Positions 1 to 64,000 of a stretch of 64,000 nt of DNA are shown here, in pieces. Under the pieces are notes generated by a model. That model was not told where the DNA came from and did not search any database. It worked only from the letters and a program-made list of their open reading frames with translations. The DNA lies in the NCBI RefSeq assembly GCF_035083965.1, contig NC_089723.1, positions 33,297,193 through 33,361,192 of the forward strand. The letters run 5' to 3'. Numbering within the stretch: position 1 is the first letter of the stretch; every line of letters begins with the position of its first letter. A program made the position numbers and the translations under genes. Source of the stretch: Branchiostoma lanceolatum (Eukaryota > Chordata > Leptocardii > Amphioxiformes > Branchiostomatidae).

Positions 1-1395
1 TTCACCACACCATAATTTGCTCCTCTCTTTTTCAGTTATGTATGACACATGTTTGAAAGTCCTATCATGGAAAGCAGTGGATTTCTAAAATTTGCTCATA
101 GATTATGAAAATGAGAACTTGATTTGTATAATTAGCATCTTGTTAATCATCAGTTCTACATGCCAAAAGTCAGGCCAATCCGTAAAGCCCAACTTGATTA
201 ATTCCCAAGGTTTCAAACAAAATTGGCCCCTGCAGTTCTAAAAAAAGCTGCTAGGGGACCCAAACATACACTACTTTTTCACGAGTCCAAGACCTCTCTA
301 CGTATACCATGACATAGCATTAAACTGTGTGCAAAGTATTTTAGCATATGTTAATTTTATGCTACTTTATCATCAGACATATGGATTGTCACCAATTTGA
401 AAGTAGATTGCATCATTCTCTGCTATGCAGACCACATAGCAGATGAATAAACGTGACTTTTTTGTGGAGCCAGCTCACAAGGATGTCTCTGTTGTGTCGA
501 TTACTCGGGGAATAAAAGAGGCAGGCATCAGGATGCAACAGCATCTATTGTTTACATCCTGTTTTACCTTAGGTGCTGAAGAATCAAGCATATTTGTGTC
601 CTGCTATTGAGCATCGACTTTTGAATGGTTGATATGAATGTTACCTGTGTTTACACAATCTCTCGCTGCTGCCTGGGGTTAATGACCGGCCCTTCCCCGT
701 CGGGCCAGCTGCTAGGAGCGTAAATTAGTCAGGCTAAAGGCTAATATACATGTAGCGTCAGGTATTCGTCCTTTTCTTTTTTGTGTTCTGGGGGAAGCTG
801 TATCTGCCCAAGTCCGCACCCATGCTCGAGCCAGCTTTTAGTGGACGGCTATTAGTGTTAAAACAGTTAATGTTGGTTTTGGCGCTCTCCATAAACCATC
901 ATACTTAGTACGTTGTGAGTCTGCCGCCATGGCCTTTATCTGGTACAGAAATGTCTGGTGAATGCCAAAGATCAACTTTTATAAATTGAAGGGGCAATCT
1001 AGTTGTCTTGAGATGAAATGAATAAATAAATCAGACTACAGTAACACCAACTTTGCTTGATTACATGTTGTACTTACATTACATGTAGGTGTCCTGTCAG
1101 AAAATGCAGTTAGTTTTAGAATGTAAATGTCGTGGCTTAGTTCTAGCCTCTGCCAGTCTCCACGGATTGGGCAAACAAATGGGACCCTATTGGCCGGCTG
1201 ACTCCCCTAGCCTACTATTCACTCTAGAGAGTAATATTGTGGCCAATTTCTACTATTTTTCCAGCGATCTGCGGAGCCTGGTAGAGTAGTACCTTCATTC
1301 CACAAAATTGATGATAGAGAGACAAATACTTTAGTCACATAGAAAGATAGTTTAAGTATAATCGGATACCAGAAAAAAATCATTCAGCTATATAC
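1..1395. other. Non-coding sequence at left edge with interspersed-repeat fragment
   Basis: I see no convincing exon here. About 130-330 resembles repeat fragments lying between the trypsin genes (for example near 23560-23760, 28570-28760 and 33430-33600): a run on the theme of a one-base-variable ctgcagttc followed by ctaggggacccaaac. If the minus-strand gene starting at 1473 continues leftwards, this stretch is its first intron. A short reading frame after a good Kozak ATG near 929 closes after ten codons and is not supported. Confidence 0.5.
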
Positions 1396-1473
1396 CTGTT
1401 GCCTGGTCATGTCAGCCAGGGCGCAGCCAAACGCAGCCGACACGAGCACGGCCAGATACATGTAGGCGTTCAT
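1396..1473 (-). CDS. First coding exon of a secreted protein (signal peptide), gene runs off the left edge
   Basis: On the minus strand an ATG at 1473 opens 26 codons that end exactly at a CAG|GTATAT donor (last exon base 1396, phase 0). The product begins MNAYMYLAVLVSAAFGCALA and continues DMTRQQ. A short polar start, a hydrophobic core and a small-residue A-L-A end are what an N-terminal signal peptide looks like, so the protein is probably secreted or membrane-bound, with cleavage after about residue 20. The following exons must lie left of position 1, so the family cannot be named. It is divergent to the ASB exons at 2699. The signal-peptide character and the in-frame donor are seen directly; that it is a real gene is inference. 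Confidence 0.6.
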
Positions 1474-2698
1474 CTTGATCGGCCCTTTCAACAGACGACC
1501 AGTTGGAGCTACTTCTGTAACCTGCTTTAGGGGTGTGTGTCATAGACTCATACTACCTGCTTGTCCAAATATGGTCCTTATTTTGTCAACACATTGGTAG
1601 TCAGCTATTGAGTGCATACATCAAAAGTTATTCGGCCCATGTCTGGGACTCACAACAAGCAGGAGAATACAATACATCAAAGTCGTTTATACATTAGTTG
1701 CTATACAGTCATAAATATACATTTTGTAGTTTGCTACCCGGATGTTTCCCTCCCATGTGAATCTTGTTCCAGATGGGGTTAGAGAAGATCTGAGACATGT
1801 ACATGTACATCATGTTACAGATTCTGACAGCAGTGCATCTCCCATTGTCCATTGACTGTCATAATGTCATATTCATGAGTCCAGTGCACTGTTCACATTT
1901 TACTACCTACCCGATAGTAACAATGTCAGAGACAAAAGCTTGTGAACCGTTTCTGTTTGTTTAGCCTCCTAGCACATTATACATTTTGCACATGTAGCTT
2001 ATGACATGTAATTAGCTGTCTAGTACTTGTTTGTTGAGTTACTTTGTCTTTGCAATTTAGCCCTGTTTACTTGGACTGCAGTGCATCTTATTCTTATTGA
2101 ATTCGGAAATAAAATGAATAATTTCATAAAAAAGAAACTATTTTGCCTCTGAGACACCCACACGGCTAGAATGCAGCTGGAGAGTATAATATTGTACTTT
2201 TGAAGTTCTGATGCTCTAACTCTATGTGCATGGCCATCTGTATACTTGTGAACAGAGAGGGTTGAGGTGTTTGTGGGAGAAGGAGGGAAACAATATGGAA
2301 ACATTTTCGTCGAGGTGGAATATGAACTTTCAGTCCTCCCTACCACTATGACATGTGCCTCTGTACCTTGTGGCATGTGACTGTTGAAGATTATGTGTTT
2401 AACACATTGTTTTAAAGGACTTTCCAATGACTAATCTTTAGTCAAGGTATTCAGCACCAAGGACAGATATCATCTTTTCATCTGTCTATATATGCCCTTA
2501 ATCTCATTTATTGCTGGCTTGTTTAAAAGCCTGTACACAGTGCCCACCTGTCAGCAAAGCTGTGTCTGTTGTCTGTGTCCTACAATTAATGTACCTGTGC
2601 TTGTCTCATGCCTCGTCTCCCTGCCTGCTGTCCTTATCTGTCTATTACTCATCTTACCTCTTGGGTTGACCTCTGCCCCATTAATGTCCACCCAACAG
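1474..2698. other. Intergenic or upstream-intron region between divergent genes
   Basis: This holds the presumed promoter of the minus-strand exon at 1473 and either the promoter or the last intron of the first ASB gene. I found no exon here with an ATG and a phase-1 donor that would fit the ASB acceptor at 2699. The block 2390-2470 (including ATTCAGCACCAAGGACAGA) recurs at 5925-5990 downstream of the second ASB exon. Confidence 0.5.
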
Positions 2699-3777
2699 GC
2701 ATGTACTCGGTGACCGACGCCCGTGAGGTGACCACCCCTCTGTTCCTGGCCTCCTCTCTGGGTCACCACCAGCTGGTCAGCTTCCTCCTCCAGCAGGGGG
2801 CAGAGGTCAACCTCCCACCCAAGGCCTGGAGGCTCCCCATCCACGCTGCCTGTGAGGGAGGGCACTCTGAATGCGTGCGCCTTCTACTCGAGTATGGGGC
2901 TGACGCTGAGGCGACTGACGAGGGCGGGTTTCGCCCTCTTCACAAGTGCACAACGAACGACTACCTCGGGTGTGTACATGTTCTGGTCGGCTTTAACGCC
3001 CAAGTGAACGCCCGGACCGAAGATGAGCAGTCCAACTCTCTCCTTCACATTGCGGCAAAGGCAGGGCTGGGGGACCTGGTTGATTTGCTATTGGAGAGCG
3101 GCGCGAATCCAAACCTCACAAATGACGAGTTGGACACTCCTCTTCACATGGCCTGCTTCTGGACAAACGGAGAGGAACGGTATCACCACACCGTCGCAAA
3201 CCTTGTTCGAAACGGAGCTGACTTAAATGCTGTTGATGGGGAATCCAAGACTCCTCTGCACAAGGCGTGTAAGAACGCTGACCACACTATTGTACAGCTC
3301 CTTGTCGACCACGGCGCCAAGGTAAACGAGATGGACTGGTACGGGAAGACTCCGCTGTGCCACGCGCTCCAGTCCTCCGCTGTAGTCGGTCAGAGTAAGG
3401 GTAGAGCCGAGGTGTGCGTACAGATCCTTCTGAACAATGGTGCCTGGCCTGTCAACCCGGCCATGTTCCACAAAGTTCTGTCAGGGTGTGGGTATGCAGT
3501 TGCCAGTATCGAAGTGCTGATCAACTCTTACGACAGACTGCGAGCTAACAGCAAATGGGAGAAGAGTGTTCCTGATGATGTCTGGAGGAAACACCGGCAT
3601 TTTTATGATGGGGTGTTCTCTATTGGGAAGAGTCCTGCAAGCTTGCAACATGTAGTGCGATGTTGTGTCCGAAAACTGATAGGAAAACGATGCCAAAGGG
3701 ACATCCCTCAATTATCGCTGCCCCTGAGGTTGAAGCAGTATCTTCTGCTCCGGCCAGGCGAAGCAGGCTTACACTGA
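2699..3777 (+). CDS. Ankyrin-repeat and SOCS-box (ASB-type) protein, terminal exon, copy 1
   Basis: The exon follows a CCCAACAG acceptor and runs to a TGA at 3777. It enters mid-codon (two bases, xGC), so at least one upstream exon is expected; alternatively ATG 2701 could start a 358-residue protein. The protein has about seven ankyrin repeats, with motifs such as TPLFLASSLGHHQLV, LPIHAACEGGHSECVRLLL and TPLHKACKNADHTIVQLL. It ends in a SOCS box, seen as SLQHVVRCCVRKLIGKR (BC-box-like) then LPLRLKQYLLL (Cul-box-like). ASB proteins are substrate receptors of Elongin B/C-Cullin5 ubiquitin ligases: the ankyrin repeats bind the target and the SOCS box binds the ligase core. The C-terminal arrangement recalls the ASB10/ASB18 group, but I cannot assign orthology. 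A close copy follows at 4392. Confidence 0.85.
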
Positions 3778-4391
3778 CTGGTATCTAACCGACTTGGGGA
3801 AGTTTGTGTTATAAGTATAGAGTTTGACAAAACAGAGTTGATAAACAAAACATAGATTCTGTCTGAAATTTGTATTGGAAAAAGCACTTCATATTTCTGC
3901 CTTCTGCAATACTTTGCTGCATAGTTGATGGACAATATTATGCAAAAGCAATAGATTGATGTAGAAGCAAAAAAAAAATCAAAGCACAATGTTTGAGGAA
4001 AATCAGGAATAGCTTTACAGACGCAAGTAAAACAATGCACTCATTTGTTTTGATTACAAGTTAAAGCTCCTTTCTACCTGAACATATATTAGATCATTAT
4101 TATATGTTTGGGGACACTAGATTATGCTTGGTTAACATAAGTGATGCACCTTTAAGATTAAACATAACTGTTTAACAGGGCCTTCTTAGGGGAGTCTGCA
4201 GGTGTGTAAATGTGAGAATGTATGGTGTACATTTTGATTATTGAGAACTGGATCATGCATTGTTGATATGTAAAGTTCAACTCTTCAAAATGGTATCAGT
4301 TTAAAGATGCAACATTATAGTTGATACATAAAATTGGAACAATATTGAGTGCCAGAGTCTTAATGTACACATCTCTTTATACCTTACACAG
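3778..4391. other. Spacer between the two ASB terminal exons
   Basis: AT-rich sequence holding the 3' UTR of copy 1 and the sequence before the acceptor of copy 2. No canonical AATAAA is obvious near 3777, and no first exon for copy 2 can be recognised. This leaves open whether copy 2 is a separate gene or an alternative last exon. Confidence 0.5.
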
Positions 4392-5467
4392 GTTTCTACT
4401 CTGTCACCTCAGCAAGAGAGATCACCACACCCCTGCAGCTCGCCGCTACAAACGGGCACAGCGACATCGTAGAGTACCTCCTGGCCCAGGGCGCCGAAGT
4501 CGACTTTGCACCAAAAGAGTGGACGACCCCCCTCTCCTCCGCGTGTGAGAACGGACATGCGCAGTGCGCCAAGCTGCTGGTGGAATACGGAGCCGACGTG
4601 GAGTACTACAACAAGAGTGGACTGTATCCTATACACCTGTGCAAGACGGGCGACTACCTGGGATGTGCCCGAGCACTCCTGGAGCACGGGGCCAATCCGA
4701 ATGCGCGTACGGAGAACAAGGACAGCAGCACCGCCCTCCACATTGCAGCCGAGCTGGGATACGCCGACCTGGTCGGGCTGTTGTGCAGTCGCGGTGCCGA
4801 CCCAAACCTGAAGGATTCGGGGAAGGAGACCCCCATGACGGTAGCGTGCTACTTCACCACGGGCGAAAGGAAGTTTTACGACACGGTTGCAAACCTGATC
4901 AAGGGAGGTGCGGATCTGCAGGAGACGGACAACGACCACCTGACACCGTTGCACACCATCTGCCGCAGAGGTGATCACAACATCGTCAGCCTCCTGATCG
5001 AGAGTGGATCACAGCTCAACTCCAGGGACTGGTACGGCAAGACACCGATCTGTCACGCGCTGGAGTCCACCATGTACAGAAGAGAAGCTGGGAAACCAGA
5101 GGTGTGCGTGCAGCTGCTCCTGAACAATGGTGCCTGGCCGGTCAATCCAAAGACCCTCTTCAAGGTGTTTGAGCTGTGCGGAAGAGCCATCCCCTGCATC
5201 GAGGTGCTTCTGAACTGTTACAGCACCTTGGAAGCAGACAGTAAGTGGAAGAAGGTGCTCCCCAGGGATGTGTTTGAAGAGAACCAAAGTTTTTACGAAG
5301 CCGTGTTCAGGTTGGGAAAGTCCCCGCCTACTCTACAGCATGCATGCAGGAGTGTGGTGCGCACGCTTCTGGGGGCGCGGTGTCAGAAGGTCATCTCGGA
5401 GCTTTCTGTGGCACCAAGGTTAAAGAGATACCTGTTGTTAGAGCCTGGAGAGGGAGGTCTTCATTGA
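4392..5467 (+). CDS. Ankyrin-repeat and SOCS-box (ASB-type) protein, terminal exon, copy 2
   Basis: The exon begins after a CTTACACAG acceptor in the same phase as copy 1 (two bases, xGT, then FYSVTSAREITTPL against MYSVTDAREVTTPL) and ends at TGA 5467, giving 357 codons in this exon. It has the same series of ankyrin repeats (TPLQLAATNGHSDIVEYLL, TALHIAAELGYADLVGLL, TPLHTICRRGDHNIVSLL) and the same SOCS box (TLQHACRSVVRTLLGARCQ, then LKRYLLLEPGEGGLH). AATAAA lies at 5581-5586. Predicted role: substrate receptor of an Elongin-Cullin5 ubiquitin ligase. The residue matching Met 2701 is Phe here, so this copy has no evident start of its own and needs an upstream exon, either its own or one shared with copy 1. 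Confidence 0.85.
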
Positions 5468-7188
5468 GTTTCCACCATCACAGCAAGGACTTCCAGTGTA
5501 AAATAGTGTTGTAATTATGATTCCTGCATGATATTTTTAGATAGACATCATACAGAGCATTTTCCCAAATGTGCTCATTCAATAAAACATCTAGTTCACT
5601 TTATGTATTACAGTTATCTCTGTGATATCATATATTATGTGCTTAAAATGTCCTCCTAACATGAAATTGTAATATCTTCCACATCCTATTGTCACTGATA
5701 ACAGTTACAAGAGCAGAAAAAGAAAGTTACACAATACAATACATTTGTTGTATTTCTTTCCTCGGGCTATTTGCTTATTCCAATGATTGGTGAGTTATCA
5801 AGTGAAAAACATCATTGATAATTTTGTAGAGAAAACCATCTGCATATCTTTATCAAAGTACTACAGCATTAGGGGTGTGTTATGGGGTCAATATGTTGAC
5901 TGTGGCTATTGAAGGTTAGGTATTTAACACGTGAATTGTTCTGAAGAACTTTCCGATGAAAGGCATTCAGCACCAAGGACAGACTCCACACTGTAAATAG
6001 CAATTGGTACTACATGTACTTGTATATTTCTGCGGAATGTTTAGATATTGAGAAATACATTTTGATTAATAGTTATGTACAATAGTCAAGTTATGCATGT
6101 GCTTAGTAAAGTCATTGCAATTGAGGCAAGGATATAGACATTAAAGATGTAAATGCAATAGTTTGTTGCGCATTTCATTGCAACGCATGAAAATACTTAG
6201 CAACAATACCAAAATTCCTTTATGCCCCTTCCCCTCCCATCCACAACCCATCTCTGCAAGGTATTATCATTCTACTATTCTTCGAATTATTTTTTTAACA
6301 AACTCGCTCAGCGCAAGGCCGTAGGGGGCCACTCATCAAAGCACTGAACTAATTCTTACTGTAGCAGCATCTCTTCGCCCTAGGTCAGAAACATCAATGC
6401 TCGAGACAAGCATGACTTCACTGACCCATTAGGAGAAGCAGGGGATACGAAGGCTGCTCGGGAAATTCCCTGCCCCATTTACTTGCCCTTGCACTTGCAT
6501 TTCACTGACAGTTCATTGGATATACTGCAGTCTTTATTAAATGTTACTTGTGGTGACAATGATTTTCGCAACCATTCTAGAAATACACATCTGCATCATC
6601 AAATACGGACAGGTTCACATTTTAGTGTAATTCATGACGGAAAAATTGTGAGTAGGTGACATGTTATTTACAGTATTTGTATTGACGTTAGATTTGCCTC
6701 TTTTTTTTTGGAACGATCTTTTGGAATTCCAACCTGCAAGACTTAGGAACTCGTGGTATTGCAGTGCCGCCTAGTAATCCATGAAGGTACTGCATCCTTG
6801 AAACTGTCTGGCCCAAATCTAGACCAGAAACAAGAAGGAATGTGTCAGAATCTCAAGATGGTGGCACGGCACCCATCAATGTGGCCGAGGTTAAAATAGA
6901 TTTCCCTAATGCGAACCTGTTTTAGTCAAGTATTGTTCCTTTCGGAGATGGAAAACGATACAAGGGATTTTCTTCCTTTTACAATTTTTTTGCTGTTTGT
7001 AATGCCAGCCTGTGCGCACAAGTCAACCTAAGTTGCTCACCAGAAACTTAAGTTGCTCACCACAGTTTTGTAAAGCCATCACATGCAATTAGTATGCTGC
7101 AGTAGGACCACAATCTGCTAGATGTCGCTTAATAAGAGCCTGCTCACCCCCTTCGCCAGAGTGGCGTGACCCCAAGTATTTCTCCAAA
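5468..7188. other. Intergenic region with ASB duplication relic and a possible decayed LINE
   Basis: After the 3' UTR and AATAAA of the second ASB exon there is a copy (about 5925-5990) of the block that precedes the first ASB exon (2390-2470). Around 6540-6760 the plus strand can be read, with frameshifts, as fragments such as RNHSRNTHLHHQIRTG and FFWNDLLEFQPARL. These recall the C-terminal end of a non-LTR retrotransposon reverse transcriptase, but this is weak. The last stretch before 7189 is the PPIE promoter; no TATA box is evident. Confidence 0.4.
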
Positions 7189-10100
7189 ATGGCGGCGCCG
7201 AATACGAAACGCATCGTGTACGTCGGTGAGTAAACCTGTCACAGCTTAGACTACCGTTCCCACTTTAGCATCACGTAGACACTTAAGTGATAAGGATTTT
7301 TTGTTGACTTGTTACCTAACTGGACGAACGTCGTTCATGTAAGCAGACAGTAATTCCTGATGTCCGAAATGTTCAAAAGGGGGAGGGGGGCACGCACCTA
7401 ATATAGCGTTTGTAAGCAAAACGTGGGACGTGGTAGTATTTTTATGTGACCTACAAAAGTTATATTTGGGATTTCCAGACGCGCTGACTCACCACAGCAT
7501 ACTTCTAGCCAGAGGTCTCGATTCTTGCAATGTATCTTATTTCTAAATCGTTGAATATTGATATGATATTTATTGACAATGACAACCTCACCATGTCAAC
7601 TTTGATAAATTAAGGGCAGCTCTTAACCATACAGCTGCATGGAATGGGCCAAATATAAAGGCTAGTTAGGACTGGCCTGTACAGTAACTGTTAGGGTGAG
7701 TTTCCATCACTGCAATTGCACAACGTGTATGTGTTATGTAACGTTAAAAGTATCCTGTCAAACTTTCAGTTAGCGGTGATTTAATTCACAGTAGGGAGAA
7801 AATGAAGTGTTCTTCAATAATAATGGTGGTTTTTAGCTTGCGGTTAAAACAAGGTGGTAGGCAGGCCGAACACAAAGGCTTTTTCGTGGCGGTTATAAGC
7901 TCGCGATGAGGGGGTTACCGCTAAAACACTGAACATTAAATCACTACAAACATGATTTTACACGTATCCTATACAGGAGGAATACATATCGTAGCTGCCA
8001 AGTTGCCAGCTAATAGTGAATCTCAGTAAACTCAAACTGCAGCACTTAATGGCACCTGTGTTATACGATGCACACCTTCCCAGGTGGCCTTGCTGAGGAG
8101 GTTGATGAAAAAGTCCTCCATGCAGCCTTCATCCCGTTCGGAGACCTGGTGGACATCAACGTCCCACTCGACTATGAGACTCGTATCCTTTCCTTAGGAA
8201 TGTCATTCTCTCGGACAAATAACTGCTTTGCTATCTTTTTTAAGATCTATTTTTTTGTAAAACTATGTAGTTCTGACATGTAAGGGATTGCATTCGTCAT
8301 TTCGGATAGTGCTGTAAGGTTGGAAGAAGCTATCCTGATTTGTGAAAGTGTTTTTCAGTGGATTGAGACTTTGGTTGTACAAATTATGCCGTAGGGACAA
8401 TATCTTGTGAAATTCCTTGACTGCTGTGTTCAGAGAAGCATAGAGGGTTTGCATTTGTGGAGTTTGAAAGTGCAGAGGTAAGTACTGATACATTATTGTA
8501 AAGCCTAGATTAAACTTTGCCCAATGTGTACTGTTGTATGTATACATTGCATTTCATACTGTTGTTTATTATGATTATTGGAATAGAAAGCTATGTCAAT
8601 GAAACTTTTTTTTCCGCAGTTGCAAGAAGATGCATGGGATGCATATTGCTTATGTTCATTTTGTGTTTTCAAGCTCCAGTTTAAGTTGTGTAGTTTTTGA
8701 TCTGTTACTGTCTCACCATTATGATGTTGATATGATTGGTTATCATTTCAGGATGCTGCAGCTGCCATAGACAATATGGTAAGTCAGACAGATCCTGAAG
8801 CTGTGCAGGATGTTTATGTATAGTCAGCTTTACTTTACGCCTTTAGCTCCTTATGTACTAGCATGTGCATTATTCTTCCATACTTATAATATGATAGTTT
8901 TATAAAGTATCCTTAGTCTTAGATACAGTAACACATATGCTAACTTTTGAAGTACACAGAAAAAGTTGATTTAGTTGTAGCTGTTAACAAAGGCCATTGC
9001 ATTATGTTGTGTTTGAATATACAGATATTTGACGACATTTCCGCCATGATAGATTACAGTGTACTAGTATGTCTTTTATAAATATGCTGATAAGCTGCTG
9101 CTTTATCCAATCACACACCAACATGGTCATGGGCGATTCAAATTATGACTACCATGAATATGTTGACGTCAACGACAATCAATTATACTGTAAGAATTCC
9201 TTCCCCAGCATGAGTCTGAGCTCTTCGGAAGAACCATCAGATGTAACCTGGCCAAACCCATGAAACTGAAGGAAGGGTCCATGAAAGCAGGTAAGCTCAT
9301 TTTAAAAGTGGCTCACTGCAATGGTTTGAATCCAGATACCACCAGTATCTGTTACCAATAGAAGAGAAGTAGTGGATTGTACTGGCTGGGTCTGGGGTGG
9401 TGCAGAATACGTTGTGTTGTATTATATCATACCAACTTGAGAAAACACACATTTCAATGTGACATATGCCAAAAGTTGAGAAAATTTGGTGTCCGCAAAC
9501 CAAGGAACTATAAGAATCAATGTCAACTTCCAAAGCCAGTATTCTAATTTTTGTCAGCAGCCCACACAAAGTGAATTTGAATTATTCTATGGAAGCCTAT
9601 GGGATACAAGTAGACTGTAGAAGAATGTGGCCTGGGATGCAGACCGGTCCGGAACACCCATATCTTATCATGGCCTACATGTAGGTATGACATAAATATA
9701 GAATACAACACGGGGTATTCCGTATCACCCGAGGTTCCAGCCCGACCGCGGGTCGGATCGCCCGACGGCCGTAGGCCGGAGGGCAATCCGACCCGCGGGA
9801 GGGCTGGGACCGAGGGTGATGCGGAATACAACGTGTTGTATTTTATTTATGTCATACCTTGGTCATATTCACCCGAGAAAACACACATTTCAATGCGGAA
9901 TGCGCCAGAAGTTGAGGGAGTTTTGTGTCCTCGAACAAGAAACTGTAGCAACATTGATTCCAATCTCCGAATCCGGTATTCTAATTTCCTACGGTGGCGC
10001 AACCGCCGCGCTCGAAATGCGTTCGAAATATTCTATGGAAGCCTGTGTGATAACACTCCCGAACCCTATGTGATCCGGATAGTTATCACACAGTCCGGAA

Positions 10101-13100
10101 CACCCGTATCAGGCCCAGGCATGACATAAATGTATGTATTGACTGGTTCATTTGACAATACGTTTTCTCTACTTCACAGTTTGGTCAGAAGATAACTGGC
10201 TGAAGAAGTTTGCAGGGAAGACCCTGGATGAGGGGGAGACGGAGGGGGCGGGGACATCATCATCATCAGAGCCTGGGGAGAAGAGACCAGCAGAAGAGTC
10301 TGCACAGGTACAACACCTGTAGATGAAATACAAGAAATATCAAACATTAAAAAAATGAAATGTTCCCTACCAAGAACCAATCAAATAAGAAACCTTATGA
10401 AGAGAAAGATGTATATAACTTTATAAGAAACATCAAACATTTTAGAAAATGCAAAGTTCCCTACCAAGAATCAATCACGTAGGAAACCTTGTGAAGAGAA
10501 ATACAAGAAAAATCAAAACGTTTAGAAAATGGAAGTTTCCCTACCGAGAATCAGTCACAGTTACAGGAAACCTTATGAAGAGCTTTACAATATTATGCTC
10601 ATAAATATGCAATGGTACGCAAAATGTACTGCATCTTGCTTTTTCTTGCATGTCTTAATACCTGGATGTCTAACCTTCATCAAAGTATACTTCATGAAGT
10701 AACTTTATTCAGTGTGGAATTTTTCCCATTGAAGCTAACTAGCATATTCCCCATTGAAGCTTAAGTTATTTTTGTGTGTGCACAGACAAGGTAGTTCATG
10801 TTTCTTTAATCTGGAAAGGAACAGTATCTGTGTTTGGTATAACCAATGTCTGTACATGTCAGGTGGCCGAGCCAGCAACCAAGAAGGCAAAGAGCAACCC
10901 TCAGGTCTTCATGGACGTCAAGATTGGCAGTCGGCAGGCTGGGAGGATAGTCATTCTTCTGAGAGCTGATGTTGTACCAAAAACTGCAGGTAAACTACTG
11001 TAATTCACTTTATCTTCACGGTAGCAAAATTTTATGGTGTAAGGAAAATGGACATTTTCACTGAACTTTAACTTCACGGTGGTGGCAAGTGATTTATGGA
11101 ACGGATGTGTGAAGGAATCATAAATAATAGCAGCAGGTTTCTCACGGTGCTGATATGTTCACGGTACAGAGGTGACCGTGAAAACTGAACATAAAGTTAT
11201 AGTGGAAGAAACAAGAATTGCAGTAAGCAGGAAATTCCTTGGTCTAGATAACATTTAGCTAGAAGGTTGATTTTTTTTCTGTGTACACTTCTTTTTATTA
11301 GTTTTATGTTTCTCTGTCAATTTTCTTCTTATCAAATCATTCTTTTCCTCGAACACAAGCTTATTTCCCTCCCAAGCACAAGCATTGTCCCTTATACAAC
11401 CTGTAACTGGTGTTACATACTAAAAAGAAAGGTGGACCCTAGAGTCTTCTATCTGATAACCATCTCCTTTTCTCTGCAAGTTTACCAGACAACCTTGTAA
11501 AAACCTTCAAGTGACTATCATTTCTTGTTTTGCAGAGAACTTCAGATGCCTCTGCTCCCATGAAAAAGGCTTTGGATACAAGGGGAGCTCGTTCCACAGG
11601 GTCATCCCACAGTTTGTATCCTTCAGTGGTGTAGGTTCATTGCTAATGGCAGCAAAGGTAGTGTTAGAAGGCTGCTTTTGGCATCAGATCCATTGCAAAC
11701 ACTACCCTCTTTCCAATGTGTGATGTGGGTGCAGTACTCAAAGTAATTACTAGATGATGCTGGAGCAAGGTAAAGTTGAAACTTTCATGATGTCTGAATT
11801 TCACACAATTGTTTTAAGACAGTAGTAGATTCGTGGGATCTGCATAATACCTATCGGTACAATACCATAAAAATATATTATTAAACAATTACAAATGTTA
11901 CAAAGATGTTAGAAAATGAAAACGTTTTCTTTATGTTACTGTCTACCAGTGTTCTCGCCAGCGCCCGTCCTCCCGTCATTTGACGGGTTTTTGTCGCTCA
12001 TGACGGACAACATTTTTGCCCAACCCGTCATTTTTGATGGACAAAAATCGGTGTGTAAAGATATTTAAACAGAGTTTAGAATTTTGAAAAAACTCCAGAG
12101 GATCACTGGACGTTCGCGACGAGGGCGATCTAGATCATTTCTAATGCCCGCCGGCGACAACCCCAGCCACACACAAAGAGCGCCGTGGTGGATATTTGGT
12201 TGCCGCCGAAAATTCGGCGTCATGTGCCGCCCTCCCCACAGTTTTGGCTGGTCGCATCGGGCTAACGTTTATTTCTGTTTTGTCACTCACGGTTCACCGT
12301 CAGTTATTGTTATCAAAGAAGCCTAAAAATTCAGAAATATTCCTATAGCTAGGCTTTCTGTAATCTGTAAAACATTATTAAAGTTTCAAGCCGCGGCGGC
12401 TGAGTTGAATGCGCTTTCTTCCCGTAAGAAATGGTAAACAGGCGTCAGATATTCTATTCCACCAATCACAGTGCGTCGTCTCCGTCGCCTCAAGAAATAC
12501 CGACCAATGACATGCGAGTCTCGCTACTCGCGTGATTTCAGCTAAGCGTGAATTTGCGAGATGTTAGAGGAATGGCGGGGATCGCAAGGATCGCACGACG
12601 AAGCGGCTGTTTGAAGGCTTGAATCGACAACTTTTGAAGGCATTCAGTGCAGTTACAGGAGAAATTAACCATGGAAAACATGGGAGAAAAAAATGGACGT
12701 CTTTATGGCGTTCTTTCTCAAAGTAGGGTGTCAAATTCCTCATTATGTTCAATAATTAGAGGGAGCATACGGGACAAGTGTTGAAAAATTTTAATTTTGC
12801 CGACTTATTCTGTGTGTATTTTTTGTAGGACGTAGATTCGTAATAAAGTTTTGTTGTGCTTGATTTTCTTTTCTTTGCCGATTGTATACAACATAGAAAT
12901 GTAGCTTGTGTGTGCACATGTGAACATTCGATCTTACCGCGATGATCGACGGCACGCCTCCCCCCAAAATTAAGCCTGAAACCCTTGTGTAATTTTTCAC
13001 CGAAAGAGATGTCATTAAACTAAGCTTATTCTACCAAGAAATTTGCCCCTCAAAATGCAGGAAATAGTGTTTCAGAGGGTCTAGATTCCAAAATTTTCCG

Positions 13101-14516
13101 GGGGAGAATACCCCCAGACCCCCCTAGGATGGTCACGCCTCTGGCGCGACGCCTCGCGCCTTCGGCGCTCGATATGTTCGTCCCAACAGGAAAATTGAAA
13201 GGACGGGTAAAAATTTCAGGCTGGCTAGAACACTGCTGTCTACTGTTTGTTTTATTTAGATCTCCATTTTAAGATCTCCATTAGTGTCAGATAAACACTA
13301 TGCTACCGGGATCCACTTACATAATAAACAAAATGAAATGTAAATAACAAAACAATTGGTAAACAAAAAAGTTTACAAATCAAATAAAGTGAAACTTAAA
13401 AGTAAGCGGGAGAAGTCAGAGTTCAACATAAGATAATGTAAACATAATCGGGATATTGTATGCAAAGAAATCCAAAAGTGATGATACTGGAGAGACATGG
13501 TGACAGTTTTCCTTGACAACTACTTATTGGTACAATACCATAAAGATGTATTATTCAACAGTTCCAAATGTTCCAAAGATGTTTTCGTTATTTTACTGTC
13601 TGTGTATACTGGAGAGATGTAGATTTCCCTTGACAACTTGCACCAGATGAACCAAGGCGGAGACTTCACCAACCACAACGGGACAGGAGGGAAGTCCATC
13701 TATGGGGGGAAGTTTGAGGATGAGAACTTTGAACTCAAGCACACAGGGCCAGGTCAGGAGATGTTGAAACTTTTGTGCTGGTTCTATTTTCACAGTATCT
13801 CCTTATGTTGTCCGTGTCAAATTCCATTGTAATGTCCTGTCTTTGTCAGCAGGTCTAGCCCTTTGTAATAACAACACTTGGTTAGTTAGACAGCCCTGGC
13901 TGTATGTGCTGAACAGTCAAATCAATGAATAAAACAAAAATACTCTCCACCATGAATTCATGACACCATAAATATGTCTCCCTTGTATTACTACTGTATA
14001 CAGAATTGTTTCAACCATTGATTTAAAGACTGCAAAAGCCTGCTTTTCCCTCCTACTGCAAAATAAGACCACCACAAAAGTAAATGAATTCACAGTATTT
14101 TCAAGTGTGCTCACTGTATGTCATGACTTATACAATGGTCAGAACAAAATATGATTGTCTTTATCTCAACTTATTGAAAAGGGAAAGGAAGGTGTCATGA
14201 TGAGGTATGCAAGTGCATCTTTTTTTCTTCATTCTGTGCACACTAACACTAAAGCTGAGTTTGAAGTAACTTTGTTTGAACTCTTGCCTATTTTTCCTCA
14301 GGAATCATGTCCATGGCCAACTCTGGACCTAACTCAAATTGCTCCCAGTTCTTCATGACAACAGCTCCAACACCCTGGTAAGATTGTCGCACCACAAACC
14401 ACTATTTGAACACCATACAATCATGTACTATTTACATGAAACTTCTTAAAACACATCCAGGACTAAGATGTAAGACCTGATTACCATTCATTGTGTTACG
14501 AAGCTGGTATATATAT

Positions 14517-14549
<33 letters not shown>

Positions 14550-16196
14550 CTCATGGGCATCAGGTGTTGATGCATGGTGGTTGCGGACATCTGTCTCCAG
14601 GATGTTCTATTTTCGGCACATGACATCCAGTTAGCTACGGTGACCCCTAGCTCTCTGAGTGTGTTATATGCACCGACAGTGAATACCTTCAAAAATAGAC
14701 TCAACAAACACATGGAATCAATCAGTAGTATACAACTACAAGGCCTTGGACTGTCCACACAAGCCTGGAATGACAGTCCAGTAAATGGATGAACGGTCTC
14801 AACTGGAAGAGATCTTCCTACCTGTACAAATCTACTCTACTCTATTCTCTACACTTGAAGCAAGATAAAAACTTCAGCCCTGTGAGCCGAAGAAAAGTTA
14901 TGACACACCAAATAAAATAAGCATTGTGTTTCCGTCCCAGTATCTGTCCCCTCTTCATGATTTTTTCTGGTCCTTCCATTTTATTCTTACAGATGTAGGT
15001 GCAGTTCGATCAAGTTTGTTTGTCTGATCCTTTATGTATGTCTGACTGTCCCATATGTTACTTCTATATACAAATGCCTGCTACTACAGTTTGTCAAGAT
15101 ATTCCCAGTGAATAATTAAAAATGTCCTATCATAGAGGGGAGCTCAGTGCCACCAGGTACTGTGGGAGCCATCCTCATTAGATAGCTTACAGTGCTTACA
15201 GTCAGATGAATAAAGGTTAGGTGTGACAGGTTGTTCAGTGTAATATAACCAGCTGTGCTGTCGCGCTGCATGCCTGCAAAACTGGTGTGAGATATCAGGA
15301 AGGGCGGTTCTATATAGATACAGACACAGATGGTGTCTTTGTTGCTTTTGTCATATCTTGAGGACAAAATGATTGCTGATGCTGCAGTGATGCATATGTG
15401 TTGACAGCCACTCCATAGAGTAGGGCGAGTCTAGTAGTGCAGTCAATTTTTTTTACATGTAACATGTTTTCTGATACATGTAACATATGTTAGTTACACA
15501 TGTTTCATTTTTGGATCACTGTGATGGACATTACAGGATGTCCAGTAAAGTACAGATGTAACCGTTTTATTCTCCTCTCTCTCCAGGTTAGATGGGAAGC
15601 ATGTGGTCTTCGGCCAGGTAACAGAAGGCATAGATGTCGTCAGAAAAATCGAGGTGAGGTTTTATAATATTTATGTTGGAGCCTGCAACAGCTGAGCAAC
15701 AAAATATTTCATAAGTCGTTCAAAGAATTTCATAGACAAAGAACAATTTTTAAATTGTTTTGTGTTTTTTTTCTTATAAATTTTTGTATCGTGTCTCAAA
15801 TTCTGTTAACGAAATCAAGGATAACACAAATCTGATTTTGGTTACTCAATGGCTGCTTATCAACGTTAACACTCTGTCTTCATGTAGTGGAAAGAGCAAA
15901 GAGCCACAACGTTGATTATATAAAAAGGAAAGAAAACAACAACAAAAGTATAGTGCATGTAGCTGCTTATTGAGTTCCATGTAAATCATGATAGAATTTA
16001 GAGATTAAACTATTATTGTGATTTGCTTGTAATAAGTGAAAGTCATGAAATAAGTCAAAGTTTAACCTTTTTCTGATTGTGTGGTTTCTATTCTAATAAC
16101 GTCTTTGTTTCTGTGTGTTTCTTACAGAAAATTGGAACGAAATCAGGAAAACCCACTGAAAGGGTGGTCATAAGTAACTGTGGAGAACTTGTCTAG
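7189..16196 (+). CDS. PPIE: Peptidyl-prolyl isomerase E (RRM plus cyclophilin, cyclophilin-33), complete, 12 exons
   Basis: Exons: 7189-7225, 8084-8182, 8434-8477, 8752-8778, 9209-9290, 10180-10307, 10863-10989, 11536-11615, 13647-13752, 14302-14377, 15587-15653, 16128-16196. They total 942 nt and encode 313 aa (human PPIE is 301). All phases agree. The start [20 protein letters not shown] matches the family start, and the ATG lies in AAAATGGCG. The RRM has RNP2 (RIVYVG) and RNP1 (RGFAFVEF). A Ser/Glu-rich linker follows. The cyclophilin domain runs from about residue 150 and keeps the isomerase residues: Arg in SFHR, Phe-Met and Gln in QFMNQGGDF, Phe in SQFFMTT, Trp in PWLDG and His in KHVVFG. 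PPIE is a nuclear, spliceosome-associated proline isomerase that binds RNA. AATAAA lies at 16302-16307. Introns 2 and 8 look U12-type. Confidence 0.96.
8183..8433 (+). other. PPIE: U12-type (minor spliceosome) intron 2 of PPIE
   Basis: The donor GTATCCTTT (8183-8191) matches the U12 5' splice-site consensus RTATCCTTT at every position. The branch site TTCCTTGAC (8413-8421) matches TTCCTTRAC at every position, with the branch A (8420) 13 nt before the last base of the CAG acceptor. The intron joins phase-1 codon halves to give TQKHRGFAF. Confidence 0.9.
9360..10130. repeat. Repeat unit present twice around a GC-rich palindrome in PPIE intron 5
   Basis: Sequence at about 9375-9690 recurs at about 9815-10130: both contain AACACACATTTCAATG, a TATTCTAATTT block, TTCTATGGAAGCCT and CGGAACACCC. 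Between them, 9690-9855 forms an imperfect palindrome (ATACAACACG on the left, CGTGTTGTAT on the right) whose centre is very GC-rich with many CpG and CCGACGG-type words. It is likely a foldback DNA element, possibly two insertions. No coding potential was recognised. Confidence 0.6.
10323..10585. repeat. Three imperfect tandem copies of a roughly 85-95 bp unit in PPIE intron 6
   Basis: Each copy runs through TACAAGAAA or TATAAGAAA, ATCAAA, a T-rich AAAATG segment, TTCCCTACC, AGAA and CAATCA or CAGTCA, then GAAACCTTATGAAGAG. The units start near 10325, 10406 and 10500. Confidence 0.7.
10998..11212. mobile_element. Small inverted-repeat element just inside PPIE intron 7
   Basis: It begins CTGTAATTCACTTTATCTTC right after a TA at 10996-10997 and ends with a diverged inverted copy (GTGAAAACTGAACATAAAG, GTTATAG). 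It lies only 8 nt downstream of the exon 7 donor. It resembles, in starting CTGTAA and in its CACGG words, the better-defined TA-target MITEs at 54528 and 62253; the relationship is tentative. Confidence 0.45.
11616..13646 (+). other. PPIE: U12-type (minor spliceosome) intron 8 of PPIE, carrying a hAT insertion
   Basis: The donor GTATCCTTC (11616-11624) fits the U12 consensus. The branch-like TCCCTTGAC (13626-13634) differs from TTCCTTRAC at one base, with the branch A (13633) again 13 nt before the end of the CAG acceptor; there is no long pyrimidine tract. A perfect TTCCTTGAC also occurs at 13509-13517 but has no AG close behind it. The intron holds two copies of a host segment (11850-11925 and 13525-13595) and the hAT element at 11947-13235. 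Confidence 0.85.
11947..13235. mobile_element. Non-autonomous hAT-type DNA transposon with perfect 8-bp target duplication
   Basis: The left end CAGTGTTCTCGCCAGC and the right end GCTGGCTAGAACACTG are inverted repeats with one mismatch. The flanks carry the identical 8-mer CTGTCTAC at 11939-11946 and 13236-13243. The CAGTG start and 8-bp duplication are hallmarks of hAT elements. The 1289-bp interior has no frame I recognise as a transposase or BED zinc finger, so it needs an enzyme supplied elsewhere. The few substitutions in the ends and intact duplication suggest a fairly recent insertion. Confidence 0.88.
14517..14548. repeat. (AATC)n microsatellite
   Basis: About eight perfect AATC units in PPIE intron 10, directly upstream of a possible LINE fragment. 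Confidence 0.9.
14560..14870 (+). mobile_element. Possible 3' fragment of a non-LTR retrotransposon (LINE)
   Basis: An open frame reads through [18 protein letters not shown], which resembles the SVNSFKNRLDKHW-type C-terminal end of CR1/L2-like reverse transcriptase proteins. Its place next to a microsatellite fits. It is too short to classify. Confidence 0.45.
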
Positions 16197-16343
16197 AATG
16201 TTGACAAGAGTCATCTTTAACTTCAAAATATTGAAAACTTTTGAGGAAATTGTTGTCAGCATGAGCTTGTAATACTTTGAACTTTTGTAGAATATGCTAA
16301 AAATAAAGGGAATATGTTCATAGAAAGACTGATCTAGAAAAAA

Positions 16344-16610
16344 TTTTTAAGCCTCTGTCACACAGTCGATGAGCTTCCGTGAATTTGTAGTTTGCTAGAA
16401 GGTCGCCAAATTAAAAAATTGCCGGAGACTAGACCTGAGAATCTACCCCATCACATTGGACGGGGCTTAAGGACCTGTGAACAGCTCTGAAGATTGTGCC
16501 ATTATCAACAGAGCACTGTGCAAATTACTGCTAAAAATGTCATTTATATTTCACAGACTCGTTGGCCGATCAATTTTCTTGCTGACCGGCTTTCAATTTA
16601 TATTATTGAG
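16344..16610. repeat. Diverged MITE related to the element in intron 1 of trypsin genes T1-T5
   Basis: It shares CTGTCACACAG-type ends, a GAAGGTCGCC segment, and a CCATCACATTGGACGGGG-like segment with the elements right after exon 1 in T1 (19791-20037) and T3 (29342-29592). Confidence 0.55.
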
Positions 16611-16699
16611 TCTTGTAAGATTATTCTGCGAAAAGAAGTGTATAGTGAGATATAGACTCCTTGGAGAAAAGGAATCATACTCAGCCATCTGTCCAGTAA

Positions 16700-17009
16700 T
16701 GCTAAGGTCACAATTGGAAAAAGGGGCCCTGCCGGGCAGCTCACTGGCTTTTTTGGGGGTCACTTTTGGACGTAGCCCCGTGGGGCACCCTGCTGCTACC
16801 GGGCTATTTTGGGCCCTGGCCGGGCCCTGTTTCTAACATGGAGTTGTAATCAACGTGGGACACATTAACAAATAGGTACTGTGAGCTTATCGTGAGAACA
16901 CCGAGAGGTACCCTTTTGGTGTCCAGCACTGTCCACTGGGTACCTGTGTCGTTGGAGCCCGGCCGGGGCTACACCCCCTACAGACACCGTTGCAAATGTG
17001 ACCGTAGCA
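16700..17009. mobile_element. Harbinger-like MITE with TAA target duplication
   Basis: The left end TGCTAAGGTCACAATTGG and the right end GCAAATGTGACCGTAGCA are inverted repeats with few mismatches. TAA flanks both ends (16697-16699 and 17010-17012). The interior is GC-rich with GCCCGGCCGGG words. A second copy lies at 62462-62783. A 3-bp TWA duplication is typical of PIF/Harbinger elements. Confidence 0.75.
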
Positions 17010-17967
17010 TAACTGGGAGTTTTTTATTCTAGATGCTCTAGATACCAGATCCCTTTCCATTTGGAAAACACTGCACAGTCATGATATGGGATGTGACCTG
17101 GTCCTGTTGCTACTCAACAGTTTTCATCAGAGGAAGAAAAGACAATTGTTTCTCCTGAAAAAAATGGAGACCACATGTGTGAAGTTCTATAACTGATTAC
17201 TAGTATGCTGAGCTGGTTTTAGAAATCAACATGTGTTTCCACATCCTTCCTGTCTCACTGTGTGTGGCAGGCTGTATGTTAAATACTGATAGACTGCGTC
17301 CGGCTGTGTACATAAGTGTTGTTTATTTACCTGTTCACATGACGGCAAGCAATATGTCCACTTATGATAAGTTATATATGGAAAGTTAGTGTGAACTCTG
17401 TATGTCCACGTGGCATGCTGAAAGTCTTTCTTCAATGCCTATTAACTGGTTTATTGAGCGTGTAAGGTTTTTGTAACCCTGAACACTCTATTACGTATAG
17501 GGTGTCTCAGTGCACCAATATTTTGATATTCAAATTTCCAACAGTTAACGTAATGTTGGAGACCACTTTTTTTACAAATAACAAAGCACTATTTTCAGGA
17601 CTGTTGCTATTGTGTGGTTGATTGATACAGGATCTTGTATCAAAGTAGCTATTAATATGTTTTTGAACTCTAAAGTGAAATAAATGTAGCTAAATATGCC
17701 ATAGAGCTAATGTGGTTTATTTGTGTAATTGTGATGGTTGGACTGGTCTTAACTTGATTATTAGCTAAGGCTGATTTTGCTTTCTCTCACACTTGGATCT
17801 GAATGAAATCTGAGGTGGTGATGCAAAGGTATATATTGCATCCATCTTTCTGTCATTTCTCCTGGTTTGTGCCTGATTAAATGAAAACTCTTGATAGTTA
17901 TGAAAAAACAAACTTGCTCAGATGTGAGCAAGAGTTGCGTAAGAATGCATGTTGACCCTCATATGTC

Positions 17968-18068
17968 CTTTTGACAAACATTTAATCATTACACACAACA
18001 TAAAAAAGATTGCTCTGGGGAGCTTTGAGACGAACTCTCTGTCTCTTCGTCAACCTGGTATTACAGGC
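17968..18068. repeat. Dispersed 100-bp repeat
   Basis: Nearly identical to 42028-42126; both contain GATTGCTCTGGGGAGCTTT and GACGAACTCTCTGTCTCTTC. Confidence 0.8.
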
Positions 18069-18278
18069 AGGTCTCGTCTTGGAGTTCTCCTGTCACGTGA
18101 CTTGATGTTGATTATCACGTGACAGGAGACAGTCATATACAGGCTTGAGATAGTGATATCTTTTTAAATAGGCAAATGATAAGCACATCCTGCGCTAAGC
18201 AAACACCGGGAAAGGAGGTGTAGCTTTTTGGTAAATGACAGGCCAAAGCATACCACACTGCCCTTGGTTACGAATACA

Positions 18279-18397
18279 CAGTCACCGAACCAGGTGCTGA
18301 TATCTATAGCTTGTGTCAACATTTTATATATAACTGGCAAAGTTCTCATCGGTGCTGTGGCAGCATTGTTGTTGAGAGGGGACATGCATACTTCTGA
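18279..18397. promoter_or_regulatory. Distal upstream block shared with gene T6 (possible enhancer or duplicated flank)
   Basis: It aligns with 47589-47713 through GGTGCTGATAT, TTAGCTTGTGTCAACATTT-like, TATATAACTG and GGGGACATGCATA words. It lies about 1.4 kb upstream of the T1 start codon; the T6 copy sits at almost the same distance. A weaker match (GCGCTGACATGTAT, GTGTCAACAC) lies 1.33 kb before T7. Function is inference; it could simply be old duplicated flank. Confidence 0.45.
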
Positions 18398-19593
18398 AGC
18401 CATTGAGGGTTCAAGACTTATCATCTCAAATATGCACATGCTTATAAAAGAGAAGACAACATCTGATCTTGAATTTAGAATTATCCCGCGCAAGACGATA
18501 AAACATGGTCTATTTTAAGGAAACGTGTCCTTTCAATTGCACATCAAACCCACCAAAAGATGAGTATCAAACAATTTTGAATAAAGCAATTCATGTTATA
18601 CATGTGCGTTGTTTAACACGTTAGTGTATGAGCTTAAAAGCTAGTGTCTGCAGCAGCTGTCATTGGGCGCTTAGTCAGGTGACCTCAACACGACAGTAGT
18701 GTCCAGATGCGGTCATGATGCTATGTTTTTAATCCACTTACACAGGTGTAATTCAGAAGTACTATATGAGGTTCAGAAGGAGAGGCTCTTCTCAAACAAG
18801 TAGCCTCGTAACCATGTTACATGCCTCAGTCCAACTAAGCATTATAGCCTACGTTGCAGGCTCTCTCCAGCTTGTTTTCTTTTAGTTACCATTTTCTAAT
18901 GACATTTTTTTTTCTTGTTACGGACCGGATATCTGGCCCATTACAAGAAGAAAATGTAATTTGAAAACGATAACTTATAGAAAACAGCCGGAGGGACCCT
19001 GCGACGGGGACTACTAAGCATATGCCTTATTCTGACAGCCTATTTTTCTAACCGGCATTTCCAATTACTACTACCATTCTGTTCTTGGGGCCTAATAAGT
19101 AAATAAAACCTACACCGTAAAAATTCACAGCCGTGTGCTATTGGGCCTGGGCAGGTGGGTAAGACTCTCAGCACCGTAGAGATACCAGCAAGCTCCCGAT
19201 AGTATGGTTACCAGGCTACATACATGCGACATCGACAGATGACTTTCTCCGTGATAATACGATTGTATCCTACCCATGTGTCTAGATCCACTTGTATCGT
19301 TTCTCTGCAAGACACTCCCAGTCCCTATATATGATGATGTGACTGTATTTTGATGCTTTCGCAATTCCTTTTTATGGTATATAACATAGCGGAAGGAGGA
19401 TAATTAGTAGTAAAGTTGTTCAAAGCACTACTGCAAAGATACATGTACTGTACAAAGTTCGCAAGAGAAGGAATCACCTCTGCCGCGCCAAGAAAGTCTG
19501 AATGGGTCAAGACATGTCTCCATATCTGCGGCTCTTTGCAACGTTAACGGTTCAACACTAACTTATCTTCTTCAAATGCTGGTAGATAACTGT

Positions 19594-19666
19594 GGAAAGT
19601 AACCACCTGTTGAGATGTCCCACTTATCTAAGGTGTCTTATCTGATGGTCGCTTGACGTATAAATA
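19594..19666 (+). promoter_or_regulatory. Promoter of trypsin gene T1
   Basis: GGAAA-GTAAC-CACCTG lies at 19594-19609, CTTATCTGATGGT at 19637-19649 and the TATA box TATAAATA at 19659-19666. Read on the other strand, the first element is CAGGTG-N5-TTTCC, like the E-box/TC-box pair bound by PTF1. TTATCT is a GATA-factor core. Start codon at 19730. Confidence 0.8.
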
Positions 19667-19729
19667 CACCAGTCTCTGTCTGGAGACGCCTGCTCTCATT
19701 TGAGCTCTGTCAGCCGACTGAAACTCACC

Positions 19730-22700
19730 ATGCGCTTTTTCGTCTTCCTCGCACTTGTCTCTTACGCTGGTAGGTAGCATTTTGTCCTTTCGCCGGTGTA
19801 CCACTGACACTGTCAATAACCTTTCCCCGAATTTTATGAATTTCAAAATTGCCAGAGAGTTGAGCGCCTGACAATGTACCCTATCACATTAGATAGGGTA
19901 CGATGACCTGTGAGCATCGGCATATCCCTAAAAATTGTGCAGCAATAAAGAAGACATTGACCGGGCTGCAGCCAAAAATGTACATCAGGCATTAGACTTG
20001 TTAGGCGACTCATTTTTTTGCTGTGTGACGCCGGCATTCGGATAGAAGATTTTATGTTTAAGGCCCTGCCATATGGTGTCTAGCAAGACATGTATGCAAC
20101 TTACCTTGGTAATTCTTAATTTGTACTAATTGCTACTAGTTTTCCAAAAGAAAAGTAGTTGATTGATTGAAAACAGAAAAAAATGAACCGTTTGTACATT
20201 TTCTACACGGTCAGAGATGGTCATGAAATTTCTGTATCAAGATGATTTTTTAGATCTTTCAATGCAATCATCACATTTGAGCCATATATGACAGTAACAT
20301 TTCTTATTGAACTAATGAATTGAAATGACTTCTGCTCAGTCAGATTGACAGCGATAAAAAAGGTCGTAAACGAAGAAACCTTAAGATTTAGACACTAGCT
20401 CAATACCTAGCTATGTACAAACTTAAAGATAGAAGATGACAAAATGTTTGTGGCAGTTTTAAAAGCTGAATATCTACTGCACATAAGTGCATGATTCAAG
20501 CTCCTTGATTATGCTTGTTGAGTTGAAAATTCCTTCTCTCCAGCGGCGCAGGGTTATGAAGACCGCATTGTCGGCGGGTCGGAGGCGACCCCAGGTGCCT
20601 TCCCGTGGCAGGTGTCTCTGCAACAGAACGGCTATCACTTCTGTGGCGGCACGCTCCTCAACAGCCAATGGGTTCTCAGCGCCGCTCACTGCCAAATGAG
20701 GTACTGAAGGTCGTTATAACACTTTTTTCCTGTGTATTTCTCACATGTAGTCCATGTTGATTCAATTGTATGGATGACATCCTGACCTCTGGGAACCCCG
20801 AAACTAACCGTTCGAGTGTGAATAAGAAAGAAAAAAAGTTTGCCTTCAGTATGAAAAGTTGTCAGGAAGGTTGAACATATGACTAAACACACAGAGTATG
20901 TGTGTATGGCATACTAAACAATAGATTCTTCATTTTGTTCTTTTACATCTTCTTCTTTGACTTTGGAATTGACTTTGAGAATTCTACAACATGTGTTGAA
21001 TGTTCGTTTACGGAATATGTTGCTGTCGACAGTGCCAGTAGCATGACTGTAGTTGCCGGAGATCACGACTTGAGCAGAAACGAGGGCACTGAACAGAGTC
21101 GTCAGGTACAACAGGTCATACCACACCCAAGTAAGCGTATATTGCACATCCTTACTATTATAAGAAAGAAGTTGTGAAGTAATATGTCCTGTGGTTCATG
21201 AAGATGCAAACAGGGCACATTTAGATTATTTTGCAATTAACATGTTCTCAACTGAAAACAAATTCAATGATACAATATGTGCAGTTTGCATACATTGTAT
21301 GCAGACTCAAACTGAGTGCATTCTGCACATACTGAGTGCATTCTGTGCATACTGTGTGTATTCTTGTGTGTATTCTGCACATAATCATATGATAATGTGT
21401 GCTTTCTCTTTGTGCTTCTGCAACATTTGTAAGGTAGTTACTCGCATTGCTAATTCCCTCCCACGGGTAAATTTCTTAACCCGTGTTATGATGTTCAGGG
21501 AGCGGAATATGATTTTTCATATACGTCTATATCTAAGAAAAAACATGCAGAAATTTAAAGGTGGCTGTCTTGTCTTGTCTTGTACCTAGGTAGTCTGTTA
21601 AAACTTGAGAGCATCGTTTCTTTTCTTATCGTCGGCACTCAATATCGATACCACAAGGTTTTATGTTCAGCGACGATGTAAACTATTTGATGCTTTACTT
21701 GTTGATGTATAAACATCATGAGCATGAGTGTTGTGTTCACTGCTGATCTCCTTATCTAGACTACAACGACAACACCCTTAACAACGACATCATGCTCATC
21801 AAGCTCAGCTCTCCCGTCACTCTGAACTCCCGGGTCAGCCCGGCGTCCCTGCCATCCTCCATGGTTGCCGACGGGACCATGGTCACCGTAACGGGCTGGG
21901 GAAACACCCGTGCCAGTGGATGTAAGTACCCGTATCTTATGGACTCACCTTTGCTTAGGAAGATAAGTGCAGCCATTGTAGTACAGTTTCCTGTAGTGCC
22001 GCTGTATCCTCCTAGAAAATGTTTAACGGCACCAAGGGGAAATCCTGTAAATGGACTTAATTTCGTGTGAACTTAATTTCACGTTTGGGTTGAGGCAAAG
22101 ATTTTTCGCGGTTCAAACAATTGTGTTGATACACCTGTTTTGTCCTCCCTTCCACTTGTTTTTCCATGTGGTAAATTCAAATAAAGAAATAAAGAAATAA
22201 AGAAATAAAGAAATAAAGAAATTGTGCGAAGTTGTGCAACGTGCTCTGAGCTCTCGGTGGATAGGTCACTGCGATGATTAACATGCAGTGAACGTAAAAT
22301 CATCGCGACTGTATATCTACCGCTTAACGGTATCCCAAGCACACCGTGGCTTACCTAGTAGCTTATCGCTGACAGATCTATCTAGGTATGGTGCCAAGGG
22401 GCGTCATCGTTCAGTGTGGCTATGTACTGGTTGCTGTTCATTGTCGTTGCTTTTTCTGTGTAATCGTTGCCAGACAGTGTGTGGACATGTATGAATGCTG
22501 TGAACTATGATTGTTTTGCTGTAAGTGGTGATATGTGTGACATTACAGTTCATTCCTTTCCCCCTGATCAAACTTCCAGCTAACTACCCGGATAGGCTGC
22601 AAAAGGTCGATGTGCCCGTCGTCTCCCGATCCACCTGCAATGCTGCTAACGCTTACGGCGGAGAGGTCACGGCCAAAATGTTCTGTGCCGGCTACATGGA

Positions 22701-23219
22701 TGGCGGCAAGGACTCCTGCCAGGTAACGCAATTCTGTTGTAGAAAACTTTAGCTTGTATCTAAGAAACAATGTTTGTCCCTTTCTGTGACGTCTCTGTCT
22801 CCAGGTTATGACATAAGATGATACAATGATACGTGACAGTGAACATCGCACATCCCCAAATATCGTAAGCTAGCGGATGGAGATAAATAATTCCAATTTT
22901 ATAGGATGTTAGAATACATAAACTGCCCATGTCACATACAGATGCTTGAAGTATCAAAGAGGAAAATTTGATATTCAAATTTGTACTAGATTTGTCAGAC
23001 TTTTGTTAACCTGTGTAAAGTCCTTAACAGACATCGATCGACTAACGAACATGTTTGATGCTGATGTTTGTGTAGGGAGACAGCGGCGGTCCCGTGGTGA
23101 GATCCGGTACGGTCTACGGCGTAGTGAGCTGGGGCTACGGTTGTGCCCAGCGTAACTACCCGGGTGTCTACGCCAAGGTGAACAGATTCACCAGCTGGAT
23201 CAACGGTTACATCAATTAA
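19730..23219 (+). CDS. Trypsin-like serine protease T1 (trypsinogen), 6 exons, 247 aa
   Basis: Exons: 19730-19769, 20544-20700, 21033-21130, 21760-21921, 22580-22722, 23076-23219. A signal peptide ([13 protein letters not shown]) and a short activation peptide ending YEDR precede IVGG at residue 22. The catalytic triad is His62 (SAAHC), Asp108 (NNDIMLIKL) and Ser203 (GDSGGP). Asp197, Gly in SWGYGC and Gly in YPGVY correspond to 189, 216 and 226 of chymotrypsin numbering, giving trypsin specificity for Arg/Lys. Cysteines fit the 42-58, 168-182 and 191-220 disulfides; Cys1/122 and Cys136/201 are absent. The loop [13 protein letters not shown] keeps acids of the calcium site. It is expected to be a secreted digestive enzyme. 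AATAAA at 23290-23295. First of seven tandem copies; exon phases 1,2,1,1,0. Confidence 0.95.
19791..20037. repeat. MITE in intron 1 of T1 (shared by T1-T5)
   Basis: It lies about 20 nt after the exon 1 donor, from a GACACTGTCAATAACC-type end to a GCTGTGTGACG end. Equivalent sequence sits at the same place in T2 (about 24717), T3 (29342-29592), T4 (about 34157-35240, interrupted by later insertions) and T5 (about 43143). It was therefore present before those duplications. Confidence 0.6.
22178..22221. repeat. (AAATAAAG)-type microsatellite
   Basis: Tandem AAATAAAG units in T1 intron 4. Confidence 0.85.
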
Positions 23220-23295
23220 ATCAGCTGTACATGTGTCGACATGAGATCTGCAACTTTGCAACAATGTGCTGATCTACAACTCAGTGCAGAATAAA

Positions 23296-24490
23296 AGTGT
23301 AGTTATCATCACGTGTCTTGTTAGAATTTTTTCTTACGACCCCCTGCCAATGATTCATGGCAATAAATCATGTTGAACGAATTGGTTTGCAAGCAGTTGA
23401 TTTCGTAGGCCTGAGGAGGCTATCGCTACCCAATTGTTATAGTGAAAGCCACATACTACAGTATGCGATGTAGCGGTGCAAGTAGTTTTCCTCAATAATT
23501 ATGTAAAATAGGTCATGATTTGCATGATGTGCATCTCATTGTATTAATCATCAGTTAAAGTACGTGTATGTTTTTGTACACGCCAAAAACAATGAAAATC
23601 CACCAATCCCTGCTTAAGTTATCTTCCTCCAAAAATACCAATTAAGAGACCCACTGCAGTTCCGAACAAGTCGCTAGGGGGTCCAAACTTACAACACTCC
23701 CTGCTCCTCAACCGCCTAAAAATCATGACCAAAGCGCTTCCAGAACCAACTTTGAAGTTCTGCTGCAGTGCTGTCTTAAGCCGCTAGGAGACCCATTATC
23801 GAACTTGACCTTCGTTTTCCTGACCTCTACACCTACCAAATACCATGAGATCCACCCATAGCTTATCGAGTTATGCTGTCTGCAGTCAATCACACATGCA
23901 TACAAGTTCCGCTGACGTATGGTAAAAAGCCACCAAGAGACCCATTCTTAAAATCGACCTTACAATTACCGACACCTACCCACCTAACAAATATCATTGA
24001 CATTCATCCACAGCTTCTCGTCCGTTTCCACACCCAGTCTACCATAGCAAAACCGAAAAGATAACCTTCTGGCAAAGGTAACTAGAGGTATCCAGAGGCC
24101 TTGGCCATAGTGAGAAAAAACAAATCAACATTTTGATTTGCAAACGCTGCATATCATATCCATGTATCACAACAATAGTTACCATCATCACACGTCATAA
24201 CCATGAAACAAAATAGAAAATTCCTGGTTTGGTATACCACGTTCTGTATGTGCAGTCATTTGTAAAGCTTCATCGATCATTTAGATTTCGAAATGAAGGC
24301 AACTTTTTTGGGAAGCCTAACTTTTTGGCGCACACTCCCATCAATGTCAGGGGGCCCAAAGGATGTCATCCGAATCGCCTCCGCCAAGGTCTGTAGGGGT
24401 CAATAGTTATCACAGTTACAAAATTTCTTAATCTTTGAATGCTCGTTGCAACGGTTTAACACTAACCCTTATCTTCCAAGGCTGGTCGAT
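23296..24490. other. T1-T2 intergenic region, repeat-rich
   Basis: No gene. From about 23460 to 24420 it carries a block that recurs between T2-T3 (28380-29040) and T3-T4 (33010-33870), with words such as AATCCACCAATCCCTGCTTA, GACCCACTGCAGTTCC and GATTTCGAAATGAAGGCAAC. It is part of the tandem duplication unit and probably derives from an old interspersed repeat. Confidence 0.6.
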
Positions 24491-24496
24491 AACTCT

Positions 24497-24569
24497 GGAA
24501 AGTCACCACCTGTTCAGACGACTGACGCACCTAGGGTATCTTATCTGATGGTTACTGTACGTATAAATA
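24497..24569 (+). promoter_or_regulatory. Promoter of trypsin gene T2
   Basis: GGAAA-GTCAC-CACCTG at 24497-24512, CTTATCTGATGGT from 24540 and TATAAATA at 24562-24569. Spacing from E-box to TATA is the same as in T1 and T3. Start codon at 24655. Confidence 0.82.
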
Positions 24570-24654
24570 CATTGAACATGCACGTGTAAATCACCAGTCG
24601 ATGTCCAGAGAATCCTGTTCACACTCGAGCTCTGCCAACCGACTGAAACTCACC

Positions 24655-27600
24655 ATGCGCTGTTTTGTCTTCCTCGTTCTTGTCTCTTACGCTGGTAGGT
24701 AGCATTTTGTTCTTAATCCGGTCACATTGTCAACGACAGCTGTCCGAATTCGTTGATCGCCGGGAGGTTGCCGAATGTAGGAAAGGAAAATGACCTCGAT
24801 CCAGTTTTAGCTATTCTTCTACTGGTTGTGACAGAGAAGACAGGCACTATGTACAGTATTTACCGGTTCATCGGTTCATTATACCAAGGAAATTCTCCTA
24901 GCTCTTTTCGACAAGCACGATGAGAAGTGGACCATGGCTTAACGTCCCGTCGTAATGCCCCCGTCACAAATGAAAAAATCAGCTCGGCCGACGTTGGGCA
25001 TTTTCGGTCGATTACGCGGGCTTAGGTCGACGTTCGCGGGTCACTGGAAGCTGGGCTTAAAGGCATAGGCATAACAACCCCAGAAACGGGTGTTATTTGT
25101 AAAATACCACATCTTTATGAATGAAAGGTCATGACAGTTCCTTGACAATACTCGTTGAGTTCAAAAGTCTTAATTTTTTGTCCAGCGGCTCAGGGCTACG
25201 GAGACCGCATTGTCGGCGGGTCGCAGGCGTCCGCAGGTGAATTCCCCTATCAGGCGTCTCTGCAACAGCACGGCAACCATTTCTGCGGCGGCACGCTCCT
25301 CAACAGTGAATGGGTTCTCAGCGCCGCTCACTGCCAAGTCAGGTATTGCAGGATTTACCACTTTCTGGAATATTTCTCCTTGTTTGGCAAACGATACTTA
25401 CCGTGCGGATGCACGTCTTTAGCTATTAGCTATCATTGGCCCGAAAGAGTTGCATTCTACAGATAGCAATTATTTCTACAATGTATGAAACTTCTGAACA
25501 TCCCAAAACCTTCAATATTTCATAAAAAATTGTGCTTTATTTCAAACTAAACACACATATATATATGTTGTATTGTATTGAATAGAATGGTACCATGTGA
25601 ACCTCACTCTATCTAACAATGAATAAAGTTACCGTTGTCTGGTAATCCGTGTACCATGGTGAGAGGCTTGTGCACAGCAACCCACATGATGAGACGTATT
25701 GAACACGCGTGGTATCAGTTACTCACTCAACTGGATATATTTTGAAAACGGTCAGATGTTTCAGGTAACATTAGTATCCACCACCTTTCTTCAGTGACTG
25801 AGAAAGGTAGTGGATGCTGCAGACCGTTTCTCCCGTCTATCCAGTTGCTTGAGTAACTGTTACCTAGCGTATCGTTCCACCTGGATGTCTGACCTTCATC
25901 GACGACTCGTTAAATGTTTGTTTAAGGAATATGTTGCGTAACTGTTGTCGACAGTGCTAACAGCCTGACTGTAGTTCTCGGAGAGCATGACTTGAGCAGG
26001 AACGAGGGGCATGAACAGACTGTCCAGGCACAACAGGTCATAGTACATCCAAGTAAGCGTATATTTAACATCATTCAATACTGATGAGTAATGTGTCTTT
26101 CGGTTATTGAATACGCACACGTGTTATTTGGCCAATAGGACACATTCGGATCATATTACCATTGTGCTGTTTATAATTATAACAATAATGGTTTATTGGT
26201 CAGACATTACCCGTACAATGGCAGCCAGTGCTGAATTGCTGCAGGTTTTAGAATCACATAATACACAACAAATACATATTTGCTCCACACTTGCACATTA
26301 TGAAACTGTCGCAAGGGTCTGGGCGGCCATTCGACGCCAGCAGATGAACTCAATACGACCTTACCCAACCGAAGTCAGGTACCCATTCACACCTGGGTGG
26401 AGTGAGGAAAGTCGTGTAAAGTGCCTTTCCCAAGGACACAACATCGGGCATATCGGGGTTTCGAACCCGGCACCTCTCGGTACTGGTCGAAACACCCTAC
26501 CGATTACGCCACATGATGCCACGGTTTGGTGTTATATCCAAACAGCATGATTGACCGCACCATGTTTCTAAAAAAATCATCCTTGCTGTCAAATAGTGAT
26601 ATTCCAATCTCTGTACAAACATCTGATCTCATTGTCTAGACTACAACGACAACACCCTCAACAACGACATCATGCTCATCAAACTCCAACATCCCGTCAA
26701 TATCAACAACTGGGTCAGCCCGGCGTCCGTGCCATCCTCCATGGTGTCCCCCGGGACCATGCTCACAGTTACCGGCTGGGGAAACACTCTTTCCAGCGGA
26801 TGTAAGTTCTCTACACACTATGGACTACTTTGTCTGTTTTGCTGTAGGTGTTATGTGTGACATTACCATTCACTTCTTTCAATTTCTCCAAAAATCATTC
26901 CGAAAGCGAGACAGAATTACCAATACATGACTATATTGTGACCCATATACTGGTCTCGATGATATTTTGTACTTAGAATTGTAGGATAGATTAGCCTTAT
27001 AGTATTGTTGATTTAATGCCATACATTGTACCATGTACGATTGTGGAGCAATTAAGTTCATTAATTCATATAATGGACAACACTTCTTTCTTTTTGTGCA
27101 ACTTCCAGCTAACTACCCGGACAGGCTGCAGAAGGTCGATGTGCCCAAAATCGCCCGAGCCGAGTGTAACGCTGCCAATGCCTACGACGGCGAGATAACC
27201 ACCAAGATGTTCTGTGCTGGCTACATGGATGGCGGCAGGGACTCCTGCCAGGTAACGCAATTCTTCAGGCTGTTAGCACTGTCGACAACAATTACGCAAC
27301 ATATTCCTGAAAGAAAACTATTTACCAAACTATGTTTGTTCCACCGTGAATAGTTTCATCATGTTGGTGAATGACTGAATAAAAAAGTTCTTTAGTACCA
27401 TCAAGGAAATGACGCTTCGACGACAATATGTCATCTTCTTCAGGGAAATAATAACTGCGTCACTTTGTACTGCAGCTAGGTGTCGCTGCTGACAATGCGG
27501 TCCCAAGCGTGAATATTGTCACATTCATCGATCAAAGCCTCTTAACAATATCTATGCATGTGACAATACTTTTGAGACCGCATTGTTAGCAGTGAAACAT

Positions 27601-28152
27601 AGCTGCAGTGCAAAATGAAGCAGTCATTATTTCATTGAAGATGATGTCAGATGGGCATCGAAACGTCGGCTGTTATCATTTCGTTGGTGGTGAATAAAGA
27701 ACTTTGTTATTATGTTTGTTCCACTTTGATGTCTCCGGGTTGATCAACTGATGTCATGGCGACCACATGATTTGATACAATGACGCAGTGAATTGAATTG
27801 ACTTTGCATCTAAAATCATACATCGTTAAATATTGTCTGCTAACGGATGGAGATAAAGAATTTCAATTTTTATGATGCCCAAAAACATGCAATACCCGTA
27901 GAGGTAAATTTTGAAAAAAAGTATGATAGATATGATAGATTTGTCAAACTTTTGTTATCTGTCTAAAATCCTTAACGAACATGATTCAATGCTGATGTTT
28001 GTGTGTAGGGAGACAGCGGCGGTCCCGTGGTGAGATCCGGCACGGTGTACGGCGTAGTGAGCTGGGGCTACGGTTGTGCCGAGCGTAACTTCCCGGGCGT
28101 CTACACCCAGGTGAACAGATTCGAAAGCTGGATCAACGGTTACATCAACTAA
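24655..28152 (+). CDS. Trypsin-like serine protease T2, 6 exons, 247 aa
   Basis: Exons: 24655-24694, 25186-25342, 25955-26052, 26640-26801, 27109-27251, 28009-28152. Signal peptide [13 protein letters not shown]; the activation peptide ends YGDR before IVGG. Triad: His62 (SAAHC), Asp108 (NNDIMLIKL), Ser203 (GDSGGP). Asp197 (189 equivalent), SWGYGC and FPGVY predict trypsin specificity. It differs from T1 in having Tyr for Trp after EFP (FPYQASL) and in surface loops. Expected to be secreted and digestive. AATAAA at 28173-28178. Intron 3 holds a SINE (26305-26523) and intron 5 a foldback repeat (27379-27712). Confidence 0.95.
25716..25875. repeat. Foldback repeat in T2 intron 2
   Basis: An inverted pair, GTTACTCACTCAACTGGATA on the left and TATCCAGTTGCTTGAGTAAC on the right, encloses an inner inverted pair containing ACCACCTTTCTTCAGTGAC and GACTGAGAAAGGTAGTGG. 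A diverged copy lies in T4 intron 2 at about 37019-37150. Confidence 0.7.
26305..26523 (-). mobile_element. tRNA-derived SINE, type 2, minus strand
   Basis: On the minus strand it starts near 26523 with a tRNA-like part: GGCGTAATCGGTAGGGTG (A-box region) and GGGTTCGAAACCC (B box). Then comes GTGTCCTTGGGAAAGGCACT, a block shared with the plus-strand copy at 47152-47455. It is not a tRNA gene because the cloverleaf is not kept. Confidence 0.75.
27379..27712. repeat. Foldback repeat in T2 intron 5, also in T3, T4 and T6
   Basis: The left half (AAAGTTCTTTAGTACC, TGTCATCTTCTTCAGGGAAA, GCTAGGTGTCGCTGCTGACA) is the inverted complement of the right half (TGTTAGCAGTGAAACATAGC, GAAGATGATGTCAG, AATAAAGAACTTTG). 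Copies lie at 31940-32221 (T3 intron 5), 40970-41297 (T4 intron 5) and, in another intron, 51941-52170 (T6 intron 4). The right half carries ATCGAAACGTCGGC. Confidence 0.7.
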
Positions 28153-28178
28153 TGATCTGCAACTGAGCTCAGAATAAA

Positions 28179-29110
28179 AGCGTGATCATAATCACATGTC
28201 TTATTAGCATTTTTCGTACTTTCTTCCGATCCCCTACCAATGATTCACAGCAGTGAATCATGTTGGATTTTTTGGTTTGTTAGCATTTGATTTCGTTGTC
28301 ACATGATCAGGAGGCCATGATAAGCTTGTGCCTCATCATATGGTTATCATGATTTTCTTTTTATCTTAGCTTTACTGTCGTGTCAGTCATTCAAATTTGT
28401 ATGATTCATATCTATCGATACCCCTTTCTTTCTCGGTGACGTATGCCGCATACTTGAAAGTCCTGTAGTGTAATGCAGCAGATTTAGAAAATCTAATTAA
28501 CTAATTTAGCTCTTCTTTTGAATAGTTAGCATCTCAATATGTCAATTGCAATGATCAGTTTCACTTAAGACAAACTCAAGCCTAAGGTACCTACATGCCA
28601 ATATCAATGAAAATCCATCAATCCCTGTTTGAGTTATTCTCCTTCAAATTTACTAGCAAGAAGACCCACTACAGTTCCAGACAAGCCGGTATACGTAAGG
28701 GACCCAAACTCACACCACTTACTCCTTGCCACAAGAGCCATCCACACAGTACGGTAGAAGTGGCTGGGAGGTCCATTCCGACACGATCGAAGTCTTCTAA
28801 AATCAAAGAAGAAGATGTGAGAAATAATAACAGATAATTCATTATTTGGCATACCACGTTCTGTATGTTCAGTCATTTGTAAAACCTTCTTGATTACTTA
28901 GATTTCATAATGAAGGCAACTTTTGTTTGGCCCAATTTTTTTTCGCACGCTTGCATCAATCTTATGGTGCCCATAGGATGCCATCCGAATCACCCCCGCC
29001 AAGATCTGTAGGGGTCAATAGTTACCACAGTTACAACATATCTTCATCTTTAAATACTCAACGGTTTAACCTTCTGCCTGACCCTTATATTGAAAGGCTG
29101 GTCGATAACT
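28179..29110. other. T2-T3 intergenic region, repeat-rich
   Basis: No gene. Contains the same tandem-unit repeat block as the T1-T2 spacer (about 28380-29040) leading into the T3 promoter. Confidence 0.6.
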
Positions 29111-29112
29111 CT

Positions 29113-29185
29113 GGAAAGTCACCACCTGTTCAGACGACTGACGCACCTAGGGTATCTTATCTGATGGTTACTTGGAGTATATAAA
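29113..29185 (+). promoter_or_regulatory. Promoter of trypsin gene T3
   Basis: GGAAA-GTCAC-CACCTG at 29113-29128, CTTATCTGATGGT at 29156-29168 and TATATAAA at 29178-29185. The geometry is the same as in T1 and T2, so the gene is probably still transcribed although its product lacks the catalytic His. Confidence 0.82.
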
Positions 29186-29278
29186 CATTGAAAATGAACA
29201 CGAAAACCACAGTCGATGTCAGGCTAGGCTGGAGAAACCCGTTCTTGTTTGAGCTTTGGCAACCGACTGAAAATCACT

Positions 29279-32200
29279 ATGCGCTGTTTGGTCTTCCTCG
29301 CTCTTGTCTCCTACGCTGGTAGGTAGTATTCTATTGTTTAGTCGGTCACACTGTCAACGACCGCCGCCCGAACTTGTTGATCGCCTGAGGCTGCCGAATT
29401 TCAAAATTGCCAGAGAGTCGAGCGTATTTTTCGCCTGAATATTTACCCTATCACATTGGACGGTGTTCGGCGGCAGACCCCTGAATATCGAATAAAGATC
29501 GAGAGGAGACCGGCCGTGTTGCTGCTGAAAATGTCCACAAGAGCTCACAGAGTCGTCAGGCGAGTGATTTCATGCATACTGTGTGACGTTGCGTTACGAG
29601 ATAAGATTTTACTCAAACCATATAGTGTCAATGTAAGGTGCATCCAGCTCCTACACACAACTTTATTGGGTTGCTTATTCTTAATGTTACCAGAAGAATA
29701 TCACTATTAGTTAAGAAATAGCTGATTGGCAGAAAAAAAACGATGTTACGTTAGTATATTCTGTACACGGGTATAGAGATGATCATGAAATTTGTTTGTC
29801 AAGATGATTTGTAAACAATATTTCAACGTTAATCATCTCGAATGGGCCGTATATGGCAGCAACATATTTTGAAGAACTAATAGTAATGTAAAATGTTTCT
29901 GTTCGGTCAGATTGACAGTGCTAATGCAAACGGAAACGACCAAACCTTACTCTAGACACTAGCTCAGTAGCCAGCTATAAACAAAAAAATGAGATGAAAG
30001 ATGTTCGTTTCTGTTTTGAAAACCTGAGTAACTGTTGCTCGAGTACATTGTAGTTCCCTGATTATTCTCGTTGAGTTGAAGAGTCTTTTTGTCCAGCGGC
30101 TCAGGGCTATGGAGACCGCATTGTGGGCGGTTCGGAAGCGATTCCAGGTGAATTCCCATGGCACGTGTCTCTGCAAGGGTCCGGCCGCTATTTCTGTGGC
30201 GGCACGCTCCTCAACAGCCAATGGGTTCTCAGCGCCGCTCAATGTGAAGTCAGGTATTGCAGGATTTATCACATTCCTGTCTATTTCGTCGAGTTAGGCA
30301 AATAATTCTTACTGTGTGGTTGCACGTCTTAAGTTGTAACTTAACAATGTTCCGAAAGTTAAGCAGAGCTACATTCTACAGATAGCAAGTATTACTACAA
30401 TGTATGAAACTTTTGAACGTCAATTTTCATACGGAACATGTTGTGTAACTGTTGTTGACAGTGCTAACAGCATGACTGTAGTTGCCGGAGATCACGACTT
30501 GAGCAGAAACGAGGGGCACGAACAGAGTCGTAGCGTACAACAGGTCATACCCCACCCTGGTAAGCGTATCAAATACAAATTAAGGTACAAACTCTACAAA
30601 CACTATAGTTAAAGTTAAAATCCTCCCACACCATAATTGATGTATAGGGCGGTGCCCATCTCCGTTTCATAGCCCTGGGGCCACACTGTGGTGCAATCAC
30701 TGCAGCAGGCGGCTAGTCCACTGGCAGTGGAGTGCGTTTAACTTCCATACCGTTTCATAAGTATGTACCATTTTTATAAAGTCTTTGGTATGACTCAATG
30801 CGCCTCTTGTCCAGAGGTGCCCTACCTGGGGCTTGAACCCCAGTCCTTCTGGTCCAAGTAATTTGAACCAGATGTGGCAGAGTAGCAAATGCGTAGACCA
30901 CTACACCACAGGGACACCCCTATACAATATACAATACTGTACAAACGGAAGATTGACAGACGCCTTATTTCTCGAAAAATCATCATCCCTGCTGTCAAAT
31001 AGTGAGCGAAAGAGTTTAGAACACAGACATACATGCACAGAGGACTGTCAAACCTCAAGCATTTTACTGCAGTGGTTTTGGTTGTGCTGCTGCAGCGTTA
31101 AAGTTAGTATGGCTGATTTCTATAACTGATTGGCTGATTGTTATGATATGGAATCGGAATATTGTTTTTATATATGCCTTTATCTGAGGAATAACATGGA
31201 GAAAAGGTGACAGTGTTGTCCTCTAGAGGGGATCTAGATGGTCTGAATATTTGGTAGCATTCATGCGTTTCTTATGTTCGGAGCATGTAATAATAGGTAT
31301 ATATCATAGATACGACACAAAGCGACAAGCCAACAAGTATTATATGTATTTCAAATTTGTTATCATTTTATAACGAGGTTTTATGTTCTGCGACGATGTA
31401 AACTGTTTGATGTTGTGATTGCTGATGTTATTATCTCTGTACAAACGTTTCTGATCTCATTGTCTATAGACGACGACATCATGCTCATCAAGCTCAGATC
31501 GCCCGTCACTCTCAACTCCCGGGTCAGCCCGGCGTCCCTGCCGTCCTCCATGGTTTCACCCGGGACCATTGTCACCGTCACGGGCTGGGGAAAAACTCAT
31601 GAAAACGGATGTAAGTTCTCTACAGACTATGGACTACTATGATTATTTTGCTGTATGTCCTCATATGTGACATTAGCATTGACACATTTTTATGCAACTT
31701 ATATAGATAACCTCCCGGACAAGCTGCAAAAGGTCGATGTGCCCACCATCTCCCGATCCGCCTGTAACGCCCCCAATGTTTACGACGGCATGGTCAGTGC
31801 CAATGAGTTCTGTGCCGGCTACATGGATGGCGGCAAGGACTCCTGCCAGGTAAACGCAATTCTGTTGCAGAAAACTATCTACCAATGCAAACTATGTTTA
31901 TTCTTCCGTAAATAGTTTCATCTGGTTGATGAAGGACTGAACAACAAAGCTCTTTATTCACAACCGACTTGTAGGGAAATGATAACTGATGCATTTTGTA
32001 CTGCAGCTAGATGTCACTGCTAACAGTGGTCTCAAAAGTATTGTCACATACATAGATATCGTTAAGCAACAAAACTTCTTAACAATATTTGTCTATGGGA
32101 CAGTACCTTTGGGACCTCATTGTTAGCTACAGTGCAAAATGAACCAGCCATTATTGCCCTATTATGTTCATCGAAACTTTGGATGTTATCATCATTACAT

Positions 32201-32649
32201 TGGCTGTGAATAAAGAACTTTTTTATGTCTCCGGGTTGATGAACTCATGTCATGACCACATAACTTGATACACGATACAGTGAATTGAATTTGCATATTA
32301 TGTACTGCTAAATATTGTCTACTAATGGATGGATATAAAGAGTTTAAACTTTTTTTATGATGCCCGCAAATTTGCAATACACGTGTCACCTACAGGTGCT
32401 TCAAGTAAGAGAAAATTGAATAGAAATTGAAAAAGATTTGTTAGACTTTTATTATCTGTGTAAAATCCATAACGAACAGGATTTGATGGTGATGTTTGTG
32501 TGTAGGGAGACAGCGGTGGTCCCGTGGTGAGATCCGGCACGGTGTACGGCGTAGTGAGCTGGGGCATCGGTTGTGCCCGGGAGAATGCCCCGGGTGTCTA
32601 CACCAAGGTCTCTAATTACGTCGACTGGATCAACGGTCACATCAATTAA
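29279..32649 (+). CDS. Trypsin-family pseudoprotease T3 (catalytic His replaced by Gln), 6 exons, 240 aa
   Basis: Exons: 29279-29318, 30097-30253, 30462-30559, 31470-31610, 31707-31849, 32506-32649. All splice sites and phases are intact and there is no premature stop. Signal peptide [13 protein letters not shown]; the activation peptide ends YGDR. At the catalytic His position the codon is CAA, giving SAAQC (Gln62) where the other six copies have SAAHC. Exon 4 is 21 nt shorter than in T1: the loop YNDNTLN before the catalytic Asp is gone, leaving DDDIMLIKL (Asp101). Ser196 in GDSGGP, Asp189, SWGIGC and APGVY are kept. Without His57 it should not be a working protease; it could bind substrate or inhibitor, or be decaying. 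AATAAA at 32699-32704. The promoter is fully conserved. Confidence 0.92.
29342..29592. repeat. MITE in intron 1 of T3
   Basis: From GGTCACACTGTCAACGACCG to CATACTGTGTGACG, with the CCTATCACATTGGACGG core. It is a member of the intron-1 family described at 19791. Confidence 0.65.
30617..30920 (-). mobile_element. tRNA-derived SINE, type 1, minus strand
   Basis: On the minus strand it starts GGGGTGTCCCTGTGGTGTAG, contains the A-box word TGGTGTAGTGG and the B box GGGGTTCAAGCCCC, and ends in AAAATCCTCCCACACC-complementary sequence. A copy lies at 40637-40934 in T4. It sits in T3 intron 3. Confidence 0.85.
31940..32221. repeat. Foldback repeat in T3 intron 5
   Basis: Member of the family at 27379: left part AAAGCTCTTTATTCACAACC, right part GAATAAAGAACTTTT, with TACTGCAGCTAGATGTCACT between. 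Confidence 0.65.
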
Positions 32650-32704
32650 ATCAGCGGTTTCAACATCAGACCATGTGCTCATCTGCAACTCAGTACGGAA
32701 TAAA

Positions 32705-33930
32705 GCGTAATCATAGTAACATGTCTTGTTAGCATTTCTCTTACTTTCTTGTGACCACGCAGGCTTGGGCAATGCATCACGTTGGATTTATTGGTTTGCC
32801 AGTGGTTGATTTCGTTGGACTGAGGAGGCCATGATAAGCTCGTGCCTCATCATATTAGCATGATGATTATATCTTACATAACTTTCCTGTCGTGTAACTA
32901 AAACAGTTAGCAACTAGAGTTCCACGACCTCATACCTTCGCCAAATGTATTACCCTTAACGATGCAAGTATTAAATCCTCGTAATTTACCAATATGGTCT
33001 TATAGTATTTTCTCATCAATCATTCAAATGTGCATGTGTATTCAAATATTTGTCAATATTCCTCTCTTTCTTTAATAGTGACAGATGCCAGATGTATAAA
33101 AGTCATATAGTGTAATGCAGCATTTATAAAGTTTCACCAATTGTGCAAATTAGCTCTTTTTTTTGCATATTTAGCATCTTCATATGTCAATCATCAAGTT
33201 CACTTAAGCTATCTGATAACCAAACAGAAATGAAAGCAGAGATCTGTTTTTCAATTGCCCAACTAGAAATGCCGGCTGTATTTTGGCCTATTTACCTAGA
33301 ATCCAGGACGCCAATTGTAATAGTGAAAGCTACATGCTACCGTATGCGTTCAGCAGTGCTACAAGTTTTCCTCAATAATTCTGTAAAATAGGTCATGATT
33401 TGCATAATGTGCATCTCATTATGTTAGTCGTCAGCTGATGTAAAAATGCCAAACACAGTGAAAATCAATCGATCCCTGCTTAACATGATATAGCATCCTC
33501 CTCCAAAAAATACCAACAAAGAGGCCCACTGCAGTTCCGAACAACCGCTTGGGACCCCAAACTTACACCACTCACTCCCGGCTCCTTACCTCTCCAAAAT
33601 ATATTTCTAGCCCTGAGTGAAGTCTTCCAAAGTCAAAGAGGAAGATGTGAAATAAGAAATAGGTAATTTATTTTTTTAGCATATCACGTTCTGTATGTTC
33701 AGTCGTTTATAAAGCTGAGCTTCTTGATCACTTAGATTTCGAAATGAATGCAACTTTTGTTAGGCCCAACTTTTTTTTTCGCACAATCGCATCAATTTCA
33801 GGGAGCCCATAGGATGTCACCCGAATCACCTCCTCTAAGATCTATAGGGGTCAATAGTTACCACAGTTGCAACATTTCTTTGAAATGGCTTAACACTAAC
33901 CCTTATCTTCAAAGGCTGGTCGATAACTCT
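32705..33930. other. T3-T4 intergenic region, repeat-rich
   Basis: No gene. It carries the tandem-unit repeat block (about 33010-33870) and a segment near 32920-32960 (GTTCCACGACCTCATACCTTC) whose inverse occurs at about 39890-39920 in T4 intron 4. Confidence 0.6.
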
Positions 33931-34008
33931 GGAAAGTCACCACCTGTTCAGACGACTGACGAACCTATGTTATCTGATGGTTACTTGTAGTATATATATA
34001 TATATATT
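33931..34008 (+). promoter_or_regulatory. Promoter of trypsin gene T4
   Basis: GGAAA-GTCAC-CACCTG at 33931-33946, GTTATCTGATGGT at 33969-33981 and a long TATA run (33991-34007). E-box to TATA is 5 bp shorter than in T1-T3. Confidence 0.8.
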
Positions 34009-34095
34009 GAACATGAACATGAACATGTAAATCACCAGTCGATGTCTGGAGAGGCCCGTTCTTGTTCGAGCTCTGCCAACCGACTGAAACTCATC

Positions 34096-41500
<7,405 letters not shown>

Positions 41501-41549
41501 ATCAGCAGTTTCGACACGAGACCATGTGCTGACCTGCAACAGAATAAAA

Positions 41550-42865
41550 GTTGAATCACAATTACATGTCTTGGTTTTACTTACCTTTCTTACGACCCCA
41601 TCTTTGTTCGATTAATAAGATAGATTATCGATGAACCCCCCTAGTAATTTCATAGAATTGATAGATGGATTGATTGATTTAAAGAATTATTAGACTGATA
41701 AATAAATCTAGTAAGGAATTGAGGAACCAATTAAGTGAATTGATAACTCTAATAAAGATGATGCAATAGATTAGTAAACTATTGAATCTATTTGATTGCA
41801 TTGATAAATTATCATAAATTCTTTAATGAACAAATGAATGAGTTACCAAAATAAATTTATAACCTGAATTAGTGATCGAATTATGAAATGAAATAATAGA
41901 TAATCGATAAGTTTACAAAGTTAATTAATGGATCAATAAAATGAACGAATAAATCAACAAACGAATGCGTCTTTCTCACACACACATACACACACAAACA
42001 CTACGCAAAACATAACTTTATGATTTACTTTTGACAGACATTTAATCATTACACACAACGTAAAAAAGATTGCTCTGGGGAGCTTTCGAGACGAACTCTC
42101 TGTCTCTTCGTCAACCCGGTATTACTTTATGATTAATTAAGATACTTAATAGGTAATTAAGATACGACCAGGACACTGGGTTTTTGATTCAGTAATACTG
42201 GTGCATCCAGAGGTATCGCAGGTTCTGTAAAGTGCAGAAGGCGGTGCTCTCCTCAAATAGCCTTGTATCGATAATTAGCCTCAGTTGCAGGCTTTCCCAC
42301 CAGCGATTTTTCAAGTTGTCTGGTCCAGGTTCTTTGGCTGGGGGGCCGTATCTGCTTGGGGTCCTGTGACGACAACTTGAAAAATCGCTGGTGGGAAAGC
42401 CTTCAACGGAGGCTAGCTATAGGTATCTATTCCCATTATAGCCGCCGAGTCTCTTTCGTCTCTTTCGTCCTCACCTCAACGAAACAGCAGCTGTAGTAGG
42501 GATGGATACCAGCGGCTACTCCTCAAACGCGACAGATGATTCAAGTGACGTAACGAAGAAGAATGGCTCGTTTCGACGCGATGTAATTTTGTGCATGTCT
42601 CTTATTTCACTGTAGAACATTAACAACTGTCAGGGTGGCGATTCATTTTTTTCTTACGTAATGCAGTTTGATGTTACCATAAGCTCGCGGAAGGAGAAAA
42701 ATTGTAGCAAATTTGTTCTAAAACCTGCGCTATAAATACCGTACAAGGTACACAAGGGAAAGAAGCACCTCCGCCTAGAAGGTCTGTAGAGGTCAATATT
42801 TATCACAGTTACAACATGTCTTCATCTTTTAAATGCTCTTTGCAACGGTTTAACGATGCCCTTGA
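41550..42865. other. T4-T5 intergenic region
   Basis: No gene. AT-rich tract with ATTGAT/AATGAA words (41600-41970), the dispersed 100-bp repeat at 42028-42126, a MITE at 42290-42401, and a proximal block (42677-42810) shared with the regions before T1 and T6. Confidence 0.6.
42290..42401. mobile_element. 112-bp MITE with 31-bp perfect inverted ends
   Basis: It begins GGCTTTCCCACCAGCGATTT and ends with the exact inverse over about 31 bp. The flanks TTGCA and TTCAA may be a diverged duplication. Confidence 0.82.
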
Positions 42866-42877
42866 AATGCTAATTGT

Positions 42878-42963
42878 GGAAGGTTACATGTACCGCCTGT
42901 TTAGGCGTCCTTCACTCTTATAATTAGACTACCTTATCTGATGGTTACTGCATGTATATATAC
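42878..42963 (+). promoter_or_regulatory. Promoter of trypsin gene T5 (E-box degenerate)
   Basis: CTTATCTGATGGT at 42933-42945 and TATATATA from 42955 are kept at the usual 22-bp spacing. The upstream element is GGAAG then CGCCTG with an 11-bp gap, so the CACCTG core is lost and the spacing is changed. Confidence 0.7.
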
Positions 42964-43052
42964 ATTGTACATGTACATGTAAACCACCAGTCTACTGTAT
43001 GCCTGGAGAATCCTGTTCACACTCGAGCTCTGCCAGCCGACTGAACCTCACC

Positions 43053-46000
43053 ATGCGCTGTTTCGTCTTCCTCGCTCTTGTCTCTTACGCCGGTAGGTAC
43101 CATTTGTTTCAACTCAGTTCAATTCAATTTCACTTTGTCTTTTAGCCGGTGTGACATCGTCAACGACCTTCGACCAGCTTTAGTAATGGCCAGAAGGTCG
43201 CCGAATTTCAAAATCGCCAGAGAGTGGAGCGTATTTTTCACCTGAAAATTTAGCCCATCACACTTGACGTGATCAGTGAAAACATAAGGCTAGCCAATGT
43301 CCTTGATTATATCCGTTGAGTTGAACCTTCCTTCCCTCCAGCGGCTCAGGAATACGGAGACCGTATTGTCGGCGGGTCGGAGGCGACCCCAGGTGCCTTC
43401 CCCTGGCAGGTGTCTCTGCAACAGCACCACGACCATTTCTGTGGCGGCACGCTCCTCAACAGCCAATGGGTTCTCAGCGCTGCTCACTGCCAAATGAAGT
43501 ACTGCAGGATTTAACACTTTCTTTCTTGCGTATTTGTCACACACAGTTATTGTTACCGTACGGTTGCTCGTCCTCAGCTATCACTTAGTTTTTACCAAAC
43601 TAACTGCGCTGGCTGTAGGGAGAATGATATTGCCAGGGAAGTTTGGCCACCATAAGGTTTCATTGGGCAAGTGCAGTCAGAGAGGAGGCGGACTGACCCT
43701 CCTGGCTAAGTTTTCCCCGAATGCTACGATCCATACCCCCGTAGAAAGGCTGGTGGAGGCTAGCCACCACCCTTGACTGTTCCGAAAGTCAAGCATTGGC
43801 ATTCTTTAGATAGCACCCAACGTTACAATGGTGAATTAGATTTTTTAACGTCTTAAAAACAACATAATTTCACCAAACATTTCTGCCTTATCTTCAACTA
43901 AATACATACAGGTATCATTCAAACCTCATGATAATAGTGAACAGAGTTACAGCTGTAGCTATAGTGTAATCGTTGTACCAAATAAAAAGCCTGTGCACAA
44001 TGAAAATAGTCATTTTTTCACCCACATATGTAACATGTTTTGAATGTCCGTTTACGGAATATGTTGTACTATTACTACTATCCACAGCGCTCACAGCATA
44101 ACTGCAGTTGTCGGAGATCACGACTTGAGCAGAAACGAGGGCACCGAACAGAGTGTCCACGGATCACAGATCATTGTGCATCCAAGTAAGCGTATATTTT
44201 GCATCATTCTTACATTATATGCGTGTCCTGTGGTCATTGAAGACGCACAGCTGTCATTTAGTCAACAGACACATTGAGATCATTTACCATTGTGCTGTTT
44301 AGTGTTACGTCCTTTGGCCAGTCGCAGACTGACAGTCAGCATATATCTCGAAAAAAATCATTCCTGTTGTCAAATATTGGGGGAAAGACTTCAGAACACA
44401 ATCATATATGCACAGAGGACAGCCAACTCAATCATTAAAAGATAATGACCTCACACTATGTAACGAGTTTATGGTCGGCGACGACGCAAACGATCTTATG
44501 CCGTGATTGTTGGTGTTCTAATATCGGTATAAACACGAGAGATGTGTTAATCTATGATTTCCTTGTCTAGACTACAACGACAACACCCTTAACAACGACA
44601 TCATGCTCATCAAGCTCCAACATCCCGTCAATCTCAACTCCCGGGTCCGTGCGGCGTCTCTGCCGTCCTCCATGGTTGCCGACGGGACCACGGTCACCGT
44701 CACGGGCTGGGGAAACACTCTTGCCGACGGCTGTAAGTAACAGAATCTCGAGGGCTGTTGAATTGGCGTATATCAAGTCAGTATGAGTTCCGTATTGGCA
44801 GTTTTTGCCTTGGATAAAGTTTGCGGCCGAAGAAGTCGTTTTTTTCTCGGTTCGATAACCCGAGACTGGGCGGCGGTGATTCAACGTTAAAAAATACCCC
44901 CCACAATCTTTGCCTGAACAAAAATAAAAATGTCAATCCGGAACTCATACAAACTTGATATGAACACAAGTGTGACCCCCCTCCCTTGGGCCCTGTCACA
45001 CTTCTGCACACTTCTGCGTATATCAAGTCCGTATGAGTTCCGTTTTAATTGTTTTTAGTACGCAGCCCCACGCTACAAATTCCACTGTGTCTGTTCCGTT
45101 GTACTTCATTACTTATTTATCTATTAATCTTTAGGGCGGTCCCTTCAGTTAACTATGTAACTGATTTCCAAGGGAGCCCTTATATTACATGACAGATACG
45201 TATGTATGACATAACCATTAATGTCCTTTCCTGATCCACCTTCCAGCTAACTACCCGGACAGGCTGCAAAAGGTCGATGTGCCCGTCGTCTCCCGATCCA
45301 CTTGTAATGCCCCCAACTCTTACGATGGCGAGATAACCGCCAACATGTTCTGTGCCGGCTACATGAGTGGCGGCAAGGACTCCTGCCAGGTAACTCCATT
45401 CTGTTGTGGGAAAATATTTTTGTTTTTCACGTCTCCGGATTACTATATAGTTATGACTAGGGGTGGGTACCGGTACAAACAATTCAGGTCCGGTCCAGGT
45501 CCAGGTCCAGAGGGTCAGGTCCAGGTCTGGACCTGTACCTGTACCTGATTATAGTAGTGTCGCAGTACATCATATTTTGGAGAGCGAGACACACGCAAAA
45601 GTCTCCAAACGTCATGTCTGGAACGATATAATTTTTGAGGTTTGCACTTTGTCTCAAAATTATAATTATACTCTTCTCGCCGTCTGTTTACTAATCCTTT
45701 AAGTGTTTCTAGGTATGATTCACAGCTAACGTCTTCGAAAACGAAGTTAAATCTGCTGTTTTGTATTTTCTTAGACCAGTTATGTGGCCGCCTGGTACTA
45801 TGAATTTTCTAATCGGTCCATAGGCCGGTCCACTGATTTTATACGGACCGTTTTTTTTGGACCGGTCCATTAAGAAATACCGGTTTTGTACCGGTACACG
45901 GTACCGGTACCCACCCCTAGTTATGACGTATTTGCATGTTGCATCTCGAAGGCAAATATCGTCAGCTACTGGATGGAGATAAAGACTTTCCTTCTATGGG

Positions 46001-46594
46001 TCGATAGACATGAAATTGGCATGTATAATGGGTCACCAAAAAGGTAGGCCCCTCTCACACATTCTGTACCGTCCTACAACTTTGCTCCCGGCTGCTCTCC
46101 AAAAAGGTCAGCGGTGGGTTAGGTCTAGCCTAGAATCCATCCTTATCTAGCTGTAGTTCGTTCTTCCGATCAAAACCAAACTGACTAAGAATTTCCGACT
46201 GAAATTCATTGACGACCGGCGCATGCGCGCAAACGACGTTCTAAAAATATTGCTACAGGTGACATTTCTCACGACTAGCTCCCAACCATGGTTTGAGGAA
46301 GGTTGGGAGAGGTCGGCAGTCCATGGTCGGCCCTGATGTGAACATTTAAATACAAGTTTACACTTAAGTTGTAAAACTTTTATCACCTGCGTTAATTCCT
46401 TGTCAAACATCGCCTAATGTACAGGATTTGATGCCGATGTTTGTGTGTAGGGAGACAGCGGCGGTCCCGTGGTGAGATCCGGCACGGTGTACGGCGTGGT
46501 GAGCTGGGGCTACGGCTGTGCCCAGGAGAACCTCCCGGGTGTCTACACCAAGGTCTCCAATTACGTCAACTGGATCAACGGTCACATCAATTGA
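43053..46594 (+). CDS. Trypsin-like serine protease T5, 6 exons, 247 aa
   Basis: Exons: 43053-43092, 43342-43498, 44088-44185, 44571-44732, 45247-45389, 46451-46594. Signal peptide [13 protein letters not shown]; the activation peptide ends EYGDR before IVGG. Triad: His62, Asp108, Ser203 (GDSGGP). Asp197 (189 equivalent), SWGYGC and LPGVY give trypsin specificity. Exon 2 ends in AA before GTACTG rather than AG, changing the split codon to Asn and weakening the donor. AATAAA at 46644-46649. Intron 5 holds a hAT-type MITE (45458-45919). Expected to be a secreted digestive enzyme; most like T1. Confidence 0.94.
44764..45040. repeat. Inverted-repeat element in T5 intron 4
   Basis: GCGTATATCAAGTCAGTATG near 44765 is inverted near 44940-44965 (GGAACTCATACAAACTTGAT) and repeated directly near 45016. 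The centre has CGGTTCGATAACCCGAG. Related words occur before T7 exon 2 (about 58800-58930). Confidence 0.5.
45458..45919. mobile_element. hAT-type MITE with GTTATGAC 8-bp target duplication
   Basis: The ends TAGGGGTGGGTACCGGTAC and its inverse are perfect. GTTATGAC flanks both sides (45450-45457 and 45920-45927). Just inside lies a short tandem of GGTCCA/AGGTCC units. No coding frame of note. Confidence 0.88.
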
Positions 46595-47151
46595 ATCAGC
46601 GGTTTCAACATGAGACCATGTGCCGATCTGCAACTCAGTGCAGAATAAAAGTATAACCATAACAACATGTATTGTTAGCGTCTTTTTTGTTCATATAGAA
46701 AAAATATATATAACATATATATTTTCGTATACGACACCGTACACTGGGCAATCTATCACGTTACATTCATGAATCACCTCTGACAAAACGTAGAGTTGCA
46801 AAATAAAGACCTAAAAATAGCTCGTGCCTCACACTATCAGAATATTATTACGATTAGTAAAACCTTTTAGCAGGTCATGAAATTTTTAACTTTTGAAATG
46901 ACGGAAAGACCTCTGGTCTAATCAAAGTCGTTCACTGGAGTTCACTGGAGTTCACTGGAGTTCCAGTAAAAGCTGTGTTGACTTTCATCCACGTTGAGTG
47001 TACAATGATGATCATAGCTATATCATCAAATGGTGACAAATCATCTATCCATTTTCGACTTTTAATCTATCATGTTATATGCTTGAATGAAGGGAAATTC
47101 TCAAAGGTTCCCAACAACTGGCCATGGCGCTGGTACATGTATCAGTGCACA

Positions 47152-47455
47152 TGGTGGTGTGGTAGTGGAGCGTCGGGTTAGCGTAACGATTAGGTTGTTT
47201 GTCCCAGAGGTCCTGCGTTTTAGTCCCCTGACATGCCACCGATGTTGTGCCCTTGGGAAAGGCACTTTACATGACTTCCCTCACTCCACCCTAGTGTAAA
47301 AATGGGTACGCGACTTCGGTTGGGGAGGTAAAGAGTCGTGGAAGGAGAGGGAAGGTCATACAATACCGTGAAATGGACACAGTGGATAATAAATAACCCA
47401 TTGCACCTACGGCCTCAGAAGAGCTGTAGGACAACCTTTACCTTTACTACAAGAA
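47152..47455 (+). mobile_element. tRNA-derived SINE, type 2, plus strand
   Basis: The tRNA-like head is GGTTAGCGTAACGATTAGG with a degraded B box (GCGTTTTAGTCCC). It is followed by TGCCCTTGGGAAAGGCACTT and CACTCCACCCTAG, as in the copy at 26305-26523. Confidence 0.72.
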
Positions 47456-47588
47456 CATGTGGTGGCTCCCAGGGCCTTCCGCCCGCCCTCGAGTAAATGG
47501 TCAAATGATAAATACATCCTGTGTTAGATCAAACGCGTGTGCCAAAGATGTCCTTTACTGATAAATAGCTGCATTTAGTTGCATAAAC

Positions 47589-47713
47589 ACAGTCCCAAGA
47601 CGGGGTGCTGATATGTTTAGCTTGTGTCAACATTTCGTATATAACTGTGGCGAAGTTCTGCTCTGTACTTCTGACTGTGGCAGAATTGTTGATGAGGGGA
47701 CATGCATAGTTCT
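47589..47713. promoter_or_regulatory. Distal upstream block of T6 shared with T1
   Basis: Matches 18279-18397 (see there). Its distance to the T6 start codon, about 1.4 kb, is nearly the same as in T1 although a SINE of about 250 bp was inserted between. Confidence 0.45.
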
Positions 47714-48447
47714 AATTCCCTTAGGATTCATGAATAACCATCTAGAATATACATCGTGATGTATCATTATATTAAAAATATATATATATATTGTCACCTT
47801 CAAGACTACTATGTCAGGTTTTCTTTAGAAATATGTCAAAAGTCGTTAAAATGACTTTTTGGCATGTTTTTTGGGTCCTATATCATGACAGAAAAGCAAA
47901 GAGTAAAGCTTGACAGATATTTTTGACAAGATAAAAAAACAGACGTGTGCAAAGGACTCAATTGCAAGATATTGATTCTAACCTATGTTAACCTTCTAAC
48001 AGTTGCCTAACTCTGTAACCAATAGGAAATGGGGTTCCAAACGGCTACTTCAGCCTGCTAATGGTTGAGAAAGTGATAATATTGAAACAGATGTTGGCAT
48101 GTGTTAAACGTAAACAAAGGAAATATGGAAAGTCGAAAACTATCTCGTATCGTTTGCCAGTTCTATTTTTCCAACAAAGCCTTCAAAATTTTGTCATTTG
48201 TATCAGGATTCTTAAGAAATTCAACGTCCTGAATTTTTCTTGTGTGTGTTTTTTCTAATTCACTATCAATCAATACCGTTTATAGAAATATAGTAGTGTG
48301 ATTAGATTTGGGCACAGTATGGAGGTCACTTTAACCTATAGCTGATAGCGTGACTATGCATTTTTATGTTTTAACTATCACAAACTCACGGAAGGAGGAG
48401 AAATGTTTATATATTCATATCTAAGCACACAGCTTAGCACAAAAGGA

Positions 48448-48700
48448 ATGTCTCTGTCGCTCATCTGGCAGCAGCCTTACAGCTGGTAACTGGTAGACCC
48501 CGGTTCAAATCTTGGGGCAGGATATCTCGATTGGGGCTGTACCCGTGTTTCGGAAGGAACGTAAAATGGACTCCCCGTGTTCGAGGAGGTGCCTAGGGGA
48601 AGGGCTAGCAACCCCTCCCTATAGAAATATACCCTGCAACAGAAACAACAAGGGAACTTCCCGCCCTATGTGGCACTAGGCACTACAAGGTAAACAACAA
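48448..48700 (+). mobile_element. tRNA-derived SINE, type 3, plus strand
   Basis: The head contains GTCGCTCATCTGGCAGC and the B box CCCGGTTCAAATCTTGGGG. The body contains GGAAGGAACGTAAAATGG and GGGCTAGCAACCCC, which match the minus-strand copy at 63560-63788. It interrupts a proximal upstream block that is continuous before T1 and T5. Confidence 0.75.
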
Positions 48701-48918
48701 CGACACAAATGGCACAATATAATAGAAAAAATCACCTCCGCCAAAGGTACGATAGATATTTAAACATTATCTATACGACCTTAAATTGCTGTGATATCTT
48801 AGAATAAACGTATCAAACTTATGTGAGATTCTATGATAAACATAGAAGCAGCATAGAAGCGACTTGTTGCCTTCAACCACTTATCTTCAAACGCATATAT
48901 GTTGATCGATAATCGTGA

Positions 48919-48956
48919 GGAAAATGACCACCTGTATAACTGTCTTATCTGATGGT
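48919..48956 (+). promoter_or_regulatory. Promoter of trypsin gene T6 (no TATA box)
   Basis: GGAAA-ATGAC-CACCTG at 48919-48934 and CTTATCTGATGGT at 48944-48956. At the usual TATA position (48966) the sequence is TAGATGAT, so the TATA box is lost or very weak. The gap between E-box and GATA motif is shorter than in T1-T3. Confidence 0.72.
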
Positions 48957-49048
48957 TCCTGGGTGTAGATGATGTGTACACCTCGGACGGTAGAAGCGCT
49001 GGTGCCTACAAGGGATTGTACACTTCTGCCAGCCGGCTAAAACAGAAG

Positions 49049-53279
<4,231 letters not shown>

Positions 53280-53441
53280 GTCAACACCAGGCCATGATCA
53301 GGTTTCGTCAGTAGAGGATATCACGACGACCTGACAATGTTTCCAACTATGCTGATCTTCAGAATAAAATCATAATTGTTACCTCCGTGCAGTTGTCTGG
53401 GTATGTTTGTTCACAGCTATAACTCAGGATCCCATTGATTC

Positions 53442-53474
53442 ATTTGTTTGTTTGTTTGTTTGTTTGTTTGTTTG
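53442..53474. repeat. (TTTG)n microsatellite
   Basis: About eight TTTG units downstream of T6. Confidence 0.88.
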
Positions 53475-54527
53475 TATGTATTTTGACATGTCGGTAGTTA
53501 GTGAGGTCCCGAAGATGCCTGTCGATTTTGGGCAATATTGTTAGGTAATGCAAAATTATAGAACACCACCACTCAACTTGATGGCCACCCAATGGTAGCC
53601 TGTACAACACAAGCTTTCGCTGCCTGGAACTAATTAGCTACTGTACAAGGAGAGGTTAGGCCACTGCCTTGGTTACTTCCTAGATTTATAATAAACAACT
53701 ACATGGACATGAATTGAAACAGGTTTTAAAGAAATTGTAATTCCTGGCAAAGAGGGTACCAAACACCTTAGCCCTACAACAAACACGTCCGTGTATCATC
53801 ATTAATTCAGCTTCTTTCACGGTCATGTTTTAGTGTCCACTCTGTCTTCTAGCCCGCTAACTGCAGCATTCTGCACTTCACACCCATTGCAAGGATAAGA
53901 TTTGTAGACTTTTTGGGTAAACCAGATCAAAATGGCATCGGATAGGAGATACATGGTGCATCAGGGTTCGAAAGACATGTACTTCTAAAGACCAATATGC
54001 AATGGTGGCTGAAGCTTTAAATTTTAATGATGGCCATGGAGCAATATCCGTGACAGTCGAAGCAACACACATGATTTACCGTACCTTGGAGCAGCACCCA
54101 TGTGAAGTTGGACGATTTTCAGCGCCATTTTGACACTTCCGAAAAATCTAGAAGCAACAGGACCACACGTTCGCTAAGTTATAGCTCCCTTAGACTCTCC
54201 GTTTGATAATGACACGGTTTAACGGGTCTGCCATTCATTTCATTTCAAGTCGCTTCACCAACTCGCTTCTGTACAAGGACCCCACTGTTATTCAGCGGAA
54301 TAGAATAGAACTGCAAGTAAACTGTCAACTTTGTGTTGTGGATTCTGATTGGTGGGATATCCAATAAGTCCAATGGATTTCTAATCATAATCATCAATAT
54401 TTTCAATGTCTCTTCTGATTGGTTAAATCTAGTATTGCGTCAGGTCAAGTCTATGATGCTGGAGTATTCATTCACTGAACTGCTAGAGGGCGCTCTTAAC
54501 ACTCAATGTAAAATTGCATGGGGAATA

Positions 54528-54735
54528 CTATAAATGCAGAAATGTTCGCGGTGGATTATGCTCACGGTTTTCGAGGTGAACTCTTTACCGCGAACTTAAA
54601 ACCACGGCGAAATGCCGTTCAAGTGTTTGACTTTAGCGCTACTATTGTTTAAAACACAAACTCAAAACCACCGCGAACACTCCATTTTCTCCCTACCGCG
54701 AAATTAAATCCCCGCGAACATTTCTGCATTTACAG
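54528..54735. mobile_element. TA-target MITE, copy 1
   Basis: The left end CTATAAATGCAGAAATGTTC and right end GAACATTTCTGCATTTACAG are inverted repeats continuing into GCGG, flanked by TA (54526-54527, 54736-54737). The interior has ACCGCGAAC words. The second copy is at 62253-62459. Confidence 0.85.
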
Positions 54736-57321
54736 TACACTGTGCCATTCGTTTTTGATCCGCTCGATAACGTTCTTGAGACGCAACAAAGAATCGGCGA
54801 TCATCGATTGTAGCCCGGATTGTAGCCATTGAATTGTTTATCTATTATCTTCGTAAAGGAGGTTCACCTCCGTCGGGGGTTCTAGTATTGCAATCGCATG
54901 GGTTTATGTGTTAGTAGCTATAACTCCAATCCCTTTTGATGCATTTATATTTTCGCATGTCAGCACTTAGTGAGGTCCCGATGATGCCTGTCGATTTTGG
55001 GCAGCCTAGAAGTATTCTAGGTATTGTAAAATTATAAAACGTCACCCCCATCTTGATCTCAGCCCCCATTGAAACATCTGTTAGTCACCTAATTGTAGCT
55101 ATAGCCGTATGTATCTATAGCATGCACATAGATGTGTTTTATTAGTTTTGATCGAAGAGTTGCATTCAGCCTGTGAACACTGTACAATTACATGTCACCA
55201 ACGAGTCAGCAATCATTGTTTGTGTGGATGTGATGTTTAACCGTCTCCCTGCTGCCTAACTCTTTAACCAATAGAGAATGGGGTGCCAAACGGCTACTTC
55301 AGTGTGCTAAAAGTAGGTGGTTTTAAACCATGCCTTTAAGGCATTTTCCAACCAAAACTCGTATAGTTCCATTCATGTGGTTTGCAGATCCAAATTAATT
55401 GTGTTATGAAGTGGTGAGAACGTGAGTACATTTAGTTGAGTCCGTAGTTGGCTCCAGGATAGGCTGTGAGTTTCCAGTTTTTGTAACATGATTCGGTATC
55501 TAACGTTATCTATATCATGCGCCTGTCCTTACACCCATGGTCAAGTTGATTAACACGGAAAAAGCAACGTTATTTGACAAGGTTTCTGATTAACTTTTGG
55601 CATCGATTCTATAAACAAGGCCCCATCTCACTGGACCCGCAACAGTGCGGCCTCGCTGCGTCCTAAATTGAATTTGTGTTACCCTTGACTTTATGATGGG
55701 AATATCATCACAACCGTATGACTAAAAAGACAGCTAAACACACAAAACGTAAAATGATTAGTTTTTTTTACCGATGGAATTCATTTAGCGCTCTGTCAAA
55801 TCGCCTGGTCGCAGCGAGGTCGCCAACATGCTGCGGGTCCAGTGAGATCTTTTCTCCGATTCTTGGAGTCAACGACTTAACTGGGCGAGATATCAGTTTG
55901 AACGCTACAAGGACACATAACGTCCTTCAGTGCCCTTCCACACACCCTGATGTCCTTGATATATAAATAGACGAGAAAGGCACCAGGAGGTGTTATTTTT
56001 ATGGTAAAGGACAGGGCAAAGAGCGGCATACTATAGTCTGTTGCCCTGTCACTTGGCATGACCTGGCGCTGACATGTATCGGGAGCATGTGTCAACACTT
56101 CTATTGAGGCTTGCACTGTGATTCTTATCGTGACAACAGGGTGTGTCACAGAAGGAAACGCACTCTAAGAATAATCTTAACCCATCTAACATCCCGGCCA
56201 TCCATGTTAAATGCATAGTTGAATGTATCCAACAGACAGCACGACTGTCTAGATGGTATAGTACTTGAAGACGATAGATTAATTCACTCATACATGGCGG
56301 TACTTCTTATCTTGTGGCGAGTTCTTTATCGTGCCAGAGCTCTTCACAAACAGACACACAAACAAACAAATGGCAACGAAAACATAACCTTCTTGACGAA
56401 GGTAATAAAAAGTTGATCGTAACGACCCTCAAACACCATTGTGTGGCAACCATTCAACGGACTCAGGGACACCGTAACGGGTACCATCAATGTACAAGAA
56501 ACATCATTCTATAGTTCATCAATATACTAATACTTGTACAATGTATAGCTGTTGAATTACAATATGATGAAAATACCAGTGCCCTGGTGATCTTAAGTTT
56601 TGCATTGTTAAACTGTATCTGTTGCCGAAATCTGCAAGAAAAGAGAATCCCTGTCTATCTAATTTGTTCAGGACCATAATTTGAAACACAACATTTTCAA
56701 TTCTTCCAGGCTTGACCTGCTTACTGACCTGCGTCATTGCCGATTGCCATGTGACTATGACGTATTCTTAACCCTTCCATGTTGGTTGGTCGGTCAAGGA
56801 CGCGAGCCAAGGACGCCTCTACTTCAGCATGCTTAGAAATTCAGCGATGACTATGCTGTTGAGGAGGGATGTTGAAAATTGTGTTGAAAAGATGGTGTGA
56901 TATAGATATAAACGTTTTTCAGTGCTGTTTTGTTTTGTTTCCTAACTCGCTGCTGTTCCCGAATCTAGCTAGATTGTAAAAGTTCCCAGTCACAGTGAGT
57001 CAGCCCTATAAGTATAACGTGTTTGATTGTACATTTTTAGGTTTACACATGTACATAGCAAATTTGTTCTGTATATATTTAGCGTACAGACCAACGCACA
57101 TCCGCCAGCAAGGCCGTGAGCCATTAGTTATCACAATTCTAAAGATATTTTTTTGGGGGGTTTTAATACTTTTGTAATTGTCTTACTACAATGCGTACAG
57201 CTTTGAATCCGATCTATCAAAAATTTACCCAAATTGATATGAGGTTCTAGAATAGAGCAGGATATGCCTTTTTTTACTAACGCTTATCATTATCATCAAA
57301 CGTACCAATTTAGCACGTGAG

Positions 57322-57371
57322 TGAGAAAGTGCCACCTGTTGTTGAAATTGCACCTTATACTAATAAACGGG
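57322..57371 (+). promoter_or_regulatory. Promoter of trypsin gene T7 (diverged)
   Basis: GAGAAAGTG-CCACCTGT lies at 57323-57339. The next motif is CTTATACTAATAAA (57354-57367), so the GATA core is altered and merged with an A/T-rich TATA-like stretch. The whole promoter is about 40 bp more compact than T1. Confidence 0.55.
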
Positions 57372-57418
57372 GATGACACGGGCTCACTCACTCACTCATC
57401 TGCCGACGCAGACTCACG

Positions 57419-63342
<5,924 letters not shown>

Positions 63343-63429
63343 TGAGTTGCCACCATCACTAAGCGCCAGGGGGACCAGAGCCGTCCTGTCCTGTCAAGTC
63401 TCCTCATGATCCATTGAAAAATAAAGTTG

Positions 63430-63882
63430 TAGCTATCGATATTTGTTTTGTTGTGTTTTATTTTTTTAGCTCAACATTATCACCATTATTTTTTTATAGA
63501 AGCTATATTTGTTTAGATAGTGACTAGTGACACATAGGTCAGAAGGTTTATTTGCTGTTACTGTAGCAGCTTATATTTTTACAGGGTTGCTAGCCCTTCC
63601 ATTTAAACGTGCTCGAGGCACCTGCTTGAACACGGGACCCTCATTTTACGTCCCTTCTGAAATTCGGATGCAGCCCCAACCGAGATGTACTGTACCAGGA
63701 TCTGAACCGGGGCCTCCCAGTTACCAAATAATTGGAACCAGGATCTCAACTGTGAGGCTGGCATCAGTTGAGCTACAGTGACATCCCTTTCACAAGCAAA
63801 ATTAGTTGATTATTAAACTAAGCCTTTACAAAACCAAAGGATTACTATGTTCACCTACACTTGGAAATATAATGTACATGTG
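63430..63882. other. Sequence after T7 with a minus-strand SINE
   Basis: No plus-strand gene. 63560-63788 is a minus-strand SINE of type 3: minus-strand TGTAGCTCAACTG as A-box region and CCGGTTCAGATCC as B box, with a body matching 48448-48700. If the frame at 63883 is real, this is its 3' UTR. Confidence 0.6.
63560..63788 (-). mobile_element. tRNA-derived SINE, type 3, minus strand
   Basis: It aligns in inverse orientation with 48448-48700: GGACGTAAAATGAGGG and GGGCTAGCAACCC on the minus strand. tRNA-like promoter boxes are at its high-coordinate end. Confidence 0.75.
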
Positions 63883-64000
63883 CTAACTTTGCGATGTAGT
63901 TATAGCATCTGACTGTACTGCACGGGTTTCTTCCATCTCGAGAACTTCGGAGTCAAAGTCAAGTTTCTCCTCCCTCGTGTGAGAGGGTAGCGTGCGCGAG
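63883..64000 (-). CDS. Possible C-terminal exon of a minus-strand gene cut by the right edge
   Basis: On the minus strand one frame is open from the window edge for 38 codons to a TAG at 63883-63885. It ends with EEKLDFDSEVLEMEETRAVQ followed by SDAITTSQS. The acidic, low-complexity composition is like a cytoplasmic tail or disordered end. The length is close to what chance allows, and no family is recognised. Confidence 0.28.
   Translation of the reverse strand, partial: SRTLPSHTREEKLDFDSEVLEMEETRAVQSDAITTSQS

Follow-up and report, generated by a model that had tools for sequence, protein, structure and literature searches.

A GATA, TATA and E-box module upstream of tandem trypsin genes of Branchiostoma lanceolatum partly resembles the vertebrate PTF1 site

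Seven tandem trypsin genes of Branchiostoma lanceolatum (T1 to T7) share short upstream motifs, which raises the question of whether the PTF1 site of vertebrate acinar genes can be recognized in them. A preliminary description had tentatively read these motifs as a fixed module composed of a PTF1-like site, a GATA-like block and a TATA box. The window analyzed here, that is, the whole stretch of DNA, comprises 64,000 nt of contig NC_089723.1, and promoter counts refer to the 350 bp upstream of each of the seven genes (7 x 350 bp). The T1 protein, the only one compared, has its best PDB match in 1a0j_A (E 1.4e-81), and T1 to T7 are predicted to encode vertebrate-type trypsins. A comparison of the T1 protein with the genome contig collection gave 46 pattern stretches and no relatives, and the combined module pattern had no match among viral contigs; neither result says anything about animals.

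Table 1. Trypsin genes and upstream elements in the window, numbered from its first letter.
Feature	Motif	Position	Strand	Remark
T1 trypsin gene, ATG to stop		19730..23219	+	6 exons, open frame; Pfam Trypsin E 3.9e-84
T2 trypsin gene		24655..28152	+	exon model, ends
T3 trypsin-like gene		29279..32649	+	AAQC for AAHC (catalytic His changed); exon 4 shortened
T4 trypsin-like gene		34096..41500	+	GESGGP for GDSGGP; KSACV for KDSCQ
T5 trypsin gene		43053..46594	+	exon model, ends
T6 trypsin gene		49049..53279	+	exon model, ends; exon 2 start provisional
T7 trypsin gene		57419..63342	+	exon model, ends; exon 2 start provisional
T1 E-box module	GGAAA-N5-CACCTG	19594..19609	+	exact
T2 E-box module	GGAAA-N5-CACCTG	24497..24512	+	exact
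T3 E-box module	GGAAA-N5-CACCTG	29113..29128	+	exact
T4 E-box module	GGAAA-N5-CACCTG	33931..33946	+	exact
T5 degenerate module	GGAAGGTTACATGTACCGCCTG	42878..42899	+	GGAAG, spacer 6 bp longer, CGCCTG
T6 E-box module	GGAAA-N5-CACCTG	48919..48934	+	exact
T7 E-box module	GAGAAAGTGCCACCTG	57323..57338	+	one base tighter
T1 proximal GATA block	TTATCTGATGG	19638..19648	+	exact
T2 proximal GATA block	TTATCTGATGG	24541..24551	+	exact
T3 proximal GATA block	TTATCTGATGG	29157..29167	+	exact
T4 proximal GATA block	TTATCTGATGG	33970..33980	+	exact
T5 proximal GATA block	TTATCTGATGG	42934..42944	+	exact
T6 proximal GATA block	TTATCTGATGG	48945..48955	+	exact
T1 TATA	TATAAATAC	19659..19667	+	
T2 TATA	TATAAATAC	24562..24570	+	
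T3 TATA	TATATAAAC	29178..29186	+	
T4 TATA	TATATATAT	33991..33999	+	
T5 TATA	TATATATAC	42955..42963	+	
T7 stretch	CTTATACTAATAAA	57354..57367	+	possible decayed GATA block/TATA
T1 upstream GATA	CTTATCTTC	19562..19570	+	
T2 upstream GATA	CTTATCTTC	24468..24476	+	
T4 upstream GATA	CTTATCTTC	33902..33910	+	
T6 upstream GATA	CTTATCTTCAAA	48880..48891	+	
T7 upstream GATA pair	CTTATCATTATCATC	57283..57297	+	
T2 distal	TAGTTATCACA	24404..24414	+	GATA- or HNF1-like
T6 distal	AATCACCTCCGCC	48730..48742	+	

The most conserved upstream piece is the proximal GATA block, TTATCTGATGG, whose six copies in the window (Table 1) all lie upstream of T1 to T6. The block had been placed 22 bp before TATA in T1 to T5; its spacing is indeed constant in all five genes that have both elements, at 21 bp from start to start, and T6 carries the block as well. 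The TATA boxes of T1 to T5 are located 71 to 105 bp before the ATG, a plausible place in a TATA-containing promoter. No TATA was found in T6 within the stretch searched after the GATA block, and T7 has no exact TTATCTGATGG and only a TATA-like stretch. In the seven promoters, WGATAR occurs 20 times against 7.7 expected from the window density, with at least one site in each promoter, and AGATAAG 10 times against 0.8 expected; the copies are homologous, and this enrichment does not come from independent sites because the genes are one family. Distally, TAGTTATCACA has copies with one mismatch over 14 bp upstream of T3 (position 29019), T4 (33855), T5 (42797) and T7 (57125), and variants of AATCACCTCCGCC are found upstream of T1 (19472), T2 (24373), T3 (28988), T4 (33824) and T5 (42763). 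NFI and HNF4 motifs were near background in the trypsin promoters. HNF1-like sequences with three mismatches were counted 16 times against 3.7 expected, with both strands of the palindrome included, and are given as a lead only.

The string GGAAA-N5-CACCTG is present in five exact copies in the 64 kb (both strands), all upstream of T1, T2, T3, T4 and T6, as the preliminary description had reported. Its account of the remaining two genes was also correct: the T7 copy is shifted by one base, and the T5 copy is degenerate, its CGCCTG being no E-box. CACCTG is found in six of the seven promoters and lost in T5, while the spacer is N5 in five of the seven (about 11 bp between centers), of the N4 type in T7 and outside this range in T5. 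In each of T1, T2 and T3, TATA starts 55 bp after the start of the E-box, an equality already noticed, whereas T4 has 50 bp (5 bp shorter); the distance from the E-box to the GATA block is 34 in T1 to T3, 29 in T4 and 16 in T6. The module thus runs from distal AATCACCTCCGCC and TAGTTATCACA through the upstream GATA site, GGAAA-N5-CACCTG and the proximal GATA block to TATA, complete or nearly so in T1 to T4 and eroded in T5 to T7. The word "fixed" therefore suits T1 to T3 only, since T4 is shorter, the E-box of T5 is broken, T6 has no TATA in the stretch searched and T7 has no exact block. T5 nevertheless retains its GATA block and TATA. Placement of the T7 E-box depends on the alignment chosen, because it is out of register in the full alignment and in line in a shorter one. 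As to whether the motif is common in random intergenic DNA, a concern raised beforehand, the string is confined to trypsin upstream regions and, taken as a string, exceeds chance, but its copies are homologous.

The promoter copies go back to a single promoter that was duplicated and do not represent separate gains. Conservation was evaluated against a neutral model, by JC simulation on a third-codon-position tree. Among T1 to T6, with pairwise dS of 0.26 to 0.54, the proximal GATA block is invariant over 12 columns, a run seldom produced by the simulation (P = 0.003 for 350 columns and 0.001 for 200 columns). With the tree scaled by 0.75, the respective values were 0.039 and 0.018, and at 0.5 the run was unremarkable (0.38 and 0.24).

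Overall, we consider it probable that these genes have a gut promoter that is driven by GATA and contains a TATA box and an E-box of the bHLH type. It would derive from an ancestral proximal trypsin promoter, duplicated in tandem along with its gene and maintained in part by selection. In such a promoter, a GATA4/5/6-type gut factor might bind the TTATCT sites, the one lying a constant 21 bp ahead of TATA might help to position the transcription machinery, and tissue specificity could be added through CACCTG by a bHLH dimer in which one partner is probably an E-protein. In mouse, Gata4 binds acinar enhancers together with Ptf1a (PMC10553828), and sea urchin exocrine-like cells coexpress Gatae and Ptf1a (PMC9437490). 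The reading is weakened because the genes form one family, the conservation result varies with tree length, T7 has no exact block and no TATA was found in T6.

The E-box might instead serve another binder, either a homodimer of E-proteins, some other bHLH of class A or a zinc finger of the Snail/Scratch/ZEB type, with GGAAA only accompanying it, a possibility that we entertain tentatively. Conservation is better for the E-box core, CCACCTGT, than for GGAAA, with seven collinear copies and a single change, in T5, and AACAGGTG, which we take to be Snail-like, occurs at five of the seven promoters and six times in the whole window. Moreover, TCF3 homodimers choose CACCTG, according to PMC8431614. 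However, the diverged T6 retains GGAAA at the same distance, and a repressor site so near the TATA of a secreted enzyme gene would be unusual.

It seems unlikely that the likeness mostly reflects gene conversion or recent common ancestry and that the E-box module is under little selection. Upstream of T2, T3 and T4, identity is 79% over the whole length (78.6 to 79.6% over 443 to 509 bp), similar to the alignable intron pieces (67 to 84%). The earlier statement that flanks diverged more than motifs is only partly true; it holds for T1, T5, T6 and T7, whose flanks have clearly decayed. Ancestry alone would also fit the 16-bp E-box block, which was not significant in a scan allowing any one gene to be dropped (P 0.90), and the 8-bp core over seven genes with one singleton change, which was borderline (P = 0.062; 0.36 at 0.75 tree length). 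At one preset place with T5 dropped, the 16-bp block gave P 0.0025. Strong selection on the whole 16-bp block was abandoned as a candidate after the nonsignificant scan. However, T6 and T7 (dS of 0.44 to 0.69 to the rest) keep an ordered E-box in otherwise poorly alignable DNA, and conservation of the GATA block beyond neutral expectation likewise argues for selection. T6, the second most diverged gene, has four blocks of at least 9 bases in order (equaled by 15 of 300 shuffles at k = 9) and three at k = 10 (3 of 300); its upstream region aligned with those of T1, T2, T4 and T5 above all 300 shuffles each, and with that of T3 at 4 of 300. The T7 upstream region did not exceed shuffles against T1, T3 and T4 (101, 76 and 80 of 300).

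The vertebrate PTF1 site has the order CACCTG-N-TTTCCC. Read on the TTTCC strand, the trypsin promoter site is CAGGTG-N5-TTTCC, and its E-box half-sites are presumably flipped relative to the vertebrate site. A true PTF1 site would place PTF1A and an E-protein on CACCTG and an RBPJ/RBPJL-like factor on GGAAA, with a reversed E-box and a weakened TC-box, which we find quite unlikely. E-box and TTTCC do stand at one-turn spacing in five of the seven promoters, and TTTCC at one- or two-turn spacing accompanies 5 of 13 promoter E-boxes, an arrangement rare elsewhere in the window (4 of 327 CANNTG and 1 of 63 CACCTG/CAGGTG/CAGCTG outside promoters). In addition, the T1 site is one mismatch from YGTGGGAA, and the T7 site reads GTGAGAA, which we take to be close to a Su(H)-type consensus. 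Sea urchin enzyme genes carry PTF1-like sites and require Ptf1a (PMC4880809), Ptf1a cobinds with GATA in pancreas (PMC8431614), and the definition of the PTF1 site includes an E-box, CANNTG (PMC2586380). However, the TC-box TTTCCC was found at one- or two-turn spacing at none of the 13 E-boxes of the seven promoters, the corresponding letters being TTTCCA in T1 to T4, TTTCCT in T6 and TTTCT in T7. Canonical CACCTG/CAGCTG-N4-6-TTTCC is absent from the 64-kb window, and YRTGDGAA from the seven promoters (1.0 expected). The module is lost in T5, and the five sites amount to one inherited instance. Within 350 bp of the seven genes, neither FOXA TRTTTRC (1.7 expected) nor the exact NR5A2 motif (0.2 expected) occurs, leaving the other two mouse acinar factors without a clear site. 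The PTF1 reading thus appears weak and only partly supported, and GATA is the stronger signal: of the proposed combination, GATA and TATA stood, the GATA block being conserved and WGATAR enriched, and from PTF1 the one-turn spacing survived and TTTCCC did not. It strikes us as improbable that the trypsin promoters preserve an ancient form of the acinar code, in which an inverted PTF1 site, its RBPJ half weakened, was locked to a GATA-TATA core before the vertebrate pancreas arose, and that single copies (T5, T6, T7) are losing or rewiring it while the duplicated enzymes specialize.

An acinar-like code older than the pancreas has already been published for sea urchin (PMC4880809 and PMC9437490). 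If the E-box part were a working PTF1 site, the cluster would offer seven natural promoter variants bearing on the origin of the pancreatic enzyme code; if nothing beyond GATA and a general E-box is needed, it would represent a simpler gut promoter, later built on by vertebrates. Either way, T5, whose E-box is broken while its GATA block and TATA are intact, provides a test already set up by nature.

Compared with vertebrate acinar promoters bound by PTF1 (PTF1A, E-protein and RBPJ/RBPJL), the trypsin promoters are alike in pairing an E-box with a TTTCC-type box at a distance of one helical turn and, as in mouse acinar enhancers, in having GATA sites nearby. They differ, as far as sequence can tell, in lacking TTTCCC, FOXA and exact NR5A2 sites within 350 bp and in what we take to be flipped half-sites. 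Sea urchin SpCpa2L, SpPnlp2/5 and SpAmy3 (Perillo et al. 2016) likewise encode digestive enzymes of an invertebrate and carry a predicted pair of E-box and TC-box, and later work places Gatae in the same cells (PMC9437490). Their Ptf1a dependence was tested by morpholino, whereas the trypsin cluster is represented by its DNA only. Bilaterians have GATA-dependent gut promoters, for example those of insect GATAe and nematode ELT-2 targets, with WGATAR near the starts of gut enzyme genes. The trypsin promoters resemble them in the closeness of WGATAR to the start, and the fixed 21-bp step from GATA to TATA, together with the E-box, is a feature of the trypsin family described here.

Seven trypsin genes (T1 to T7, numbered in order along the plus strand) lie head-to-tail on that strand in the window, and the reading frame is open in all seven spliced models from the mature-enzyme start DRI(V/I)GG to the stop. 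The four proteins scanned (T1, T3, T4 and T7) each gave a Pfam Trypsin match with an E value of 8.8e-71 or better, and the top PDB match for T1 was the trypsin 1a0j_A (E 1.4e-81), a fish enzyme. T3, with an open frame and an intact promoter, carries AAQC versus the AAHC of trypsin, which replaces the catalytic His by Gln, and a shortened exon 4; its predicted product is probably not an active protease. As for T4, also open in frame, the substitutions GESGGP (versus GDSGGP) and KSACV (versus KDSCQ) and a dN/dS of 0.47 to 0.85 against the other trypsin genes of the cluster suggest that enzyme activity was probably lost or changed.

Coordinates of the trypsin genes, upstream blocks and other features of the window
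Feature	Position	Strand	Remark
T1	19730	+	gene start
T2	24655	+	gene start
T3	29279-32649	+	gene
T4	34096-41500	+	gene
T5	43053	+	gene start
T6	49049	+	gene start
T7	57419	+	gene start
AATCACCTCCGCC-like block	19472, 24373, 28988, 33824, 42763, 48730		T1-T6 promoters, with variants
TAGTTATCACA-like block	24404, 29019, 33855, 42797, 57125		T2-T5 and T7; GATA- or HNF1-like
Direct repeats of 70 nt	38862-39231 and 61136		short family within T4 and T7 (61-79% identity)
Two open frames	2608-5467		ankyrin repeats and SOCS box (ASB-type; Pfam matches); outside the trypsin cluster

Upstream of these genes, exact string searches recovered most of the module proposed in the preliminary description. GGAAA-N5-CACCTG, the E-box part, is exact in T1, T2, T3, T4 and T6, as claimed, and the GATA block TTATCTGATGG is exact in T1 to T6 and was not found in exact form in T7; neither string has another copy in the 64 kb. 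The distance from the start of the GATA block to that of the TATA is constant in T1 to T5, as proposed, but measures 21 bp rather than 22 bp, and a search after the GATA block of T6 found no TATA at the expected place. From E-box start to TATA start, the expected identical distance was seen in T1 to T3 (55 bp in each), with 50 bp in T4. The described degeneracy of T5 corresponds to a broken E-box and a spacer 6 bp longer, and the one-base shift of T7 to a GGAAA/E-box pair one base tighter.

Synonymous divergence is 0.26 to 0.39 within T1 to T5, 0.44 to 0.54 between T6 and T1 to T5, and 0.58 to 0.69 for T7. The upstream DNA of T2, T3 and T4 is approximately 79% identical over 443 to 509 bp, close to the 67 to 84% of their alignable introns; therefore, agreement among these three says little. 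When neutral change was simulated under JC, without indels, along a third-position tree built from 221 codons, an invariant 12-column run over T1 to T6 had a P of 0.003 for 350 columns and 0.001 for 200, rising to 0.039 and 0.018 with the tree shortened to 0.75, and to 0.38 and 0.24 at 0.5. Since the fourfold-site tree (55 sites) is about 0.8 as long (1.03 versus 1.28), the values at 0.75 can fairly be taken as the lower bound of the significance. A scan for the 16-bp E-box block in which any one gene could be dropped was unremarkable (P = 0.90), and testing that block at a single predefined position without T5 gave 0.0025; the 8-bp core CCACCTGT over all seven genes, with one change in T5, gave 0.062.

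The informative copies are the diverged ones, T6 and T7. T6 and T1 to T5 have four collinear blocks of at least 9 bases (AATCACCTCCGCCAA, CCACTTATCTTCAAA, ACCACCTGT and TGTCTTATCTGATGGTT), a number reached by 15 of 300 shuffles; 10-base words gave three blocks (3/300). The blocks in common with T7 are TAGTTATCACA and CCACCTGTTG, both of 10 bases (20/300), and 9-base words gave three (49/300). Local alignments of T6 exceeded shuffles against T1, T2, T4 and T5 (0/300 each) and T3 (4/300), and those of T7 did so against T5 (0/300), T6 (1/300) and T2 (3/300) and not against T1 (101/300), T3 (76/300) or T4 (80/300). Because the T7-T2 alignment does not pair the modules of the two genes with each other, the register of T7 depends on T6 together with a seven-way alignment spanning the last 200 bp.

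Within 350 bp 5' of each ATG, 20 WGATAR sites were observed versus 7.7 expected at window density, and 10 AGATAAG versus 0.8; part of both totals reflects duplication of single ancestral sites. The GATA block stood as a proximal site in T1 to T6, but the preliminary description lacked an upstream site in T1, T2, T4 and T6 (as a TTATCA pair in T7) and a distal TGATAA in T2, T5 and T7. Farther upstream lie the TAGTTATCACA and AATCACCTCCGCC blocks, the latter also absent from its list. The 21-bp GATA-to-TATA step is fixed; as to the binding factors, we infer that the promoter core would most likely consist of a gut GATA factor together with the TATA complex, with a bHLH dimer on CACCTG most likely adding cell specificity. 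T5 offers a natural test.

The proposed PTF1 resemblance held for the E-box and the spacing, but not for the TC-box: TTTCCC was found at N4-6 or N14-16 from none of the 13 promoter E-boxes, and TTTCC (GGAAA on the opposite strand) from 5. TTTCC at such spacing is uncommon in the rest of the window (4/327 CANNTG; 1/63 CACCTG/CAGGTG/CAGCTG), which makes its pairing with the E-box mildly notable, though this pairing represents one inherited instance. The Su(H)-type YRTGDGAA was not found in the seven promoters, versus 1.0 expected; T1 is one mismatch off YGTGGGAA, and T7 has GTGAGAA. On the TTTCC strand the E-box reads CAGGTG, which would be the reverse of the vertebrate PTF1-site arrangement. 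Beside PTF1, GATA, FOXA and NR5A2 are mouse acinar factors according to PMC10553828, and a motif scan of the trypsin promoters found GATA and neither FOXA nor exact NR5A2 motifs. Judged by its sequence, GGAAA-N5-CACCTG may work like a PTF1 site; it is not classifiable as one.

Taken together, the trypsin promoter is real, partly constrained and of an ordinary kind, and its PTF1 resemblance is suggestive but unproven. A literature search, with most subscription papers outside its coverage, returned no report of amphioxus trypsin promoters with PTF1 sites. In the sea urchin, digestive enzyme genes are under Ptf1a control and have predicted PTF1 sites in their promoters (PMC4880809), exocrine-like cells co-express Gatae, Rbpj and trypsin genes (PMC9437490), and the cell type may, as the authors of the former concluded, be older than the pancreas (PMC4880809).

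Follow-up and report, generated by a model that had tools for sequence, protein, structure and literature searches.

A conserved promoter module with GATA elements and a possible PTF1-like site upstream of tandem trypsin genes in amphioxus

The window analysed here, a stretch of 64 kb in its entirety, contains seven complete trypsin genes (T1 to T7) of six exons each, and is recognized as amphioxus DNA from the T1 protein, which is identical to a 'trypsin-like' protein of Branchiostoma lanceolatum (P0001; 100% over 247 aa). The genes are:

19730..23219, + strand: T1 trypsin gene, 6 exons, 247 aa; GT/AG at all 5 introns in the gene model
24655..28152, + strand: T2 trypsin gene, 6 exons, 247 aa; gene model
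29279..32649, + strand: T3 trypsin-family gene, 6 exons, 240 aa; SAAQC in place of SAAHC
34096..41500, + strand: T4 trypsin-family gene, 6 exons, 257 aa; GESGGP in place of GDSGGP
43053..46594, + strand: T5 trypsin gene, 6 exons, 247 aa; gene model
49049..53279, + strand: T6 trypsin gene, 6 exons, 252 aa; 97.6% to B. lanceolatum PRSS2 (P0014)
57419..63342, + strand: T7 trypsin gene, 6 exons, 270 aa; 84% to B. floridae trypsin-3-like (P0009)

Searches of both strands recovered five exact matches to the motif pair GGAAA-N5-CACCTG, all upstream of trypsin genes; these are the copies that a sequence-only reading had picked out in T1, T2, T3, T4, and T6, and its account of the T7 pair as shifted by one base and the T5 pair as degenerate proved equally accurate:

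19594..19609, + strand: T1 GGAAA-N5-CACCTG; the minus strand reads CAGGTG-N5-TTTCC
24497..24512, + strand: T2 GGAAA-N5-CACCTG, exact
29113..29128, + strand: T3 GGAAA-N5-CACCTG, exact
33931..33946, + strand: T4 GGAAA-N5-CACCTG, exact
42878..42899, + strand: T5 degenerate pair GGAAG-N11-CGCCTG, E-box lost
48919..48934, + strand: T6 GGAAA-N5-CACCTG, exact
57323..57338, + strand: T7 GAGAAA-N4-CACCTG, overlapping an RBPJ core GTGAGAA that starts at 57321

The exact pair is not as common in random DNA, the chance expectation being 0.08 (mean of 100 shuffles; maximum 1), and T6 keeps the N5 spacing though its spacer letters differ. With up to two mismatches allowed, 27 pair-like words occur in the window against 17.2 expected, a count reached by none of the 100 shuffles.

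Downstream of the pair lies a GATA block, TTATCTGATGG, with six exact copies in the window (0.02 expected), one upstream of each of T1–T6; T7 lacks a proximal GATA block. It had been described for T1–T5, which holds for those five and overlooks T6, so that the true count is 6/7. The word CATCNGATAA likewise occurs six times (0.51 expected), every exact match being upstream of a trypsin gene.

19638..19648, + strand: T1 GATA block TTATCTGATGG, exact
24541..24551, + strand: T2 GATA block TTATCTGATGG, exact
29157..29167, + strand: T3 GATA block TTATCTGATGG, exact
33970..33980, + strand: T4 GATA block TTATCTGATGG, exact; E-box spacing 29, not 34
42934..42944, + strand: T5 GATA block TTATCTGATGG, exact
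48945..48955, + strand: T6 GATA block TTATCTGATGG, exact; no TATA 21 bp on
19659..19664, + strand: T1 TATAAA, 21 bp after the GATA block start
24562..24567, + strand: T2 TATAAA, candidate TATA
29178..29183, + strand: T3 TATATA, candidate TATA
33991..33996, + strand: T4 TATATA, candidate TATA
42955..42960, + strand: T5 TATATA, candidate TATA
57356..57367, + strand: T7 TATA-like TATACTAATAAA, 23 bp after the E-box start

Words within two mismatches of TTATCTGATGG show no enrichment in the window (20 versus 22.2 expected); as the mismatch-tolerant words of the two motifs are mildly enriched or not enriched at all, the signal of the module sits in its exact copies. On the minus strand the block reads CATC-A-GATAA, a partly palindromic double GATA site. 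It resembles the palindromic sites bound by two GATA zinc fingers in that it is kept whole, beyond WGATAR, in 6/7 genes, and differs from the vertebrate palindrome in that its second half is GATG and not GATA. Drosophila data question the in vivo importance of palindromic GATA sites (PMC8844375).

The distance from GATA block to TATA[AT]A is fixed in T1–T5, at 21 bp start to start (the 22 bp given earlier is obtained only by inclusive counting); there is no such element at this position in T6, and it is shifted in T7. The E-box-to-TATA distance is, as had been stated, the same in T1–T3 (55 bp each, start to start). Fixed spacing of the entire module was rejected, for the E-box lies 34, 34, 34, 29, 40 (from the broken T5 box), and 16 bp from the GATA block in T1–T6, a range of 16 to 40 bp; the only fixed spacings are GGAAA to CACCTG in five genes and GATA block to TATA in T1–T5.

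We further found two GATA elements that had been overlooked: a GATAA exactly 4 bp before GGAAA in T1–T4 and 6 bp before it in T6, and a CTTATC present in 7/7 promoters (250 bp each). Those placed on the sequence are:

19585..19589, + strand: T1 GATAA, 4 bp before GGAAA
24488..24492, + strand: T2 GATAA, 4 bp before GGAAA
29104..29108, + strand: T3 GATAA, 4 bp before GGAAA
33922..33926, + strand: T4 GATAA, 4 bp before GGAAA
48908..48912, + strand: T6 GATAA, 6 bp before GGAAA
19562..19567, + strand: T1 upstream GATA site CTTATC
24468..24473, + strand: T2 upstream GATA site CTTATC
33902..33907, + strand: T4 upstream GATA site CTTATC
48880..48885, + strand: T6 upstream GATA site CTTATC
57283..57295, + strand: T7 paired GATA sites CTTATC and TTATCA

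In 1,400 bp of promoter there are 11 occurrences of CTTATC/GATAAG (1.0 expected; P=4 × 10–9) and 14 of WGATAR (4.4 expected; P=1.6 × 10–4), both P-values being naive in that the paralogs are not independent; WGATAR is the consensus used for GATA4/5/6 in PMC13236572.

The kinship of the genes limits what can be read from such recurrences. T2 and T3 share an identical promoter run, motifs and spacers included, of 79 bp, T2 and T4 one of 50 bp, and T3 and T4 one of 51 bp, while synonymous divergence among the three is 0.25–0.33; T2–T4 have probably been homogenised by gene conversion. Since the T2/T3 identity extends through the spacers, these genes are not independent, and the array amounts to about five independent lineages; with T2–T4 counted as one, the exact pair is seen in 3/5. 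We compared 15 homologous sets of seven 250-bp non-coding stretches, cut by fixed offsets, of which the promoters form one. Twelve 8-mers recur in at least 5/7 genes of the promoter set, against none in any of the other 14; six control sets enter exon DNA by 13–143 bp in a single gene whose introns are short (T3 or T5), and the control count is still 0 with exons masked. When thinned to five lineages (one of T2–T4 per run; sets without exon masking), the promoters retain 6–7 8-mers in at least 4/5 lineages and the other 14 sets none. With all seven genes counted, the only 6-mer to reach 7/7 in any of the 15 sets is CTTATC. At a looser bar of 3/5 lineages, with T3 as representative, the 5′ ends of intron 1 have nine 8-mers versus 13 in the promoters, and 42 gapped word pairs versus 17; only the stricter bars, therefore, single out the promoter. 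The claim that the sequence around the motifs has diverged more is thus borne out across lineages by the control sets and fails for T2/T3. These comparisons of sequence give good support to the view that the proximal motifs form a conserved promoter module that receives GATA input.

Whether the pair is a PTF1 site is a separate matter. In vertebrate PTF1 sites the E-box stands first and TTTCC follows, the inner bases of the E-box reading CC toward the TC-box; the recognition consensus of RBPJ is YGTGRGAA. In amphioxus CACCTG, a CANNTG E-box, is found in 6/7 promoters (T1–T4, T6, and T7; T5 reads CGCCTG), and, as in vertebrates, a TC-type box comes after the E-box on one strand: TTTCC, 11 bp away measured between centres (N5; T1–T4 and T6), or TTTCTC, 10 bp away (N4; T7), T5 having neither. 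The targets are again of the trypsin family, with GATA sites nearby. Unlike vertebrate sites, the TC-box reads TTTCCA, TTTCCT, or TTTCTC and never TTTCCC, which is absent within 18 bp of the E-box in all seven promoters (one mismatch in T1–T4, T6, and T7; two in T5); further differences are the missing E-box of T5 and the fixed distance of the GATA block from TATA in T1–T5. A TC-box with at most one mismatch lies exactly N5 from the E-box in 5/7 promoters versus 2 of 668 background E-box flanks. The exact RBPJ consensus occurs in 0/7 promoters (one mismatch in T1, T6, and T7; two in T2–T4; four in T5), and an RBPJ-like word with at most one mismatch lies within 18 bp of the E-box in T1, T6, and T7 (3/7) versus 10 of 668 in the background. 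The earlier reservation that the E-box half-sites differ in orientation from some vertebrate sites narrows, CANNTG being self-complementary, to inner bases of GG in amphioxus against CC in vertebrates; order and one-turn spacing fit PTF1, whose site is given in PMC2586380 as CANNTG and TTTCCC one or two helical turns apart. The sequence-only proposal of a PTF1-like and GATA module is well supported as to the conserved module and its GATA input, and suggestive only as to the identity of the pair as a PTF1 site.

The sole strict match to CANNTG-N4-6-TTTCCC in the window (42282, with N5 spacing) lies 771 bp before the start codon of T5, the gene without an E-box, and looked like a replacement site. 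We set it aside, since it falls on one arm of an inverted repeat of 55 nt and simulation (40 sequences) gives 0.5 matches of this kind by chance.

Several other readings bear on these promoters. One possibility, on the doubtful side in our estimate, is a GATA-driven gut promoter in which a different group A bHLH factor (e.g., Mist/Bhlha15 or an E-protein dimer) occupies the E-box, with GGAAA as the site of an unrelated factor and no role for PTF1/RBPJ. This accords with the GATA sites being the most conserved elements (TTATCTGATGG in 6/7, CTTATC in 7/7) and with TC-boxes and RBPJ words that never match exactly; moreover, group A bHLH factors as a class bind CACCTG (PMC7693978), and mist shares a gut module with ptf1 (PMC12768270). 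It sits poorly, however, with the TC-like box that five genes have exactly in PTF1 register, an arrangement rare beside other E-boxes, and with the N5 of T6 being kept despite changed spacer letters. We regard as improbable the reading in which the tandem copies resemble one another only through recent shared descent and gene conversion, the motifs being under no special constraint: it draws on the identical runs among T2–T4, present despite their synonymous divergence, and on some intron sets that rival the promoter at the loosest bar, whereas TTATCTGATGG is kept in T1, T5, and T6 despite diverged spacers and flanks. Given that none of the 14 control sets has an 8-mer in at least 5/7 genes or 4/5 lineages, ancestry and conversion by themselves are already disfavoured as an explanation.

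Snail/ZEB repressors also bind CACCTG, and ACAGGTG fits their binding preferences. The CAGGTG E-box might accordingly be a Snail/ZEB-type repressor site that keeps the trypsins off outside the digestive compartment, with GATA alone activating; zeb2 marks an anterior 'block' gut compartment in bilaterians (PMC12768270). This leaves the fixed GGAAA partner at N5 unexplained, and we think it very improbable.

Returning to the PTF1-like reading, it is quite possible, if short of probable, that the module of the seven tandem genes is a digestive-cell switch on which a GATA4/5/6-type factor acts together with a PTF1-like bHLH complex. A GATA factor on the GATA block would sit some two helical turns away from the TATA complex, the E-box would bind a bHLH/E-protein dimer, and the GGAAA box would bind an RBPJ-type partner one helical turn away, like in vertebrate acinar enzyme genes; the GATA and PTF1-like inputs would jointly produce strong expression in gut or diverticulum epithelium. 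Erosion has struck a different part in different paralogs (the E-box in T5, TATA in T6, the GATA block in T7), as expected if the inputs are partly redundant. Counting against the reading, neither E-box nor GATA block is indispensable, T5 lacking the one and T7 the other, their spacing varies, no promoter has the complete TTTCCC or an exact RBPJ consensus, and CACCTG can be bound by group A bHLH factors at large. Published work reports co-occurring Ptf1a and Gata4 sites in mouse acinar regulatory DNA (PMC10553828), a ptf1/hhex/mist gut-segment expression module in five bilaterians including B. floridae, which overlaps a gata4/pdx1 digestive module in species including B. floridae (PMC12768270), and a trypsin-like protease making up 3.32% of ESTs in the B. 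belcheri diverticulum (PMC6015868).

That the amphioxus promoters carry the same PTF1 and GATA acinar code by descent from a shared ancestor of the deuterostomes, the switch then predating the pancreas, we hold to be rather unlikely. A regulatory code older than the vertebrate pancreas, as the sequence-only reading envisaged, is plausible; the idea of a pre-vertebrate acinar-like programme is not new, having been published for sea urchin (PMC4880809; PMC9437490). In these studies, exocrine-like cells combine Gatae, Rbpj, and trypsins, a rat PTF1 element is activated by sea urchin Ptf1a (PMC4880809), and, similarly to the present case, Ptf1a sites are predicted at digestive enzyme genes of an invertebrate deuterostome, in sea urchin with a matrix and at the genes for carboxypeptidase, lipase, amylase, and fringe (PMC4880809; PMC9437490). 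Ptf1a dependence was addressed there by morpholino, whereas the amphioxus case is a comparison of paralogs of a trypsin array from sequence alone. Our literature search, which reached few subscription papers, found nothing on amphioxus trypsin promoters.

The trypsin locus would be a new, testable cis-regulatory case of a pre-vertebrate acinar-like programme, and bears on whether vertebrates inherited their battery of acinar enzymes as one regulatory unit or built it anew in the pancreas. The sea urchin work offers shared transcription factors and predicted sites (PMC4880809; PMC9437490); a cephalochordate trypsin array with short promoters and natural losses of single elements would open the cis side to direct testing with reporter assays. 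If the digestive-cell switch is real, part of the pancreatic enzyme switch would precede the vertebrate pancreas; if the code was also inherited, the switch could be traced base by base through paralogs, each with a different loss.

The proximal promoters of the seven tandem trypsin genes (T1-T7) carry a real, conserved module. The exact pair GGAAA-N5-CACCTG, in which CACCTG is an E-box and the minus-strand TTTCC side a TC-box, occurs five times in the window versus 0.08 expected from shuffles, and the GATA block TTATCTGATGG six times versus 0.02 expected; all occurrences lie upstream of trypsin genes. The sequence-only reading had listed the block in T1-T5, 22 bp before the TATA; it is present in those genes at a constant distance, but this is 21 bp start to start, and T6 also carries it. 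The E-box to TATA distance, read as equal in T1-T3, is indeed 55 bp in each, and 50 bp in T4. GATAA ends exactly 4 bp before GGAAA in T1-T4 and lies 6 bp before it in T6, which retains the pair and the GATA block without a TATA. The pair described as degenerate in T5 has CGCCTG at the E-box position, next to a retained GATA block and TATA, and the one-base shift described for T7 is seen as a kept E-box with GAGAAA at N4; T7 has two GATA sites upstream, without TTATCTGATGG.

GATA input to these promoters is likely. Within 7 x 200 bp of promoter, WGATAR occurs 14 times versus 4.4 expected from window density (naive P 1.6e-4, the paralogs being non-independent) and CTTATC/GATAAG 11 times versus 1.0 (naive P 4e-9, with the same non-independence). 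CTTATC, present in 7/7 promoters (in T4 and T7 as an upstream site, not the GATA block), is the sole 6-mer to reach 7/7 in any of 15 sets, namely the promoters and 14 control sets of seven homologous 250-bp non-coding stretches. Conservation of the block exceeds the GATA core (minus strand, CATC-A-GATAA), and all six exact copies of CATCNGATAA in the window are trypsin GATA blocks. We infer that the block may be a partly palindromic site engaging both zinc fingers. One account holds that the N-terminal finger stabilises binding at palindromic GATA sites, and suggests that the fly N-finger is without such in vivo benefit on them (PMC8844375). A distal GATA-type word, TTATCACA, lies ~250-290 bp upstream at 24407 (T2), 42800 (T5) and 57128 (T7), with the variant TTACCACA in T3 and T4; it is possibly a second conserved element.

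The control for phylogeny, that is, for similarity left by shared ancestry, drew on the 5′ and 3′ ends of every intron, three blocks of upstream sequence and the 3′ flank. In the promoter set, 12 8-mers are common to at least 5/7 genes (seven over the GATA block, three over CCACCTGT and two in the 5′ leader just before the ATG), against 0 in each of the other 14 sets. In six control sets one gene (T3 or T5) contributes 13-143 bp of exon; an exon-masked rerun left the count at 0. A 79-bp run spanning motifs and spacers is identical in the T2 and T3 promoters (24478-24556, 29094-29172), as are runs of 50 bp in T2/T4 and 51 bp in T3/T4. By eye, these spacers differ from those of T1, T5 and T6; gene conversion among T2-T4 is therefore likely, and the three were entered as one representative, giving five lineages. 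Thinned in this way, 6-7 promoter 8-mers remain in at least 4/5 lineages, a level that no 8-mer of another set reaches. At a looser bar of 3/5 lineages, which the exact GGAAA-N5-CACCTG itself reaches, control sets score too: when T3 stands for T2-T4, the 5′ ends of intron 1 yield nine 8-mers versus 13 in the promoter, and 42 gapped word pairs versus 17.

PTF1 input is plausible and unproven. The published site consists of CANNTG and TTTCCC, with centres one or two turns apart (PMC2586380). On the minus strand the amphioxus pair reads CAGGTG-N5-TTTCC, 11 bp centre to centre; unlike the published site, its TC-box is never a complete TTTCCC (TTTCCA in T1-T4, TTTCCT in T6, TTTCTC in T7), and the pair falls outside strict PTF1-site membership. 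Vertebrate PTF1 sites have the E-box first, then TTTCC. The sequence-only reading had noted an E-box half-site orientation unlike that of some vertebrate sites; since CANNTG is self-complementary, the order of the pair agrees, the difference being confined to an exchange of the two inner E-box bases. A TC-box (at most one mismatch) stands in exact register in 5/7 promoters versus 2/668 other E-box flanks of the window, so a chance neighbourhood is unlikely. An RBPJ-like word (at most one mismatch) lies near the E-box in T1, T6 and T7 versus 10/668 other flanks, and T7 has the RBPJ core GTGAGAA. PTF1-RBPJ is described as tolerating variation in both component sites (PMC8431614). The window's only strict CANNTG-N5-TTTCCC, upstream of T5, was rejected as lying within a MITE-like inverted repeat (42266-42425; 55-nt arms, 89% complementary, 50 nt between).

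The seven genes were modelled with six exons each, all on the + strand, every intron being GT/AG. The T1 product matches a named trypsin-like protein of Branchiostoma lanceolatum at 100% identity and the T6 product matches B. lanceolatum PRSS2 at 97.6%, pointing to B. lanceolatum, or a species very close to it, as the source of the window. Synonymous divergence is 0.25-0.39 within T1-T5, 0.43-0.52 from these to T6, and 0.57-0.68 from T7 to the other six genes. A quick FastTree tree of the seven and 12 homologues places T6 beside a protein of B. floridae (84%), and T7 beside proteins of that species (84%) and of B. belcheri (82%); by this grouping, at least T6 and T7 are probably paralogs predating the split of these species. 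T3, probably a non-catalytic homologue with its promoter module still intact, has SAAQC in place of the SAAHC of the other six genes, whose His is the catalytic His57, and lacks seven residues ahead of the DIML motif (exon 2, 30097-30253, and exon 4, 31470). T4, of probably altered activity, has KSACVGESGGP versus [K/R]DSCQGDSGGP in the other genes (exons 5-6, 40411-41500), the changed residues being the specificity-pocket Asp and the Asp adjoining the catalytic Ser. Other features of the window are:

2590-3777 and 4364-5467, two adjacent ASB-like ORFs, combining ankyrin repeats with a SOCS box and lying upstream of the trypsin genes
10758-11723, exon-like translations that, by eye, resemble a cyclophilin
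34187-34306, an inverted repeat in T4 intron 1, starting with TAGCCTGGAATCCAAACC and ending with its reverse complement, likely a small transposable element

Mouse acinar regulatory DNA is reported to be co-occupied by Ptf1a, Nr5a2, Foxa2 and Gata4 (PMC10553828). A segment-by-segment comparison of the adult gut across five bilaterians, B. floridae among them, describes a ptf1/hhex/mist module overlapping a gata4/pdx1 digestive module, except in the annelid and clownfish, in bulk tissue rather than single cells (PMC12768270). Trypsin-like protease makes up 3.32% of ESTs in the B. belcheri diverticulum (PMC6015868). Sea urchin exocrine-like cells combine Gatae, Rbpj and trypsins (PMC9437490); Ptf1a from sea urchin, given mammalian partners, is able to activate a rat PTF1 element, and the genes affected by its knockdown are described as carrying predicted sites only (PMC4880809). 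The broad proposal that a digestive code predates the pancreas has already been published for sea urchin. Our literature searches listed no earlier cis-regulatory account of this amphioxus trypsin array.
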